Assembly (NCBI RefSeq): GCF_024362805.1
Contig: NZ_CP093299.1
Coordinates: 4,434,001 to 4,498,000, forward strand
DNA from: Salipaludibacillus sp. LMS25
GTDB lineage: Bacteria > Bacillota > Bacilli > Bacillales > Salisediminibacteriaceae
Direction of reading: 5' to 3'
DNA: 64,000 nucleotides
The notes below the pieces were generated by a model that made no database searches, was not told the DNA's origin, and saw only the letters and a program-made list of their open reading frames with translations. Numbering within the stretch: the first letter of the stretch is position 1; the number at the start of each line of letters is the position of its first letter. The position numbers were made by a program, and so were the translations under genes. Positions 1-64,000 of this stretch are shown here, one piece after another.

Positions 1-406
1 CGTTTAAGGTAATTTATAGGGAAATTAACACACGTGTACTATATAGGTAAACAGACTCGTAACGCATATCACTGTTTTATTTCGTATCGTGTTTTTACAA
101 CTTAAATATGCTCGACACTTCTGATAATTTTTCAAGCTTCGCATGATGATAAATGATTTTAACCAAATAAGAGTCTGTACAACCCCTGTGGGAAAGGGAG
201 TCTAGAAAATAAGATGGCTTCCTATCGCCCAACACATCAAGTAAACCACGGCAAGTCATGTCACCCCCTGGTCACAAGGATATCCTTGAGTGAAAGCGAG
301 TGGATAGCTCGATATGAACCTATTATCATGAATTCAGTTAAATACGTCTTAATTGAGGTGACTAGTAGCTTTTCGTGATATAGTGGCAGAGAGGGGGATG
401 AATTGT

Positions 407-652
407 ATGAAGAAAATGGCCATAATAACTGAACAGCCAAACACACTAAACCTAAATAGCCATGCCACAGCCATACGACTAGGTCTAACGAAAGACACGT
501 ATAGTCTGCCTTTAACCTCTTATCATCTCACTCAGGTCATTGATACATATTCTCCTATTATTTTGCAAGAGCCGCTATCCCCAACCGATAGTTTAATTCA
601 AGGATCAACTCATGATGTACATCCTTTAATCGTTCATTTAATCACTCTTTAA
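407..652 (+). CDS. small hypothetical protein, uncertain
   Basis: Open frame of 81 codons. It begins at an ATG about 11 bases downstream of a purine-rich AGAGGGGG stretch. I do not recognise the product. There is no signal peptide, membrane segment or motif that I can name. The frames that follow it (to about 1139) look like broken coding sequence, so this may be the first surviving piece of a decayed gene. Low confidence that it is expressed. Confidence 0.2.
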   Translation: MKKMAIITEQPNTLNLNSHATAIRLGLTKDTYSLPLTSYHLTQVIDTYSPIILQEPLSPTDSLIQGSTHDVHPLIVHLITL

Positions 653-785
653 GCCAATGAAAGGAATAGCACCTTTTCTGAAAAACATGACGAGAGCCCC
701 ACCTCAAAAACCACATCTAAAAAGTCGCTTTTTAGTGGCTGCGGCAAGTTGGATCCTTTACGAATAAAAATCGTTACTTAAAAGT

Positions 786-1139
786 GTGACCTCTGTTCAA
801 AGATGGAAATCAGAGAAACACCTAGATGCACACACAGTAGCTGATATGTACTTCCAGTGGTTAAGCTCAGTCGTAAAGCCTTTTCTAATTGTCACAGTGG
901 ATGAAAAATGTGTCACATTTCGCTTACAAGGACTAGCCCCCCACTTTACATTTAGAAAAAGTGACAGACATAGCTAGACAAGAGGTTAGTGAATGAAAAA
1001 ATAGGAGGTCTTTTATCCAAGGAAAAAGATAAGCTTTACGGAAAGGGACGATTATGGTTTGTTGTAGCTTATGCTAAACGAGAGACAACTGTATGGACAG
1101 CATTGACCCATTTCCAACCAACTCTCCCTTGGTATTTAT
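786..1139 (+). pseudogene. degenerate coding-like remnant ending in repeat A
   Basis: Two short open frames follow each other (about 786-977 and 989-1213). Their composition is coding-like: aromatic-rich stretches such as VADMYFQWLSS in the first and GRLWFVVAYAKRETT in the second. They are separated by stops, and the second runs into the type A repeat at 1140, which supplies its stop codon. No family is recognised. The simplest reading is a gene broken by point mutations and by repeat insertion, but this is an inference. Confidence 0.25.
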
Positions 1140-1249
1140 ATAAAGCTAAGCTTCAATCAGTGGGAGTTTTCCTTCATCCCCCACCTAAACTTTTCGATCT
1201 TCTTAAGTTTTGAGGTGAGGGTTTTACTGCCCCTTAAGAGTGGGATAAA
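1140..1249 (+). repeat. repeat A, 110-bp form
   Basis: Begins ATAAAGCTAAGCTTCAATCAG and ends CTTAAGAGTGGGATAAA. It keeps the stem formed by CCCCCACCT and its complement near the 3' end. It lacks about 50 bp compared with the full-length copies, exactly as if two ATCCCCCAC direct repeats had recombined. Same form as the copy at 19321. Confidence 0.85.
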
Positions 1250-1252
1250 TAT

Positions 1253-1278
1253 ACCCAAGGGCTATTGCACCCTTGGGT
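1253..1278 (-). terminator. hairpin terminator of the DUF2207-like gene
   Basis: Perfect inverted repeat ACCCAAGGG / CCCTTGGGT with an 8-nt loop, 38 bp beyond the stop of the minus-strand gene at 1316. The tract after it on the minus strand is A/T-rich. Confidence 0.6.
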
Positions 1279-1315
1279 GATGAATCATTTTGCCAAATCA
1301 GTAGCTCGCCGCACG

Positions 1316-2335
1316 TTACTCTGAAATACCTTCCGGGCCGTCTGCCATTTCATACGTCATCGAGGAAAGGATATGCTCAAAGGACGTCTCCATGTCGTTA
1401 ATTAGTTCCACACCTTCAGTGGTAACTGCTACAGCTCCTGGCCCACTCGTCGCTATATAAAGAGGAAATTGATTATTTTTCAGTGATACTTGGGAAGCTT
1501 CTTTAATAGGAAACTTCTTCACATACGTATCACTTAAGTTAAATGCAATGGCATACACATACCTCAAGGTCAGCGATTCATGATCTTGATACTCTGACGG
1601 TGGCTTTTCCTTAATATCACGAATAAACGGTACCCATTTTTTGTATTCCGCCCACCCTAGATGGGTCATTGACGAGTATGTTAACATAATGAGAAATGTC
1701 GCCGCACCGCTAATGAAAAACAATAAACTTAGTAAGCCTGACGAGACAATAAATCCACTTCCTAACAACAGCATGACGACACCGATAGCAGTTAATACGC
1801 GCTTTAAAAAAGGAAATGTATCAACTAATTTTTCCTCTATTAGCTTAAGTCGCATTAACTCCTCCCACTCATACAACCGTTCGAGGAACTGTTCTCGTTT
1901 CGTCTTATCTTCCGTATAAACTAGTAAATCACCCACAAAAAATTTACCGCTCGTCCCTATGTCATAAAGGAGCCAGTCTATTAAATAAGCTTCTTCTTTG
2001 GCCAGGTCATGACGTTGATTAGCCTCTTTTTCATAAAAATAATAGCTTCCTGTCTCTTCAGATTTAGTCAAGGTAATGTAGCGCTTCCTGACAAGATCTA
2101 GCAATCCAGCTGTGAGATGTCTCGTATAAACTCCCTTTCCATAAATAAGTTGGGAAATAAGTTGTGGAGAGAATTTAGCAAAATCTGCATCTGATAACGT
2201 CTGCTGTGAAACTTTGTCCAACACTTTACGCCGCTGTAGGCGTTCACCGCTCACGAGAAGTATCACAACTGTACTCAAGACAACAAATATGATTAAAAAA
2301 AACAATTCAGTGATGGTCAGCTCTGGCACAGCCAC
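1316..2335 (-). CDS. DUF2207-like membrane protein
   Basis: 339 residues. There is an N-terminal membrane segment (about residues 8-27), then a charged cytoplasmic stretch (about 30-180). Two adjacent membrane segments follow (about 183-225), and then a C-terminal cytoplasmic part with YVYAIAFNLSDTYVKKF. This layout matches the C-terminal half of DUF2207 membrane proteins, whose function is unknown. The larger N-terminal extracytoplasmic domain usual in that family is missing. No enzymatic motif is seen. It stands alone, with a terminator just downstream and a 70-bp gap to the VTT gene upstream. The family call is moderate. Confidence 0.55.
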   Translation of the reverse strand: MAVPELTITELFFLIIFVVLSTVVILLVSGERLQRRKVLDKVSQQTLSDADFAKFSPQLISQLIYGKGVYTRHLTAGLLDLVRKRYITLTKSEETGSYYFYEKEANQRHDLAKEEAYLIDWLLYDIGTSGKFFVGDLLVYTEDKTKREQFLERLYEWEELMRLKLIEEKLVDTFPFLKRVLTAIGVVMLLLGSGFIVSSGLLSLLFFISGAATFLIMLTYSSMTHLGWAEYKKWVPFIRDIKEKPPSEYQDHESLTLRYVYAIAFNLSDTYVKKFPIKEASQVSLKNNQFPLYIATSGPGAVAVTTEGVELINDMETSFEHILSSMTYEMADGPEGISE

Positions 2336-2408
2336 CCTTATACCCTCCTCTTAAAGGTCATACGCCTCATCCATTTAAATATCTCATTTACCTAACACGA
2401 ACACTTGC

Positions 2409-3077
2409 CTATTCTTGTATCTCATGTTTAAATATGCCTCGTCCAGCATAATAGCTACTTATAGTCAAGACAAAGATAATATAGCTCAAAAGATAAGGCC
2501 TAAACACATTGTCAGGCATCCAAAGGGGTGCGGACAATAAACTTAATAACCATATCATTGACATATTCCCTAGAACAGAGGACCATATATAGGGCCGTAA
2601 AGAGAGAGGACTTACCGCCGCAGCAATTGAGATAAGATTACTGGGCATAATAGGGATACTTCTTAACACGACCAACATATAGACACCGTAAGAAGCAATT
2701 AACCTTAACACATAGGCTAACCTTCTTTCATTTCTTTCCCAAAAGTGCTCTACCCAGTGTGAACTAAATGATCTGGCGAACCAAAAACAGGTGAGAGCCC
2801 CTAATGTCGTCCCAATTAAACTAAATAAGAACCCTTCAATTAACCCAAAAAGATGGAAATGCATGATAATTAAGAGAAGGACAGGGAATAGTGTTATCAC
2901 GTTTTGCACAATCATGAGCGGAATCGTGATCCATAATAACCTATAGCCCACTTCCTCAAATACGTCCTCTGTAAAATAGCTCATATCCCCTTGGCGAAGA
3001 TGAACGATCCACTCCCAGTTAATCGTAATAAATAGAAAAAGAGCGATTAGTAATATAATCATTGCCCATTTCTTCAT
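2409..3077 (-). CDS. TVP38/TMEM64 (VTT domain) membrane protein
   Basis: 222 residues with about six hydrophobic segments. The central region carries the VTT-type signature: the glycine-rich re-entrant helix around GLIEGFLFSLIGTTLGALTC, and further on the RSIPIMPSNLISIAAA segment. VTT proteins are membrane proteins related to DedA, and lipid scrambling or transport has been proposed for them. This is one of two VTT genes in the window; the other is at 12452 and is only distantly similar. Probably monocistronic: it is separated from the MFS gene upstream by a strong hairpin. Confidence 0.8.
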   Translation of the reverse strand: MKKWAMIILLIALFLFITINWEWIVHLRQGDMSYFTEDVFEEVGYRLLWITIPLMIVQNVITLFPVLLLIIMHFHLFGLIEGFLFSLIGTTLGALTCFWFARSFSSHWVEHFWERNERRLAYVLRLIASYGVYMLVVLRSIPIMPSNLISIAAAVSPLSLRPYIWSSVLGNMSMIWLLSLLSAPLWMPDNVFRPYLLSYIIFVLTISSYYAGRGIFKHEIQE

Positions 3078-3161
3078 AGTATGTGACCCCTATCTAAGAT
3101 ACTGAGCTGTTTCTGTCCCCATTATAACGAATATACGTGTGAATTTAAACGGATAGGCGTT

Positions 3162-3207
3162 AACGCTTAAGACCGATGACAGTGAAAAATCATCGGTCTT
3201 AAGCGTT
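3162..3207 (-). terminator. terminator of the MFS gene
   Basis: Perfect 18-bp inverted repeat (3162-3179 and 3190-3207) with a 10-nt loop. The right arm overlaps the stop codon of the minus-strand MFS gene, so the 3' end of the reading frame is part of the stem. Confidence 0.75.
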
Positions 3208-4356
3208 TACTTTCCGGGAATTCTTTAAGAAAACATAGCGATATCCTAGTGCACTGACGAACCCAACAATCGCAATGCAGACCATCACATAATAAACAGT
3301 TCTTACATCAAAGCTATTAATGATAACGCCTCCAAATAGAGACCCTGTGACACCAGAAAAGCCAAAAAAGACTGCAATAAATAAAAGGTGACCTGTGGAT
3401 TGTAGATGCTCGGGCACAAGCTTAGAGACAAATTGAAAGGCTGTCAAATAAAAGGTCCCAAATGCCAGACCATGCATCACCTGTAAGATAAGTACGAACT
3501 CAGGGCCAGGAGCCATTGCCATTAACAGCCACCTCATCATATAAATAGCCGCAGCAAACGTTATGAGAGTTAACGGATGAAACTTATAAAGCCAATAAAT
3601 ACTTAACCCAAACACGATAGCCTCCATAATCACCCCTATAAACCACGCTAAACCGATAACAGATTCGTCACCGCCTAGCTCAATGATATACAAACTTAAA
3701 AAAGAGTCATTCATACGATGTGTTAAACTAATCGCTAATATAACAGCTAAAAAAACGACTAATTCACGTTCTTTGAGTAACCTAAACGCTTCAATCAGCT
3801 GAGCCGGTCTCTTCGTGGGCTCACTATCTGGTGCTAAGCATGTTAATAGAATAGCCAGTAATAAAAAAGACGCAAAGACATAATAAATATTAGCGATACC
3901 GATATAGCTCAATATATAGCCTCCTGCTAAAGAAGCAGATCCGAAACCAAGGGACCCCCACATACGAATACTGCCAAATGACACACCACGTTGAACCGAT
4001 ACTTTTTGAGATAAACTATCACCAAGGCCCCCTGCAGGAGACATGAAAGAAAAAAACACAAACATAACTGGAAATAACAAGAAAAATTCTTCAAGCTGAA
4101 AAAAGACGAAACCGACAAAAAAAGCACTGCTTAAACACATTAAGAGAATCCGTTTGACTGTTTTCCGCCGATCACTCATAAATCCCCAAAACGGTTGGGC
4201 AACAATAGCTGCTGCTGGACCAACAGCAAGGAGCATACCTATTTCAGACCCGTTAAGTCCTAACGATTGAAAATAAACAGGTAGGTAACTGACTATGATC
4301 GTCATTGCCGCGTGGAAAAAAAACAACATGCCTTTCAATTTCCAAATTGATGCCAT
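3199..4356 (-). CDS. MFS transporter, MFS_1-like
   Basis: 385 residues with about 12 hydrophobic segments. The loop between segments 2 and 3 carries the MFS signature-like FWGFMSDRRKTVKR. The fold and size resemble the MFS_1-like group (phenylpropionate permease/HcaT and nucleoside:H+ symporter relatives). The substrate cannot be told. It lies 37 bp downstream of the EAL gene on the same strand, so co-transcription with it is possible. It ends in an 18-bp stem that acts as terminator. Confidence 0.8.
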   Translation of the reverse strand: MASIWKLKGMLFFFHAAMTIIVSYLPVYFQSLGLNGSEIGMLLAVGPAAAIVAQPFWGFMSDRRKTVKRILLMCLSSAFFVGFVFFQLEEFFLLFPVMFVFFSFMSPAGGLGDSLSQKVSVQRGVSFGSIRMWGSLGFGSASLAGGYILSYIGIANIYYVFASFLLLAILLTCLAPDSEPTKRPAQLIEAFRLLKERELVVFLAVILAISLTHRMNDSFLSLYIIELGGDESVIGLAWFIGVIMEAIVFGLSIYWLYKFHPLTLITFAAAIYMMRWLLMAMAPGPEFVLILQVMHGLAFGTFYLTAFQFVSKLVPEHLQSTGHLLFIAVFFGFSGVTGSLFGGVIINSFDVRTVYYVMVCIAIVGFVSALGYRYVFLKNSRKVNA

Positions 4357-4393
4357 AATAAACTACCCTCTCGTTTTCCGCTATAAAAACACT

Positions 4394-5602
4394 CTAGTGA
4401 AGCCAATCGTTCTCAAATAAAAAAACGGGGTCAAGATCTATAAAAATATAATGTTCATCCCCTAGAGGGTATGAATAAGTACGAATGAGTTCATTCGTTT
4501 CTATATCTCGATATTTATCAGATAACATGCCTGATTTACGATACTTCATTTGCATAATTTGAGCAAGAAAATACGTACGCCAGCTCCAATTTTTCCCTCG
4601 TGGCGTTTCATCTGACAACCATTGTTTATCTTCATTTTTAATCCAATTTGGGCTTTTCTGATAGCCATACACATCACATACATAGACACGAAAAGAGGCA
4701 TCATGCGTTTCTTTTGCAATATTTTCAACAAGCTGATCAGTAAACGTTTCCTGACTCTTTTCTTCCATTTTCGCATCCATCCACCGGATAAAGTCAATTT
4801 GACTTTGTAACTTCCTATGAGCCTTATCAATAAATGAATGGATACTTTTTTGCAGGAAAGGTTGAATGATATATTCGTCTATAAATTCATTTACAGGCTC
4901 ATGAAGGTAAAAACCTTGTAAATAACGACCGCCATGCTTCCACGCTATGTGAAGTTGGTGAGCATCTTGAATCCCTTTAAAATGTAATGCAGCACCAATT
5001 TTTCTAGCAAATATGGATAAAGCACTTAACACATCTCGATACGTATGCACGTTGACAGAAGATTTTAAGTCAGATAATTCTACTTTGATAATATTTGGTT
5101 CCAGTTTAGATAATTGATCTAAATTAGCATCATTCGTTTTTATATCATCTAATGCAACACTATAGCCGCTCGCTTTCATGTACATGATCATATGACTTAA
5201 GTCGGTGAAATCTCCATGAAAATCCGTCAATCTCATTTCAAATACGATTTGTTTTCTATGTAATCCATCTTTACAAAATTCCTCAAAAAGTTCCATTAAT
5301 TCTTCTAAGCAATGGAGTTGCACAAGGGTATTAAGATCCACATTAAAAAATAATCGAGATAAAAGCTTTCCTTCCAAAACACGCTTAACAGCTTGACGAT
5401 AAATCTCTTTATCCACTTCCCATTTATATTCAGGCGGAACAGATAAATCGCGAAAAAAAGGGCCTAACGATTTGAGTGTATCACCTTGATTTAGTCGGCC
5501 GAGTACTTCATATCCGATAATCCGATACTCACTAGAATTTAAAACTGGCTGAAACATCGGTACGATATGGGGTACATTTTCAATGACTTCTAATGGATCC
5601 AA
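4394..5602 (-). CDS. ykuI: YkuI-type EAL domain protein
   Basis: 402 residues, the length of B. subtilis YkuI. An EAL phosphodiesterase domain occupies about residues 15-250; the motif reads EVL rather than EAL, as in YkuI itself. A long helix follows, then the PAS-like YkuI C-terminal domain (about 290-400) with the conserved KNWSWRTYFL and IRTYSYPLGDEHYIFIDL stretches. YkuI of B. subtilis binds cyclic di-GMP, but its phosphodiesterase activity is doubtful, so a sensory or binding role is as likely as c-di-GMP breakdown. Cytoplasmic. The RBS before ATG is GGGGGAAT. Confidence 0.88.
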   Translation of the reverse strand: MDPLEVIENVPHIVPMFQPVLNSSEYRIIGYEVLGRLNQGDTLKSLGPFFRDLSVPPEYKWEVDKEIYRQAVKRVLEGKLLSRLFFNVDLNTLVQLHCLEELMELFEEFCKDGLHRKQIVFEMRLTDFHGDFTDLSHMIMYMKASGYSVALDDIKTNDANLDQLSKLEPNIIKVELSDLKSSVNVHTYRDVLSALSIFARKIGAALHFKGIQDAHQLHIAWKHGGRYLQGFYLHEPVNEFIDEYIIQPFLQKSIHSFIDKAHRKLQSQIDFIRWMDAKMEEKSQETFTDQLVENIAKETHDASFRVYVCDVYGYQKSPNWIKNEDKQWLSDETPRGKNWSWRTYFLAQIMQMKYRKSGMLSDKYRDIETNELIRTYSYPLGDEHYIFIDLDPVFLFENDWLH

Positions 5603-6089
5603 GTTTCATTCCCCCTTATGAATAATCATTCATTTTTTTGATGAGGACACCTTTTGAACAGTCGTCATAAACGTCTCTTTACCATAAGCTATGGTTTTCT
5701 AACATATTTGACAGAGATAGGGCAATCATCTCGTTTTTAATTATACCACGTGATGTAAAAATGAGGTCAGTTAATCATCCCATCCCTTCACCCATTGGGG
5801 CTTGTCAACTAATTCTTTTGAGATAGTCACTAGCACCATCTCCTCAACGAATTACTAACCATGAGTAACGTGTTATCCAGGATGGGAAGGAATACTAAGG
5901 AAAAAACAGTGAGAGTTTACCCATATGAAAAGAATCGAGAACCTGAACACGAAAACCGAAACTTAATTTCCTCATCCAGAATGACGTTAGGGGGAGTCCT
6001 AACACGCCCCAAATCTTTACGTATACTTTAGAGCCTTTAAGTAGGAAAGAGGAGGCTCTTGCACATATCTCCATAGAGAGGTTAATAAT
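5603..6089. other. 487-bp gap with no supported gene
   Basis: No open frame with a convincing start, no copy of the A, B or C repeats, and no strong terminator stem was seen. It contains the upstream region of the EAL gene. Confidence 0.5.
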
Positions 6090-6941
6090 TTAACGATTAC
6101 AGAGATCCCACAACTTTTCAGCCTCATGAAAAGGAAGCTTAGTCACCCCCAGCTGTTCTCCCTCTCGTCCGAAGTCTTCATGATGAAAGTCAGAACCGCC
6201 TGTTTTAAGGAGCGATTTTCCTAATGCCTTTTCTACTCGTTCAGCGAGACGGTTAAAGCGCTCGATCACTTGTGGGGGATGGTCTCTATGATAAACTTCA
6301 ATCCCATCGAGACCATCTTCCATACACCACGTGAAAATCGCTTCATCTATATCATAATAAATCGGGTGGGCGACGATCGCTACTCCTCCTGCTTCGTGGA
6401 TGAGCTTTATTGCTTCTTGGGGGCTCATTTCTTTCTCTTTCATCACATAGCATGGTTTCCCATAACCTATATATCTTTCAAATATCTCTTGTACCGTTTC
6501 GCCATACCCTTGTTTTATTAAAGCTTTTGCAAGATGGGGGCGAGAATAGGTCTCACCAGTCACTTGAGCCTCTACATCGTCAAAGGTTACGTCTAAATCG
6601 TGTTTGCGACATTTTTCTACCATCTTTGCCATCCTTTGTTCACGCTTACTACGATGAAAAGCTAACGTTTCCTGAAGATGAGAATCGGTTACGTTTATTC
6701 CATAACCTAAAATATCAACACTTTGACCATTCAGTCGTGTAGATAATTCAATTCCAGGAATAAAACGAATGTTATAATACTCTGCTGACTTTTTAGCTTC
6801 TGCAATACCTTTTGTCGTATCATGATCTGTTAGGGAAATAAGGTCAAGTTCCCCTTTAGAACAGAGCCTTACCACTTCAGACGGTGAATAACCGCCGTCC
6901 GAAGTAGTGGAATGCATATGGAGATCTGCTTTTAGAACCAT
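6090..6941 (-). CDS. PHP-domain phosphoesterase (TrpH/YciV-like)
   Basis: 283 residues. The N-terminal ADLHMHSTTSDGGYSP is the first metal-binding motif of the PHP superfamily. LTDHD (near residue 40), PGIELS (near 62), VAHP (near 190) and GSDFH near the C-terminus are the other metal ligands. This is the arrangement of the TrpH/RNase AM group, which hydrolyses 3',5'-nucleotide bisphosphates or short RNA 5' ends. The chosen ATG overlaps the nadE stop as TAATG, and the upstream GGTGG can serve as RBS. A longer start at 6956 has no RBS. Probably translated together with nadE. Confidence 0.82.
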   Translation of the reverse strand: MVLKADLHMHSTTSDGGYSPSEVVRLCSKGELDLISLTDHDTTKGIAEAKKSAEYYNIRFIPGIELSTRLNGQSVDILGYGINVTDSHLQETLAFHRSKREQRMAKMVEKCRKHDLDVTFDDVEAQVTGETYSRPHLAKALIKQGYGETVQEIFERYIGYGKPCYVMKEKEMSPQEAIKLIHEAGGVAIVAHPIYYDIDEAIFTWCMEDGLDGIEVYHRDHPPQVIERFNRLAERVEKALGKSLLKTGGSDFHHEDFGREGEQLGVTKLPFHEAEKLWDLCNR

Positions 6942-7774
6942 TATGATTGCCACCAATAATCAAAAGGGGTGACCGGCAATTGCCGTTTATGTTCGGTTAA
7001 CTTGTAGCGTCTCTCTAAATTCTCCTTAATATCCTCAGGTACGTCTTTTCCTTCTAAATAATCATCGATTTCCTCATACGTCATCCCGAGAGCTTGCTCA
7101 TCTGATAACAATGGTTGGTTATCTTCAAGATCAGCTGTAGGTGTTTTCATGTATAAAATCTCAGGTGCTTCCAAAAATTTAAGAAGTTCTTTTCCTTGAC
7201 GTTTGGTTAATCCAAATAAGGGTGTCACATCACACGCGCCGTCTCCAAATTTAGTAAAGAATCCTGTAACAGCTTCTGCTGCATGATCAGTTCCGGCAAC
7301 TAAACATTGAAAATGGGCTGCTAGATCATATTGTACTTTCATTCTCTCTCTAGCTTTCGTATTCCCTTTCACAAAATCTGACATTTCCTCACCAGTCGCC
7401 TCTATGAACTGGGAAACAGAGCCATCGACAGCTCTTTTAATATTGACAGTGACTCTTTTATACGGCTTAATAAAATCCAGTGCTGTTTGTGCGTCTGCTT
7501 CATCAGCTTGTTCCCCATATGGAAGACGGACAGCAATAAATGTATAATTATCTGTCTTTTCCTCCGTATTTAATTCCTCCATTGCTAATTGAATGAGTTT
7601 TCCAAGTAAAGAGGAATCTTGCCCCCCAGAGATGCCAAGTACATACCCTTTCATTCCAGTTTTTTTCAAATAAGCTTTCAGGAAATTAATTCTGTTCCTA
7701 ACCTCTTCTTTAGGCTCAATGTGTGGCTTTACCTTCAGTGCCGCAATTACGTTTTGTTGAAACTCTAGCATCAT
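6941..7774 (-). CDS. nadE: ammonia-dependent NAD+ synthetase
   Basis: About 277 residues, the size of B. subtilis NadE. It makes NAD+ from nicotinate adenine dinucleotide, ATP and ammonia. The ATP-pyrophosphatase loop SGGQDSS is near residue 48. NadE-specific stretches include GTDHAAEAVTGFFTKFGDG and TPLFGLTKRQG. The C-terminal TEHKRQ...PFDYWW is also typical. There is no glutaminase domain, so the nitrogen donor is ammonia. The start is ATG-ATG after AAAGGGTG; either ATG is possible. Overlaps the PHP gene start by one base. Confidence 0.95.
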   Translation of the reverse strand: MMLEFQQNVIAALKVKPHIEPKEEVRNRINFLKAYLKKTGMKGYVLGISGGQDSSLLGKLIQLAMEELNTEEKTDNYTFIAVRLPYGEQADEADAQTALDFIKPYKRVTVNIKRAVDGSVSQFIEATGEEMSDFVKGNTKARERMKVQYDLAAHFQCLVAGTDHAAEAVTGFFTKFGDGACDVTPLFGLTKRQGKELLKFLEAPEILYMKTPTADLEDNQPLLSDEQALGMTYEEIDDYLEGKDVPEDIKENLERRYKLTEHKRQLPVTPFDYWWQS

Positions 7775-7819
7775 CGTCACCCTTTCATCATATAATTGAT
7801 AGACGCATATGTTCTTGCT

Positions 7820-8134
7820 TCACTTATTCCTGGCTTTATTTTTAAGCTGAGTTAACTTCTCACAACAGCCTTCCGCCCGTAATATACGCTTTTCTACTTC
7901 TCCTATTAAATCAAAATGAGGGAAGGTTTCTCTTTCATGTAGCCATGCTTCTTTTAACCCGTATTTCTTCCCCCACGCTAAAAGAATGTCACGGTCAGCA
8001 CACGCGGCTTTAGTAACCGTTTTATACTCAGGAAACCGTGGATCGTACCAAAAATGAGTTAAAAATGATACCCGACCTTTTTGTGCATTTTGTTTCCATT
8101 CTATTAGCTCTTGGCGCTTGACTCCGAATGCCAT
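7820..8134 (-). CDS. yneQ: YneQ family protein
   Basis: 104 residues. Clearly related to B. subtilis YneQ: MAFGVKRQEL at the start, FLTHFWYDPRFP, TVTKAACAD and FPHFDLIGE are family stretches. Function unknown. In B. subtilis yneQ follows yneP near citB; here it sits next to nadE and is separated from yneP by tlp and a C-type repeat. RBS AAAGGTGAT precedes ATG. Confidence 0.88.
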   Translation of the reverse strand: MAFGVKRQELIEWKQNAQKGRVSFLTHFWYDPRFPEYKTVTKAACADRDILLAWGKKYGLKEAWLHERETFPHFDLIGEVEKRILRAEGCCEKLTQLKNKARNK

Positions 8135-8401
8135 ATTAGATCACCTTTCACTTCTATTTAATAACAAATGGTGAATGAAATTCAAGGAAGTTCTTCTTTT
8201 TTGTCTTCTTACCATTGGGAATTTATAACGTTATTATCTACTAAAACCTTGATAGTTCAAGGAGAAAAGGACATTTAACTTTATTATATGATTTTCCCTC
8301 TTTTAAAGCTCTTCACACTTAAAAATCCTCTAGCCCCTGCTTATTAAGCCATTGGCAGCTTTTCGTTAATATGTATTGACCCAATTTCATCATCCAAAAC
8401 A

Positions 8402-8509
8402 CACCTGTAAAAAAACGACTATTGCGTTGATATTTTGCTACAGACGAACGCTTACCAGAGGGCTCGTCTTCAGCTAAATAATGAATAAGCTTTTCGCAAC
8501 ATTGGATTT
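8402..8509 (+). repeat. repeat C, copy 1
   Basis: About 108 bp shared with 37285-37393 and, less well, with 31719-31813. Shared blocks include CTGTAAAAA, CTACAGACG, GGGCTCGTCTTCAGCTAAAT and the end CATTGGATT. The minus-strand open frame through this stretch (8319-8537) is an accident of the repeat. Confidence 0.7.
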
Positions 8510-8654
8510 TCTGATTCGCTGACCTTCCGGGAGTCACCGCCTTTTACTGCATTCCTTCTTAAAATAAAAAACCCTTTGATATAGACTATTTATCATTGTT
8601 CGCTTGTTCATGTTGAGAATTCAATTGGGACAGAATTAACTGATTTTCACTAAA

Positions 8655-8691
8655 AAGCTCAGCTAGAGCAACTACTCTCTTGGCTGAGCTT
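8655..8691 (-). terminator. terminator of tlp
   Basis: Stem AAGCTCAGC / GCTGAGCTT with a long loop, starting 7 bp beyond the tlp stop and followed on the minus strand by TTTTTAGTG. Confidence 0.65.
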
Positions 8692-8697
8692 ATTTCC

Positions 8698-8925
8698 TTA
8701 TATGCGACCGTGCTCTCTGTCTCCTTGTTCGTCGGCGATTTCATTTTTAAAGGCTTCAATACTCTGCTCCCGACGCTCGTTTTTATGACGAATGTTGTTT
8801 TTTTCTTTTTCTGACAAATTGTCATTGTCAAGGGTCGAACGCGCTTCTTCAATATTTTCTTGTGTGTTTTCCACCATTGCTTCTAACCTTTCCACATTGT
8901 TGGAACGATCATCCTTTTTAGCCAT
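8698..8925 (-). CDS. tlp: small acid-soluble spore protein Tlp
   Basis: 75 residues, highly charged and helical. DDRSNNVERLEAMVENT, NIEEA, and near the C-terminus ERREQSIEAFKNEI match the thioredoxin-like spore protein Tlp of B. subtilis. It is made in the forespore and found in the spore core. RBS AGGAGG lies upstream of ATG. In B. subtilis tlp is co-transcribed with sspN and followed by yneP. Here yneP is still adjacent but sspN lies about 5 kb away. A frame overlapping tlp at 8586-8852 is a shadow. Confidence 0.92.
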   Translation of the reverse strand: MAKKDDRSNNVERLEAMVENTQENIEEARSTLDNDNLSEKEKNNIRHKNERREQSIEAFKNEIADEQGDREHGRI

Positions 8926-9002
8926 TTTCTAAGCCTCCTTCCTATATAACGTTCGTCAATAGTGTGTTCGAAGGCTCAAAAAACATTCATCTGCTACGCC
9001 TT

Positions 9003-9425
9003 TTATCCATTATGTTTGTTTGTCTCATAAGCATGATGCCATTCTGGAAATACTTTTTTAATTTTCACAGGTCGAAATGTTTCCGCATTTACACACACAT
9101 GCTCGCTCGTCCCAGTTAAGCATAATTCTCCAAGCGAATTGTGCATTTCGTAACCGTATGTGACTCTAACGCCTGTATAAGAGTCAATCCAAGTTTTGAC
9201 CGTTACTTGTTGACCATATTTTGCAGGTCGTAAGTAAGTCATATTAACGTTTATAACAGGAGATAACACCCCTTGTTTTTCCATATCTGCGTATTTAAAT
9301 CCTAACTCTTCAATTAATCCTGTTCTTCCAATTTCACACCACACAAGATAATTGGCATGGTACACCACACCCATTTGGTCTGTTTCTGCATATCTAACAG
9401 TAATGGTCGCTTCATTTATTAACAT
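9003..9425 (-). CDS. yneP: acyl-CoA thioesterase, YneP (hot-dog fold)
   Basis: 140 residues. The YbgC/4-hydroxybenzoyl-CoA thioesterase signature YAETDQMGVVYHANYLVW (about residues 13-30) includes the catalytic Asp. It hydrolyses short or aromatic acyl-CoA esters in the cytoplasm (family knowledge); the natural substrate is unknown. The start follows GGAGGA within the 3' end of the AAA gene, 3 bp from its stop, so the two are probably co-transcribed and translationally coupled. The position next to tlp matches B. subtilis yneP. Confidence 0.9.
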   Translation of the reverse strand: MLINEATITVRYAETDQMGVVYHANYLVWCEIGRTGLIEELGFKYADMEKQGVLSPVINVNMTYLRPAKYGQQVTVKTWIDSYTGVRVTYGYEMHNSLGELCLTGTSEHVCVNAETFRPVKIKKVFPEWHHAYETNKHNG

Positions 9426-9428
9426 AAT

Positions 9429-11735
9429 TTAATCCTCCTCGTCCATCAGCGAAAAGTCTTCTATCGTCAACAGTGAGACATCATAGCTGTTAGCCTCTTG
9501 AATTAACCGATAAGCTTGACGCTGTATCGCTTCTTCAGCTTGATCTCTCATAGCTCGTCCATTACCTGCTGGCGGGGCTTTATAAAGCTTTTCCTGCAGT
9601 ACTTCTTCCGTTTTATCATCTAATGTATAACCGAACTCATCTATATAGTACTTCAATATCTGTAAGAGTTCAGCTGATGAATAGTCTGGGAAATCAATAA
9701 ACTTTTTAAATCGCGACGAAAGTCCTGGATTCGTTTCCATCAATACTGCTATCTCTGGCGAATAGCCAGCTAACACCACAACGAGATTTTCACCGTGTTT
9801 TGACATTTCCTCGACCAACGTATCGACCGCTTCTCTGCCAAAATCTTGTGGCCCTTTGCTAACTAAAGAATAAGCTTCATCAATGAATAAGACGCCTCCA
9901 AGTGCTTCTCGAATTTTCTTTTTAGTCTTTATAGCTGTTTGTCCCACATACCCTGCTACTAAGTCACTCCGACCTGCGACAATCATATGGCCTCGTTTTA
10001 ATAGACCTAAATCATATAAAATGTGGCTATAAATACTTGCCACCGTTGTTTTGCCTGTGCCGGGTGAACCTGTAAATACAGCATGAAGTTGAATTGGCAC
10101 GGTGGGCAACCCTCGTTTTTCTCGTTGCTTTTGAACCTTTACAAAAGAAGACAAGTGACGAACTTCTCGTTTCACATTCGCTAACCCAATTAGCTTATTT
10201 AATTGCTTCTCGCCAGCTTCATCATCACCATCATCTGTGCGATCTTGCCGTTTGAATGCCGCCGCATCTAGCACGGTAAAACTTTCTTTCGAATAAGCTT
10301 TTTCTTTCGCCGTTTGAGCGCCTTTATGAAAAATAGCGTCCAAAATAATATTCTTTACTGTTCTGGCATTACCAAAACTTTCATCTATTCTTTCTTTCTC
10401 TATACGCTTCCTCAATTCCGTTAATGCCTCTTCCGTTAATGAAAAATCATTATCTAATGCTACGTGCTCCGCTATTTCTATGAGTTCATCTGTAGAAAAA
10501 TCAGGTAAATAAATCTGATTTGTTTCTGGAAATCGGCTTCTCAAACCAGGGTTGCTCCATAAAAATGTCCGCATTTCTTCAGGATACCCTGCAAGAATTA
10601 CCGCAAATTTACCTGCATAGTCTCCACTAGTTAAGGCAGAGACGAGTGTATCAATAGCTGTTTGTCCATAATCTGCCCCTCCGCTTTCTTCTCGCTTTAA
10701 GCTGTATGCTTCATCAATAAATAGGATGCCACCTAACGCTTTTTCAATAACCTTCATTGTTTTTTCTTCCGTCTGTCCCACATAAGCCCCTACCAAATGT
10801 GATCGATCCACTTCCACTACCTCTTCACGTGGTAGGACACCTAGATCATAATAAATTTTAGCTAACAGCCGAGCAATAGAAGTTTTACCTGTTCCTGGAT
10901 TACCTGTTAAAATCATATTTAAGCTTCTTTCGTTTTCAAAATGATAGCCTTGCCTTTGGCGTTCCTTCTCATATTCAAGGTAATGGTAATGGGTTTCTAC
11001 TTTGTGCTTTACTTCATCAATACCTGTCATAGCATATAGGGTGGATAAAGCCGTTGTTTCCTCTTCATCAGCTGCTTTTCGCCAAGTTTCCCATTGATGG
11101 AGATAATCCTTTAACTCATCTAGTGCATCATCAAGCTGTTGTTTTTTTTCTTTTGAGGCATAAATACCGTTAATCGTCTTTTTATATGCTTTTGCACGCG
11201 TTAAAATAACCTCAATGGCATTGCCGACCTTTTCAATTAAACTCAAGGCCTCATTCATTCTCTCTTTCTTACCTTCATCAGTTGCATAGAGTGACACGTG
11301 TTCGAGACGATCTTCCCTCGCTTTTAATTCTTGATACCGAGCTTTTGCTTGTTGCAATAAAGTTAAGAGGCGGTCTATTTTACTTTTTCTTCCCTGAGTA
11401 TGATCTGTTTCACGAATTTTAGGTAATTCTTCTAGAAACCAAGGTTCGTTCATTGATGATAAAGTTAACTCTATCCAAACATCTGCCACATAAAGTGAGG
11501 AAGGAGCTTTATCACTAGCATCAGTAAGCAGTTGATCGACGTAATTATCCCATTCTTTTTTTCGTTCATACCGTTTACTAGCAAGCATCGCCATGACATC
11601 TGCTATTTGTTCCTCATCTTCCAAAAAGTCATGATCTAATAGTCTCACCAGCTCGGCTTCACTCATCTGCTTAATGGATGTGTTCTTCCATTTTTCTATA
11701 TTGTGTGTCATCGATTCATAACGTATTTTGCTCAC
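9429..11735 (-). CDS. double AAA+ ATPase of the CbxX/SpoVK type
   Basis: About 768 residues with two CbxX/CfqX AAA+ modules in tandem. Walker A motifs are GNPGTGKT (near 278) and GSPGTGKT (near 556). Each is followed by the pore-like (V)GAYVGQT / AGYVGQT, Walker B LFIDEAYSL and a sensor arginine region (NPGLRSRF, NPGLSSRF). The first 230 residues are helical and charged. B. subtilis SpoVK has only one such module (about 320 aa), so this is a larger two-ring member. The preferred start is GTG at 11735 behind GGGAGGT; an ATG six codons upstream overlaps that RBS. A role in sporulation is inferred only from SpoVK likeness and the neighbouring spore genes. Confidence 0.85.
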   Translation of the reverse strand: MSKIRYESMTHNIEKWKNTSIKQMSEAELVRLLDHDFLEDEEQIADVMAMLASKRYERKKEWDNYVDQLLTDASDKAPSSLYVADVWIELTLSSMNEPWFLEELPKIRETDHTQGRKSKIDRLLTLLQQAKARYQELKAREDRLEHVSLYATDEGKKERMNEALSLIEKVGNAIEVILTRAKAYKKTINGIYASKEKKQQLDDALDELKDYLHQWETWRKAADEEETTALSTLYAMTGIDEVKHKVETHYHYLEYEKERQRQGYHFENERSLNMILTGNPGTGKTSIARLLAKIYYDLGVLPREEVVEVDRSHLVGAYVGQTEEKTMKVIEKALGGILFIDEAYSLKREESGGADYGQTAIDTLVSALTSGDYAGKFAVILAGYPEEMRTFLWSNPGLRSRFPETNQIYLPDFSTDELIEIAEHVALDNDFSLTEEALTELRKRIEKERIDESFGNARTVKNIILDAIFHKGAQTAKEKAYSKESFTVLDAAAFKRQDRTDDGDDEAGEKQLNKLIGLANVKREVRHLSSFVKVQKQREKRGLPTVPIQLHAVFTGSPGTGKTTVASIYSHILYDLGLLKRGHMIVAGRSDLVAGYVGQTAIKTKKKIREALGGVLFIDEAYSLVSKGPQDFGREAVDTLVEEMSKHGENLVVVLAGYSPEIAVLMETNPGLSSRFKKFIDFPDYSSAELLQILKYYIDEFGYTLDDKTEEVLQEKLYKAPPAGNGRAMRDQAEEAIQRQAYRLIQEANSYDVSLLTIEDFSLMDEED

Positions 11736-11917
11736 CAGCCTTTTACCTCCCATCAGCCATTATAGGATTTTCGCTGTTTAATTTCTGATGCCCCACACGC
11801 CTACGCCTGTGCTGCCAATTGTAACACGTCAAGCTCCTGAACATATCTAAATGTAAAAGCGGTCATTATCTCTCTCCGCTATTTTCAGGCCAAAAGTTTT
11901 CCAGCCGGTTCTCTGTG

Positions 11918-11972
11918 ATAAAGCTAAGCTTCAATCAGTGGGAGTTTTACTGCCCCTTAAGAGTGGGATAAA
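11918..11972 (+). repeat. repeat A, 55-bp form, fused to the end of a degraded repeat B
   Basis: ATAAAGCTAAGCTTCAATCAG, then GTGGGAGTTTT joined directly to ACTGCCCC and the normal end. It is preceded without a gap by GGTTCTCTGTGATAAA, the type B 3' end, so the two elements share the ATAAA junction. Same size as the copy at 27733. Confidence 0.8.
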
Positions 11973-11993
11973 CAAGGGAGAGATTGAATGAAA

Positions 11994-12016
11994 ATCGGTG
12001 TTTGGGCAACACCGAT
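11994..12016 (+). terminator. orphan terminator-like hairpin
   Basis: Perfect ATCGGTGTT / AACACCGAT stem with a 5-nt loop, followed by CATTTTTATT on the plus strand. No plus-strand gene precedes it, so it may be what remains of a lost gene. Confidence 0.45.
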
Positions 12017-12388
12017 CATTTTTATTCCTTGATAGTAACAACACTCATAACAGACATGATCCCCATATATAATAGGCTCGTGTCCAAGAAATGACTCAAC
12101 TAACCATCCTTTACTAAGCTCGTCCTGCTTTATCCATCACAGCAGTAGGGGATGACTAATTATGTTTAAAAGAAACGAAAAAAGCCTGCTACACACAGTT
12201 TCTAATGAGAAGTAGCAATTTCCATCCCCAGTTCCTTGTAACCCATCAAGCATGACTAACGTCTAAGGGGCGTTAATAATAGGTGCTTTAAACTCTAAAA
12301 CGTTATTAACACTTAAAAAACGATAGATACCGTTGATTGGTACTATATTCGTTAGTTAAGTATAGCATGATAGCAAACTCTCGTATTG

Positions 12389-12417
12389 TTTTGTGCTTAA
12401 GTAAGATCGTGTATAAT
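12389..12417 (+). promoter_or_regulatory. probable sigma-A promoter of the VTT gene
   Basis: Perfect TATAAT at 12412-12417, with a weak TTTTGT at 12389-12394 and a 17-bp spacer, 34 bp before the start codon at 12452. Confidence 0.5.
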
Positions 12418-12451
12418 GAGAGTTTGATCAGATTTAAAAAGGAGATAGGGT

Positions 12452-13117
12452 ATGATTAGAAAATCCGTGGTGCTGATAGGTACCAGCTTATTGATTATTA
12501 GCTTACTTGTTTTTCACGATGTATTATTACATTGGATTCAATCAAATGAGCGAGAGTATGTCCCTTTAACACTCGTCATTGCTACCCTCATGTCTTTATT
12601 TCCTGTCATTCCATACCCTTTGGTAGGTGGAGTAATCGGAGCCGCATACGGACCATTGCTCGGCGCCGTTATTATATGGACAGGCTCAACACTTGCCTCT
12701 CTTATTCTTTTCTCGCTAATCAGATATGGAGGCTTTGATACATTAGGGACTAAAGTGTTACTAAAATACTCTGCTACAAAAAGGCTGACTTTGTTATTTG
12801 AAAAAAATGCTTTTATGTCTATTACGATCTTGCGGATGATACCCGTTATCCCTTCGATTATTATTAATGCGTATGCTGCATTAAGTAGAGTTAACTTTAG
12901 TGTTTATGCAATCGCCTCTGGTCTTGGAAAAATTCCTTCAATGACCTTATTTGCCCTTATAGGCCATACGATTATTACGAGTCCTGTTGAGCTTGGTTAT
13001 ATGCTCATCATTTACACCGTATTTATCGTCTGTATATATAATGGTTACAAGCGGTGGCTTAAACGTCTAGAGCAGCAAGTGACTAATAATGAAGATAAAC
13101 CGTTAAATAACGTCTAA
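12452..13117 (+). CDS. TVP38/TMEM64 (VTT domain) membrane protein
   Basis: 221 residues, about six hydrophobic segments. The VTT core includes [20 protein letters not shown] (about 55-75) and [17 protein letters not shown] (about 128-145), where the paired prolines are characteristic. Similar in size and plan to the VTT protein at 2409 but clearly diverged. It is one of few plus-strand genes in this part and has its own promoter, an AAGGAGAT RBS and a terminator shared with the convergent VanZ gene. Physiological role unknown. Confidence 0.82.
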
Positions 13118-13123
13118 CGCATA

Positions 13124-13149
13124 AAAGCATTCTCTGTTGAGAATGCTTT
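13124..13149. terminator. bidirectional terminator
   Basis: Perfect AAAGCATTCTC / GAGAATGCTTT stem with a TGTT loop between the convergent VTT (plus) and VanZ (minus) genes. Confidence 0.8.
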
Positions 13150-13159
13150 GTGTTTTAGA

Positions 13160-13651
13160 CTACTTAATAATACGAATAACGCGGGAACTTATTTTATAAA
13201 CGAATACACCTATAAAACCACCTAATGTATTTAAAATGACATCATCTACATTAGCTACTCGATAAGTAAATAAAAATTGGCTCACTTCGATAAATATAGA
13301 AAGAAGCATTGAGAGAAACACCGTTAATAAGATAGAGACATTTGTCTTTATTCTCCTAATACTATCCACTAAAAACGGAAACAGATAACCAAATGGCACA
13401 AATAACAAAATATTACCAACTAAAATACGAAAAGGGTCTACCCAACTATCACTGTGCATAGAAATACGATAAATACTTAAAAAAGGTTCTAAATTATAAT
13501 TACGTCCTCCTGGGGCAACCGGTCCGAACGAAGAACCGTAATTCCAAGCAAATAGCGTGACATAAAATAAGCCCATCATATAAAAAAGAAGAAGGGTTAA
13601 CAATCCCATTGTTAAAGATGGGTTAAAAACAAATCTATTTTTTTTCAACAA
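13160..13651 (-). CDS. VanZ family membrane protein
   Basis: About 163 residues with four or five hydrophobic segments. The VanZ-like features are NILLFVPFGYLFPFL in the middle and IEVSQFLF...VDDVILNTLGGFIGVFVY at the end. VanZ raises teicoplanin resistance in enterococci, but chromosomal VanZ-like proteins have no settled function. Start: AAGGAG lies 6 nt before a TTG pair, so a TTG near 13651 is preferred over the upstream start at 13669, which would put the RBS inside the gene. Confidence 0.82.
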   Translation of the reverse strand: MLKKNRFVFNPSLTMGLLTLLLFYMMGLFYVTLFAWNYGSSFGPVAPGGRNYNLEPFLSIYRISMHSDSWVDPFRILVGNILLFVPFGYLFPFLVDSIRRIKTNVSILLTVFLSMLLSIFIEVSQFLFTYRVANVDDVILNTLGGFIGVFVYKISSRVIRIIK

Positions 13652-13848
13652 GTGCAACTCCTTCATCAAATATGTAACATACCGTCATCATTATATTATC
13701 TTATTTGAAACCTCGTTTGACAAGTCTTTTAAGTTAAATTACGTCCTAACATAGCGAATAGTTATGCTTAACTTGCAATGAAAGAGTCCGCCTTCTTGGA
13801 ACAACAGCATTTCTCACATAGTATATCATATGAAAGAATACAATTAAT

Positions 13849-14007
13849 ATAAAGCTAAGCTTCAATCAGTGGGGGTTTTTCGTTCTTCCTCCACTGCTTG
13901 GTAGGTGAGTCAATCAGGACATTAGCGGCCGTTAGCTCATCCTATATAGAGTTAGCTCTTCTCTCTAGTTTGACTCGGGAGGTTTACGGACAGTTATCTG
14001 TGATAAA
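13849..14007 (+). repeat. chimeric repeat: type A left end, type B body and right end
   Basis: Starts with the A-type ATAAAGCTAAGCTTCAATCAG. It then continues with the B-type sequence (AATCAGGACATTAGCG, CTCGGGAGGTTTACGG, ends GTTATCTGTGATAAA). It shows that A and B exchange parts. Confidence 0.8.
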
Positions 14008-14047
14008 AAGGAACTGGAACGTTCAAATAAAAACACGTCATATAGAA

Positions 14048-14078
14048 AATGAGCTAGGATGTCTAATCCTAGCTCATT
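14048..14078 (-). terminator. terminator of the fbpB-like/sspN unit
   Basis: Perfect 13-bp stem AATGAGCTAGGAT / ATCCTAGCTCATT with a 5-nt loop, 41 bp beyond the sspN stop on the minus strand. Confidence 0.7.
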
Positions 14079-14118
14079 CATTAAAGGAGAGACTCCCTTA
14101 TAAAACAACCTATCATAA

Positions 14119-14262
14119 TCACTTCCCTTTATCTGGTACATAATCCGGTTGCTCGTTTCCTTTTGTGTTCATCTGCTTTCCTTTGTTACTGTCACTCTTG
14201 CGTGGCTGGGTGCCTAAATGATCAGGCTGAAAATGTTGAGCTGGATTACGATGTTTTCCCAA
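14119..14262 (-). CDS. sspN: small acid-soluble spore protein SspN
   Basis: 47 residues; too short for routine ORF calling. PDHLGTQPRK, SNKGKQMNTKG and the basic, glycine- and glutamine-rich composition match B. subtilis SspN (48 aa), a minor forespore-made spore-core protein. Translation starts at TTG, 7 nt after AGGGGGTG. The GTG within that region leads to an early stop. It lies 25 bp downstream of the fbpB-like gene. In B. subtilis sspN is next to tlp; here about 5 kb of other genes separate them. Confidence 0.85.
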   Translation of the reverse strand: MGKHRNPAQHFQPDHLGTQPRKSDSNKGKQMNTKGNEQPDYVPDKGK

Positions 14263-14287
14263 AGTTGTTCACCCCCTATCACTGTTA

Positions 14288-14422
14288 TTAATCATTTAGA
14301 CGATCCATATGCCTCTGATCAATACGCTTTTCTATTTCATGAACTGCTTTATTATCTTTAAGTAACGCTTGTAAATTTTGTATATATAACTCTTCAAATT
14401 TAAGTTTCATTTTTTTACTCAT
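14288..14422 (-). CDS. FbpB-like small basic protein
   Basis: 44 residues: the pattern KLKFEELYIQNLQALLKDN followed by an IEKRIDQRH helix resembles the FbpB family of small basic proteins. In B. subtilis FbpB works with the iron-sparing sRNA FsrA. RBS AAAGGAGGT lies before ATG. I see no Fur box upstream. It lies directly upstream of sspN on the same strand. The family call rests on overall pattern only. Confidence 0.6.
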   Translation of the reverse strand: MSKKMKLKFEELYIQNLQALLKDNKAVHEIEKRIDQRHMDRLND

Positions 14423-14497
14423 TATCCTTACCTCCTTTTACCATTCATTACAAGTTAGTATGTACATAAAACAAGCTGTCTTATACTGTATACAATT

Positions 14498-15208
14498 CTA
14501 GCCTTCCCTTTTTCCACTAAAGTACATTTGCCCTGACCCATCCATTGTCATAAGAAAAACGTCCTTTACATCCTCATAACCACGCTTTTTTACTTGGGCA
14601 TTAACCCAAGCAATCGTCGTTACTTTATGAATATTCCCATGTATGTAGCGTCCATCCTCAATTAGAACGGTTGGATATCCTTTATTTTCAGCTGATTGTC
14701 CCATATCATCTTTTGTAACGGTGTCGTAACGCGATTTCTTGATAACACTGATTTGACCGTTTGCTTCCAGAACAGCGTAATCTATCTCCGTTAAATCAAT
14801 GGAGCTGTTTAATCGTAAATCCATTAATAAGGACTCCACTGTAACCTTTGCTTTTTTTAATTCGTTTGTGAGTATTTTTCCTTTTTCAATCAAAATGATC
14901 GGTTCGTCTTCAATTACACGGCGAAAGCGAGGGAGTTTAAGGGCGATGTATGACAAAAATAAGTGGACTGCCCCTATAAAAGCCGCCGCAGATAGCGGTC
15001 CGGCCATCGGTGCTTCGCCGTCTGCAAGTGGCTCTCCAACCACATCACCAATGACAACCCCGAAAAGGAAATCAATGGGATTCATCGTTGTCATTGAACG
15101 TTGACCCAGTATTTTAATTAATACGAAAACATAAATATAGACAATTGCTGCCCGAATAAGAAAACCATGAATGGCTAAATCTTTTGTTCCGTACCAAAAG
15201 TCAAACAT
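14498..15208 (-). CDS. DUF421 (YetF/YdfS-type) membrane protein
   Basis: 236 residues. Three N-terminal membrane segments carry the family stretches LIKILGQRSMTTMNPIDFLFG and VVIGDVVGEPLADG. A cytoplasmic domain follows with EPIILIEKGKI, ELKKAKVTVESLLMDLR and the AVLEANGQISVIKK strand pair. These proteins are common in spore formers and some are linked to spore germination or coat membranes; biochemistry unknown. RBS GGAGGATAACG precedes ATG. Confidence 0.88.
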   Translation of the reverse strand: MFDFWYGTKDLAIHGFLIRAAIVYIYVFVLIKILGQRSMTTMNPIDFLFGVVIGDVVGEPLADGEAPMAGPLSAAAFIGAVHLFLSYIALKLPRFRRVIEDEPIILIEKGKILTNELKKAKVTVESLLMDLRLNSSIDLTEIDYAVLEANGQISVIKKSRYDTVTKDDMGQSAENKGYPTVLIEDGRYIHGNIHKVTTIAWVNAQVKKRGYEDVKDVFLMTMDGSGQMYFSGKREG

Positions 15209-15286
15209 CGTTATCCTCCGAATTCATTCTTTGCTCCTAGTATGGCTGAACTCGTCATATGTATGCGAGTAGAATTCGTTCGAAAT

Positions 15287-15446
15287 ATAAAGCTAAGCTT
15301 CAATCAGTGGGCGTTTTCCTTCATCCCCCCCTGATTGTTCGTTTAACTTATGGGACCTTTAGGGGCCGTTTATCCCCCACCTAAACGTTTTTCGATCTTC
15401 TTAAGTTTTCAGGTGGGGTTTTACTGCCCCTTAAGAGTGGGATAAA
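15287..15446 (+). repeat. repeat A, full length
   Basis: About 160 bp. Left stem CAATCAGTGGG / (C)CCCTGATTG and a right nested stem: GGGGCCGT and CCCCCACCT pair with AGGTGGGG and ACTGCCCC. Ends GAGTGGGATAAA. Confidence 0.88.
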
Positions 15447-15667
15447 ACAAACCCATTTTAACAAAATTAAGAAAAACTGAACGCAAGGGAGTTATGACCT
15501 ATGACATAGAGAAGGCCCTTCTTTATCTGATCCCCCTCTCGTACTGGGAGGCGTTTTATAAAAACTAGGTGTGGTTTGAATACTCGTTTATCGAGTAGGT
15601 AGGGGTAAACTTTAGGACCTTTTATTTTAGTGACATTTGGTTTACTACTAAAAGGTAACAATATGAC

Positions 15668-15789
15668 ATAAAACGAACCTTCAATCAGTAGGAGTTATTG
15701 TTCTTCTCCCACTGATTGGTCTGAGTGAATCAGGACTTTAGCCTCCGTTATCTCTCCTCTCTATTTTCAGACGGTTTATCTGTGATAAA
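15668..15789 (+). repeat. repeat B, shortened
   Basis: Starts ATAAAACGAACCTTCAATCAG, has the CCCACTGATTGG right arm of the first stem and ends GGTTTATCTGTGATAAA. About 37 bp shorter than the 159-bp copy at 19722 because the middle (CCGCCTATATAG region) is missing. Confidence 0.82.
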
Positions 15790-15809
15790 GAATCATATTG
15801 ACCTAAAAA

Positions 15810-15846
15810 AACAGCCATCTAAATGCGGATCATTTAGGTGGCTGTT
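15810..15846 (-). terminator. terminator of citB
   Basis: 16-bp stem AACAGCCATCTAAATG / CATTTAGGTGGCTGTT (one G-T pair), 5-nt loop, ending just before the citB stop. On the minus strand it runs into TTTTTTAGG. Confidence 0.75.
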
Positions 15847-15853
15847 TTCATCA

Positions 15854-18574
15854 TTATTTTGCACTAGCAAGATTATTTCTCAATACCATCGGTAAAATAC
15901 CGCCGTGACGATAGTAATCAATCTCAACCTCACTATCAAATCGAGCAATAACATCAAAGGTAGTTTCTTTTCCAGTATCAGCATCTTTCGCAATAACTGT
16001 GACATGATCCCGTGGTTGAATATCATTCGTCACTTTAACATCAAATGTTTCTTTACCGCTTAATCCTAACGTTTCAGCGTTTTCCCCCTCTTTGAACTGA
16101 AGAGGTAAAACGCCCATAAGGACAAGGTTACTACGGTGAATCCTTTCGAAGCTTTCTGCAATGACTGTTTTAATACCGAGAAGGTTCGTGCCTTTAGCAG
16201 CCCAGTCACGTGAACTCCCCATCCCATAGTCTTTACCTGCTAGAACAACGAGTCCCGTGTTTGTTTCTTTATACTTCATGCAAGCATCATATATCGCCAT
16301 CACGTCACCCGTTGGCCAGTAAGTCGTATAACCACCCTCAGTGCCAGGTGCTAGTTGGTTTTTAATACGAATGTTAGCGAAAGTCCCTCGCATCATCACT
16401 TCATGATTTCCACGGCGTGATCCGTAAGAATTGAATTGAGCTGGGCTTAAGCCTTTCTCCATTAAAAATTTACCTGCTGGACTATTTTTAGCAATGGCAC
16501 CAGCTGGAGAAATGTGGTCAGTTGTAACCGAATCACCTAACTTAGCAACAGCACGAAGTCCATTAAGCTCTTTAACATCTTCTGGTTCTGGTGACATATC
16601 ATCAAAGAATGGCGGGTTTTGGATATAAGTGGACTCAGGATCCCATTTATACAGATCACCGTCTGTTGTTTCAAGCTGGTTCCATTGTTCATTATCATCA
16701 AATACCCGTTCGTATTCTTTCTTAAATAATTGCGGCTCAACAGCTTCTTCCATCGCTTTCTGAATCACATCATTTGACGGCCAGATGTCTTTAAAGTAAA
16801 CATCATTTCCAGCAGAATCTTGACCGATCGGCTCATTTAACAAGTCAATATCAACCGTCCCTGCTAAAGCATACGCCACAACAAGTGGCGGTGACGCTAA
16901 GTAGTTCGCTCTCACTAATGGATGAATCCGCCCCTCGAAGTTCCGGTTTCCGCTTAAAACAGAGGTCACAGTTAAGTCAGAATCAGCAATCCCTTTTTCG
17001 ATTTCTTCTGGCAGGGGACCACTGTTCCCGATACAGGTCGTACAGCCATAACCTACTAAATTAAACCCTAATTGATCTAAATACGGCATAAGACCTGCGT
17101 TTTCCAAATAACCCGTTACAACTTTTGAACCTGGAGCTAAGCTCGTTTTAACATAATCAGGCACAGTTAAGCCTTTTTCCACAGCATTCTTTGCCAACAA
17201 CCCTGCACCTATCATCACGTGAGGATTCGACGTATTGGTACAACTTGTAATGGCGGCAATAGCGACAGCACCTGTTTTTAACGTGGACGTGTTGCCGTTA
17301 GGGTGAACCACCTTCGCCTCTTTGGCAATTTCTTCAGGTGATAACCCAAATCCTTGGTTGCCGACAGGAGCTGTTAATGCCTCTTTCCATTGTTCTTTCA
17401 TTTGTGATAACGGGATGAGATCTTGTGGACGTTTAGGTCCAGATAAATTTGGCTCAATAGCTGATAAGTCCACTTCCACAATCGAGGTGAATTTAGGGTC
17501 ATCTTGGCCAGGTGTGTAGAACATACCATTCGCCTTCGTATAAGCTTCTACAAGGTTGACAAGCTCCTCACTTCGACCAGTAAAGCGCAAGTAATTAAGT
17601 GTTTCATCATCAACAGGGAAGAACCCACATGTAGCACCATATTCAGGCGCCATATTTGAAATCGTGGCACGATCAGCTAGTGTCATATCGGCTAATCCTG
17701 TTCCAAAAAACTCAACGAACTTACCTACGACGTTTTTCTTTCGTAATACTTGTGTCACTTTTAACGCAAGGTCAGTAGCAGTCGCTCCTTCTGGCATGAC
17801 ACCGTTAAGCTTTACACCGATGACTTCTGGCACAGGAAAATAAGAAGGCTGCTTTAACATGCCCGCTTCCGCTTCAATACCACCGACACCCCATCCTAAC
17901 ACACCGAGGCCGTTAATCATGGTCGTATGCGAATCTGTCCCGACTAACGAATCAGGAAACGCTACTTTTTCACCATCTTCATTGACACCTTCTTGTACCA
18001 CGTTCGCTAAATACTCTAAATTAACTTGATGCACAATACCTGTAGCAGGTGGCACTGCTCGATAATTATCAAGAGACTTCTGCGCCCAATTTAAAAATTT
18101 ATAACGCTCTTCATTTCGCTCAAATTCTAGTTCCATATTCCGAAGTAACGAGTTGGCTCCGCCAAACTCATCTACCTGTACTGAATGATCCACAACGAGA
18201 TCCACAGGGATTACCGGGTTGATTTCTGTTGGATCTCCTCCCATGTCAGCCATTGCTTTACGCAGCGAAGCTAAGTCAACGACTGCTGGGACGCCAGTAA
18301 AATCCTGAAGGATGACGCGTGATGGTTTAAATGGGACGTCAATATTTTTCACTTGCTCGGTTCCCCATTTAGCTAAATTCTCGACATGTTCCTGTTTAAT
18401 TACGCGACCATCATATTGTCTTAGTACAGACTCAAGAAGAACTTTAATGGAGTAAGGGAGGTTGTGAACAGTTCCAACTCCAGCCTTCTCGATAGCAGTT
18501 AAATCATAGTAGTGGTAAGTCTCACCATTTACATCAAAGGTTTTCTTTGAATTAAATAATACGTTATCTGACAT
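15854..18574 (-). CDS. citB: aconitate hydratase (aconitase)
   Basis: 906 residues, the length of the AcnA/CitB-type enzyme. It isomerises citrate to isocitrate in the TCA cycle and can act as an iron-responsive RNA-binding protein when its cluster is lost (family knowledge). Cluster cysteines are seen in [11 protein letters not shown] (near 440) and [14 protein letters not shown] (near 505). The swivel domain has [15 protein letters not shown]. The start is the ATG at 18574 behind GAAGGAGGG; an in-frame ATG six codons upstream contains that RBS. The place between sspP and the spore cluster agrees with B. subtilis. Confidence 0.97.
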
Positions 18575-18730
18575 ATGTATTCCCTCCTTCACGTACTATC
18601 ATATAACACAAAAATGAAATTGTCTAAAATCTTTTCAGTAAATTGTCACATTATTTCTTATATTCTATAACAATTTATGCTTAACCGTCCATTTTTTTTG
18701 ATTCTTCCATTATTGTACTTGTTATGTAAG

Positions 18731-18761
18731 AGCAGCCAAAAAATACGCTTATTTGGCTGCT
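18731..18761 (-). terminator. terminator-like hairpin downstream of the 84-aa gene
   Basis: Perfect AGCAGCCAAA / TTTGGCTGCT stem with an 11-nt loop between the 18794 gene and citB. The tail is only moderately T-rich. Confidence 0.5.
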
Positions 18762-18793
18762 TAATTTACATTGAAATTCGTTTATGACGCATC

Positions 18794-19048
18794 TTATTTT
18801 AATAAATCATATTTCAAATTCATCAATTCATTTGCATATATGTCAAGTTGATGTTTTTGATGCTCCGTCGCAACAACATATGCCTTTTCGATAATTTGTT
18901 CTGCCTCATTTAGTTCTTCATGTACACGCTTTGTTTGATGCCCATAATCAGGAGATTGCTCGTCTAACTGCTGATAAGCATCTTCTAATTGCACAAACGC
19001 TTGCTGAGCAGCTTGAAATGCCTGCTGTTTGTTTTTATTGTAAGGCAC
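18794..19048 (-). CDS. small helical protein, unknown
   Basis: About 84 residues, rich in Gln, Glu and Ala and predicted all-helical (FQAAQQAFVQLEDAYQQL, then TEHQKHQLDIYANELMNL). It recalls the short DUF2524/YtzC-type helical proteins of Bacillus but I cannot assign it. Preferred start: GTG (followed by CCTTAC), 8 nt after AAGGGGGGA. The in-frame ATG at 19069 would place this RBS inside the gene. Divergent from sspP. Confidence 0.6.
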   Translation of the reverse strand: MPYNKNKQQAFQAAQQAFVQLEDAYQQLDEQSPDYGHQTKRVHEELNEAEQIIEKAYVVATEHQKHQLDIYANELMNLKYDLLK

Positions 19049-19167
19049 AGCTTTAACTCCCCCCTTCATTTATCATCACGTTTATTATTGGGATAAGTGC
19101 CCATGAGTATCCTGCACGACTACTGGAAAAACTAGCAGTAATCATACAAATAGGAGAGTGAAACTCA

Positions 19168-19305
19168 TTGGAAAAAAACACGTATAAATCTCAACGACAA
19201 GCAAATCCAAAAAACAACCATGACTCTGGCCAACCCGCTCCTTTAAAAGGCTCACACAAAACGAAAAAGAAAAATCACGTGTCACAAACAAACGGTGAAG
19301 GATGA
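19168..19305 (+). CDS. sspP: small acid-soluble spore protein SspP
   Basis: 45 residues; start TTG, 7 nt after AGGAGAGTG. The core SGQPAPLKGSHKTKKKNH matches the GQPEPLSGSKKVKNRNH core of B. subtilis SspP (CotL), a minor spore-core protein. In B. subtilis sspP and sspO precede citB on one strand. Here sspP is on the strand opposite to citB and no sspO is seen next to it. Expected to be forespore-expressed (family knowledge). Confidence 0.85.
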   Translation: MEKNTYKSQRQANPKNNHDSGQPAPLKGSHKTKKKNHVSQTNGEG

Positions 19306-19320
19306 TTACTTAACTGTTTT

Positions 19321-19430
19321 ATAAAGCTAAGCTTCAATCAGTGGGAGTTTTCCTTCATCCCCCACCTAAACTTGTCGACCTTCTTAAGTTTTGAGGTGGG
19401 GGTTTTACTGCCCCTTAAGAGTGGGATAAA
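19321..19430 (+). repeat. repeat A, 110-bp form
   Basis: Identical in plan to 1140-1249: the first stem's right arm and the following about 50 bp are deleted between ATCCCCCAC direct repeats. It begins 15 bp beyond the sspP stop. Confidence 0.85.
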
Positions 19431-19721
19431 AAAGATGAAAACATTACCAATTATATTTCTTTCTGTGTTTGGTTATGATAATTAGTGAAGAGGGTTACAG
19501 ACTTTCTTCACGAGAGTGACTGAAGTTACGGGTTTCGTTTGCAATGTATATGTACTTGAGGGGTGGTTCGCTTGAACAACGTTTAAGAAGGACAATCAGG
19601 CAAGGACATGTCATTAACGAAAAAATGAGGTGTTGACGAAAGTTAAACATCGATTTGACCCCATTTAACGACTGTTCACTCAATGAAAAAGGTGGCCTGT
19701 ATAGGCCGCCTTTTTCCCTTT
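19431..19721. other. gap with no supported gene; terminator-like stem at its end
   Basis: No convincing gene. Near 19685-19711 there is a stem AAAAAGGTGGCC / GGCCGCCTTTTT (one mismatch) with T and A tails on both sides, terminator-like in either direction. It directly abuts the type B repeat at 19722. Confidence 0.45.
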
Positions 19722-19880
19722 ATAAAACGAACCTTTAATCAGTGGATGTTTTCGCTCTTCTCCCACTGATTGGTAGTTGAGTCAATCAGGACATTAGCGA
19801 CCGTTAGCTCCTGCCTAAATGGCGTTACCTCTCCTCTCTATTTTGAGCCGGGAGGTTTACGGACGCTTATCTGTGATAAA
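19722..19880 (+). repeat. repeat B, full length
   Basis: 159 bp, a good reference copy. Starts ATAAAACGAACC, left stem arms around AATCAGTGG and CCCACTGATTGG, right stem CCGTTAGCTCC with GGGAGGTTTACGG, ends CTTATCTGTGATAAA. Confidence 0.88.
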
Positions 19881-19882
19881 CG

Positions 19883-20017
19883 TTATTCGCCCTTCCCGAA
19901 CTTGTCCCGCTCTCGTTTAATTTCTTGCTGGGCGCAACAATCTTTTACAAGTCCTGACACATAAATAGCAATGCCTATACCTACTCCGATTCCAAGTCCT
20001 TTTAATAATGGCTTCAA
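19883..20017 (-). CDS. small membrane protein
   Basis: 44 residues, too short for usual ORF calling. One glycine-rich membrane segment (GLGIGVGIGIAIYVSGLV), then a CC pair and a charged tail ending KRERDKFGKGE. Start TTG after GGAGGGAGGTAGCGGT. Unrecognised; similar tiny one-segment proteins are common in Bacillaceae. Its stop lies two bases from the end of the B repeat at 19722-19880. Confidence 0.5.
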   Translation of the reverse strand: MKPLLKGLGIGVGIGIAIYVSGLVKDCCAQQEIKRERDKFGKGE

Positions 20018-20186
20018 ACCGCTACCTCCCTCCTTCTTTTGTCACTTTTAATTATACCTAAATCCTTTTCGAATTAGTTTATTTATCACTATTTCTTAAA
20101 CCTGTTAATAATGTATATGGTAAGTTAATGATACAAATTGATTTGTTGTGACGCCCTTCGTGGAAAAATAGCCTCTCATTTCACGG

Positions 20187-20237
20187 ATAAAACGCCCCTC
20201 AATCAGTGGGAGCTTATGGACGATTATCTGTGATAAA
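20187..20237 (+). repeat. repeat B, 51-bp form
   Basis: ATAAAACGCCCCTCAATCAG joined to GGACGATTATCTGTGATAAA. Only the two ends of a B element remain. Matches the inverted short copy at 43722. Confidence 0.75.
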
Positions 20238-20289
20238 AGGTATGCAAATTAAAATAAAGAAAGAAGTACCATCTTGGCAGAACTATTCT

Positions 20290-20574
20290 TTAAACTTGAC
20301 GTAAGATGTCTTGAAATTCATCTTCCTCTTCATTGACAAACCCGGTAAAGATAATGTCCTCAATATCACTATGGTTAAAAACATAGGAGTGTTCTGGATT
20401 CACATAACCTTCCGGGTAAGGCACGCCAATATAATCATACATCGTTAAATCATCAGATTCTTTCTCCACATCTTCTTCTGTCACAAGAAGTTGTTTTCTT
20501 CCGTAGACCATTAATTTTTTATTTCCGCCTTTTAATAGAACGATCGAACCATTAGGTAAAAGTGTTTCTTTCAT
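20290..20574 (-). CDS. DUF4176 domain protein
   Basis: 94 residues: LLPNGSIVLLKGGNKKLMVYGRKQ, DYIGVPYPEGYVNP and FNHSDIEDIIFTGFVNEEE are the DUF4176 pattern. These small cytoplasmic proteins accompany type VII secretion and LXG toxin loci in Bacillota; their role is not established. It is the last gene of the toxin island on the minus strand, 42 bp after the membrane gene at 20617. RBS AGAGGAAC precedes ATG. Confidence 0.8.
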   Translation of the reverse strand: MKETLLPNGSIVLLKGGNKKLMVYGRKQLLVTEEDVEKESDDLTMYDYIGVPYPEGYVNPEHSYVFNHSDIEDIIFTGFVNEEEDEFQDILRQV

Positions 20575-20616
20575 CGTATATGTTCCTCTCTTTTGGTTTA
20601 ATGGAGTGATGACGAT

Positions 20617-21369
20617 CTAGTATTCGTCTTCGTCTTCATCTTCATATTCATATTCGTCTTCATCTTCAAACTCAATAATCGATTCCTTACTAGACTGCAC
20701 GAACACGACTAGTGGTAAATTCAGTTTCATGAACGCATGCTTATAAAACATTTTAATAGATAAGTAAATTGAAAGGACTCCAAACAAGACGACTAACACG
20801 ACTAGAATGAGCTCAGCAAATGCTCCTTTCAGAAAGCCGTGATAAATAAACAACCCAATAGCAGGGCCTGCCGTGAAAATTTTCCACATCCATTTTTCTG
20901 GCTCCTTTGCCTCCACTTCACCCTCTAATGTGGATAACGTCTTGTGATAATAACGTATAAAGTAAACAATCGTTCCTAAATATAGTATTAAGACACCAAC
21001 AAAGAAGCTTATGCCCTCAACTCCTGCTACAAAATAAGCGAATTTATGTGAGATGAGAAGGAGACCGAAAGCATAACTTGCAAATAAAAAGGCCGTAAAC
21101 AACACCACTTCTAATTGTGTCTTTTGCGGATTTCTAACCATTAACAAAAGCGCCCACACATTTATTATAATCATCACTGGAGCAGCAATGACAATATAGG
21201 AATTCATGAAAGGATCAGCAACTAGTAAAAGTCCCCCAGCCACATTCATAACAATAAACACAAAAGAAAATATTAACCATTTCATTCCCTTAGAATCCAT
21301 TGAGAATAAGTGTTGCCTCATGTCATCTGGCAATGTATTTATATCTGTTTGTTCATCTAATTTTATCAT
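20617..21369 (-). CDS. polytopic membrane protein, probable LXG-toxin immunity (paralogue 1)
   Basis: 250 residues with about six membrane segments and an unusual C-terminal run of Asp/Glu/Tyr (about the last 16 residues). It shares layout and short stretches with the next gene and the broken one at 22419: an N-terminal QHL, NP-Q near 80, a WxxxTAGPAIG motif near 165, and KHAFMKLNLPLVVF at the end. I infer an immunity role because it follows an LXG toxin whose C-terminus looks membrane-active. Staphylococcal TspA is likewise paired with multi-pass membrane immunity proteins. Not proven. Confidence 0.6.
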   Translation of the reverse strand: MIKLDEQTDINTLPDDMRQHLFSMDSKGMKWLIFSFVFIVMNVAGGLLLVADPFMNSYIVIAAPVMIIINVWALLLMVRNPQKTQLEVVLFTAFLFASYAFGLLLISHKFAYFVAGVEGISFFVGVLILYLGTIVYFIRYYHKTLSTLEGEVEAKEPEKWMWKIFTAGPAIGLFIYHGFLKGAFAELILVVLVVLFGVLSIYLSIKMFYKHAFMKLNLPLVVFVQSSKESIIEFEDEDEYEYEDEDEDEY

Positions 21370-21418
21370 CGATATGTCACTCCAGTTTAATAAGATATTA
21401 ATGCTGTACTCGTAACAA

Positions 21419-22141
21419 TTATTTCAATACGAGTCCTTTTTCCCGGAATTTCTTACGGTCCCGTTTAAGTGGCTTTTGGAACACCACTAAGTGCCAATTG
21501 GCCTTCATGAACAGTGCTTTGTATATAAATTTAACGGCTACATGGCTTAAAAAAAGAAAAAAACCTACAAAACAAATAAACAAGACAGACCACATTAAAA
21601 ATTCCGATTGTCTAGTAAGTGACTGGCCAATAATATACCCAATACCAGGGCCAGTAGTTAACCAACTACTGTAATAAATATAATGAGACTTTTTCTTCTT
21701 AGTTGGGTCAGCGTACTTATTTATTTGATAGAACATAAATACAAAAATACTACTTATATAAATGATATTACTCACTATAAAATAAACTGGTGAAGAAATA
21801 TTAAGATGAAAAAAAGCCGTAAACTGTAATAAGCACAAATAAATAATAACACCTAGTAAGGAAATCAACCCTACAAACCAAATGGATTCGTATTGGACCG
21901 TATAAGGATTTTTAAACAAAATTCTTAACATCCATAAGTTCATTCCAACCACTGGCACTAATAAAACATAATAAAATGCCAAAGGGAGAGGAACAGTTAT
22001 CAAATATAAAACTCCTAAATCAACTAATAACAGAGTAAAGCTGGCTACTATTATTTTAATATTATAGGTTTCTATAAAACTTAAAAAAACTAAATAATGC
22101 TGTGGAAGGTTATTCCGCTTAAAGGATGGTTTTAATTGCAT
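21419..22141 (-). CDS. polytopic membrane protein, probable LXG-toxin immunity (paralogue 2)
   Basis: About 240 residues, six hydrophobic segments. The ends FKRNNLPQHYLVFL and ALFMKANWHLVVFQKPLKRD are nearly the same as in the broken third paralogue; KNPYTVQYE and TTGPGIGYIIGQ lie between. The start is the ATG at 22141 behind AGGTGGTAATAAA, not the one at 22174. A remnant of a toxin C-terminus lies immediately upstream (22195-22370), so this gene was probably the immunity partner of that lost toxin (inference). Confidence 0.65.
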   Translation of the reverse strand: MQLKPSFKRNNLPQHYLVFLSFIETYNIKIIVASFTLLLVDLGVLYLITVPLPLAFYYVLLVPVVGMNLWMLRILFKNPYTVQYESIWFVGLISLLGVIIYLCLLQFTAFFHLNISSPVYFIVSNIIYISSIFVFMFYQINKYADPTKKKKSHYIYYSSWLTTGPGIGYIIGQSLTRQSEFLMWSVLFICFVGFFLFLSHVAVKFIYKALFMKANWHLVVFQKPLKRDRKKFREKGLVLK

Positions 22142-22194
22142 TTTATTACCACCTACTTCCCTAGTATTAACCATTCTTATTTCTTATCATTAAA

Positions 22195-22370
22195 CTAACC
22201 AGCAATAGCCCATTTACATTTTTTTGTATAAGTCACCATTTTCCGCGTAACGTCTTTAGTATGATCTGCAAGAAACTTCCCATCTATTTCCGCACTCTCA
22301 AAAGTCGTAGCAGCTAAAGAAACTCCATTGGAAATTGAAGCACGAAAGTGGCACTTCCTACAACAGCTGT
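22195..22370 (-). pseudogene. orphan C-terminal remnant of a second LXG toxin
   Basis: Read on the minus strand, this stretch encodes ISNGVSLAATTFESAEIDGK followed by FLADHTKDVTRK. It aligns with ISIGVSLAITTAFDAVKINGK-SLADHTKDGVQK at the C-terminus of the intact toxin at 23315. Upstream of that the match continues in another frame (VGSATF). No start and no N-terminal LXG part are present, so this is a decayed duplicate tail between two immunity-like genes. Confidence 0.75.
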
Positions 22371-22418
22371 TACCCCTGGAAAATTCGTTATAATTTAAAT
22401 AATGTGACTTGCCATTAT

Positions 22419-23285
22419 TATTTTATTATGAACCCTTTTTCCCGGAATTTCTTACGGTCCCGTTTAAGTGGCTTTTGGAACACCACTAAGTGCCAATTGG
22501 CCTTCATAAATAGGGCTTTATAAAAAAAATTTAGCAGCTACGTGGCTTAAAAACAAAGAAAAGAATAAGAAAATACAAAATAAAACTAACCATGTTAAAT
22601 ACTTAGAGTGTCTCATAACAGCTTGATCAATGATATAGCCTATACCCGGTCCAGCCGTTAACAGTCCGCTATGATAGATATAATCAGGTTTTCGTTTCTT
22701 AGTGATGTCAGAGTATTTATTAATTTGATATTTTAAAAACACAAAAGTAGTAATAAGAAAAATGATATTACTCGTAAATAAGAATAATACAGTTGTTAAA
22801 TTCAACATGAAATAAGCGATTCCTTGGAAAAAAATCAAATAAAGAACCGAGCCTATGACATCAATTACCCCAATAAAGCTAAACTTCAATCAGTGGGAGT
22901 TTTCCTTCATCCCCCACTGATTGTTCGTTTAACTTATGGGACCTTTAGGGGCAGTTTATCCCCCACCTAAACTTGTCGATCTTCTTAAGTTTTCAGGTGG
23001 GGGTTTTACTGCCCCTTAAGAGTGGGATAAACCAAATAAATTCATACTGAACTGTGTACGGATTCTTACATAATAGGCGGATCATCCAAATATGTGCCAC
23101 GATAACAAGAGGAAGGACGAGATAATAAACAATCAGCGGAAAAGGAAAGTAAATAAACGACTCCCAGAAAGAATTAGCGTAAATGTAACGCTTGAAAATT
23201 TAACTTTAAATGTTTCCACAAAGCCTAAAAAATTAAGAAAGTGTTTGGGAAGCTGGTTACGTTTAAGAGTAGAGTCTAACCGCAT
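22419..23285 (-). pseudogene. third immunity-like membrane gene, broken by two frameshifts and a repeat A insertion
   Basis: Begins ATG at 23285 after GGGGAGG with a reading frame parallel to paralogue 2 (LKRNQLPKHFLNFLGFVETF). A frameshift falls near the second membrane segment, after which a shifted frame reads PLIVYYLVLPLVIVAHIW and KNPYTVQYEFIW. The 159-bp A element (22873-23031) then interrupts it. Beyond the element the frame continues as FIGVIDVIGSVLYL and TAGPGIGYIIDQ. A further slip in a T-run near 22527 separates the KALFM-equivalent tail, ending EKGFIIK at 22419. It lies next to the intact LXG toxin. Confidence 0.85.
22873..23031 (+). repeat. repeat A, full length, inside a coding sequence
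   Basis: 159 bp with all stems intact. It splits the membrane gene above, in the antisense direction relative to that gene. The flanks join KNPYTVQYEF.. to ..GVIDV, so the pre-insertion sequence can be reconstructed from the paralogue. Confidence 0.9.
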
Positions 23286-23314
23286 AATCCTCCCCTTTTT
23301 TCCATACAAAATTT

Positions 23315-24745
23315 TTACTTTTTCTTCTTAAACCAACCTGCCACTGCTTTAGCTCCATTCTTTATCCCTGTTCCAACTTTTTGAACCCCATCTTTTGTAT
23401 GATCAGCAAGGGATTTTCCATTTATTTTTACAGCATCAAAAGCAGTCGTAATCGCTAAAGAAACTCCTATTGAAATTGCAGCTCCTACTACAACTGGAGC
23501 ACCGAAAGTGACACTTCCTACAGCTGCTGCTGACAGAACTGCTCCCCCTGCAATAGACAGTGCACCAATACCTACATCTACAGCCACATCCCCTATTATT
23601 TTTGAGGTGGATGCGCCATTTTCAATATTATCATTCATATTAAGCCCAGCTGTAACTGCCGTCCCAAGCCAACCTGCTTTACTACCTAACGCTTTTGCTG
23701 TACTAACTTTGGCGCTTACAAATTTACCGACTTTAGGGGCATTTTTAATTTTCATTGAATCTATAAAGCTTTTTGAGTATAACTTGGTCGTCCTTCCTTT
23801 TTTCGGGGCTCTTATTCCAGCAACTTGTGGTTTATATACGCGATACTTAATTTCCCCACTTTTCGTTTTATACGCTTTGATTGCAAAACCCTGCTTTGTT
23901 AAATTATGCGCTTCTTTATAGGATAGCCCTTCTACAACACGGTTTGTTAAATTTCCAGCTGTTAGATATTCTGTAGGATCAAAATCTAACATCTTTTCTC
24001 CAGTGCCTTCCACTGTGTCATTCACTTGCGCTTCCTCCGAAGGTGTCAGCTCCTCACCATGAATTGACGCATGTTGCTCAATACTTTCTGTCATTTGCTG
24101 ATACGCTGCGATATTTTGTAAAGACGAAGCATTAAAACTCGTAATCGAAACAGCACCGCTTTCAAACTTATCTCCTAGATCCGTCACGTAATTTTTCATT
24201 GTCGCTAACTCATCTTTGACTGTCTGCAGGGAAGCGGCTTGTGATTCATCTAAGGCATGAAGCTTCTCAACCACATCTAGTACTGATTTTTTGCCTCGAT
24301 TCACATCCTCGATAACCTCACTAGCGTCAAGTGGCTGTAATGAGACAATATCACTGATTCTGCTAATCACATCATTAACATCTGCTGTAATGGACGCCGC
24401 TGTATTAGCTACATTTGTTAACCCCTGATCCACATCATTTTGTAACACGGTCTCATTAATATAACCAGCATTATTCGGTTCAAAGGATGCAACCGCATCT
24501 TTCATTTGATCTAATGATGATGTAAATTGAGACGTGAAGTGAGTTAGATAAGTCAGGAAAGTTTGATGACAGTCGTTATAAAACGATTTAATCGCTTCTC
24601 CTCCCTGACCAGTCAGCGCATCATCAAGAGCGACAATGTCTTGAACGGCTTGCTGAAGTGTTGTAATTTTCTCTTGAAATTGGTGTACTTCTTTTTTTGT
24701 TACATCAATATCCTCATTAAGAGCTTGAATATCTAATAGTTTCAT
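23315..24745 (-). CDS. LXG-domain type VII secretion toxin
   Basis: 476 residues. The N-terminal half (about 1-215) is a long-helix LXG domain starting MKLLDIQALNEDI, the targeting part recognised by the type VII machinery. A linker (about 260-330) follows, with a basic stretch (YRVYKPQVAGIRAPKKGRTTK). The C-terminal about 120 residues are glycine- and alanine-rich and hydrophobic (VAVDVGIGALSIAGGAVLSA, GAPVVVGAAISIGVSLA) and end in KKKK. No nuclease or hydrolase motif is seen. A glycine-zipper-like C-terminus suggests membrane pore formation, as shown for some LXG effectors (inference). RBS AGGAGGATAAC. Third gene of its operon. Confidence 0.85.
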   Translation of the reverse strand: MKLLDIQALNEDIDVTKKEVHQFQEKITTLQQAVQDIVALDDALTGQGGEAIKSFYNDCHQTFLTYLTHFTSQFTSSLDQMKDAVASFEPNNAGYINETVLQNDVDQGLTNVANTAASITADVNDVISRISDIVSLQPLDASEVIEDVNRGKKSVLDVVEKLHALDESQAASLQTVKDELATMKNYVTDLGDKFESGAVSITSFNASSLQNIAAYQQMTESIEQHASIHGEELTPSEEAQVNDTVEGTGEKMLDFDPTEYLTAGNLTNRVVEGLSYKEAHNLTKQGFAIKAYKTKSGEIKYRVYKPQVAGIRAPKKGRTTKLYSKSFIDSMKIKNAPKVGKFVSAKVSTAKALGSKAGWLGTAVTAGLNMNDNIENGASTSKIIGDVAVDVGIGALSIAGGAVLSAAAVGSVTFGAPVVVGAAISIGVSLAITTAFDAVKINGKSLADHTKDGVQKVGTGIKNGAKAVAGWFKKKK

Positions 24746-24770
24746 TGTTTTGTTATCCTCCTGAAGAAAT

Positions 24771-25058
24771 CTAATAGATAGCCGTAGGCTGCATGGAAGA
24801 AGCGAGCTGCGTATCCACTTCTTTAAATGATTCCACTGCTTCTGTCGTTGATTTAGCTTGTTTTAAGATAAACGCTTGATAAGCAGTAACAAGTTCTTCA
24901 AACTCCTGCTTCATCTCTGTTAGCTCGTCAGTCATAGACAGATTGTTGTCTCCTGGGACATCGGCTGGTAAAGATATTTCAAGCGCTTGAATCGCTACCT
25001 TTAACTCAGCGATTGCCTTGTGAACTTTTTCGTCATTTAATTTGATTTCGCCGCTCAT
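24771..25058 (-). CDS. YwqI/DUF5344-type small helical protein
   Basis: 95 residues, all-helical, from KLNDEKVHKAIAELKVAIQAL to the STTEAVESFKEVDTQLA end typical of the YwqI (DUF5344, TIGR04197) family. These WXG100-like small proteins are made with LXG toxins and are thought to form the targeting complex with the LXG domain. The start overlaps the previous stop as ATGA, and the gap to the toxin is 25 bp, so translation is coupled. Confidence 0.82.
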   Translation of the reverse strand: MSGEIKLNDEKVHKAIAELKVAIQALEISLPADVPGDNNLSMTDELTEMKQEFEELVTAYQAFILKQAKSTTEAVESFKEVDTQLASSMQPTAIY

Positions 25059-25480
25059 TTTTTGTTCAACTCCTGTTGCCTCTGCTCAGTCAGCTGATTG
25101 ATGCGTGTGTTATGTGAAGAAATATTTTGTTCCAATTGAGTGACACTACTCTCAAGAGTAGATATTTTTGCCTCTATATTGGTTATGACGTTGTTTAACT
25201 GGGTTTGCGAAAGGGCGAGATACCCTCTTAGCAAGTCCCCTGATTGAAATGATTGAAATTTGCTTGCTAAGCTTCCAAACCATGTTTTCGCAGTAAGTTC
25301 AGGCATAAGACATAACTTTTTACTGCTATCAAATTCGCTGCTGTAACCATTTAAGTCACTGAGTGCCATTTTCAGACGGCTTATTTCTTCTGTTTTTTGA
25401 CTAACTTGCTGATTCATACTATAAATAGTTGACCTTAAGGACGTTATTTGGTTGTTAATTGCACAGGCATCTGTTATCAT
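25055..25480 (-). CDS. YwqH/DUF5082-type coiled-coil protein
   Basis: 141 residues, two long helices (about 10-45 and 90-140) with heptad-like repeats and a KTWFG motif between them, as in the YwqH (DUF5082) family. It is the first gene of the toxin operon, in the same order as B. subtilis ywqH-ywqI-ywqJ. Presumed chaperone or partner of the LXG toxin. Start ATG follows AGGTGAT (minus strand). Confidence 0.8.
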   Translation of the reverse strand: MITDACAINNQITSLRSTIYSMNQQVSQKTEEISRLKMALSDLNGYSSEFDSSKKLCLMPELTAKTWFGSLASKFQSFQSGDLLRGYLALSQTQLNNVITNIEAKISTLESSVTQLEQNISSHNTRINQLTEQRQQELNKK

Positions 25481-26042
25481 CGGATCACCTCATTAATTTT
25501 AAAATGTTTGTCATTTAATACGGAACAGCCGTATAAAATGATTCATATTTTGACACTCACGGCCATGTCTCTCACATTGCTAATAAATAATACCTATATA
25601 ATGATAATCTAAGTCCCGCATGGGATAAATAGGATGATAAGAGCTTTTTTTTAAAAAAAAGGGCATTAATTAAAAGCGAAACCACTCAAAAGAGTCTTTT
25701 GACCCATTACGAAAGAACTCTTCTAACCTTATAGCAAAACATTTACAACATAATTTACAATGGTAAAATTTCACTAAATAAGAAGTAGTGTATGTTAAAT
25801 ATGATAGGGTGTAGCCATACATTTATTAGCTTGGCTAAAATAACTTGCATGGAGACCCTACCTTTCAGATCGTGGCTATAATAAATACCACTACACCAAC
25901 ACATATGCTTAATAATAAGAAAAAGCAAAAGTTAGCAAAGTATATTTTTCACACATTATACTCCTTTGTACCGCTAAAACTGTTATGCCATTTTTTCAGA
26001 CTTTATACCCATAAGTAAAAAGTGCCAGACCAAGCATGAAAA
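25481..26042. other. 562-bp intergenic region with a possible structured RNA
   Basis: No gene. Between 25785 and 25894, three pairs of complementary 5-6 base blocks are interleaved (see findings). The rest is A/T-rich. Confidence 0.4.
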
Positions 26043-26067
26043 AAACCTACCCAAAATGGGCAGGTTT
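26043..26067 (-). terminator. terminator of the 3D-domain gene
   Basis: AAACCTACCC / GGGCAGGTTT stem with a 5-nt loop; followed on the minus strand by TTTTTTT. Confidence 0.8.
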
Positions 26068-26080
26068 AAAAGTTTGAATC

Positions 26081-27310
26081 TTAATTTAAAATTCTAATTT
26101 GAACGGACTGACGGCCAAATGCTAAAGCATCACTTCTACTGGACATAAAAATATCAATCTTTTGACCTGAAATATTACCGCCTGTATCTGCAGCAATAAA
26201 TGTTCCATACCCTTTGACTTCTACTCGAGAGCCCAATGGAATAACGTTTGGATCAACGGCTATTACTTTAGCATTAGGATTATCATTCAAGTTAATCCCT
26301 GTACTTGTTACACCTGAACATCCGGAGCAAGATGCTGTATAGGCAGTGGCTGAAAATGTTTGCCAACTTCCATCATTAGATGTTGAGTTGCTGTTAGAGT
26401 TTGAACGGCTTGGCGAACTAGAATTGGATTGGCTACTATTCGCTTCGGCACTTTCACTCTCTTTCTTCGCCTCTGCTGCTTCTTTTTCTTTTGCTTCTTG
26501 TTCAGCTTGACGAGCTGCCTCTTCTTCCGCACGTTTTGCCTCTTGACGTTTAACTTCGTCTTCAATACGAGTACGCACATCTGCTTCTTGAGATGCTAAG
26601 TCTAAATCCTCATCTGCAAGTTTAGCGATAAGTGCCTCTTGTTCGGCTTCGTTTTCTTTCATGTCGTCCCTTACACTTTCTACTTCTTCTTTCTGTTCGT
26701 CTAATTCATCTTGCATTTCTTCTAATTCAGTTGCTTTATTAGCAAGTGTAAGAAGCGATTCAACATGCTGTAATTGTACTTCTTCTAATTCCAACTGATT
26801 GGCTTCAAGTTGTTCGATAAAATCGTTATCTGCTTGTGCTATTTTAGAGATCGTCATGACACGACTCATAAAGTCACCAAAACTATCTGCACCTAAAATA
26901 ACTTCGATATAAGCCCCATTTCCACTACCATTTCTTTGATAAGAGCTTGCTCGATCCTTTAACAACTCAAAACGCTCATCAATATCTTCTTGTAGGCGTT
27001 CCATTTCAGCCTCAAGTTCCTCCACCTTGCTTTCGGCCTCTGAAATGTCGGCTTCTGTTTCAGCGATCATGTCCTCATTGACTTCTATCTTTTCATTAAG
27101 ATTATGAAGATGATCATTTAAACTTTCGAGGTCAGCAATCAGTTCCACTAATGCGGTCTCTGCCTCGGATAGCTCAGCTTGAACAGCTTCTCGCTCTTGT
27201 TGAATTTGCTCCTGTTCATTCTCGAGTTCCTCTGTAGCGTAGGTGCCAGTTGCAAAAAAGAATTGGCCTAACCAAGCCACTATCGCGAGTGTTATGAACT
27301 TTTTAAGCAC
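26081..27310 (-). CDS. secreted coiled-coil protein with C-terminal 3D (YocH-type) domain
   Basis: 409 residues. Signal peptide (about 1-25, cut after TYA). A long PcsB/CwlO-like coiled coil (about 28-240) is interrupted near 125-165 by a SSYQRNG...YIEVILGADSFGDFMSR segment. An Ala/Glu/Lys-rich and Ser/Asn-rich linker follows (about 240-315). The 3D domain (about 318-409) has the FSATAYTASC start and VIAVDPNVIPLGSRV...FIAADTGG...GQKIDIFM, with the Asp residues that name the domain. 3D proteins are MltA-like peptidoglycan lytic transglycosylase relatives. Starts GTG after GGGGGAAAC. Probable cell-wall remodelling enzyme. Confidence 0.87.
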   Translation of the reverse strand: MLKKFITLAIVAWLGQFFFATGTYATEELENEQEQIQQEREAVQAELSEAETALVELIADLESLNDHLHNLNEKIEVNEDMIAETEADISEAESKVEELEAEMERLQEDIDERFELLKDRASSYQRNGSGNGAYIEVILGADSFGDFMSRVMTISKIAQADNDFIEQLEANQLELEEVQLQHVESLLTLANKATELEEMQDELDEQKEEVESVRDDMKENEAEQEALIAKLADEDLDLASQEADVRTRIEDEVKRQEAKRAEEEAARQAEQEAKEKEAAEAKKESESAEANSSQSNSSSPSRSNSNSNSTSNDGSWQTFSATAYTASCSGCSGVTSTGINLNDNPNAKVIAVDPNVIPLGSRVEVKGYGTFIAADTGGNISGQKIDIFMSSRSDALAFGRQSVQIRILN

Positions 27311-28072
27311 ACAGTTTCCCCCTAAATTAAGAGTTATTCAGTTGCTTTAGTATCTGTTGCAACTTGGACAAAAGATATTATTCTTTCGTCCATCCAACAC
27401 AATAACAGAGAATCATAACAATCCTGTAATAGAAATATTATATTTCTGTATCAAAACTTCCAATTTAAACTATATATTCTTTTTTATTCAATTAAATTAG
27501 AGCGTTCATATGATATAACCAGTTCTTTTTTATTGTCCGATCTTTTCATCGAATTACGTAAGGCTAGGTTTCTAAAAGTCAATAGTTATTTTACTGCTAT
27601 GATATCTTGTATTGTTATAAGTGTTTAAAAATTAGTATCATAATCCTTTTATTTTGTATACGCCCCCATTGTCACAGGTCATTCCTTGATAAAATACATT
27701 AGCTTTCCCTTTAAAGAACTTAAACATTTCACATAAAGATAAGCTTCAATCAGTGGGGGTTTTACTGCCCCTTAAGAGTGGGATAAAACGAGAACCTAAA
27801 CTGATAACTGAGAAAAGAAGACTTGAATTTCGCATGGAAAACAAGAAGATCACTTTAAACTGACTTAATGTTCATAGATTATTTAATGAAAGAAGTCGTT
27901 ATGAAAATGCATGTGAAGATGTGTTAAGCATTAAAAATGTAATCTTTACTAGTGACAGCTTAACAACGAGAGGATGGTAAATTCTTGTGAGCTTAGTGCT
28001 TTTAAAACGAGGCATAGGAAATTAATTTCTCACATGGAACAGAATGAACGGCGACACGACTTAAGCAAGCAC
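27311..28072. other. long gap without a gene
   Basis: Contains the 55-bp A repeat at 27733. Nothing else can be supported. Confidence 0.5.
27733..27787 (+). repeat. repeat A, 55-bp form
   Basis: ATAAAGATAAGCTTCAATCAG, GTGGGGGTTTT joined to ACTGCCCCTTAAGAGTGGGATAAA. The whole middle is gone between GTGGGRGTTTT direct repeats. Confidence 0.85.
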
Positions 28073-28101
28073 AAAAGACGAAGCGATGTGCTTCGTCTTT
28101 T
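28073..28101 (-). terminator. terminator of the dioxygenase gene
   Basis: Perfect 12-bp AAAAGACGAAGC / GCTTCGTCTTTT stem with a 5-nt loop, two bases past the stop codon. Confidence 0.8.
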
Positions 28102-28103
28102 CG

Positions 28104-29087
28104 TTATTCGTATTCTTTTTCCAACGTCTTAGTACTTCTTATGGTGTTAATTGGCCGCACGGATTGTTCAATTTCGTCCCTTTTTCCTTCTAGAAATGGC
28201 GGTAAAGACAATTTTTCTCCTAATGTTTCATAAGGTTCATCTCCCATGAAACCAGGCCCATCTGTAGCAAATTCGAACAAAATTTGCGGCGCCACTCTCG
28301 CGTAGAGGGATTGAAAGAAGAAACGATCTACATAGCCTGAAGTTTGAAATCCGAAACGTCGTAAACGATTATCCCATTCATCTAACACTGCTCTATCTTC
28401 AATACGAAAGGCCACATGGTGCACAGTGCCATACCCTTGTTGCGCTTGTGGGAGAACAGTATTATGTTCAGCTATCACTTGAGCACCATTTCCTCCTTCT
28501 CCAACTTCAAATAAATAGAAATCATTTTCTCTGGTCACTTCCTTGAAGAGTAACACTTTTTCCATCATTTCTTTAAAATAATCGATGTCTGCGATTCTAA
28601 CAAAAATTGGTCCAAGACCTGTAATAGCAAATTCTAAAGGTATAGGGCCATCCTGCCAAGGGATACCAGCTGCTACGCCTTCATTTTTTTCATCTGAAAT
28701 CAATTGATACTGTTGGTCATCAAAGTCCACAAAAGATAACGTCTTTTTTTCGAATTGTTTTTTAATCCCAGTATGTGACACTTTCAAGCGGTCAAACCGT
28801 TTCACCCAGTAATTTAACGCTTCATCACTGGGCACTCTAAACGAGCTTTTAGAAATTTCATTTGTTCCGTGACTCCCTTTTGGTATACCTGGAAAATCAA
28901 AAAAGGTCATATCCGTACCTGGATTTCCTTCATCGTCAGCAAAAAACAAATGATACGTTTGAATGTCATCTTGATTAACTGTTTTCTTAACTAAGCGCAT
29001 GCCTAATACATACGTAAAAAATTCATAGTTTTTTTCTGCGCTACTCGTTATAGCTGTTACATGATGTACCCCTTTTAAATGATTCAC
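28104..29087 (-). CDS. VOC-family ring-cleaving dioxygenase (MhqO-like)
   Basis: 327 residues, two glyoxalase/VOC modules. The first is at about 5-130 (GVHHVTAIT, LGMRLVKKTVNQDD, FFADDEGNPG). The second is at about 155-290 (GTVHHVAFR, DRFFFQSLYARV, ILFEFATDGPGF). His in HHVT, His in VHHVAF and Glu in ILFEFA are the expected metal ligands. It is close to B. subtilis MhqO/MhqE, which help detoxify quinones and catechols. Stands alone; an inverted repeat upstream may be its operator. Confidence 0.83.
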   Translation of the reverse strand: MNHLKGVHHVTAITSSAEKNYEFFTYVLGMRLVKKTVNQDDIQTYHLFFADDEGNPGTDMTFFDFPGIPKGSHGTNEISKSSFRVPSDEALNYWVKRFDRLKVSHTGIKKQFEKKTLSFVDFDDQQYQLISDEKNEGVAAGIPWQDGPIPLEFAITGLGPIFVRIADIDYFKEMMEKVLLFKEVTRENDFYLFEVGEGGNGAQVIAEHNTVLPQAQQGYGTVHHVAFRIEDRAVLDEWDNRLRRFGFQTSGYVDRFFFQSLYARVAPQILFEFATDGPGFMGDEPYETLGEKLSLPPFLEGKRDEIEQSVRPINTIRSTKTLEKEYE

Positions 29088-29131
29088 TTATATATCCCTC
29101 CAAGCAAACTACATCTCTTATATTTATAAAG

Positions 29132-29152
29132 TTACTATATTTTTTATAGTAA
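29132..29152 (-). promoter_or_regulatory. inverted repeat upstream of the dioxygenase, possible operator
   Basis: TTACTATA and TATAGTAA arms separated by 5 bases, 45 bp before the start codon. On the minus strand it lies between a TTGCAT and a TAACTT hexamer spaced 17 bp, so a repressor bound here would block the promoter. Quinone-sensing MarR/DUF24 repressors such as YodB and CatR bind sites of this kind (TACT...AGTA); the assignment is an inference. Confidence 0.45.
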
Positions 29153-29261
29153 TGCAAGTCTTTTGATCGCTCATTTTCTCTAATGGTCCTGCACCATCGT
29201 CATATAATTTAGTAGGTAGAAGATTGTTACCAAACTAGGTCGGGCAAAAGGGAATGAAAGA

Positions 29262-29441
29262 ATGGAAAGATATCTATACTCGTTTTTATGGACGGAAATG
29301 AGGAAAGCATACGGCAATACCATGTTTCAAATGAGCATTAGCGACACAGTAGCGGTAATTTTCTCTTTACGCCCCAGTTACTTTCATAGCATACACAAGA
29401 CTTACGAAATTCATTCTCACCCAGAACAGCTATTAATCTAG
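29262..29441 (+). CDS. short open frame, doubtful
   Basis: 59 codons from ATG to TAG (WTEMRKAYGNTMFQM in the N-terminal half, aromatic-rich). The upstream AAAGGGA is a weak RBS and no family is recognised. It fills an otherwise empty gap and may be chance or a relic. Confidence 0.15.
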   Translation: MERYLYSFLWTEMRKAYGNTMFQMSISDTVAVIFSLRPSYFHSIHKTYEIHSHPEQLLI

Positions 29442-29465
29442 TTTTCCCATGTAAAGAGTGTCTAT

Positions 29466-29628
29466 ATAAAAGCTAAGCTTCAATCAGTGGGCGTTTTCCT
29501 TCATCCCCCACTGATTGTTCGTTTAACTTATGGGACCTTTAGGGGCAGTTTATCCCCCACCTAAACTTTTCGATCTTCTTCTTAAGTTTTGAGGTGAGGG
29601 TTTTACTGCCCCTTAAGAGTGGAATAAA
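29466..29628 (+). repeat. repeat A, full length
   Basis: 163 bp because of an extra CTT in the loop of the second stem and an extra A at the start. The end reads GTGGAATAAA instead of GTGGGATAAA. Confidence 0.88.
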
Positions 29629-29672
29629 ATGATACAATTTTAAGAAATTAAAAGCAATTGCACGAAAAACTT

Positions 29673-29686
29673 TGAAAGCGCTTTAT
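29673..29686 (+). promoter_or_regulatory. putative CcpA cre site
   Basis: TGAAAGCGCTTTAT, built around the perfect palindrome AAAGCGCTTT, is close to the cre consensus. It lies about 105 bp before the symporter start, next to a TATATAA stretch that could be the -10 region. Suggests carbon catabolite control of dicarboxylate uptake. Confidence 0.5.
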
Positions 29687-29790
29687 TTTTAACCGTTAAT
29701 TATGCTATATAAGGTTTCTATTCACAAGATTCTAAATGATAAAATTTACTAAAATAGACACATTTATTTTTGCATAAGGGGTTGACAAGT

Positions 29791-31452
29791 GTGCGAATCA
29801 TTAATGGGGTATTGAGCAAAGCATGGGAAAGTCACGACAGGATAATCGATATGATCCGTTTTATGGGTGGGCGCTCTGACGGCGAAATACCGACTGATTA
29901 CAAAGGGCGTATGGAAAAAGTGTCAGGAAAAATGACGGGGACGTATCGCCAGCCATCTCCTGATAAGCGCGATTTTTCAAAAAAGCAGTTAATCGGTTTA
30001 ATTGTTGGTCCTCTTTTATTCTTATTAGTGTTTTTATTTTTTCAACCAGAAGGCCTTTCCTTTGAAGCTCGAGGTGTCTTGGGAGGAACAGTGTGGATAG
30101 CCACATGGTGGATCACAGAAGCGATTCCCATTCCAGTGACGTCTTTATTACCCATTATTTTGTTTCCACTCGTGACGACGCTGCAAGTTGGCGATGTGAC
30201 ACCTCATTACGGGAATGATATTGTCTTTTTATTTCTTGGAGGCTTTATTATCGCATTAGCTTTAGAGCGTTGGAATCTTCATAAACGTATAGCCCTAACG
30301 ATTATCCACCTCGTTGGTACGAGTACAAAACGTCTTATGCTTGGCTTTATGATAGCAACAGCATTTTTGTCCATGTGGATCTCTAATACAGCCACAGCTA
30401 TGATGATGGTTCCGATTGGAACGGCCATTATTTATCAGGTTACACACCTTATTGATGATAGATTTGTAGATAATCCAAAAAAGGAAGCCAATCAATTCGC
30501 AAAAGGTCTCATGATCGCTATTGCCTTTTCTGCATCTATCGGAGGATTAGGGACGATTATTGGAACACCTCCAAATACCATTTTAGCCGGGCAGTTACGT
30601 GAAATATTTGATGTGGATTTATCTTTCGGGTATTGGATGTTATTCGGTGTTCCGCTAGCTACTTTTTTACTAATTCTTGCATGGTTTTATTTAATCACCT
30701 TTGCGTTCCCTATGAAGATGAAAAATATACCTAACGGGCGAGAAATAGTAGAAAATGAACGAAAAGCTTTAGGTGACATGAGTAGTGATGAAAAAGTGGT
30801 CATGAGCATTTTTTCATTAACAGCAATAGCATGGATGACGCGATCATTTCTCCTTCAAGAGTACGTTCATCCTAATATTAATGATACCCTTATTGCGATT
30901 ACTGGCGCCTCGTTACTATTTCTAATTCCTTCATTTAAATATGAAGGCGTTAAATTAATGAACTGGCATACTGCAAAAAACGTCCCTTGGGGTATTCTTA
31001 TATTATTTGGAGGCGGTCTTGCTATTGCTGGTGCTTTTGGCGAAACAGGCCTTGATTTGTGGATTGGCGAGCAGTTAAGTGTTCTAATCGGCGTGAAATT
31101 TATCTTCATTATCCTTGCTGTGACGTTCTTCGTGATGTTTTTGACTGAAATTACATCTAATACTGCCTCTGCCACCATGCTTATGCCTATTATGGCATCG
31201 CTCGCTTATGCGATTGATGTTCACCCATTAGCCATGATGGTGCCAGCAGCATTAGCCGCCTCTTGTGCTTTTATGCTTCCAGTAGCCACGCCACCAAATG
31301 CAGTCGTATTTGGCTCTGGCTATTTGAAGATGGCGGATATGGTTAAAGCAGGCTTTTGGATGAACGTCCTCGCAATTATTGGCGTTGTCACTTTCGTTAT
31401 ACTGTTACTTCCATTGGTCTTCGGAATTGACTTAACAAGCTTTCCTAATTAA
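29791..31452 (+). CDS. DASS-family sodium:dicarboxylate (or sulfate) symporter
   Basis: About 553 residues: a hydrophilic N-terminus of about 70, then 11-14 membrane segments. Family features: WWITEAIPIPVTSLLP (near 112), FLGGFIIALALERW, SNTATAMMM and IIGTPPNTILAG in the first repeat, then EITSNTASATMLMPI and ATPPNAVVFGSG in the second. The two SNT motifs bind sodium and substrate in this family. Imports C4-dicarboxylates such as succinate and malate, as for SdcS. The start is uncertain: GTG at 29791 has AAGGGG 11 nt upstream, while TTG at 29770 has none. Confidence 0.85.
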   Translation: MRIINGVLSKAWESHDRIIDMIRFMGGRSDGEIPTDYKGRMEKVSGKMTGTYRQPSPDKRDFSKKQLIGLIVGPLLFLLVFLFFQPEGLSFEARGVLGGTVWIATWWITEAIPIPVTSLLPIILFPLVTTLQVGDVTPHYGNDIVFLFLGGFIIALALERWNLHKRIALTIIHLVGTSTKRLMLGFMIATAFLSMWISNTATAMMMVPIGTAIIYQVTHLIDDRFVDNPKKEANQFAKGLMIAIAFSASIGGLGTIIGTPPNTILAGQLREIFDVDLSFGYWMLFGVPLATFLLILAWFYLITFAFPMKMKNIPNGREIVENERKALGDMSSDEKVVMSIFSLTAIAWMTRSFLLQEYVHPNINDTLIAITGASLLFLIPSFKYEGVKLMNWHTAKNVPWGILILFGGGLAIAGAFGETGLDLWIGEQLSVLIGVKFIFIILAVTFFVMFLTEITSNTASATMLMPIMASLAYAIDVHPLAMMVPAALAASCAFMLPVATPPNAVVFGSGYLKMADMVKAGFWMNVLAIIGVVTFVILLLPLVFGIDLTSFPN

Positions 31453-31454
31453 AT

Positions 31455-31500
31455 AACGGCGGCTCTGGCTAGTAAATACATGACAGTCTGAGCCGTTTTT
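31455..31500 (+). terminator. terminator of the symporter gene
   Basis: CGGCTC / GAGCCG stem with a long loop, followed by TTTTTATC. Confidence 0.55.
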
Positions 31501-31507
31501 ATCTGTT

Positions 31508-31661
31508 ATAAAACGAACCTTCAATCAGTGGAGCTTTCGTTCTTCCCCCCCCTGGGAGATGAGTGAATCAGGACATTAGCCTCCGTTATCTGCCGCCTAT
31601 ATAGATTATCTTCCCTCTCTATTTTGAAGCAGGCATTCTTCAGACGGTTATCTGTGATAAA
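31508..31661 (+). repeat. repeat B, full length
   Basis: 154 bp; first stem degraded (CCCCCCCCTGGG in place of CCCACTGATTGGG), second half intact; ends GGTTATCTGTGATAAA. Directly follows the symporter terminator. Confidence 0.85.
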
Positions 31662-31718
31662 TCCATTCATTCTTAAATAGATTATCTCCTTCCATAAAGA
31701 AAAGGGTGAACGAATTTA

Positions 31719-31813
31719 ACAACGACTCATACATGGAACTCCGCTATAGACAGACACTTTCCCAAGGGCTCGTCAATTTAAATGGTATGATAAATCCTTT
31801 CGCATCATTGGAT
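31719..31813 (+). repeat. repeat C, copy 2
   Basis: Most diverged copy: CTATAGACAGACACTTTCCC, AAGGGCTCGTC and CGCATCATTGGAT are shared with the others. Confidence 0.6.
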
Positions 31814-31975
31814 CTTTAGACGTCGCTGAAACATTCATAAATCAGACGGCGCCTCAACGCCACCTAATAAAAAGGTCCCAAATAGGCTACGCATTGACGT
31901 GGAGGGGAACAACCCTTAATACATTTAGGGTTAAATTGTAACCCTTTATTCAGTTGTAAAAAAAGGGAAACACAG

Positions 31976-32044
31976 CACGTTCACGATTGAAAAACACTCA
32001 TTTACAACAATCACACGTCAAATTGAAAATCATGGTAATATACT
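31976..32044 (+). promoter_or_regulatory. promoter region with LytTR-type direct repeat, copy 1
   Basis: CACGTTCAC (31976-31984) and CTCATTTAC (31997-32005) are 12 bp apart (21 bp start to start), followed by ATTGAAAATCATGGTAA and a TATACT -10 at 32039-32044. There is no good -35, as expected for an activator-dependent promoter. The same arrangement precedes the second secreted-protein gene. Confidence 0.55.
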
Positions 32045-32098
32045 TATAGGTTAAAACTGACTGCTCATATGCAAATTATTAAAAAAGGAGAATTCATT

Positions 32099-32524
32099 AT
32101 GATTAAAAAAATGGCCCCTCTCGCTCTCTCAGCCATCATGATTCTCACATTATTACCAGCTCAAGTATCTGCTTCAAATCATGTCGACACTAAGTTTGCA
32201 TTTAGAGTCAGCACTTCCAATAATTATGCTGCTACGCCAGGTCGAGCAAAACACAATACGACGTCTACGTACATTAAGATAGATCAGGTGCCTGGTGCCT
32301 ACATTTATCTAACAGTACAAGGCTTTCGGCCATCTCATAAATGGGTAAACGAGACAAAAGACGGCAGGCAAACAGCCACACCAGGTCAATGGCTTGTTAG
32401 ACAATCAGTCTATGAAAATGGCGGGCGAAGTGCCAGACTTAGATTCCAACGGTACGGGGCCTCTGGAGTCGTTTCCGGCGTATGGAGTCCTGATAGTGTC
32501 GGTTCTTATCCTCGTTTAAATTAA
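32099..32524 (+). CDS. secreted small protein, paralogue 1
   Basis: 141 residues. Signal peptide MIKKMAPLALSAIMILTLL with cut after QVSA (about residue 25), leaving about 116 residues. The mature part has TSTYIKIDQVPGAYIYLTVQ, GRQTATPGQWLVRQSVYENG, RSARLRFQRY and VWSPDS. No cysteine. It resembles in plan the DUF2712 and lactococcin-972-like small secreted proteins that sit beside ABC transporters, but I cannot place it in a family. The start is the ATG after AAAAAAGGAGAATTC; an upstream in-frame start would include that RBS. It is a tandem duplicate of the next gene. Confidence 0.75.
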   Translation: MIKKMAPLALSAIMILTLLPAQVSASNHVDTKFAFRVSTSNNYAATPGRAKHNTTSTYIKIDQVPGAYIYLTVQGFRPSHKWVNETKDGRQTATPGQWLVRQSVYENGGRSARLRFQRYGASGVVSGVWSPDSVGSYPRLN

Positions 32525-32705
32525 TCATCGCTTAATACTATGACATACAATAGAAGAAATGATCAAAGAAGCTCACTTTTAAAAACCTGCTCGGCATTTC
32601 CCATATTTGTTTGTCTTCTTGTGATCTATTCGTCTCTTCTATAGAAGAGACAGCTTCGTGTTAAAGCAAATGACGGCACAAATGTTGTAAAATAATTAAA
32701 CATTT

Positions 32706-32776
32706 CACGTTTACGATAAAAAAACAATCGTTTACGATAATTCCGCTCCAACAATTGAAAATCATGGTAATATACT
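32706..32776 (+). promoter_or_regulatory. promoter region with LytTR-type direct repeat, copy 2
   Basis: CACGTTTAC (32706-32714) and ATCGTTTAC (32727-32735), 12 bp apart, followed by ATTGAAAATCATGGTAA and a TATACT -10 at 32771-32776. The direct repeat itself is CGTTTACGATAA twice at 21-bp spacing. Confidence 0.6.
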
Positions 32777-32832
32777 CGTAGGTTAACCGACTGAGTGCTC
32801 ATGAGCAAATTAATAAAAAAGGAGAATTCATT

Positions 32833-33273
32833 ATGATTAAAAAAATGGCCCCTCTCGTCCTGTCAGCCATCATGATTCTCACACTACTACCAGCTCAAGC
32901 GTTTGCTTCAAATCATGGAGATACTGGTTTTAGATTTAACGTCAATACTTCTAATAATTATGGCACCACAGGTAGTCGAGCAAAACAAAATACGACGTCT
33001 ACGTACGTTAAGATAGATCAGGTACCTGCTGCCTTTATTTATTTACACGTACAAGGCTTTCGGCCATCTTCAACTACCGGTTCAAACTATTGGGCAAATG
33101 AAACAGTCGGCGGCAGACAAACAGCCACACCAGGTCAATGGCTTGTTAGACAAATGGTTTATGAAAATGGCGGGCGAAGCGCCAGACTTAGATTCCAACG
33201 CTATTCGGCATCTGGAACTGTTATGGGTGTATGGAGTCCTGATAGTATCGGTTCTTATCCTCGTTTAAACTAA
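32833..33273 (+). CDS. secreted small protein, paralogue 2
   Basis: 146 residues, about 75% identical to paralogue 1 by eye. Signal peptide to about residue 25 (cut after QAFA). The mature part starts SNHGDTGFRFNVNTSNNYG and has the same TSTYVKIDQVPAAF, GRQTATPGQWLVRQ, NGGRSARLRFQRY and GVWSPDSIGSYPRLN ends. It carries a few extra residues in the middle (STTGSNYW). The promoter and RBS region was duplicated with the gene. Likely secreted by the Sec pathway; an antimicrobial or signalling role is possible but unproven. The lipoprotein and ABC genes follow 100 bp downstream. Confidence 0.78.
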   Translation: MIKKMAPLVLSAIMILTLLPAQAFASNHGDTGFRFNVNTSNNYGTTGSRAKQNTTSTYVKIDQVPAAFIYLHVQGFRPSSTTGSNYWANETVGGRQTATPGQWLVRQMVYENGGRSARLRFQRYSASGTVMGVWSPDSIGSYPRLN

Positions 33274-33371
33274 CCTTTGCTTTAGGCAGTGTCAAACAGT
33301 GAAAGAAGCAGGAGTATTTTATTCTGCTTCTTTCTACCATGATAAAACGTACGACAAGGAGAAATGATCTT

Positions 33372-34091
33372 ATGCAATTAAAAAGGAATATCATAATATT
33401 TAGTTTTTTTTTGGTTATTAGCTTGTTATCCGCTTGCTCATATCGCGAGTTTGAGGATTCCCTTAAAGGCAAGTTAAATAAAGACGATGAGGAAGAAATA
33501 GTCAATACGGTCACACTTCCTGAAACGGCATCAGATAATGAAGATAATAGCCTTTTTTCTGTTGGCGATACCATTAGATTTACTGATGTTGTAGATGAAA
33601 CAGTTGAGTACACGCTCCATCATGTGACCATTTCGGACAATATTAATGATCTCGGTCTGGACAAATCAGATTTCAATGATCGATCTTTAATCGAAGATGA
33701 CGGCACTGTGGATGGAACACATCAACTTGTTACTGTTGATGTCAGAATAAAAAACAAGGATTCCAGAGGCTTTGACTTTGATGAGGATCAAAATAAAGCG
33801 CTCTTATTTGCCGAACCAGCAGTGGGCTTTAAAGACGGTATTGAAGACCCAGACGGGCCTTTTCTTTTGCATGCCTCTTATTTTAGTAACCATTCGCCAT
33901 TAGATCAAAATCAAGGTCAAGATTATTACAAGTTTTTATTAGGAATTGGTGAAGAAATCGACGTTACGGTAGGTTGGTTTGTACCCACTGATTTATTAGA
34001 AGAGGAGCCTTTATACTACATAATTGGTTACGAGGGACATGCGGAAGACTTTCAGTATTTTCAGTTAACATTGGACGGGGGTTTTGAATGA
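33372..34091 (+). CDS. lipoprotein of the secreted-protein/ABC locus
   Basis: About 239 residues. The signal ends in the lipobox LLSAC (Cys near residue 21), so it should be a membrane-anchored lipoprotein. A beta-rich domain follows, with FSVGDTIRF (about 60-70), TVDVRIKNKD (about 127-136) and GEEIDVTVGWFVP near the end. This is the pattern of DUF5027/DUF4352-type immunoglobulin-like lipoproteins. The acidic stretch after the lipobox is a spacer. The start ATG is 12 nt after AAGGAGAA. Its end overlaps the next start (ATGA). Possible immunity or accessory protein for the secreted products. Confidence 0.7.
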   Translation: MQLKRNIIIFSFFLVISLLSACSYREFEDSLKGKLNKDDEEEIVNTVTLPETASDNEDNSLFSVGDTIRFTDVVDETVEYTLHHVTISDNINDLGLDKSDFNDRSLIEDDGTVDGTHQLVTVDVRIKNKDSRGFDFDEDQNKALLFAEPAVGFKDGIEDPDGPFLLHASYFSNHSPLDQNQGQDYYKFLLGIGEEIDVTVGWFVPTDLLEEEPLYYIIGYEGHAEDFQYFQLTLDGGFE

Positions 34092-34954
34092 TGACTAATA
34101 CATTTACTCCCTTATTAAGAATCGAACTATCAAAAGCGATAAAAAATAAATATTTTATCACTACTTTAATCGTTGCGCTTATATTCGCCTTGCTTAGTGC
34201 TTGGTATATGGTAGATTTACATGTCTATACCCAAAGCATGATGAAAATTCACGGAACCAACGGAAATCCCATGACACCTGCTTTCTCATTGTTTAACCAT
34301 TGGATCGGGGGAGAATCTACATCACTTGGTTTCACCCTGTTTTTCACCCTCCTTCCGCTTATAGCGGTTCTTCCATATGGGTGGTCCTATTTTATCGAAA
34401 ATAAAACAGGTTACGTAAAAACCGTTGTTACCCGAAGCAGTAAGTGGCACTATTTTTCAGCTAAATACATCGCAACCTTCACCGCTGGTGGTCTTGTTAT
34501 ATTCATACCGCTTGTTATCAATCTGATCGTTGTGGCCTGCTTTATACCAGCTGTCACACCATCTACCATGTATGCGTTATATTATTCAGTCGCCCACGTC
34601 TCCATGTGGTCGCACTTGTTTTATACCCACCCCTTGTTTTTTGTCATTCTTTATTTGATTTTGAATTTTATCTTCGGGGGCTTATTTGCGACGATGAGTT
34701 TAGCGATTTCCTTCTTTTTCAAAAACCGAATCGCCATTATTTTAACGCCTTTTTTCTTAATACTGATTTTACATTACAGTCGGACGTTCTTGGCCTATAA
34801 ATATTATAGAGAAATTTCACCACTTAATTATTTGCATTCTATTAGTCTTGAAAACCCCGTAAATAGTTGGATTGTTCTAACTCAAGGTTTGCTGTTATTC
34901 ATATTAACGTTTGGATTAACGATGAGATTAGGTGTAAAACGTGAGATTTTATAA
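34088..34954 (+). CDS. ABC-2 type transporter permease
   Basis: 288 residues with six membrane segments (about 20-40, 78-100, 120-145, 170-195, 205-235, 262-282) in the ABC-2 permease order, without a recognisable substrate signature. It overlaps the lipoprotein gene by 4 bp and the next permease gene by 14 bp, so the products are probably made as a complex with the ATPase at 35828. Confidence 0.8.
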   Translation: MMTNTFTPLLRIELSKAIKNKYFITTLIVALIFALLSAWYMVDLHVYTQSMMKIHGTNGNPMTPAFSLFNHWIGGESTSLGFTLFFTLLPLIAVLPYGWSYFIENKTGYVKTVVTRSSKWHYFSAKYIATFTAGGLVIFIPLVINLIVVACFIPAVTPSTMYALYYSVAHVSMWSHLFYTHPLFFVILYLILNFIFGGLFATMSLAISFFFKNRIAIILTPFFLILILHYSRTFLAYKYYREISPLNYLHSISLENPVNSWIVLTQGLLLFILTFGLTMRLGVKREIL

Positions 34955-35783
34955 ACTATTAAAATATGACGTAAAAAATGGCTTCCGGCTCGGTCTAATA
35001 AATCTTTTAGTTATTGCTTTATTTGTTTCCGCTTTTTGTGTCGATTTTTATTTACGGAAAAGCGGTGCTTATATGTTTGATGACTCTACACCAGCAGGAA
35101 CATTCATCGACTATCTATTTTACATGTTTGCAGGTATTAAAGAATATGTCCCTTCTCGAACAGATGGTTTTATTTTTCCTGTCAAATGGTTGTTACTTCA
35201 CCTGTTTATTTTGTACAGTACTCTCTATTATCCTAATCGAGATCTGTCATCTTTAGGGTTAAATATTTTAATCCGTACGAAAGGGCGAATGGCGTGGTGG
35301 TTGTCTAAAAGTCTCTGGAATATGTCATATGTTTTAGCGTGTTATTTGGTGATTTTTCTGACTGTACTCGTTTTTTGTCTGATCATGCAGGAGCCAATTT
35401 CGCTTAACATCACACCGATGTTCGTCAATGATTTGCTAGAAGCAGACAGTCCATTTGATACATTTTCAGCTCATCTCGTTTATATCATTCTCTTTTTCCC
35501 ACTGTTCATTTCGATGGCGCTTAACTTGTTACAGATGACATTAGTTCTGTTTATTAAACCGTTATATAGCTTTGGCGTGATGGCCGTTACTTTACTCGCT
35601 TCTGCTTACCTACTTACCCCTTTTCTTCCGGGGAATTATGCAATGCCAATTCGTAGTGAACATGTAGTTGAGAATGGCGTTCAAGCTGGCGGTGGTGTCA
35701 TGATGGTGTTGATCCTAATAGCAGCATCTTTTATTGCTGGCTGTATCTATTTTCGTCGTTATGATATTTTAAATGACGATTAA
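34941..35783 (+). CDS. ABC transporter permease, second subunit
   Basis: 280 residues, about six membrane segments, with a central loop (about 125-175) lying outside the core fold. Not closely similar to the first permease, so the transporter is probably a heterodimer. It is followed after 44 bp by the ATPase gene. Confidence 0.78.
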   Translation: MRFYKLLKYDVKNGFRLGLINLLVIALFVSAFCVDFYLRKSGAYMFDDSTPAGTFIDYLFYMFAGIKEYVPSRTDGFIFPVKWLLLHLFILYSTLYYPNRDLSSLGLNILIRTKGRMAWWLSKSLWNMSYVLACYLVIFLTVLVFCLIMQEPISLNITPMFVNDLLEADSPFDTFSAHLVYIILFFPLFISMALNLLQMTLVLFIKPLYSFGVMAVTLLASAYLLTPFLPGNYAMPIRSEHVVENGVQAGGGVMMVLILIAASFIAGCIYFRRYDILNDD

Positions 35784-35827
35784 TAGGTCATACAGGTAGA
35801 CAATTTATTAAAAATGAGGGATTTATA

Positions 35828-36487
35828 ATGACAACAATTGACATTGAAGGCGTTTACAAAAAATTAAAAGGCGTCACAGTTATTAATAATATATCTATGA
35901 CTTTGACATCAGGCCAAGTTACTGGTTTTCGCGGGGTCAATGGCTCCGGTAAAACCATGCTGATGCGACTTATTGCGGGACTGATCTTGCCGACTAAAGG
36001 CACGATTAAAATTGATGGGAAGGTACTTGGCAAAGAGATCACATTCCCAGAAAGCATCGGCATTCTCCTTGAGAACCCAGCCTTTCTTGATAGTTACTCA
36101 GGCATTGATAACTTAAAAATACTTGCTTCAATTCGCAATAAAATTGACGATAACCATATTAATCACACGTTAGAGGCTGTTGGCCTCGATCACAATAGCA
36201 GCCGAAAAAAATATAAAAAATATTCATTAGGAATGAAACAGCGCCTTGGCATCGCAGGAGCGATTATGGAACAACCTGATATTGTGATTTTAGATGAGCC
36301 TACCAATTCACTGGATACGGATGGTGTAGAGCGGGTGAAACAGATTGTCCGTCATGAAAAGGAACGAGGTGCGAATGTCATCATTACTTGTCATGATACC
36401 GATATTCTTGATGAATTAGCTGATGAAATTTATTACTTAGAAAACGGGGCAATGATCCAATCGACAGGGAGGGGATCTCAAGCATGA
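35828..36487 (+). CDS. ABC transporter ATP-binding protein
   Basis: 219 residues. Walker A GVNGSGKT at 36-43, Q-loop near 85 (LLENPAF), signature degenerate as YSLGMKQRLGIAG (near 135-147) instead of LSGGQ, Walker B IVILDEPTNSLD (near 153-164) and switch His in ITCHD near 188. The LGMKQ signature is common in bacteriocin self-protection and Na+/antibiotic export ATPases. RBS GAGGGAT; overlaps the next gene by 4 bp. Confidence 0.9.
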   Translation: MTTIDIEGVYKKLKGVTVINNISMTLTSGQVTGFRGVNGSGKTMLMRLIAGLILPTKGTIKIDGKVLGKEITFPESIGILLENPAFLDSYSGIDNLKILASIRNKIDDNHINHTLEAVGLDHNSSRKKYKKYSLGMKQRLGIAGAIMEQPDIVILDEPTNSLDTDGVERVKQIVRHEKERGANVIITCHDTDILDELADEIYYLENGAMIQSTGRGSQA

Positions 36488-37113
36488 AAAAAATAGCCAT
36501 AATCTTAATAACGATCTCCCTACTCACCGGGATCGGTGCTCGAATTTGGTATGTCAATAAGGAGGTTGACATACCACCACTTGCTACATTTCAGATGGGA
36601 GAAGAAGTGGCCATTGAAAAAGATATTTTTCTTGATGATTTTGAAAATATGGATGGTTATACGGTGACGGTGAATCAGGCAGAAATCATCCCTTATCAAG
36701 ACTTCTTAGCGAAATACAACTATATAGACGATGAAAATGCTCCATTATTTGAAGAAGATAATATTCATTATCCTGAAATGGTCTATGATTTGCAGCTCAC
36801 AATTAAGAATACAAATAAAACGGACGACCTTACAGAACATAGTGGGATCAATTTTATTAATTACCATTTAACCGGGACAGATTTTTTAATGCAAATTAAC
36901 GATCAGTTGTATTCAATTGCCAATCCTGAGTTAGAAGCTGGCATGACTGAAGGATTTCGATTACGGCCAGAAAGTGAAATGGATTTTAATTTACCGTTTT
37001 TCTTCGCTCCCTCTACTAATGTGCTTCCGATTCAAACTAAAGCTGTTTTGAATGATGAGGTGTATCTTGTTGTCTCACTGTATCCTAATGTTAAGCGCAT
37101 ATTAATTGAATAA
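36484..37113 (+). CDS. DUF5028-like membrane-anchored protein
   Basis: 209 residues. One N-terminal hydrophobic segment (about 4-22) is followed by an extracytoplasmic domain with FQMGEEVAIEKDIF, MVYDLQLTIKNTNK and FNLPFFFAP. It resembles the lipoprotein at 33372 in length and in the GEEVxI...TIKN pattern; both belong to the small group of ABC-locus companions (DUF5027/DUF5028). No lipobox. ATGA overlap with the ATPase gene shows it is the last gene of the operon. Confidence 0.65.
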   Translation: MKKIAIILITISLLTGIGARIWYVNKEVDIPPLATFQMGEEVAIEKDIFLDDFENMDGYTVTVNQAEIIPYQDFLAKYNYIDDENAPLFEEDNIHYPEMVYDLQLTIKNTNKTDDLTEHSGINFINYHLTGTDFLMQINDQLYSIANPELEAGMTEGFRLRPESEMDFNLPFFFAPSTNVLPIQTKAVLNDEVYLVVSLYPNVKRILIE

Positions 37114-37284
37114 TGCCTAACGCGCCCCTGGATAGTTTAACGAACTCGCTCCCTTCAGGGTTGTTTTTATTTCTATACCATGTTCAATTATTTCATAGCG
37201 TTTCAGACATTTTGTGTTAAATTGACTTTTTCTCCTAATGTTCTTAAATTAGGATTTTAAATTTCTTTCACTTGATACAATATA

Positions 37285-37393
37285 CATCTGTAAAAAACGA
37301 CTGATACATTGAGCTTATACTACAGACGGACGCTTTCTCAAGGGCTCCTCTGCAGCTAAATGATGAGATAAACCCTTTTCGTATCATTGGATT
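37285..37393 (+). repeat. repeat C, copy 3
   Basis: CATCTGTAAAAAACGACTG, CTACAGACGGACGC, AAGGGCTC, TGCAGCTAAATGATGA and CATTGGATT, parallel to 8402-8509. Confidence 0.7.
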
Positions 37394-37542
37394 CAGATGT
37401 GGCGCACTCCTTCTTTTAAAAAAAACACATGTGGCTGAGACTATTCAGCAATGTTAGCTTATCTCTGTTGGAAATTTAATTGTGAAATATATTCACCTAC
37501 ATAAAATCCCCTCTATATGTAGAAAAAAATGGTATACTAATT

Positions 37543-37701
37543 ATAAAGCTAAGCTTCAATCAGTGGGAGTTTTCCTTTATCCCTCACTGATTGTTAGTTT
37601 AACTTATCGGACCTTTAGGGGCAGTTTATCCCCCACCTAAACTTTTCGATCTTCTTAAGTTTGGAGGTGAGGGTTTTACTGCCCCTTAAGAGTGGGATAA
37701 A
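37543..37701 (+). repeat. repeat A, full length
   Basis: 159 bp; lies 38 bp before the start codon of the histidine kinase, so it forms most of the presumed leader. Stems as in the other full copies with three base changes (CCCTCACTGATTG). Confidence 0.9.
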
Positions 37702-37739
37702 TCAGTTGCTCAAAACATAATAAGGCAGGTTCACTTAAC

Positions 37740-39086
37740 ATGATATTTTCATCCCCTTTTTTTGTGCTCGAATTGGCTTCGATCTGTTGTGCCCTCTTTT
37801 ATACGTTTAACATGCGACCAACAATTAAAAAAGTCGTGATAGGTATTTTCATCATTATTGCGCCATCTATTCTTTGTTACTTATTTATCTTTAAGTGGTT
37901 AGGGTGGCTTTATTTTTTCATCTCGCTAGCGGGTATCATTTATGCATACACGAAAGAAAGACGTATTTTCTTGGATGTCCCTATTCTTGCTATCGCAAGT
38001 TCAATCTCTGAGAATCTCTCTCAGGTTATTCGATTTACGATTTTCATTGAACAGGACCTGCCTGTTGTTTTAGTCACTGCTGGTTTATTTTTGTTGTTTT
38101 TTACATTTTTTACATACCTTTATCGCTTATTTATAAAAAAAGTATGGCATAGAATCTTTATGCCAGTTATTAGTCAGTTTATTTTAATAACGATTGCTTG
38201 CATGACTGTAGGTATTTTATATATTAACCTCTTTATGTCATTAAATGAGAACCTTTATTATCTCGCCATGTTTAACTTAATGATTGAAGTGGTTTATTTT
38301 CTCTTAATGTTTGTCTTATCTGTGATTCTACTTAGAAACGTTAAGAAAGAAAATATGTTAAAACAAAAAGAAACCGAACAGCAACAACTGCATCATTACA
38401 TGGAATCGTTAGAACAAATTAATAAAGACATGCAGAGGTTCAGGCATGACTATAAAAATATTTTAACGACGATGCAAGGCTATCTTAATGAGAATAATGT
38501 TGAAGGACTTAAAACATATTTCAATGATCACATCGTTAAAGTTGAAGAACGTACTTTTAAAAGCAATTATTTATTTAACCAATTAGACCAGCTAAAGCTT
38601 GTTGAACTTAAAGGACTGCTCGCTACTAAAATACTTATGGCTGAAGAATTAGATATTGCCATTAATATTGAGGTACCAGATGTCATTGAGGCAATTGACA
38701 TAAATATAATTGATCTCACTCGCATCATTGGCATCATCATTGATAATGCCATCGAAGCAAGTACCGAAATTGAAGAAAGGCAATTGAACATGGCCCTCCT
38801 TAAAAGGAAAGATGACTCTGTTTTAATTATTGTGGAGAATCGTGCTAATACAAACGCAATTAATATGAATCACATTTTTGAGGCTGATTATTCAACGAAA
38901 GATGCCCATAGCGGTATGGGATTAACAACCGTGCGCAAGATTTTAAATGACTATTCAAATATTACGATGAATACCCGTATTGAGAATGATTTTTTTATTC
39001 ATGAACTGGATATACATGCAAGTGATTCACCTCACTCCCCTTCCGTCTTATATAAAACGAACCTTCAATCAGTGGAAGTTGAGTGA
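37740..39086 (+). CDS. AgrC/HPK10-type sensor histidine kinase
   Basis: 448 residues. Six membrane segments in residues 1-200, then a coiled-coil linker and the HPK10 kinase core. Phospho-acceptor His236 lies in FRHDYKN, N-box in IDNAIEAS (near 335-342), and G-box in SGMGLTTVRKIL near 398. This is the class that senses peptides in quorum-sensing systems (AgrC, ComD). No agrB or agrD is found here. The last about ten codons (after SVL) lie in a type B repeat, which also supplies the stop. Its regulator follows at 39233. Confidence 0.88.
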   Translation: MIFSSPFFVLELASICCALFYTFNMRPTIKKVVIGIFIIIAPSILCYLFIFKWLGWLYFFISLAGIIYAYTKERRIFLDVPILAIASSISENLSQVIRFTIFIEQDLPVVLVTAGLFLLFFTFFTYLYRLFIKKVWHRIFMPVISQFILITIACMTVGILYINLFMSLNENLYYLAMFNLMIEVVYFLLMFVLSVILLRNVKKENMLKQKETEQQQLHHYMESLEQINKDMQRFRHDYKNILTTMQGYLNENNVEGLKTYFNDHIVKVEERTFKSNYLFNQLDQLKLVELKGLLATKILMAEELDIAINIEVPDVIEAIDINIIDLTRIIGIIIDNAIEASTEIEERQLNMALLKRKDDSVLIIVENRANTNAINMNHIFEADYSTKDAHSGMGLTTVRKILNDYSNITMNTRIENDFFIHELDIHASDSPHSPSVLYKTNLQSVEVE

Positions 39087-39181
39087 ATCAGGACTTTAGC
39101 GTCCGTTATCTCCCGCCTATATAGATTTATCTCTCCTCTCTATTTTGAGCCGGGAGGTTTACGAACGGTTATTTGTGATAA
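39052..39181 (+). repeat. repeat B, 130-bp form, overlapping the kinase 3' end
   Basis: ATAAAACGAACCTTCAATCAG starts inside the kinase coding region at 39052. The first stem's right half is missing; the rest is intact, ending GGTTATTTGTGATAA. Confidence 0.88.
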
Positions 39182-39232
39182 CGTCAATCGTTTAACAAAT
39201 ATGAACGAAGATGAGCAGAAAGGAGTTTATTA

Positions 39233-40006
39233 ATGAACGTCATCATTTGTGAAAATGAAACACACCATCGCGAATTTTTGCAATCGGTTATTTCTCGTTA
39301 TGCGATGCTGTATCAGCCTAGCATTAACATCGTTTTGAGTGCTGCCAATCCAGAAATCGTTCAAGACTACATAAAAAAACAACGGGCCGATTGTTATTTT
39401 TTAGATATTGAGCTTGGCTCAACAATCACCGGAATGGATTTAGCACGTCTGATAAGGGAACGTGACCCTATCGCACAGATTATCTTCATTTCCATGCATG
39501 CCGACAAACTTAAATTGACCTTTAAATACAAATTAGCGGCACTTGATTTTATTGTCAAAGATGAGGGTCGCCATAAACTAGCGGCTGAGATTCAGGACGC
39601 GTTAAAAGCAGCGTTTAATAAGTACCGCCAATTAGGACATAGTAATGAACTTGCGCATATTCAAATAAAAATTGGTGAGCGGATCATAAATATTCGCTAT
39701 GATGATATTTATTATTTCGAAACAGCTGCACAAGAGCATAAAATTGTCTTGTATGAAGCAAGCGGTGTTTACGAATTTTACGGGAAGCTTAAAACGTTTG
39801 AGACTATCGATAAGCGTTTTTACCGCTGTCATAAAAGCTACCTAGTCAACCTCAATCATATTAAAGACATGAATACAAAGCATCGCAAATTAACAATGGT
39901 GAATGGACGTGAATGTCTTATTGCGGCACGAAAAGTAAAAGACTTGCAATCAAAGATCGCTCGTTTTCATTCATTGGCAAAGCATAAAGTAAGCCTTACT
40001 CACTAA
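39233..40006 (+). CDS. LytTR response regulator (AgrA/ComE type)
   Basis: 257 residues. Receiver domain (about 1-125) with acidic pocket residue Glu7, phospho-acceptor Asp58 in CYFLDIEL, Ser/Thr near 84 and Lys near 105 (IVKDEG). LytTR DNA-binding domain (about 145-245) with the typical IYYFETAAQEHKIVLY, F-GKL and RFYRCHKSYLVNL segments. Regulators of this class bind 9-bp direct repeats spaced 21 bp apart, as seen in front of both secreted-protein genes at 32-33 kb. RBS AAAGGAG. Confidence 0.9.
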   Translation: MNVIICENETHHREFLQSVISRYAMLYQPSINIVLSAANPEIVQDYIKKQRADCYFLDIELGSTITGMDLARLIRERDPIAQIIFISMHADKLKLTFKYKLAALDFIVKDEGRHKLAAEIQDALKAAFNKYRQLGHSNELAHIQIKIGERIINIRYDDIYYFETAAQEHKIVLYEASGVYEFYGKLKTFETIDKRFYRCHKSYLVNLNHIKDMNTKHRKLTMVNGRECLIAARKVKDLQSKIARFHSLAKHKVSLTH

Positions 40007-40089
40007 ACTGTAACTCAGAACTGCGGTACAGGCGCTTATTTATAGCAATTTCTACATTACTATTATTAACTTAGTATTCTGATTGATTT

Positions 40090-40246
40090 ATAAGATGAAC
40101 CTTCAATCAATGGAAGTCTTCGTTCTTCTCCCCACTGATTGGGAGATGAGTGAATCAGGACATTAGCCTCCGTTATCTGCCGCCTATATAGATTTACCTC
40201 TCCTCTGTATTTTGAGTGGAGTTTTACGGACGGGTTATCTGTGATA
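40090..40246 (+). repeat. repeat B, full length, end altered
   Basis: 157 bp; ATAAGATGAACCTTCAATCA start, CCCACTGATTGGGAG, right-hand stem reduced (GTGGAGTTTTACGG) and end GGTTATCTGTGATATG. Downstream of the response regulator gene. Confidence 0.82.
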
Positions 40247-40318
40247 TGAAAACGGATTTTCTCTGATCTGTCGTGATTGTCTCTGTGTTACTAGCAACAG
40301 ACTTCTTGCTAAATATAT

Positions 40319-40358
40319 AAGGCCCTTCACCTTGATTAAACTCCTGATGAAGGGCTTT
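40319..40358 (-). terminator. terminator of dacC
   Basis: AAGGCCCTTCA / TGAAGGGCTTT stem (one G-T pair) with an 18-nt loop, 4 bp beyond the dacC stop on the minus strand. Confidence 0.7.
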
Positions 40359-40362
40359 CGTT

Positions 40363-41850
40363 TCAATGATTTGTTTCTTTGCTGAATGTGGCAAGTCTAA
40401 CAGCAATCTCGTCTTCAATATGCTTTGGATGACTGCCGATATAGTTGTTAATCATGATCGAAAAAATCAATTCTTCCTCATCTTGCGTCGTTACGTATCC
40501 TGACAATGATGTTTTTGAGGTGATTGTGCCTGTTTTTGCTTGTACATTCCCTTCCGCAACGGTACCTCTCATACGGCTACCCAACGTTCCCCCTGTCAGT
40601 CTGTCTTCATCACCAGCAAGAGGTAAGGATTCACGATAAGTATCATACCATGTTTCCTGTTGAACATATTGAAGAAGTTTTGTCATGTCTTCCACTGGTA
40701 TTTTATTTAAATGAGACATACCTGAGCCATCCCGGAGCTGAATCGCTTCAGTATTTAACCCTGCTGTTGTTAAATAGGCCTCCACGACATTTAAACCAGC
40801 CTCCCAACTACCTTCACCATGTACTTCTTGCCCCATCGTTTTTGTTAATATTTCAGCAATACCATTGTTACTTAACTTCATAAATGGGACAAACAACTCT
40901 TCCAACGGAATCGACTCTTGCTCAACGATTAATTTTGAGTTTTCGGGTGTTTCTCCTAGTTTCAACTTACCTTGTAGTTGGATTCCGTGCTTTTTCAGTG
41001 CATCGTGAAATAAGTGCTGAACTAAATTTGTCGGTTCCCAAACAGTAACCAACTCCCGCCATCCATCCCCACTTTTCGGTATATTCCCTTTTATAAAAAT
41101 GCGATTGTTGCCGTGCTCTCGTCCCCATTCTATCGCTTGTGTGCTAGTCTCTTTACTTGTCGTGACATCATTGAAAAGGGTCAGATAATCAGTCTCTGGA
41201 AAAATTGTCACGGCGGCATCGTCTCCTTTGTTTTCCCCAGGAAGAACTTTCAGGATCACAGAACCGGTGTCATAATTGTCATTGGGTGAAATCGTTAACG
41301 CTGAGACTTGGGCAGCGGTGTGACGGGGTTGGTTAAACCAAGACATGTCCAGTGATAATCTCATATCATCAAAAAACGTGTCATCCGCTACTAAGTCTCC
41401 TTTAATCACCTTAATACCATCCTCTGCCAGTTCTTTAGCAAATTGCTCGTAATCGTCTGAAAGCCTAGTAGGGTCACCGGTCCCTTTCAGATAAAGGTCA
41501 CCGTGCAACACTTCTTCTGATTTATTCCCGTCATAATAAAGCCCCGTTTTAAATGTGTAATTGGGTCCTAGTGTGTCTAAAGCAGCCGCACCTATCAACA
41601 GTTTTTGACCAGATGCCGGTACCATACTCGTCTCACTGTTATAAGAAAAAATAGTTTCTCCAGATTTTGCTGACCTCACGTGTATAGCTGGCAAAGCATG
41701 ATCCAATTCTTCTTGTTGTAAGATGTTTACTAAGTCTGATTTAAGCATATCTTCAGGTGTTAAGTCTGACTCTGCTGTGAACATAAACGGAAGAAAAATA
41801 AAGCTAAAACAGATTGTCAGAATCGTAATCACGTTGTGTTTTTTGTTCAC
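40363..41850 (-). CDS. dacC: D-alanyl-D-alanine carboxypeptidase/endopeptidase (class C PBP, S13)
   Basis: 495 residues; B. subtilis DacC (PBP4a) has 491. Signal peptide of about 26 residues. Active-site SxxK is Ser80-Lys83 (VPASGQKLL), SxN is in LSNNGIAE (about 325), KTG is in AKTGTITS (about 440), with the extra S13 insert (about 105-270) between the first two. It trims peptidoglycan stem peptides outside the membrane. Starts GTG, behind AAGGAGTGATGATACG. Convergent with the two-component genes. Confidence 0.9.
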   Translation of the reverse strand: MNKKHNVITILTICFSFIFLPFMFTAESDLTPEDMLKSDLVNILQQEELDHALPAIHVRSAKSGETIFSYNSETSMVPASGQKLLIGAAALDTLGPNYTFKTGLYYDGNKSEEVLHGDLYLKGTGDPTRLSDDYEQFAKELAEDGIKVIKGDLVADDTFFDDMRLSLDMSWFNQPRHTAAQVSALTISPNDNYDTGSVILKVLPGENKGDDAAVTIFPETDYLTLFNDVTTSKETSTQAIEWGREHGNNRIFIKGNIPKSGDGWRELVTVWEPTNLVQHLFHDALKKHGIQLQGKLKLGETPENSKLIVEQESIPLEELFVPFMKLSNNGIAEILTKTMGQEVHGEGSWEAGLNVVEAYLTTAGLNTEAIQLRDGSGMSHLNKIPVEDMTKLLQYVQQETWYDTYRESLPLAGDEDRLTGGTLGSRMRGTVAEGNVQAKTGTITSKTSLSGYVTTQDEEELIFSIMINNYIGSHPKHIEDEIAVRLATFSKETNH

Positions 41851-42101
41851 CGTATCATCACTCCTTTTCTTAATTTTCAGTTATTAAGTTCACTTCATTT
41901 TGTATGTGTCATCCGACTTACCCCTAATATAGCCATATGCCTGACAGGTCAAACAGCTTACCACGATGTTAAGTCTACTGTTCTACCGAAGTTTTTTTAT
42001 ATATAATCTTTTTTTGCTAAATTTTAAACGCTTACCGACTTAAACCTTTTCAGAACAGTGGAAATGTCGTAAAATAAAAAGCGAAAGAAAGAGGTGTGTC
42101 T

Positions 42102-42539
42102 ATGCCCAACGATATATTTATGATTTTTATCATTTTGTGGACCATTTTCGTTTTTGTTTTTGTAGCTATTGGTGGTTACTTCATGTTTCGTAAATTTCTC
42201 AAAAAAATGCCTAAAGAAGATGGAAAATCTATATTGGACTGGCAAGAGTATTATATTAATGAAACACTTCATTTATGGTCTGACGAGCAAAAGAAATTTC
42301 TTAATGAACTAGTGGAACCTGTACCTGAATTATTTCGAGATGTTGCAAAAGGAAAGATTGCTGGTAAGATAGGAGAATTAGCTTTAGATAGTGATGCCGA
42401 GGAAATAAATGAGGGATTAATAATTAAAGGGTATATATTAGCCACGCCAAAACGGGATCATAAATTTCTTCGAAAAAAACTTAAAGAAAAAAATATTGAT
42501 ACAACCCCTTATGAAAGGTATTTTCTCCAATCATCTTAA
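42102..42539 (+). CDS. yneK: DUF2621 membrane protein YneK
   Basis: 145 residues. One N-terminal membrane segment (about 6-28), then GGYFMFRKFLKKMPKEDGKS, LDWQEYYINETLHLW, VPELFRDVAKGKIAGKIGELAL and ATPKRDHKFLRKKL, all conserved in B. subtilis YneK. Function unknown. The ATG at 42102 is preferred (GAGGTG five bases upstream); a GTG two codons earlier overlaps that RBS. Convergent with ccdC, its neighbour in B. subtilis. Confidence 0.88.
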   Translation: MPNDIFMIFIILWTIFVFVFVAIGGYFMFRKFLKKMPKEDGKSILDWQEYYINETLHLWSDEQKKFLNELVEPVPELFRDVAKGKIAGKIGELALDSDAEEINEGLIIKGYILATPKRDHKFLRKKLKEKNIDTTPYERYFLQSS

Positions 42540-42561
42540 ATGAGGTAATAATCTAAAATAC

Positions 42562-42590
42562 AGACCCCGGTGTTTAGAGTGCCGGGGTCT
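42562..42590. terminator. bidirectional terminator between yneK and ccdC
   Basis: Perfect AGACCCCGG / CCGGGGTCT stem with an 11-nt loop. The right arm includes the ccdC stop codon. Confidence 0.8.
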
Positions 42591-43095
42591 ACACTTGGAC
42601 TGTCAATTCCGTTTGATTAGTATGATGACGTGCCTGTAACTGTTTTTCCATATCTTTAAATTTAATATACATGGCGATCCGCCAAGGTACTATCATGCCA
42701 AAAGCAAGAATAAAAAACATGCCCGCTAGCACTTCATAATCAAAATAAATACCAAAAATTAATTTAACGATGATTCTAACAGCTAAAAGACCAAATAAAA
42801 TGAACGGAAACGCTTTCGACCGCTTCATATATATATCATTGTTACGAATTTCAAAGGCAGATGTTTTAATGAGCACAATTGAAAATAACAGACCGACTGT
42901 CAACGCTTCGACTATTTCAAATAAGGTAATTTCTCGCACTGGCGGATAAACAAACATCATAAAACCCGTGGACATAGCAATAGGTGGGATAAGTATTTTC
43001 TTAACGGACGCCGGCTTTTGCATCGCCTTCATTCTAACGAAAAAGGCAAAGAGTGCCATACAAACAGCCAATATTGAAAACAAAACTGGATACAT
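42589..43095 (-). CDS. ccdC: CcdC-family membrane protein
   Basis: 168 residues, five membrane segments, with KILIPPIAMSTGFMMFVYPP and IKTSAFEIRNNDIYMKRSKAF as in B. subtilis CcdC (YneJ, DUF1453). In B. subtilis it lies between ccdA-yneI and yneK. CcdA and the YneI response-regulator-like gene, which usually precede it, are absent in this window. CcdC itself is not needed for cytochrome c maturation in B. subtilis. RBS GGGGGTC. Confidence 0.85.
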   Translation of the reverse strand: MYPVLFSILAVCMALFAFFVRMKAMQKPASVKKILIPPIAMSTGFMMFVYPPVREITLFEIVEALTVGLLFSIVLIKTSAFEIRNNDIYMKRSKAFPFILFGLLAVRIIVKLIFGIYFDYEVLAGMFFILAFGMIVPWRIAMYIKFKDMEKQLQARHHTNQTELTVQV

Positions 43096-43311
43096 AGAAT
43101 GACCCCCTTCTCATACTGAACCGCCCCTAATTATATCACACTTCATGTCTCTTTAATGTGATTACAACCAAAAAACACAGAAGCTTGTTTATTCCTAATA
43201 TGGTAGTTGGTATGTGGAACGGTGTTGATAATAACTATCTTAGGTATTTGCAAGTCGTTATAGCTTATCTAAGTTTTTTATACACATGTGATGTGAAAGA
43301 AATAAAAAAAG

Positions 43312-43347
43312 AGTATAGCCTTCACTCAATGAGTATCAGGCTATACT
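43312..43347 (-). terminator. terminator of yjzC
   Basis: Perfect AGTATAGCC / GGCTATACT stem; followed on the minus strand by a run of seven T. Confidence 0.75.
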
Positions 43348-43366
43348 TCACGTTATCACTAATTTA

Positions 43367-43573
43367 TTAAACTAACATCCATTTATGTTGACGATCTCTC
43401 ATGTGTTCACCTTTATATTCAATCTTTACTTGGTACGTTTTGAATTCAGGTAATTTATCACCTTGTTTTGCTTCAATACGTTGTGCATCTTTAACGGGAG
43501 CTCCACCGTGACCGACTTCAACATACGTTCCTTCTAATTTAACTTCTGTACCACCTTGTAATAAATGACTCAC
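43367..43573 (-). CDS. YjzC family small protein
   Basis: 68 residues; EVKLEGTYVEVGHGGAPVKD followed by AQRIEAKQGDKLPEF matches the YjzC core (EIGETG..VKNP..I.L..GD.FP). The C-terminal RDRQHKW is also similar. Function unknown. Unlike B. subtilis YjzC it has a longer, charged end. Confidence 0.65.
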   Translation of the reverse strand: MSHLLQGGTEVKLEGTYVEVGHGGAPVKDAQRIEAKQGDKLPEFKTYQVKIEYKGEHMRDRQHKWMLV

Positions 43574-43721
43574 ATCAATCTCCCCTAACGTTGTTATGAT
43601 AACAAAAGTATTATATAAGAGAAACTTTCAAAAGTATAGTTTTTCAAACTAAAATGTGACAATACTACCATTTTTCAAGTTTAAAATGGGGTTAATAACC
43701 ATTTATGACTATCTTTTATCC

Positions 43722-43773
43722 TTTATCACAGATAACCGTCCGAAAAGTTCCGCACTGAAAAGGGGCGTTTTAT
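43722..43773 (-). repeat. repeat B, 52-bp form, the only copy in reverse orientation
   Basis: On the minus strand: ATAAAACGCCCCTTTTCAG joined to GGACGGTTATCTGTGATAAA. Same reduced form as 20187-20237. Confidence 0.75.
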
Positions 43774-43826
43774 AGTATCTTAGTGGGCATATAAGTTAGC
43801 CTTAATGTGACACTTTTCAGATTTTT

Positions 43827-44042
43827 TTAGACAACATCATATCCTTGCTCTTCAATGGTATCTTTTAACGTTGCCACACTCACATTGTTTTCATCAAACG
43901 AGACGGTGACAGAATTATCCCTTAAATTAACCTCCGCCTTTTTGACACCAGTAACTTTGTTTAAAGCGCCTTCTACTGCTTCTTTACAATGGTTGCAAGA
44001 CATACCTTCAATCGTTATTTTTTCAGTCTTCATTTTACTCAC
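43827..44042 (-). CDS. copZ: copper chaperone CopZ
   Basis: 71 residues, HMA fold. The MSCNHC motif puts metal-binding Cys16 and Cys19 in the first loop; YxV near the end completes the family pattern. It shuttles Cu(I) to the CopA exporter. It follows csoR by 16 bp in one operon, but no copA is present in this window. Confidence 0.93.
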   Translation of the reverse strand: MSKMKTEKITIEGMSCNHCKEAVEGALNKVTGVKKAEVNLRDNSVTVSFDENNVSVATLKDTIEEQGYDVV

Positions 44043-44058
44043 TCCTCAAGATCACTTG

Positions 44059-44391
44059 TTAAGACTTAGTAAATTGTTGAATCACTTTCATAAGCTCGTC
44101 TATTGTCTCATCACCGTCACCATGCCTGACAGCGTTCGTTACACAACCACGTGTATGGTCTTCTAACAGGTTATAGCCTACTTTTTTTAGCGCTGCGTTT
44201 ACAGCCGATACTTGCACGAGAATGTCAACACAATAACGATCTTCTTCAATCATTTTTTGAATGCCTCTTACTTGACCCTCAATCCGCTTTAAACGTTGGT
44301 TAAGCTGCTTTTTATCTTCATTAGACCTCATTTTTGCAGGTTTTTTTTCCGGTTTAAGAGGTATTGTTAACTTTTCATCCATTATGGTCAC
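44059..44391 (-). CDS. csoR: copper-sensing repressor CsoR
   Basis: 110 residues, a helical bundle with the Cu(I) ligands Cys54, His79 and Cys83 (C-x24-H-x3-C) in the positions of CsoR. QLNQRLKRIEGQVRGIQKM is the family's N-terminal helix. It releases DNA on binding Cu(I). The start is near MTIMDEK (either ATG). An operator-like dyad lies in its own promoter. Together with copZ it forms a copper-response operon. Confidence 0.93.
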   Translation of the reverse strand: MTIMDEKLTIPLKPEKKPAKMRSNEDKKQLNQRLKRIEGQVRGIQKMIEEDRYCVDILVQVSAVNAALKKVGYNLLEDHTRGCVTNAVRHGDGDETIDELMKVIQQFTKS

Positions 44392-44411
44392 CTCTATCGT
44401 TTAGTCATTTA

Positions 44412-44441
44412 TACCATACCCCTGTTAAGTATATCTGTCAA
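44412..44441 (-). promoter_or_regulatory. csoR-copZ promoter with CsoR operator
   Basis: On the minus strand: TTGACA (44441-44436), 17-bp spacer, TATGGT (44418-44413). Across the spacer and -10 lies ATACTTAACAGGGGTATGGT, close to the B. subtilis copZ operator (ATACCCTACGGGGGTATGGT). Autoregulation by CsoR is a direct prediction. Confidence 0.75.
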
Positions 44442-44647
44442 CTAAATTCTCTTAAGCTTATTGTCATGTCCATTGCTTTTTTATAATAAATAGAGGGTCT
44501 TTGCAAACATCGCTTTAATGACACTTACACAATTCTGAGGTGAAAATTCCTTATAACAAATATCTGTGCTTCTTTTCATCGCTCTCTATAATGTGTCATG
44601 ATAGATCACTTTTCATCCATGTGCCTGACTTATCACGCTGATCCCTT

Positions 44648-46459
44648 CTACATATTGAGACCTTCTTCATGAGTAAGTCCCATTTTTTCAGCACCCTGTT
44701 GAAGAAGGTACATTTTCTCATATAATCCCTTACTAGCAAGAAGTTCTTCGTGGGTCCCTTCTTCAGCAATCTGACCTTCATGAAGGACAATAATGTGATC
44801 AGCTTGTTTAATCGTTGATAAGCGATGAGCGATAGCAATCGTTGTTCTGTTCTTACTCATGTTAGTAAGTGCTTGTTGAATGACCGTTTCTGTTTCTGTA
44901 TCAACGCTTGAGGTCGCTTCATCTAAAATAAGAATTTTAGGTGTTCGGGCCATCGTTCTTGCAAATGATATTAATTGCCTTTGACCGCTCGACAATGTGC
45001 CGCCTCTTTCTCCTACTGGTGTAGAATAACCTTGGGCAAGTGATGAAATAAACGAATGTGCATTAACGAATTTAGCAGCAGCTTCTACCTCACTATCCGT
45101 CATTTTTTTATCGTATAAACGAATGTTAGACGCAATGTCACCGACAAATAGAAAAGGGTCTTGTAATACAAGGCCAACTGATTGTCTTAACTCGTCATTT
45201 TGATAGTGGTCGATCAATGAACCATCAATATAAATCTCACCTGCTGATCGGTCATAAAATCGCATAAGTAGATTAATGATTGAGCTTTTCCCACTTCCTG
45301 TATGGCCAACTAAAGCCAGCGTTTCCCCTTCACGTACACGGAAACTAATCTTATTAAGAACATTTTTAGTGCCATCATACGAAAATGTCACGTTTCTAAA
45401 TTCAATTTCTCCTTTGAGAATTTGAGGATTTTCATTTCCAGTTTGTTGCGGTCCACGTTCTTCATAATCCATCAACTTAAACACTCGGCCTGCTGAAATC
45501 ATAGCTTGTTGAAAAACAGAAAGCCGTTGCATTATTTGATTCACTGGTTCGAAAAAGCGGTCAAGATAATTAACAAAGGCATAGAGCACCCCGATTTCCA
45601 CCGGACTTGTTAGTGAAGTAATTCCAAAATAGCTCAAAACAATGACAAGAGCAAGAATGGCCAAAACGTCAACAGCCGGACGTAATAATAACCCATCCAG
45701 CTTAATACTCTTAAACCACGCACGATAATGTCGGTGGTTAACTTCCTCAAATTCCTTTCTCATTCGACGTTCTTGCCGGAACAATTGAATAATTGTCATG
45801 CCTTGAATTGATTCGTTTAAACGTGCGTTTAACTCGCTCAGTTTTTCGCTCATTTCAGTATAATATGTCGTGCTGAATTTCTTGTATAACATCATAATGA
45901 CCACGATAAAGGGCAGCAAAACGAGACAAAAAAGAGCAAGTTGAACATTTAAATAAAACATGGCTGTAAAGACACCAATAAGAAACATGATATTTTGCAG
46001 AAAATTAGCCATCACGCTAACGTATAATTCTTTTACTTGCTCTGTATCATTGGTGATGCGTGAAACAAGGCCTCCAGCTGGAAACGTATCAAAGAATGAT
46101 AGCCCTAACCTTTCTACTTTCTCAAAAATATCGATCCGCAGTTTTTCAATAATGCGGAGTGCTATTTTTTGAAATAGTAACAGCTGAGAGTAGTTCATTA
46201 AAGCAGATAGGACATGAAGCGCTATATAACCAAGCCCAAGTACCATTAGCGACTCTGGTGGAAACACGCGCGGTGTGAGGAAATCGTCAATAAAAATTTG
46301 CACTAATATTGGCCCGACCAACTCTGCCGCTGTCCCACCTGCTAATAGGAAAAAAGCAACTAAAAGCCACTTCCAATGGGGGGTAGCATAGTTTATAAGA
46401 CGTTTAAACGTCTCACGTTGTGGTAAAGGAGTTACTAGTAATTTATGCCGATCATTCAT
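44648..46459 (-). CDS. ABC exporter half-transporter, second subunit (YheH/BmrD-like)
   Basis: 603 residues. Six-helix exporter domain (about 20-320) and ATPase domain (about 355-590). Walker A is GHTGSGKS; the signature has LSSGQRQL (canonical-like) and Walker B ILILDEATSSVD. The YheH/BmrD type usually carries the complete catalytic site. It is translated right after its partner (8-bp overlap), so a heterodimeric drug or lipid exporter is expected. Confidence 0.85.
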   Translation of the reverse strand: MNDRHKLLVTPLPQRETFKRLINYATPHWKWLLVAFFLLAGGTAAELVGPILVQIFIDDFLTPRVFPPESLMVLGLGYIALHVLSALMNYSQLLLFQKIALRIIEKLRIDIFEKVERLGLSFFDTFPAGGLVSRITNDTEQVKELYVSVMANFLQNIMFLIGVFTAMFYLNVQLALFCLVLLPFIVVIMMLYKKFSTTYYTEMSEKLSELNARLNESIQGMTIIQLFRQERRMRKEFEEVNHRHYRAWFKSIKLDGLLLRPAVDVLAILALVIVLSYFGITSLTSPVEIGVLYAFVNYLDRFFEPVNQIMQRLSVFQQAMISAGRVFKLMDYEERGPQQTGNENPQILKGEIEFRNVTFSYDGTKNVLNKISFRVREGETLALVGHTGSGKSSIINLLMRFYDRSAGEIYIDGSLIDHYQNDELRQSVGLVLQDPFLFVGDIASNIRLYDKKMTDSEVEAAAKFVNAHSFISSLAQGYSTPVGERGGTLSSGQRQLISFARTMARTPKILILDEATSSVDTETETVIQQALTNMSKNRTTIAIAHRLSTIKQADHIIVLHEGQIAEEGTHEELLASKGLYEKMYLLQQGAEKMGLTHEEGLNM

Positions 46460-48215
46460 ACATTTGCCCTCCTTTTTCCACTAACGATTCTAGTTGCTGT
46501 AGATTATACATGGTGTAATACCACTTACCTTGTCCCATAAGCTTTGCATGATCTCCGTGCTCAATTACCGTCCCATCATCCATGACAATGATTTGCTCTG
46601 CATGTTTAATAGCACTCAATCTATGAGCCGTAATAACAGTTGTTTTTTCAACACGCAATTTTCGTAGATGGGTTAAAATCGTCTCTTCTGTCTCCGCATC
46701 AACAGCTGATAATGCATCGTCAAGAACGAGAATTTCTGGATCCATTAATAATGCTCGTGCTATAGATAAACGTTGTTTCTGACCACCTGAAAGTGTCACA
46801 CCTCTTTCACCTACAATTGTCTCATAACCATTCTCTAATGCTAAAATGTCGTCATGAACAGATGCTAATTTTGCTACCTCGATAATTTCTTGATAGGAAG
46901 CAGTCGGTTTCCCAAAACTTATATTGTCAGCAATTGACGCAGAAAATAGAAAATGATCTTGTGGGACATACACCACTGTTTTACGAATGGCTTCAATTGT
47001 ATACGCTTCTATTGGTTTATTTGCAAACGTTATAGTGCCACCTGTTATTTCGAAATCTCGCATAAGAGAAGAAACAAGTGTGGTTTTTCCACTTCCTGTT
47101 TTACCTGCTACTCCTAATGTTTCCCCACGCTTAATATGTAGACTAATATCCTTTAAAACAGGCTTTTGCAGGCTTTCATTGTAAGAAAAATGATCAATTT
47201 GAAACGTAATATCTCCCTTTGGTGGTACAGGATCAGCTCCCTTCCTATTACTAACCTCATTTTTGACGGCTAATAATTTTTTCACTCTATCATATGAAGC
47301 CCTTCCACGTTCCACGATATTAAATAGCCACCCGAACGCTAACATGGGCCAAATCAGTAAACCTAGATAGACAGTAAAACTAGTAAGCTGTCCAATCGTA
47401 ATATCGTTATTTACAACAAACACAGCACCAAACGTAATGGATAAAAAATAAGAAAAGCCTATGATCAATGAAGAAGTAGGGTCAAATAACGCATCCACTT
47501 TAGCAACAGACACATTTTTTTCTACTACATCCGCCGTTTCTTTTTTAAAAGCCTCTGTATCTTCTTTTTCGTAACCGAGGGTTTTAATGACTCTTATACC
47601 TGCCATGCTTTCTTGGACTTTGTCATTTAGCGAGGAAAACGCTGCTTGTGCTTTTAGAAACCGTTTGTGAAGCAATGAGCCATAACGGCTAGTAGCCAAA
47701 GCCATTAGTGGCATAGGAAGCAACGCGATTAACGTCAGTTGCCAGCTGATCGTTGCTGCCATCGTCAGAATCACGAAGCCACCCATCGTTATCGAATCCA
47801 CTAGTGTAAGGACACCTATGCCTGCCGTCTGTTCGATGGCCCGAATATCATTTGTAGCATGGGCCATTAAATCTCCCGTACGTCTCCTTTGAAAAAACGA
47901 TGACGACATATTAGAGAAATGGCTATAAAGACGATATCGTAACACCCTGGCAAGCTTTATTGCTGATCCGAAAATTAAAATTCGCCATAGGTAACGGAGA
48001 GCGTAAATGGTAGCAGCCAGTCCTACTAATAGGCTCATCCATCGCGTTAAAATCTCTTGTGACAATGTCCCAGTTGAAATGTGATCGACTATGACACCAA
48101 CTACGTAAGGCGGAATAAGTGATAGTAGGGATACAACCGCCAATACGATGACGCCACTACCATAACGCCATCTCTCTTGTTTGAAATACCACATTAAATC
48201 TATGAATACACGCAC
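46452..48215 (-). CDS. ABC exporter half-transporter, first subunit (YheI/BmrC-like)
   Basis: About 587 residues. Exporter domain with FFQRRRTGDLMAHATNDIRA and FGWLFNIVERGRAS, matching YheI. ATPase domain with GKTGSGKTTL, LSGGQKQRLSIARAL and ILVLDDALSAVD: Walker B ends in Asp-Asp instead of Asp-Glu. This is the degenerate site typical of the first partner in heterodimeric exporters. A GTG at 48215, 11 nt after AGGGGTG, is a possible start; the ATG at 48236 has no clear RBS. The gene order YheI-YheH is kept. Confidence 0.83.
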   Translation of the reverse strand: MRVFIDLMWYFKQERWRYGSGVIVLAVVSLLSLIPPYVVGVIVDHISTGTLSQEILTRWMSLLVGLAATIYALRYLWRILIFGSAIKLARVLRYRLYSHFSNMSSSFFQRRRTGDLMAHATNDIRAIEQTAGIGVLTLVDSITMGGFVILTMAATISWQLTLIALLPMPLMALATSRYGSLLHKRFLKAQAAFSSLNDKVQESMAGIRVIKTLGYEKEDTEAFKKETADVVEKNVSVAKVDALFDPTSSLIIGFSYFLSITFGAVFVVNNDITIGQLTSFTVYLGLLIWPMLAFGWLFNIVERGRASYDRVKKLLAVKNEVSNRKGADPVPPKGDITFQIDHFSYNESLQKPVLKDISLHIKRGETLGVAGKTGSGKTTLVSSLMRDFEITGGTITFANKPIEAYTIEAIRKTVVYVPQDHFLFSASIADNISFGKPTASYQEIIEVAKLASVHDDILALENGYETIVGERGVTLSGGQKQRLSIARALLMDPEILVLDDALSAVDAETEETILTHLRKLRVEKTTVITAHRLSAIKHAEQIIVMDDGTVIEHGDHAKLMGQGKWYYTMYNLQQLESLVEKGGQMYE

Positions 48216-48236
48216 TGACAGCCTCACACCCCTCAC

Positions 48237-48603
48237 TAATTACGGCTAATCTAGGTATAACAGAAAATAGTTATTTCAGTCCATATCTATCGTCATAGCT
48301 TATTATTGTCATACAATGCCAAGACACTTTTCCTGGTTAGGCACGTTTTACCCTTTCAACCATTAGGATGGCGCATAGCACATGCGTATCAGGGCATTTG
48401 ATCGATGTGTCAGAAAATAAGCAGGTCGTCTCACGTTAATAATACCGTTTTCTTCTAACAAGTGATTCCTCAAAATATCTCAAATATCACTTTTGAATAA
48501 CCATCCCTTTGTTAAAAAAGCATTTCACTTCTATAATTATACAGTCACCTAGTAGATATTAAAACTAGAAGTTAGGTACAAAAAAGTTTAAACGTCATAT
48601 AAA
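48237..48603. other. 367-bp gap with nothing recognised
   Basis: No gene, repeat or strong stem seen between the exporter operon and the yneF terminator. Confidence 0.5.
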
Positions 48604-48627
48604 AAACACCCCTATTTAGGAGTGTTT
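48604..48627 (-). terminator. terminator of yneF
   Basis: Imperfect AAACACCCCT / AGGAGTGTTT stem with an ATTT loop, just beyond the yneF stop. Confidence 0.55.
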
Positions 48628-48631
48628 ACTG

Positions 48632-48850
48632 TTATTTTTTATCAGTTTGACCTTGCATGGCTTTCATCATTTGGTTGATTTTCTTCTGCGATGGATTCAT
48701 ACCCATTTGCATCATCATCACTCGAAGCATTTTTTCGTTAATTGGCGGATTTTTCTTCATATAATTCATCATATACTGTCTAGCGATAAAGAATCCGAGC
48801 GCGATTCCTGCTAACAGAGCGATGACACCGATTAAAATATTTACCCACAT
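48632..48850 (-). CDS. yneF: UPF0154 protein YneF
   Basis: 72 residues. Single N-terminal membrane segment (about 2-24) followed by [20 protein letters not shown], then [20 protein letters not shown]: the UPF0154 pattern. Member of the same gene block in B. subtilis. Function unknown. RBS GGAGGGTCAACG. Confidence 0.92.
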
Positions 48851-48969
48851 CGGCGTTGACCCTCCTTCTCTAATCTGCTGAATTGTCGACTAAAAACGTC
48901 ATAATGTTTGAACCCTATTCATTATACATGAAAGGCTTTCACATTTAAAGAGAAGCTTGGGATATTCAC

Positions 48970-49416
48970 TCATTTTTGTACGGTATCCAGCGTTTTTAAC
49001 GGCCTTAACCACCCGTATTGATTGTTCGCATAGTCCAACGCCAGAAAATAGTGTTGATAATAACGAAGTATTTCAAAAAAACACGTCTCAACATCTAGAT
49101 TGCCATCTGCTTCTAATAAAATCTTATTATGAGTAACCGTTATAGTAGCCGTACTGTCATCTTTCTTAAAATCAATATGATGTACATTTTCAACCCTACT
49201 GTAATCTTTATTATGAAAAAGAGTATGATAAATAGCTTGATTTATTTGTTTCTCTGGGATTGTTCTTGTAATGTAGTTAATTTGCGATCGCGTGATTGTT
49301 TTTAATAGGTCTGTAGCGAGACGATTTTCCTTAAACAGTTGAAATAATTTTTTCTCCATCCCCCGATACATGAGAGCCACATCTTCTCTCATTAAAACTA
49401 TCTCATACTTTCGCAT
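48970..49416 (-). CDS. sirA: sporulation inhibitor of replication SirA
   Basis: 148 residues, the same length as B. subtilis SirA (YneE). Shared features: an N-terminal RKYEIVLMRED strand, the RSQINYITRTIP segment, FFEILRYYQHYFLALDY and the end YGWLRPLKT. SirA binds DnaA to stop new rounds of replication at the onset of sporulation. The start is ATG at 49416 behind GAGGGGTGAG; the 57-nt extension to 49473 has no RBS. Confidence 0.85.
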   Translation of the reverse strand: MRKYEIVLMREDVALMYRGMEKKLFQLFKENRLATDLLKTITRSQINYITRTIPEKQINQAIYHTLFHNKDYSRVENVHHIDFKKDDSTATITVTHNKILLEADGNLDVETCFFEILRYYQHYFLALDYANNQYGWLRPLKTLDTVQK

Positions 49417-50010
49417 TCGCTCACCCCTCTTATGATTAAGCGTTAATGGCTTGTCTTCCATTATAAAAGACATCGATTCAAATATTTGTCATAACATGTG
49501 ATTCTTATTGACTTGTTTTGTCTAAGTGTTTGTCTTTTTATACTATCGAACTAATTCATAATACAAAAAGGCATTGCTCTTCCGCTGCAGCCCTTTTTAA
49601 AATAGATATTCAGTATTGTTCGCTTATTCGTGTTGAAGCTTCAATTATGACATTCATTCTGTCGGTAACTTTTTACTCAGTCAGTCCCTGCTCTCTAAGT
49701 AAACTTGGTTCATTAAGCTGAAACATCGAGAATTCAGGTGGCGGCGAGATGCCTACCTGAGTAAAATTCCCCCTTACGCTATGCGTTAAGGTAGGGAACT
49801 ATAGCCCTTAAAACTTTTAAGGTAAACTGCCCAACAAGCAACGGGTTTGAACCACTTTTCACTCAATTAAACATACCCCCTTTAGAAGTTAGATCATCTT
49901 ACAGTCCTAAGCTTATATTAAATCTTTAACACGTGGCTTATTTTTGTGGAAGACAATCATATCCAGTAAAGTAATTAGCTATAAAGGAATGTGCAAGCTT
50001 CGTAAGCATT
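49417..50010. other. intergenic region with consecutive stem-loops
   Basis: No gene. About 49735-49820 contains three stems in a row: TCAGGT/ACCTGA, CTTACG/GCGTTAAG and TTAAAACTTTTAA. This may be a structured RNA or decayed element (see findings). Confidence 0.4.
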
Positions 50011-50016
50011 AAAAAA

Positions 50017-50045
50017 ATTACGCCAAAGTAAGCCTTTGGCGTAAT
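50017..50045 (-). terminator. terminator of tkt
   Basis: Perfect 12-bp ATTACGCCAAAG / CTTTGGCGTAAT with a 5-nt loop, then TTTTTTT on the minus strand, 10 bp from the tkt stop. Confidence 0.85.
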
Positions 50046-50054
50046 GATTGTCTA

Positions 50055-52052
50055 TTATTTTTCTAAAAGTTGTTTAAAACGAGTGACAACATTTTCAACA
50101 GTAAAACCATATTCTTGGAGTATACGATCTCCTGGTGCCGAAGCCCCAAACTTGTCAATTCCTAGAACAGATCCTTCATCACCAGTATATCTTTCCCAAC
50201 CAAGAGTCGTTGCCATTTCAATACCGAGGCGACGCTTCAAATGAGATGGCAGTACAGATTCTTTATACTCAGCTGATTGTTTTTCAAAGCGATCCCAACT
50301 CGGCATACTGACGACAGAGACGAAGATCCCTTCTTTTTCAAGAGCTTGTTGAGCCTCTACCGCTAACGCTACTTCTGAACCACTGGCAAGTAAAAGTCCA
50401 TTTGCCTCTCCGTTTGCTTCAGAAACGACATAGGCTCCCTTTGTCACACCTTCATACGCTTTTTCTTTAGTTGACGGTAATGTAGGCAAACCTTGTCTTG
50501 TTAAAACAAGTGCTGTAGGTTCATGTTTACTTTCAAGTGCAGCTTTCCATGCAGCAGCAACTTCATTTCCGTCTGCTGGGCGTATAATGGATATACCCGG
50601 CATCGCTCTTAAAGCTGCTAGCTGTTCTACTGGCTCATGCGTAGGACCATCTTCTCCCACAGCAATACTATCGTGTGTAAAGACATATGTGACCGGCACC
50701 TTCATAATTGAAGATAAACGTAACGCTGGACGTAAGTAATCAGAGAATACGAAGAATGTAGCCACATACGGGCGAATGCCACCGTGAAGTGCCATCCCAT
50801 TAGCTGCTGCGGCCATAGCAAACTCACGTACCCCAAACCAAACATTGCGGCCACTATAATTATCACGACTAAAATCTTCTTCCCCATCTAGCATTGTTTT
50901 ATTAGATGAGGCTAAGTCTGCTGATCCACCAAATAAGCTAGGAACTTGTTGAGCAATAGCGTTTAAAACCTCTCCTCCGGAAGCTCTTGTAGCCGGCTTG
51001 TCTCCTTCCTCATAAACAGGAATAGCTTTATCCCAGTTAGCAGGAAGCTCTCCTTTAATCGCTGTTTCAAGCTCCTCACCAAGTTCTGGATAGGCTTTTT
51101 TGTATTCTGCAAAGAGATCGTTCCATTTTTCTTCTTCTGCTTGTCCTTTTTCCGCAAGTTGCTTATAATGCTCTCTTACCTCATCTGGCACGTAAAAGTC
51201 TTCTTCAAACGTCCATTTGTAAGCTTCCTTCGTCATTTTCACTTCATCTTCGCCTAGTGGTGCTCCGTGAGAGGCTGATTTACCACCTTTATTAGGTGAT
51301 CCATAGCCAATGACCGTTTTTACTTCAATTAATGTTGGACGATCATCTGCTTTAGCCGCTTCAATCGCTGTAGCAATTTCGCTCAAATCATTTCCATCTT
51401 CCACACGAATCACTTGCCAGCCGTAAGCTTTGAAGCGATCTTCTACATTTTCGGAGAAAGACTGGTGTAGCTCACCGTCAAGCGAAATGTCGTTTGAGTC
51501 GTAAAGGACAACGAGCTTCCCAAGTTTTAAATGTCCAGCAAGTGAGGCTGCTTCCGCAGATACACCTTCCATTAAATCCCCGTCTCCGCAGATACTATAT
51601 GTATAGTGATCAACGACATTGTAGTGATCGCGATTGTAAGTTGCAGCAAGTTTTCTTTCTGCCATAGCAAATCCAACAGACATCGCCACACCTTGTCCAA
51701 GTGGCCCTGTGGTTGCCTCTACACCTGGTGTATCTCCTACTTCAGGATGGCCTGGTGTACGACTTCCCCATTGTCTGAAATTTTTCAAGTCATCGAGTGT
51801 CACATCATAACCATGGAGATGAAGCAGGCTATAAAGTAACATTGAACCGTGCCCTGCTGATAAAACAAATCTGTCTCGATTAAACCAATCTGGGTTTGTC
51901 GGATTATGCTGCATAAATTGTGAAAACAGCTTATAAGCCATAGGTGCTGCTCCCATTGGCATTCCTGGATGGCCTGATTGTGCTTTCTCAACACCATCTA
52001 TCGATAGTGTTCTTATCGTTGCAATTGATAAGTGGTCGATATTTGTACACAT
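50055..52052 (-). CDS. tkt: transketolase
   Basis: 665 residues, as in B. subtilis Tkt (667). It moves two-carbon ketol groups in the pentose phosphate pathway using thiamine diphosphate. ThDP/metal motif GDGDLMEG near 153; active-site [12 protein letters not shown] near 27; EHEP-like [12 protein letters not shown] near 460; DYLRPALR near 425. The preferred start is MCTNIDHLS at 52052, 11-12 nt after AAAGAGG; 27 further codons upstream are not conserved. Opposite to lexA and in the B. subtilis order after ynzC. Confidence 0.96.
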
Positions 52053-52275
52053 GGAAAAATCAGCCTCTTTTCTATTAGTATATTGATCACGTTTTCTCAT
52101 ACATATCATATACCTTCTGAAGAGGTTAGACAACCGTTTTCAATAGATAAAAGTGACTCACTACGCAAAGTGCCTTAAAATAGCCATGTTTTAACAGCGC
52201 TTTCAAAATAAAATCCCACATCGTATTTTCTGATGGGGGATAGGTATATGGATAAAACATGACTAACGGGAAATA

Positions 52276-52521
52276 TCAATGTAAGGGCCCATTGCTCCCT
52301 TTTCTTTTTTTCTCTTCTTTTAATTTTTCCGGTGTCACATCATTTCCTTTTTTATCTACTACTTTCACAGACGTTAACTGGTTTTTAAATGATTGGCGTA
52401 CATTACCTAAATACTCCTGACGAAGATCCTTCTGTTCCTGCTGCTCTTTAAGCGTTAAACCGTCACTTTTCGCCTTTCGTGCAAGCTCATTGATACGTTG
52501 TATTTTTTCTTTACTAAGCAT
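52276..52521 (-). CDS. ynzC: DUF896/UPF0291 protein YnzC
   Basis: 81 residues. INELARKAKSDGLTLKEQQEQ and RQEYLGNVRQSFKNQL are the DUF896 signature of a three-helix protein. In B. subtilis ynzC is the third gene of the LexA-controlled yneA operon. RBS GGAGGAAT upstream of ATG. Function not known. Confidence 0.93.
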   Translation of the reverse strand: MLSKEKIQRINELARKAKSDGLTLKEQQEQKDLRQEYLGNVRQSFKNQLTSVKVVDKKGNDVTPEKLKEEKKRKGSNGPLH

Positions 52522-52592
52522 TTTTATTCCTCCAAGTTGTTGACGTGCTCCATTAATCTTATTAAACTATAGAGGATGTTTCAACCGATTCA

Positions 52593-53563
<971 letters not shown>

Positions 53564-53580
53564 AGCTCTCACCTCAAATA

Positions 53581-53594
53581 AGAATGTTTGTTCC
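53581..53594. promoter_or_regulatory. LexA box 1 (degenerate)
   Basis: AGAATGTTTGTTCC: one mismatch in the left half of GAAC-N4-GTTC. Lies 18 bp before the yneA start. Confidence 0.55.
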
Positions 53595-53606
53595 CTTATC
53601 ATAAAC

Positions 53607-53620
53607 AGAACGCCCGTTCG
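53607..53620. promoter_or_regulatory. LexA box 2
   Basis: AGAACGCCCGTTCG: perfect GAAC-N4-GTTC, about 44 bp upstream of yneA. The best match to the B. subtilis consensus CGAACRNRYGTTYC among the three. Confidence 0.85.
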
Positions 53621-53635
53621 TGTCAAGGGAAAAAG

Positions 53636-53649
53636 AGAACGTTCGTTTG
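53636..53649. promoter_or_regulatory. LexA box 3, overlapping the lexA -35
   Basis: AGAACGTTCGTTTG: GAAC-N4-GTTT (one mismatch). It covers the first part of the lexA -35 region, so LexA would repress its own transcription. Confidence 0.7.
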
Positions 53650-53675
53650 CGCAACCTGTGTTCTCATGGTATAAT
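53647..53675 (+). promoter_or_regulatory. lexA promoter
   Basis: TTGCGC (53647-53652), spacer of 17 bp, perfect TATAAT (53670-53675). Confidence 0.75.
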
Positions 53676-53766
53676 ATCCCTGTGTTATTAAATCGTCAGG
53701 TTATATATATGCACACGAAACCGATATTAGTACAAGCTCTCAAATATATATAAAGAGGTGTTTCAC

Positions 53767-54390
53767 ATGTCAAAATTATCTCCACGTCAACAAGCGATCC
53801 TCGAATTCATTAGAGCAGAAGTAAAAGATAAAGGCTACCCGCCTTCTGTGCGAGAAATCGGGGAGGCCGTGGGACTTGCCTCCAGCTCTACTGTACATGG
53901 GCATCTCTCTAGGCTTGAGAAAAAAGGATATATTCGGCGTGACCCGACTAAACCTCGTGCCATTGAAGTAATGGGATTAGATGATGATACAGGCTCAGTC
54001 TCAAAAACCCCGTCCCTTCATATTCCTGTTATCGGAAAAGTCACAGCCGGTCAGCCTATTACGGCCATTGAAAATGTTGAAGAATATTTACCGATGCCTG
54101 CGAGCTTTGTCCAAGATGAACATTCGTTCATTTTGGAGATATCAGGAGATTCTATGATAGAAGCCGGTATTTTTGATGGTGACTATGTAGTGGTTAAGCA
54201 GCAAACTTATGCGAATAACGGTGATATTGTCGTTGCTATGACGGAGGAAGAGGAAGCCACAGTAAAACGTTTCTTTAAAGAAGAAAATCACATTCGTTTA
54301 CAGCCGGAAAATGCTACTCTGGAGCCGATTATTCTTAACAATGTGCATATTTTAGGAAAAGTTATCGGTGTCTTTCGTACATTGCACTAA
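53767..54390 (+). CDS. lexA: SOS regulator LexA
   Basis: 207 residues. Winged-helix DNA-binding domain (about 1-68; [20 protein letters not shown]). Self-cleavage site Ala94-Gly95, and the catalytic pair Ser129 (in SGDSM) and Lys167 (in TVKRF) of the S24 peptidase domain. It represses the SOS genes and is cleaved with RecA help after DNA damage. Start ATG after AAAGAGGTG; a start three codons upstream lacks an RBS. Followed by a strong terminator and an SOS-controlled polymerase gene. Confidence 0.98.
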
Positions 54391-54395
54391 GTCAT

Positions 54396-54415
54396 ACACG
54401 AGCTTTTGCTCGTGT
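54396..54415 (+). terminator. terminator of lexA
   Basis: ACACGAGC / GCTCGTGT stem with a TTTT loop followed by TTCTTTTTT. Confidence 0.85.
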
Positions 54416-54432
54416 TTCTTTTTTATGGAAAA

Positions 54433-54446
54433 AGAACAAATGTTCT
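54433..54446. promoter_or_regulatory. LexA box in front of the Y-family polymerase
   Basis: AGAACAAATGTTCT: perfect palindromic GAAC-N4-GTTC, 52 bp before the start codon and touching a TTCTTG / TGTAAT promoter pair (18-bp spacer). Confidence 0.8.
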
Positions 54447-54497
54447 TGTATTTTCCCCTGCTATTTTGTAATCTAATGCTTAAGGGGGAATTACATC

Positions 54498-55730
54498 ATG
54501 AAGCAAGTCATTTTTTTAGTGGATATGCAATCATTTTTTGCATCTGTTGAAAAGGCTAAACATTATCGTCATTTAAAACACCCTCTCGTCGTCTCCGGCG
54601 ATCCAAAGAGACGCTCTGGCGTTATATTAGCAGCCTGTCCTCTGGCTAAACAGGCCGGAATTAAAAACGGTGAACGACTATGGGAAGCACAAGAAAAGTG
54701 TCCTAATCTCATCTCTGTCTCTCCTCATATGCAAGAATATATTGATAATTCGCTAGCTATTACAAATATCCTTAAAAGTATAACGGATCTTGTAGAGCCA
54801 TATAGTATCGATGAACAATTCATGGATGTGACCTATTCTCAAAAGCTGTTCGGTACACCTGAAAATATGGCGCGTCATATTCAGCATGAAATTTATACAA
54901 AGCTGCGAGTAGTTGCTAGAGTCGGGATTGGTGAAAATAAAGTGCTGGCAAAAATGGCATGTGACACTTTTTCGAAACATAAAAAGAACGGGGTTTTCCA
55001 TTTAAAAAAGGACGAAATTGAAACAGTTTTATGGCCCCTACCAATCGAAAAGCTTTTTCGAGCAGGCAGTCAGATGGCCCGTCATTTGCGACGTCGGGCT
55101 ATCCGTACAATCGGTGACTTAGCACGGACGGACGTAACTAAAATTAAAAAGGAGTGGGGCATCCATGGGCATGTTCTGTGGATGAATGCTCATGGTGTTG
55201 ACTATTCTCCAGTCTCTCTTTCCACTACTGATAGACAAAAGGGAATCGGTAACGGGATGACGCTCCCTCGTGATTATCACGACATAACAGATATTAAAGT
55301 TGTATTGTTAGAACTTTGTGAAGAAGTTTGCCGCCGGGCGAGACAGGCTCATGTCATGAGCCAAACTGTATCGCTTGGAGTAACAGGCTCAACCTACAGT
55401 ATCAAAACAGGGTTTCACCGGCAAATGACGATTGCTGACCCTACAAATATAACGTTAGACATATATCGTATCGCCTGTGGGCTTTTCGATACCTTTTGGG
55501 ATGGGCAACCCATTAGGCGCTTGCATGTGTCACTTACAAACTTAGTCAATGACAACGCGGTACAACTAAGCTTATTTAAAGAAAAACAAGCCGACCATAT
55601 AAAATTAGGTTATGAGACAGATAAGATCCTTACTAAATATGGTAAAAACTCCCTCGTGCGCGCTTCCTCTTTATTAGCCTCTAGTCAGGCTAAAGACAGA
55701 GCAGCTAAAATAGGAGGGCATTATAAATGA
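54498..55730 (+). CDS. uvrX: Y-family DNA polymerase, UvrX/YqjW type
   Basis: 410 residues; UvrX of B. subtilis has about 416. Palm catalytic residues are Asp9 (FLVDMQSFFASVE) and Asp105-Glu106 (PYSIDEQFMDV). Fingers residues RRSGVILAACPLA, helix-hairpin-helix region VRASS at the end, and little-finger domain about 240-350. A damage-tolerant polymerase made after SOS induction. No yolD-like small partner is found directly downstream. RBS AAGGGGG. The distinction from YqjW is not certain. Confidence 0.87.
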   Translation: MKQVIFLVDMQSFFASVEKAKHYRHLKHPLVVSGDPKRRSGVILAACPLAKQAGIKNGERLWEAQEKCPNLISVSPHMQEYIDNSLAITNILKSITDLVEPYSIDEQFMDVTYSQKLFGTPENMARHIQHEIYTKLRVVARVGIGENKVLAKMACDTFSKHKKNGVFHLKKDEIETVLWPLPIEKLFRAGSQMARHLRRRAIRTIGDLARTDVTKIKKEWGIHGHVLWMNAHGVDYSPVSLSTTDRQKGIGNGMTLPRDYHDITDIKVVLLELCEEVCRRARQAHVMSQTVSLGVTGSTYSIKTGFHRQMTIADPTNITLDIYRIACGLFDTFWDGQPIRRLHVSLTNLVNDNAVQLSLFKEKQADHIKLGYETDKILTKYGKNSLVRASSLLASSQAKDRAAKIGGHYK

Positions 55731-55822
55731 GTGAATACCTTCCTTCATGCTTAAGGGTACTCGCTACTTGAGGGCTAAAAGCAACTGAATTTTTTTTATA
55801 TGTAGAAGGTAATTTGAAATGA

Positions 55823-56131
55823 GAAGCTATCGATCGGCAAAATAATTTCAAGCAAGCCGGCGAAACTTATGGACGATTTAGCGAATTTGAACGACGTGAA
55901 CTTATCAACAACTTGATAAATGCTTTAAAGCCGTGTCGACAAGACATTCACGAGCAGGTGGTAGACCATTTCATAAAGGCCGATCCTGATTATGGAAGAA
56001 GAGTCGCTAAAGGGCTTAAGGAGAAAGGAGATAACAGTGATGAAAGTCATCGCAATCCAATAGGGGCTACTGAATCAGAATCAGCGGTGCGACAGGCAGA
56101 AGCAGAAAGTCATCCATCAGACCCTTATTAA
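55823..56131 (+). pseudogene. C-terminal remnant of a catalase gene
   Basis: About 100 codons read [20 protein letters not shown], then [14 protein letters not shown] and [14 protein letters not shown]. This is the ending of a clade-3 heme catalase (QAGxxYR..., xxIQERMIEHFxKADPEYGRRVAxGL). No upstream catalase sequence exists: a stop sits at 55820 and the previous gene ends at 55730. A serine- and glutamate-rich tail follows after the usual end. A deletion of the first about 80% is the simplest explanation. Confidence 0.8.
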
Positions 56132-56403
56132 TTGAAGCGTATTTTTGAAGAAAGCTTAAAAACGACACAGAGATTGTTTTCTCCGTCTCGTTTTCCCATG
56201 TATGTTGAGAGCATTTTTCATAGAAAAGTATGTTAAAACAGCCACTCAAGGCAAAAAAGTGGTCTTTACAAAGCTACAACGATATTTTCTACGATATATT
56301 AGGAAGGGTAGTCACAGCTTTTTAATAGGCACTCACAACGAACAACATGAAATCACTAAGCTCACCTAACACGTATCCCTTAATTTTTAAAAATTTTTAT
56401 AGT

Positions 56404-56865
56404 CTACAATCGCTTGAAAACACACTCCCGTTGTGTCACAAACTGCTCTTTTTTATAGAAATTTTTCGCTGACTCATTTTTGACCCAATAGTCTAATTCA
56501 ACAATGGCGATATCTTTCTCCTTTGCAATTCGATAAATTGAGGCCATTAAACGGGAGCCTCCCCCTTTATGTCTTTTTTCCTCAATAATACTAATCTGAT
56601 GAACATAAAGTGATTTATACCCTTTTATAAATGGGTTTTCCGGATATTCTCGGATTTCGATCCACGCGTACCCTACTGCCTTCTCATCTTCCTCCAGTAG
56701 AAGAAAAATAAAATGCTCGTTTTCCATCAGTCGACTAAAAACGTTGTAAATGTCCCTTTCATTATACTTATGAAAGAATTCTGGGTAGAGTGCATAATGA
56801 AGCTCCTGTACAGGTCTGTTTAGTTGACTAATAAGCTTTGCGTCTTTCACTTGCCTTACTTTCAT
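56404..56865 (-). CDS. GNAT-family N-acetyltransferase
   Basis: 153 residues, one GNAT domain. LEEDEKAVGYAWIEIREYPE and HQISIIEEKRHKGGGSRLM correspond to the beta4-beta5/acetyl-CoA loop, though the usual Q/RxxGxG/A reads KRHKGGG. ELDYWVKNESAKNFYKKEQF completes the fold. Substrate unknown. The start is the ATG at 56865, after AAGGAGGG; the ATG at 56883 lies in front of that RBS. Confidence 0.85.
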   Translation of the reverse strand: MKVRQVKDAKLISQLNRPVQELHYALYPEFFHKYNERDIYNVFSRLMENEHFIFLLLEEDEKAVGYAWIEIREYPENPFIKGYKSLYVHQISIIEEKRHKGGGSRLMASIYRIAKEKDIAIVELDYWVKNESAKNFYKKEQFVTQRECVFKRL

Positions 56866-57024
56866 ATAACCCTCCTTAAACAATGACCTTCATTCACTGT
56901 AACTTGACTTCTAAATAACGCCCATTGCTCTTGGTAGTGTATTCAGTTCAGCAAGTAAGCGTTAATTTTTCTAATAATGGCTTTATGAGACTAGTGCCAA
57001 CTTTTCGCCTTTCGTACATACAGA

Positions 57025-57056
57025 AAACTGAGTGGGATTTTACTCCCACCCAGTTT
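57025..57056 (-). terminator. terminator of nirC
   Basis: AAACTGAGTGGGA / TCCCACCCAGTTT stem with a 6-nt loop and one mismatch, 26 bp beyond the nirC stop. Confidence 0.7.
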
Positions 57057-57081
57057 AAAAGCTTTTGACGCTTTTCTATCA

Positions 57082-57900
57082 TTAGGCTTCTTTTCTCATT
57101 GTACTTACTGTGCTACTTTCAATCGCTTTTTTAGGCGTTGTTTCTGAAATAGTATACCAGTAAGCTCCCCCTACAAACACAATACCACCGATCATATTTC
57201 CAATTGTGACTGGGACGAGGTTAGCCCCCATTCCAAAAAGCGATACTGTTTCAGGATGCGGTACCATTAAACCGATAGAAAAGAGCGTCATATTGGCAAT
57301 ACTGTGCTCAAAGCCCGAGGTAATAAACGCAAATAAACACCAGAAGATCATGATTAATTTTGCAGTATCGTCTTTTAATTTAACGGCACACCAAATGGCT
57401 AGACAAACTAAAATATTACATAAAATACCACGCACAAGTAATTCCATAAATGGAGCATTCATTTTTACACTTGCGGTTGTGGTAATAAATTCGGCAGTAG
57501 CCCCTTCCCAAAGGCCTGAGTAGTAATAAAGAACAGCCACAAGGACGGACCCAGCAAAGTTACCGACGAAACCATATCCCCAAATGCGCCAAGTATCTTT
57601 CCAAGATGTTCGTTTTTCCAACGTTCCGATCGTCATAATCATATTGTTTCCTGTAAATAAATCAGCCCCTGCCATTAAAACAAGGCTTAACGCTATACCA
57701 AACGACACCCCCATCACTATGCGTGTCGCCGCCACACTTATAGGTGATAATAAGCCGCCAATCGTAAAAATTAAAATAATACCTAATCCTACAAAAAAGC
57801 CTGCCATCATGGCGGAAACAAAATATTTTGTTTTACTTGTATTTAGTTGGTCAACTCTTTGAACAGCCGCTTGACTAAATGACTGGATAACATCTTTCAT
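57082..57900 (-). CDS. nirC: formate/nitrite channel NirC (FNT family)
   Basis: 272 residues, six to seven membrane segments. The FNT family features are GNMIMTIGTLEKRTSW and GFVGNFAGS near the first repeat. The second repeat has FWCLFAFITSGFEHSIANMTLF (conserved His in the GFEHxxxN motif). It probably brings nitrite into the cell for NasDE, or lets it out. The N-terminal about 25 residues are outside the core. It lies 235 bp after nasF in the same direction. A weak half-site (TGTGA) occurs near 58066 but no full FNR box. Confidence 0.88.
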   Translation of the reverse strand: MKDVIQSFSQAAVQRVDQLNTSKTKYFVSAMMAGFFVGLGIILIFTIGGLLSPISVAATRIVMGVSFGIALSLVLMAGADLFTGNNMIMTIGTLEKRTSWKDTWRIWGYGFVGNFAGSVLVAVLYYYSGLWEGATAEFITTTASVKMNAPFMELLVRGILCNILVCLAIWCAVKLKDDTAKLIMIFWCLFAFITSGFEHSIANMTLFSIGLMVPHPETVSLFGMGANLVPVTIGNMIGGIVFVGGAYWYTISETTPKKAIESSTVSTMRKEA

Positions 57901-58134
57901 CTCAATCGTCCCCTTATTTTCTGATAAGTTAAGTATGGTTAAAGCTTAGGTTAAAGTTAAGGGATAGGTTCTTTAACACCTTTCACCTATCCACCAGTTG
58001 AGAAACACTTCTATTTTCTAATACACATGGTGATAACACGTTTTCTTAGGGAAGTAATATAACATTTGTGAAAAAATGAGCAATTAAAAGTAGAAAATAA
58101 GCATGTCCCTTTTCTGTCAGTTTTTTGCCACGCC

Positions 58135-59544
58135 TTATTTCCAATACCCTAACGCTAATTCATATTGCACTTCTTCGTCTATCTTTGTAAAACCCTTTTC
58201 TTCTGCGTACGCTTTGACACGTTGACCAATATAAGCGAACGATCGTGTCTTAATCCAATTATCTCTATAGCCATATGATTTTAAAGCTGCTAAAAACCAA
58301 TCAACTGACGATTGACTAGGAAAAACAACGGTTTCCCATGTTTCTTCGTTTAATAAACGTTTATCTATCACTTCAAATCTATCATCTATCTGCAAATGAT
58401 GAGTGGTGATTAGCGTTGAGTTATCCTCGGCGGACATAGGTTTATTAACGTAACCGACTTTTATCATCTCATGAGACGGTTCAGTTATTTTTTCTGATCG
58501 AATCCCCATAGAAAGAAGGGCTTTCTTTGTTTTTTCCGACAATGAATAAATCTGTCGGGGCAGATCTCGGATATCGTAACCATGAGCTAACAGCGATTCA
58601 ATTAGAATAGTCACACTCTCAGGTGATAAAAACACGAGTTTTTCCGCTAACCGAATCTGTTTTAACTCGTGTGAAGATATAGACTTCTTCTCCGTTTTTA
58701 AAGTGGGAAATGCATACGCCTCTCCCCCTTCATTAAGGAAATAGCGTTCTAATTTACTTTCCTCAGCAGACGCTTTAGCAATTAAAAGTCGCTTTCCGAA
58801 CATTCTTTTTTGCTCATACCACGCCAGTTTTTGACGTAATGCTACGACATCACCGATAATTGTCATGGCAGGGTTTTGAATATTATATGCCTTCACCTCA
58901 TCGGAAATGGTTAAAAGCGTCCCTTCCACGGTGCGTTGTTTTCCTGTAGTGGCCCATTCAATGACGGCCACTTTCGTTTCTGGAGGAAAACCTTTATTGA
59001 TTAACACTTGACAATGATGATGAAGGTTTTTCACTCCCATATAGTAAGCGATTGTATCCCCTAGCTCATCATCTGAATGTGTCTTTAACTCATTCTCTTG
59101 ACAGGAGTGGCCTGTTCTAAGGGTAAAACTAGCACTATAATCACGATGCGTCACCGGCATGCCAGCATAACTCGCTGCCGCAATACTTGACGTCACTCCA
59201 GGAACAATCTCGTAATCAATGCCTTCGTTACGTGCGGCTTCTGCTTCTTCGCCAACCCGGCCGAAGACAGACGGATCGCCGCCCTTTAAGCGGACAACCC
59301 GTTTCCCTGCCAATGCCATCTCGATTAATGTGTCGTTAATTTTTTCTTGGCGCATTACATGTCTATCTGGTAGCTTCCCGCAGTAGATTAACTGACAGTT
59401 AGCTTTTGTATACCTAAGAAGACGCGGATTTGCTAGCCGATCATATAGGACAACCTCTGCTTTTTCCAAACATTGGCGGCCTTTTTCTGTTAAAAGACCT
59501 ATGTCACCTGGACCAGCTCCAACAAATGATACAAACCCTCCCAT
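58135..59544 (-). CDS. nasF: uroporphyrinogen-III C-methyltransferase fused to uroporphyrinogen-III synthase-like domain
   Basis: 469 residues. The N-terminal half (about 1-240) is a CobA/SUMT: FVGAGPGDIGLLT, VVLYDRLAN, VRLKGGDPSVFGRVGEE and the substrate/SAM loop VPGVTSSIAAASYAGMPVTHRD. The C-terminal part (about 250-469) is a HemD-like domain. B. subtilis NasF (483 aa) has this same fusion. It makes precorrin-2 for the siroheme of nitrite reductase. The 13-bp gap to nasE shows one operon. Confidence 0.93.
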   Translation of the reverse strand: MGGFVSFVGAGPGDIGLLTEKGRQCLEKAEVVLYDRLANPRLLRYTKANCQLIYCGKLPDRHVMRQEKINDTLIEMALAGKRVVRLKGGDPSVFGRVGEEAEAARNEGIDYEIVPGVTSSIAAASYAGMPVTHRDYSASFTLRTGHSCQENELKTHSDDELGDTIAYYMGVKNLHHHCQVLINKGFPPETKVAVIEWATTGKQRTVEGTLLTISDEVKAYNIQNPAMTIIGDVVALRQKLAWYEQKRMFGKRLLIAKASAEESKLERYFLNEGGEAYAFPTLKTEKKSISSHELKQIRLAEKLVFLSPESVTILIESLLAHGYDIRDLPRQIYSLSEKTKKALLSMGIRSEKITEPSHEMIKVGYVNKPMSAEDNSTLITTHHLQIDDRFEVIDKRLLNEETWETVVFPSQSSVDWFLAALKSYGYRDNWIKTRSFAYIGQRVKAYAEEKGFTKIDEEVQYELALGYWK

Positions 59545-59557
59545 AACCTTTCACCAC

Positions 59558-59875
59558 CTACAAGGATACGTAAATCTCCCCGTTTTTTAAAATCACGTCG
59601 TAGGTTGGTACAGCCCCTTCATCCGGTGGCTGTACGTGACCTGTTACTAATGAAACTTTCCAATCTTGCAGCGGACAATAGACAAACTCACCTGACACGA
59701 TCCCTTCTGCAAGTGGTCCATTTGTATGAGGACAACGACTTCCAATCGCCCGTACCTCTCCATTGCTTAATCGAAATAAAGCAATAGATTCATTTTTTAT
59801 ATGAACTTCTTTTCCAATTAAAATAGGTAACTGATCAAGCTGCATAACGTATACGTGTTCATTCGTGATACTCAT
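59558..59875 (-). CDS. nasE: nitrite reductase small subunit NasE (Rieske-type)
   Basis: 105 residues, a Rieske-fold domain. The first cluster motif is present (Cys48 and His50 in RCPHTNGPL). The second reads Cys67-Pro-Leu-Gln70 instead of Cys-x-x-His, so one expected ligand of the [2Fe-2S] cluster is missing. In E. coli NirD the cluster ligands are absent entirely, so the subunit may still support NasD. RBS AGGAGGGGAA. It is 62 bp after nasD. Confidence 0.9.
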   Translation of the reverse strand: MSITNEHVYVMQLDQLPILIGKEVHIKNESIALFRLSNGEVRAIGSRCPHTNGPLAEGIVSGEFVYCPLQDWKVSLVTGHVQPPDEGAVPTYDVILKNGEIYVSL

Positions 59876-59937
59876 GCTTTTCCCCTCCTAGTACTATAAA
59901 AATCTACATATTTTAATAGTATTATAAGCTTTTCATG

Positions 59938-62343
59938 TTAAATTTTAATGACGTCATAAAGCTTCTTTTCGTCGTTCTTCTTCAGCATAGCACTCCAAGC
60001 TTCATGGTAAGTGTCACGTGCTAACGTAAAACGGTTTACATAATAATCGCGTTGCTCATTATCCATTAAAACGGTTTTTATCGTATCAATACCTAATCGT
60101 TCAACCCACGGTGCGGTTCTTTCACCATAAATCCCTGTTTCACGGTAATATTGCATATAAGCTTTCGCATACATGATCACTTCTTCTTCAGTAGCAACAA
60201 TTTTGAGATAATCACATTCCCTTACTTCAGTACCGCCATTTCCACCGATATAAAGTTGATAGCCATTTTCCACACAGACGACACCAAAATCTTTTGTTAG
60301 CACTTCCGCACAGTTTCTTGGACAACCAGTCACACCCATTTTCATTTTATGTGGTGTATCAACCATTTCCAATTCCTTCTCCAATTTAATACCAAGTCCT
60401 AACGAATCTTGTGTACCAAAACGACAGAATAATGAGCCTACACATGATTTAACGTTACGTAATGATTTGGAATAAGCGTAGCCAGAACGCATTCCCAAGT
60501 CTTCCCACACGTGTGGCAAATCTTCTTTTTTCACACCGTAAAGGCCGATTCTACTGGCGCCCGTAACTTTCACGAGAGGGACCTCATATTTTTTTGCTAC
60601 TTCGCCCATCCGAATGAGTTCATCAGCAGTGGTCGTGCCCCCGTACATACGAGGAATAACAGAAAACGTGCCATCCTTCTGGATATTCCCTTCCATTCGT
60701 TCATTAACAAAACGGGAGGATTTGTCGTCTTCATAATCCGCAGGACGAATCATTCTCATATAATAATTTAATGCTGGTCGGCACTTTGAACACCCTTCTG
60801 GATGTTTAAATCCAAGAACATACCGGACTTCCATTGGAGATTGAAGACCCTTCTCTTTAATTTCTGCTACGACTTCATCGCGAGACTTATCCGTACATTC
60901 ACACATGCCACTCGTTTGAGCTGCTGCATCAAAGCTGTCCCCCAATGTAAGAGAAAGAATCCCTTCAACCATCGGTCGGCATTTACCACAGGATCCTCCT
61001 GCTTTTGTGCACTTCTTCACATCATCAAACGTTGTTAAATCTTCTTCAAGTATAGATTGAACAATTGTTCCTTTAGTCACACCGTTACAGCCGCAAACCG
61101 TTTCATCGGCAGGCATTTCAGCCAGTAAAGTAGTCTCATCCTCTGCCTCACCCGCTTTTTGAAGGACTGCAGCTGTTGTATACTCAGAAATATCGGTTCC
61201 TTTCTTCAGCATTGAGAACAACCGATTACCGTCACTAGCATCCCCGTAGAGAACAATGCCAGTTATTTTGTTGTCTTCAACTAATATTTTTTTATAGACA
61301 CCAGCAACGGCATCTTGCACGACGATCGCCTCAGTCTCATCGTCTTCATGTATTTTCCCACCGGAAAATAAATCACACCCAGCTACTTTAAGTTGCGTAG
61401 ATAGAACACTTCCTTCATAGCCAGGTCCTTCTTTACCTGTTAACGTATCAGCTAAGACTTGACCTTGTTCATACAAAGGAGCAACTAATCCATAAGCAAT
61501 GCCTCGATGCTCTGCACATTCCCCAACCGCATAAATTGACGGGTCTGTTGTACGCATATAATCATCCACAGTAATGCCACGATTCACTTCTAATCCGCAG
61601 TCTTTTGCAAGTGCCACATTTGGACGAATTCCTACTGCCATGACAACTAAATCACAGGCGAGCTCTTCCCCGTCATTAAAGCGAACACCTTCCACAACTG
61701 TATCACCAACAATTTCTGCGGTTTGCTTCTCCATTTTAAATATCATACCTTGTTTTTCTAAATCTTTTTTCAACATCCTGGCAGCTGGTGCGTCCAATTG
61801 CTGTTCCATAAGAGTAGGTAAAAGATGAACAACGTAGACTTCCATTCCCCGATCAATCAGACCTCTAGCCGCTTCAAGTCCGAGCAATCCTCCTCCGATC
61901 ACCACCGCTTTCTTTTTCGTTTCAGCAATGTTTATCATCTTCTCTGTATCTTCTATCGTTCTAAAGCCAATAACACCATCCAAGTTACTCCCAGGGAGCG
62001 GAAGAATAAACGCACTGGACCCTGTGGCGATAATAAGATCATCATAAGAAATGTCTCTACCTTTATCCGTTGTGACTGTCTTCCTATCTCGATCTATCTC
62101 AGTGACTTTTTCTCCAGTTATAAGCGTGATATTGTTGTCTTTATACCACTCCCACTCGTTAATGATGATGTCGTCTAGTTCTGTTTTACCTTGTAAAACG
62201 TTAGATAACATAATCCGATTGTAATTCGGGTGCGGTTCATCCCCAATAATCGTTATGTCATAGCTTGAATTGTCTCTTTTCAGCAGTTCTTCTAAGCTTC
62301 GAACACCAGCCATGCCATTCCCTATCATCACAAGCTTTTTCAT
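59938..62343 (-). CDS. nasD: NADH-dependent nitrite reductase large subunit
   Basis: 801 residues, as NasD/NirB. FAD- and NAD-binding domain (about 1-290; GNGMAGVRSLEELL, IGGGLLGLEAARGL, YAVGECAEH). BFD-like [2Fe-2S] domains (about 415-545; CGCNGVTKGTI, GGSCGKCRP). C-terminal ferredoxin-like and siroheme/[4Fe-4S] domain (about 550-780) with SCVGSLFCRFGTQDS and TGCPRNCAE. It reduces nitrite to ammonium with NADH. RBS AAAGGACG before ATG. Two FNR-type boxes precede the gene. Confidence 0.96.
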   Translation of the reverse strand: MKKLVMIGNGMAGVRSLEELLKRDNSSYDITIIGDEPHPNYNRIMLSNVLQGKTELDDIIINEWEWYKDNNITLITGEKVTEIDRDRKTVTTDKGRDISYDDLIIATGSSAFILPLPGSNLDGVIGFRTIEDTEKMINIAETKKKAVVIGGGLLGLEAARGLIDRGMEVYVVHLLPTLMEQQLDAPAARMLKKDLEKQGMIFKMEKQTAEIVGDTVVEGVRFNDGEELACDLVVMAVGIRPNVALAKDCGLEVNRGITVDDYMRTTDPSIYAVGECAEHRGIAYGLVAPLYEQGQVLADTLTGKEGPGYEGSVLSTQLKVAGCDLFSGGKIHEDDETEAIVVQDAVAGVYKKILVEDNKITGIVLYGDASDGNRLFSMLKKGTDISEYTTAAVLQKAGEAEDETTLLAEMPADETVCGCNGVTKGTIVQSILEEDLTTFDDVKKCTKAGGSCGKCRPMVEGILSLTLGDSFDAAAQTSGMCECTDKSRDEVVAEIKEKGLQSPMEVRYVLGFKHPEGCSKCRPALNYYMRMIRPADYEDDKSSRFVNERMEGNIQKDGTFSVIPRMYGGTTTADELIRMGEVAKKYEVPLVKVTGASRIGLYGVKKEDLPHVWEDLGMRSGYAYSKSLRNVKSCVGSLFCRFGTQDSLGLGIKLEKELEMVDTPHKMKMGVTGCPRNCAEVLTKDFGVVCVENGYQLYIGGNGGTEVRECDYLKIVATEEEVIMYAKAYMQYYRETGIYGERTAPWVERLGIDTIKTVLMDNEQRDYYVNRFTLARDTYHEAWSAMLKKNDEKKLYDVIKI

Positions 62344-62409
62344 ATTAAAACGTCCTTTCTATTATTGTTCATCAGTTCACATAACTAAGCAAAAAATAAA
62401 TTATCAAAT

Positions 62410-62425
62410 TGTGAAGATATTCACT
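62410..62425. promoter_or_regulatory. FNR-type box 1
   Basis: TGTGAAGATATTCACT: TGTGA-N6-TCACT, one mismatch from TGTGA-N6-TCACA; 67 bp upstream of the nasD start. A TTAGTT near 62383-62388 could be the -10 region if the box sits at -41. Confidence 0.65.
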
Positions 62426-62486
62426 TTTATAAACATAATGCTTTAATAAGTATAGTTAAAGGATACCAAGAGAAACGATCATCCAC

Positions 62487-62502
62487 TGTGATAAAAATCA
62501 CA
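62487..62502. promoter_or_regulatory. FNR-type box 2, perfect
   Basis: TGTGATAAAAATCACA, a complete match to the B. subtilis Fnr consensus TGTGA-N6-TCACA, 144 bp upstream of nasD. Its centre is 77 bp from that of box 1. Confidence 0.8.
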
Positions 62503-62654
62503 CCTTGCCATATATGGTTAACTAAGAAGCAAAACGTGCTATTCCTTTATTTGCAGGGGTTTTAACGAAAAAAATAACTTTATTAACATATCTAGTGACG
62601 ATTGAAATAGGAGCATTGTCACAAAAATGCCTTAAACTCGCATTAACGTCAAAA

Positions 62655-62679
62655 AACCGTCACTCAGTGAACGACGGTT
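62655..62679 (-). terminator. terminator of the 97-aa gene
   Basis: AACCGTC / GACGGTT stem; the minus-strand continuation is TTTTTTGACG. Confidence 0.55.
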
Positions 62680-62717
62680 ATCTTTCATTTTTTCTTATGA
62701 GAGCTTTCGGTTACGAT

Positions 62718-63011
62718 TCACTTACCGTTTAAGGATTCTAATTGTTTATTCATTCGACTCAATTGTCTAATGATCATCCAATTCTGCTCAACTAATGCTG
62801 ATAAGTACGTTACTTTAGCCTGTTCTTCAGCTTTTGCAAAGCTAAATGCCATCCCCATTTTAAATAATTTATTTCCAATAAGGTCTTCAGCAATACGTTG
62901 TAGAACAATTAAATCTTTATCATCCAGCTCCTCTAATTGATACCGTTTCATAAATTTTTCTAACTTTTTTTCATCTTTTGACTTATCCTCTTTCCCGCCA
63001 AATAACCCCAT
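62718..63011 (-). CDS. small cytoplasmic helical protein, unknown
   Basis: 97 residues. Short GLFGGK start, charged (KEDKSKDEKKLEKFMKRYQL), then helices with DKDLIVLQRIAEDLIGNKLF and a Gln/Arg-rich end. No family recognised. Alone in its transcription unit with RBS AGGAGGAAAAG and a terminator. Confidence 0.65.
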   Translation of the reverse strand: MGLFGGKEDKSKDEKKLEKFMKRYQLEELDDKDLIVLQRIAEDLIGNKLFKMGMAFSFAKAEEQAKVTYLSALVEQNWMIIRQLSRMNKQLESLNGK

Positions 63012-63314
63012 ACGCTTTTCCTCCTTTGGTAAACTAAAATAGTGCTCGACCCTCTTCTTAGTTTGGGAAAAAACATAAGATGTATGCTTTTTTTAATCGA
63101 TTTATGATAAAGTGGAATTTTGCTCGATTTATATCATAAAAGAAGTCATTTAGAACCTTGTTTAAGTAGATTTCTGAGCCACCAGTAACTAATCTTAAAT
63201 ACAGCACCACAAGTTTCTATAATGGTAAAACAATGTTTTTTGGAAGATATTCACGGTGAATCCCCCACTATCGAAGAGTTTCAAAAGTAACAGTAACTAG
63301 CAGGAGGTCTGGCA
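63012..63314. other. 303-bp gap without a recognised element
   Basis: Divergent promoter region between the 97-aa gene and the SUKH gene. Apart from a small ATTCACGGTGAAT palindrome near 63249 nothing stands out. Confidence 0.4.
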
Positions 63315-63764
63315 ATGGTCAAAATAAAAAAATTAAATAGAAAAATCACTGAAAAAGAATTAAAACAATTCGAAAAAAAGAACAAGATAAGACTAACTGA
63401 AAAGTATAAGGACTTTTTACTTAAATGGAATCGTGGTTCACCAGAGCCATGCTTATTTGATATTTCAAAAGATCAAGGCACAAGCGTTTTAAATGTATTT
63501 AATGGTATTGATGCGCAATATGATGATTTAGAAGAAGTGATAGATATATATGAATTTAGGCTTCCTGAAGGATTCATTCCAATAGCTGATGACCCTAGTG
63601 GTAACGCTATATGCTTAGGTACTAAAGTTCCTTATTATGACCATATTTACTTTTGGGATCATGAACAAGAGTCTGAAACTCCTGATGATATGAGCAATAT
63701 GTATTTTTTAGCGAGTGATATTGATGCGTTTTTAAATATGCTATATGAAGATGATGAAAGCTAG
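63315..63764 (+). CDS. SMI1/KNR4 (SUKH-1) family immunity protein
   Basis: 149 residues. ITEKELKQFEKKNKIRLTEK-YKDFLLKWN is the SUKH N-terminal motif. LPEGFIPIADDPSGNAICLG and YFWDHEQE are the other family strands. SUKH proteins neutralise polymorphic toxins, often nucleases. The following 160 bp look like a decayed toxin tail. RBS AGGAGGTCTGGCA before ATG. Probably part of another toxin island that continues beyond the window. Confidence 0.88.
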   Translation: MVKIKKLNRKITEKELKQFEKKNKIRLTEKYKDFLLKWNRGSPEPCLFDISKDQGTSVLNVFNGIDAQYDDLEEVIDIYEFRLPEGFIPIADDPSGNAICLGTKVPYYDHIYFWDHEQESETPDDMSNMYFLASDIDAFLNMLYEDDES

Positions 63765-63839
63765 TCGGAAGGGGGACCCGTCCCTCTCTCACCTCATAGG
63801 ATTTTGCCTAACCTTCTAAGGATACAGCTGTCCTTATGA

Positions 63840-64000
63840 AATTGTAAAACTTGCCCAAAAACCCCAAAACATATTGAAGTGAAGAATAAAACTCACCTAG
63901 AAGGAACACATGGAGGTAAGCCTAGAAAAGGAGAAGATTAATATAACTATGACTCTAAGAAAGACAGATCCAAAAACATAAATGGTCCTAATGGAGATCA
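63840..64000 (+). pseudogene. decayed toxin C-terminal fragment, runs off the window
   Basis: One frame reads KHIEVKNKTHLEGTHGGKPR then KGED, an in-frame TAA, then YNYDSKKDRSKNINGPNGD to the window edge. Before it an in-frame stop occurs at 63837. The basic, glycine-rich, DxxYNYDxK-like end resembles tails of polymorphic toxins. With no N-terminal part, this looks like an orphan toxin end behind its immunity gene. Confidence 0.5.

Follow-up and report, generated by a model that had tools for sequence, protein, structure and literature searches.

The window, which is the whole 64-kb stretch that was analysed, lies in the 4.53 Mb genome of Salipaludibacillus sp. LMS25 (G000) and contains 16 copies of a family of short repeats. 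Two sequence types were distinguished, A (right end CCCCTTAAGAGTGGGATAAA) and B (right end GGTTATCTGTGATAAA), along with mosaics of the two and a form shortened by deletion to 55 bp. The preliminary description had listed 16 copies, 15 on the plus strand and only that at 43722 on the minus strand; all were found at their starts, 15 by BLAST and the 51-bp copy at 20187 by reading directly off the sequence, and the strands are as it gave them, the minus copy being 43722-43773. The length of about 159 bp that it gave fits eight of the 16 (154-163 bp, at 13849, 15287, 19722, 22873, 29466, 31508, 37543 and 40090) but not the other eight, which are of 51-131 bp. An Rfam search of the window alone returned 0 matches above the gathering score. 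The copies are as follows.

1140..1249, plus strand, A-type copy with internal deletion and ATAAA ends, 110 bp
11918..11972, plus strand, deleted A form, 55 bp
13849..14007, plus strand, mosaic with A-type left end and B-type body, 159 bp
15287..15446, plus strand, full A-type copy, 160 bp
15668..15789, plus strand, shortened B-type copy, 122 bp
19321..19430, plus strand, A-type copy with internal deletion, 110 bp
19722..19880, plus strand, full B-type copy, 159 bp
20187..20237, plus strand, deleted B form, 51 bp
22873..23031, plus strand, full A-type copy, 159 bp, used as search query
27733..27787, plus strand, deleted A form, 55 bp
29466..29628, plus strand, full A-type copy, 163 bp
31508..31661, plus strand, B-type copy, 154 bp
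37543..37701, plus strand, full A-type copy amid plus-strand ORFs, 159 bp
39052..39182, plus strand, shortened B-type copy with right end ATAAC, 131 bp
40090..40248, plus strand, B-type copy with decayed ends (ATAAG, ATATG), 159 bp
43722..43773, minus strand, deleted B form, 52 bp, the sole minus-strand copy in the window

The family is far above chance in the genome as a whole, as a count of the 14-mer CTTCAATCAGTGGG over the 4.53 Mb shows: with up to two mismatches allowed there are 393 + 387 occurrences, versus 7 + 4 for the reversed pattern. The copy number is approximately 800, to our knowledge among the larger repeat loads in a bacterium, and the elements make up 2.6% of the sampled sequence. 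Both ends were recognisable in 112 of 162 sampled copies, with ATAAA on both sides in 84 of the 112 and base composition near background beyond this flanking 5-mer; thus, the ends are sharp. Among 150 further loci (30 from a search of the class, one of them from G000, and 120 from a scan of named genomes), ATAAA was found at both ends of 101 of 120 full copies, with a profile that includes the element ends and so leans to ATAAA, and close neighbours overlap by exactly 5 bp in 13 of 13 cases. Copies stack head to tail with one common 5-mer, as in a 9-copy tandem array of the congeneric genome G030 whose neighbours share 5 bp, and in the window the left ATAAA of the 11918..11972 copy is common to an adjoining upstream B-type right-end remnant (TCTGTGATAAA). 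The preliminary description saw no long terminal inverted repeats, and terminal inverted repeats are indeed lacking; there are subterminal hairpins instead.

Two other carriers within the genus, G024 and G030, permit comparison of filled and empty sites. The site of the 22873..23031 copy is empty in both, each with exactly one ATAAA, and the empty counterpart of the 1140..1249 copy has one ATAAA in G024 and ACAAA in G030. The 19321..19430 copy is missing from both genomes, but its flank is rearranged in both; the site of the 19722..19880 copy is filled in both as well, and this copy is an older insertion. In 11 clean empty-site comparisons, representing seven distinct insertions, the empty site has a single 5-mer (ATAAA in 9 of 11) where the filled site has two, and lineage-specific insertions are present in G024 and G030. 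These empty sites bear out the mobility that had been proposed: the whole element is inserted at a pre-existing ATAAA (TTTAT on the opposite strand), leaving ATAAA on both sides. The earlier statement that there is no clear target-site duplication is not wholly accurate, since in form ATAAA at both ends is a 5-bp direct repeat of which clean empty sites carry one copy, although this 5-mer hardly varies.

Orientation was counted in 41 sampled stretches (864 kb), keeping the best of overlapping matches; an initial count that included opposite-strand matches of the same hairpin gave 192 clusters, 140 of them obeying the rule, and their removal left 162 and 137, respectively. The rule is that the TTTAT strand serves as template for the lagging strand, and 137/162 copies (122/146 without the window) conform to it, a bias of about 85% that is not absolute. 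Orientation switches at dnaA (1,890,738) and near the terminus, and where both flanking ORFs run against replication 14 of 17 copies still obey the rule: orientation follows replication rather than genes. The strand bias noticed in the window is therefore tied to the replichore genome-wide and is not random. The rule is obeyed in relatives also (G024, 26/27; G030, 37/41; G017, 21/24; G019, 18/24), with no significant bias in the small samples from G174 (5/7) and G094 (3/6). Grouped by identity to the query copies, 26/29 (at least 96%), 59/68 (90-96%), 43/53 (80-90%) and 9/12 (below 80%) obey it, and since the copies closest to the queries are at least as biased as divergent ones, this hints that the bias arises at insertion. 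The orientation matches the polarity described for IS200/IS605 elements, one strand of which lies in the lagging-strand template (PMC5371812, PMC6006769).

The two stems of the preliminary description proved to be two long hairpins maintained by compensatory change across genera. In a class-wide alignment (41 rows including six antisense or spurious ones, and fitted to the model), 28 of 32 pairs have changed on both sides, compared with 14.7 in shuffles and 14-19 in slid controls. The first alignment, folded de novo, gave 18 pairs with almost no covariation term, and two of five measures (both-sides-changed pairs and further pair types) were not above shuffles; the strong covariation signal stems from the class-wide set. 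By eye, the 3' side of hairpin 1 in the first alignment reads GTAG in B-type copies and TTAG or TTCG elsewhere. Internal TTAT-like loops were also noticed by eye. With the empty sites, the 5-bp overlaps, the covarying stems and the orientation rule, the elements are evidently real, mobile, structured and replication-polarised.

Of 398 Bacilli genomes searched with a covariance model, 47, belonging to at least 27 genera, contain the family; carriers include Evansella clarkii. The genus to which G000 belongs (eight genomes) comprises three carriers and five genomes with no BLAST match, and another genus (g5) two carriers and seven non-carriers. Plasmid matches were found in Pseudalkalibacillus, with partial relatives in Peribacillus and Klebsiella and one in Niallia at 69% identity. 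No B. cereus-group plasmid was matched by blastn of two members, no viral contig by one exact 18-base pattern, and no phage by one member. Among the papers listed in literature searches, none was seen to describe the family outside the B. cereus group; Bhal-1, a 74-bp stem-loop family described in B. halodurans (PMC2267715), might be a fragment of it.

A full copy amounts to some 155 nt of mobile, non-coding sequence together with one ATAAA, and in the mechanism that we propose it would travel as a folded single strand that may be circular or linear; a circular form would carry the junction …GATAAAGC…. A trans-acting nuclease or ligase would cut and join at TTTAT, its substrate being single-stranded DNA exposed at replication forks, in a process likened to the 'peel and paste' of IS200/IS605 but gene-less, and nothing requires the enzyme to be of the Y1 or RAYT kind. 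Single-strand movement is what we infer, neither excision nor a circle having been observed. That a gene-less element is moved as a folded single strand by a trans-acting enzyme at TTTAT of the fork seems to us evenly poised between right and wrong. It is possible, though we would sooner doubt it, that the family represents a new mobilisation system: gene-less folded elements, widespread in Bacilli, copied or pasted at ATAAA/TTTAT in fork DNA without a Y1 HUH, DDE or reverse transcriptase enzyme of their own, the agent being either a trans-acting enzyme not yet recognised or template switching at the fork.

A serious alternative, if on balance an unlikely one, is that these are gene-less IS200/IS605 relatives resembling PATEs, whose movement depends on an ordinary Y1 transposase acting in trans, one that some carriers have since lost. 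The absence of inverted termini, the subterminal hairpins, the nearly fixed 5-nt target and the replication polarity all fit, and so do the IS200 elements of G000 (four intact copies) and its two Y1 remnants, all of which have the same polarity (tnpA strand as lagging template, 6/6). Y1 (PF01797) is over-represented in carriers (37/47 versus 180/351 non-carriers, p = 5e-4 with no correction for kinship or genome size), and the PATEs of Haloquadratum are described as similar, with core-deleted forms of 52 bp and with strain-specific insertions where IS200-type genes are disrupted (PMC3119063). However, a profile search found no PF01797 match in G024 or G030, which thus show no cognate RAYT, nor in 10 of the 47 carriers in the class, some of which are drafts; none of the three carriers of the genus has TnpB, and all five non-carriers have Y1 matches. 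The ends of the resident IS200 are unrelated to the family, and a covariance model run over 35 Y1 loci of the bacterial family to which G000 belongs (about 1.5 kb on each side) returned only neighbouring copies and weak matches, the best of the latter at 17.9 bits (E 0.06). No gene-bearing version was present in 81 large stretches (1.66 Mb), nor a convincing one in 317 loci (3.0 Mb, overlaps included), where 403 left halves have a right half alongside and 59 do not; the apparent cases that were inspected proved to be lone ends or enlarged structured forms or, in L197, two separate copies on either side of an unremarkable ORF of 331 aa. The preliminary description's analogy with Y1 or RAYT elements is borne out as to polarity, and Y1, enriched in carriers, may yet play a part. 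A Y1 or RAYT transposase as necessary mover is not supported: G024 and G030 have insertions of their own without PF01797, and the transposase gene flanked by the same ends that it proposed to look for did not appear in the 3.0 Mb of loci.

Movement through RNA, in which a folded transcript of the ATAAA strand would be copied back into DNA from 3' ends in TTTAT on the nascent leading strand, is improbable in our estimation. Tandem G.A and GG/GG mismatches are conserved on the ATAAA strand; taken as structure, they would indicate either RNA or the strand complementary to the presumed lagging-template substrate. The ATAAA strand also has an excess of G.T over A.C (50 versus 30, p 0.03), a weak effect in an alignment that leans to the plus strand. 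About half of the copies of the bcr repeats are described as transcribed in B. cereus (PMC3446304). Against this, reverse transcriptase (PF00078) was absent from the profile searches of G024 and G030 and G000 has only a remnant with seven stops; PF00078 is present in carriers G017 and G019. The Y1, reverse transcriptase and TnpB profiles do not track carriage within the genus.

An equally slim prospect is that no dedicated enzyme is involved: nascent strands stalled with TTTAT at their end would change template, to the ATAAA of an element copy and back, inserting the body plus one ATAAA in the polarity set by the fork, and repeated events would give tandem arrays. Such switching would account for the polarity, the nearly fixed 5-nt ends, the arrays that share 5 bp (including that of nine copies) and the lack of Y1 and reverse transcriptase in G024 and G030, but five nucleotides are little homology, the patchy distribution suggests a transmissible factor, and we know of no precedent for template switching at approximately 800 copies.

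It is very improbable that the copies are MITEs of the DDE type that duplicate a 5-bp target and are oriented by replication. ATAAA is duplicated in form, GTAAA stands at both ends of one of the 112 copies, the pattern that a true target duplication would leave, and a fork-linked orientation bias is described for some transposases (PMC5371812), but terminal inverted repeats are lacking, the 5-mer is nearly always the same, and the hairpins covary as single-strand structures. Among A copies at least 90% identical to the consensus (n = 75), eight have right-end and three left-end variants, and the three match none of the seven right-end variants compared. Least credible is that the copies are not mobile at present and serve as functional sites fixed in place (terminators, or signals for folding or segregation) that selection holds in one orientation, for which 161 of 162 sampled copies lying outside called ORFs and an orientation that tracks the replichore can be cited, against the lineage-specific insertions and empty sites, the least diverged copies being no less biased than diverged ones, and the five of eight genomes of the genus without a BLAST match.

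The family can be set beside several known systems. Carriers that lack Y1 and reverse transcriptase genes (G024 and G030) narrow the list of candidate enzymes. Being polarised with replication, the elements also lend themselves as natural markers of inversions and of the history of replichores. REP/REPIN sequences with RAYT are likewise high-copy intergenic hairpins, but the family is of about 155 nt with two hairpins, shows to the eye no evident conservation of GT[AG]G where a hairpin begins on its 5' side, and has no RAYT in two carriers. IS200/IS605 elements have a short fixed target, hairpin ends and orientation set by replication; unlike them, the family has no tnpA inside, the same 5-mer at both ends, and two carriers without a Y1 gene. 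The closest kinds are PATEs and, by description only, bcr1 of B. cereus with its TTTAT motif. PATEs (palindrome-associated transposable elements), some of which are described as gene-less derivatives of IS605-type transposons (PMC3119063), share the lack of terminal inverted repeats, subterminal palindromes, a length too short to code, a short target, core-deleted forms of about 50 bp and lineage-specific insertions. It differs from PATEs as described there in that none of the Y1 loci examined (the IS200 of G000 and the 35 loci of the same bacterial family) has an IS605-type element whose ends match those of the repeats, in its longer covarying fold of two hairpins, in its spread over many Bacilli, and in having lineages with new insertions but no Y1. 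The bcr1 or group A repeats of B. cereus are of 147-167 bp, intergenic, structured and MITE-like, with a TTTAT motif and no mobilising enzyme named in the accounts of them (PMC6542083, PMC3446304, PMC2267715); they are described as specific to the B. cereus group with up to 130 copies, whereas the family here, likened to them by description and not by sequence, has approximately 800 copies and occurs in at least 27 genera. The ATAAA ends, empty sites and replication polarity make the mover of bcr1-like repeats a testable question.

All 16 repeat copies listed for the window in the preliminary description were recovered, 15 by BLAST and the copy at 20187-20237 from direct reading of the sequence, and the strand split was borne out, with 15 copies on the plus strand and one on the minus strand. 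The full length of about 159 bp applies to eight of the 16 (154-163 bp) but not to the others (51-131 bp), which are products of internal deletion; a 55-bp deleted form occurs twice. Two sequence types, A and B, have a common left part and different right ends, and A/B mosaics exist. At locus L082 (1480-1510), and likewise at window position 11918, an A-type copy adjoins a B-type right end, with ATAAA common to both. The window contains no Rfam matches and no tRNA, and the view that it is free of transposases agrees with the lack of any transposase match among the proteins tested (10 against NCBIfam and 10 against Pfam, three in both). Two pairs of direct repeats (21418-21773 and 22417-22773, approximately 1 kb apart, 70-90% identical; 32056-32558 and 32790-33307, 0.74 kb apart, 82-84% identical) are likely tandem gene duplications; the ORFs under both pairs have no Pfam matches.

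The window (bases 4,434,001-4,498,000 of the one contig, 4,525,667 bp long) is one part of a genome-wide population. The pattern CTTCAATCAGTGGG with at most two mismatches has 393 forward and 387 reverse matches in the genome; the reversed pattern, as a control, has 7 and 4. A sample made up of the window and 40 stretches of 20 kb at even spacing (41 stretches, 864 kb, 19% of the genome) contains 162 copies after removal of double matches on the same hairpin, accounting for 2.6% of the sampled sequence; the 146 copies in the 800 kb sampled without the window correspond to approximately 800 per genome. All sampled copies except one (161 of 162) lie outside ORFs, defined as simple calls of at least 100 amino acids.

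The orientation of the elements follows replication. There is one dnaA match, at 1,890,738; GC skew, negative up to that point, becomes positive there and reverts between 4.20 and 4.29 Mb, and the opposite replichore boundary was set at 4.25 Mb. In both arms the strand ATAAAGC..CTTCAATCAG is the C-rich strand, i.e. the complementary TTTAT strand is the lagging-strand template. The strand bias that had been tied to replication forks extends genome-wide, with this rule followed by 137 of 162 copies (two-sided p = 7e-20), or 122 of 146 without the window. It is kept by 61 of 72 copies between tandem ORFs co-directional with replication and by 14 of 17 where such ORFs oppose replication (p = 0.013), and therefore gene direction does not account for element polarity. 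Based on the positions of listed best matches, with the terminus assumed to be opposite dnaA, the same rule is found in the congeneric carriers G024 (26/27) and G030 (37/41) and in the carriers G017 (21/24) and G019 (18/24); G174 (5/7) and G094 (3/6) show no significant bias, in small samples with rounded genome lengths. If identity to one query copy is taken as a rough clock of element age, rule-breakers number 3/29 at 96% identity or more, 9/68 at 90-96%, 10/53 at 80-90% and 3/12 below 80%, a suggestive increase of exceptions with divergence; the comparison of A plus short forms with B gave p = 0.08.

Both G024 and G030, which share synteny with the window (aligned blocks 82-91% identical), hold empty counterparts of filled sites. 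Of 32 element-site comparisons classed as empty by script, 21 were uninformative (junctions rearranged, truncated or poorly aligned), and in the other 11 the clean empty counterpart is exactly five bases: ATAAA in nine, ACAAA in one and ATATA in one. These represent seven distinct insertions, one in G024, two in G030 and four in the source genome:

Insertions of the source genome with a clean empty site
window 1140, element insertion
window 22873, element insertion
genome 4,310,878, element insertion
genome 235,242, element insertion

The comparison covered parts of these two relatives, so most copies of the source genome were left unplaced (151 of 165 against G024, 153 of 165 against G030). 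Since empty sites hold one 5-mer, insertion occurs at a single ATAAA and leaves two. The earlier statement that there is no clear target-site duplication is thus not quite right in form, ATAAA being single at empty sites and double at filled ones; the pair may be a duplicated target or one target copy plus an element-borne ATAAA. The shared 5-mer also accounts for tandem copies: in G030 (C1:2588573-2589959) nine B-type copies lie head-to-tail with a period of 154 (once 150) and one ATAAA common to neighbors, and in 150 further loci all 13 pairs of close neighbors overlap by exactly 5 bp. Among 75 A copies at least 90% identical to the consensus, the 5-mer is unlike ATAAA at three left and eight right ends, and no left variant recurs among the seven (of eight) right variants compared; one copy in 112 sampled has GTAAA at both ends.

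On the ATAAA strand, the common layout is ATAAA, GTGAAACTT, hairpin 1, TTAGTTGAACC, AATCGGGC, hairpin 2 (two stacked stems) and GCGGGATAAA. With a 21-sequence alignment, RNAalifold gave 18 pairs and a covariation term of almost nil; for a hand-written structure 89% of cells pair (36-48% in slid controls) and the covariation score exceeds all shuffles, but the counts of further pair types and of pairs with a change on either side at once (5) do not. In a class-wide set fitted to the model (33 loci giving 41 rows, of which 35 are true copies and six antisense or spurious), 92.7% of cells pair and both sides have changed in 28 of 32 pairs (14.7 in shuffles, 14-19 in slid controls). At the foot of hairpin 1, 27-28 of 35 copies carry a tandem G.A mismatch, and six have standard pairs in its place; at the foot of hairpin 2, GG faces GG in 25-32 of 35. 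On the opposite strand these mismatches would read C.T and C.C, and therefore it may be the ATAAA strand that folds. Such folding favors RNA, or a single strand distinct from the lagging template, and here the lagging-template reading is under most strain. Bacillaceae bacterium Marseille-Q3522 has two enlarged versions (L228:1891-2390 and L249:1763-2248) that keep both conserved ends; hairpin 1 has an enlarged loop, and hairpin modules of approximately 60 nt, repeated several times, lie between the two hairpins. The longest open frame found in the former is 73 amino acids, stop to stop.

A Y1 (IS200/IS605-type tnpA) or RAYT transposase had been proposed as the mover. Y1 is represented in the source genome by four intact IS200 copies and two remnants, each of the six with its tnpA strand as the lagging template, in agreement with the TTTAT strand of the elements. 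A Y1 gene flanked by element ends was not found among the resident IS200 copies, whose ends are unrelated to those of the element. Two of the four IS200 copies lie at, or within approximately 8 bp of, an element end (L031:1121-1283; L034, approximately 2028-2182), and, with TAATGG as the assumed first bases of the insertion sequence, three of the four have TTTAT as their left flank. The G024 and G030 genomes (one and two contigs, each 99% complete) give no match to Y1, TnpB or reverse transcriptase profiles, and despite this contain elements and lineage-specific insertions; G017 and G019 have Y1 and reverse transcriptase matches. Across the class, Y1 is present in 37 of 47 carriers versus 180 of 351 non-carriers (Fisher p = 5e-4, a row tally without correction for kinship or genome size). 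No gene-bearing version was found in 3.0 Mb of loci, which include approximately 20% of the source genome, and one could exist in the other 80% or so. Movement of the elements would therefore resemble single-strand 'peel and paste', by an enzyme that need not be a Y1 or RAYT protein, which does not imply membership in IS200/IS605.

R1, the covariance model of the family, matches 47 of 398 Bacilli genomes in 27 of 146 genera and 20 families (tallied from rows, with stricter filters), the match in G117 reaching only E = 9e-4. BLAST matches were found in five of 35 genomes of the source's own family, and a pattern scan of named genomes matched at least 120 stretches, those listed including Paenibacillus, Lysinibacillus, Sporosarcina, Siminovitchia, Cytobacillus, Peribacillus, Evansella, Amphibacillus, Neobacillus, Domibacillus, Halalkalibacterium halodurans and others. 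A 92-bp truncated copy with ATAAA at both ends is on Klebsiella grimontii plasmid pNY3A (L194:3001-3092); the enterobacterial assignment of this plasmid points to either horizontal transfer or a mixed assembly.

Replication bias is described for IS200/IS605, Tn7 and others (PMC5371812, PMC6006769). The bcr1-bcr3 repeats of B. cereus, compared by published description, are similar to the elements in length and in the TTTAT motif (PMC6542083, PMC3446304, PMC2267715, PMC8725734). The best anatomical match is to the PATEs of Haloquadratum, for which strain-specific insertions are likewise reported in the presence of disrupted IS200-type genes (PMC3119063).
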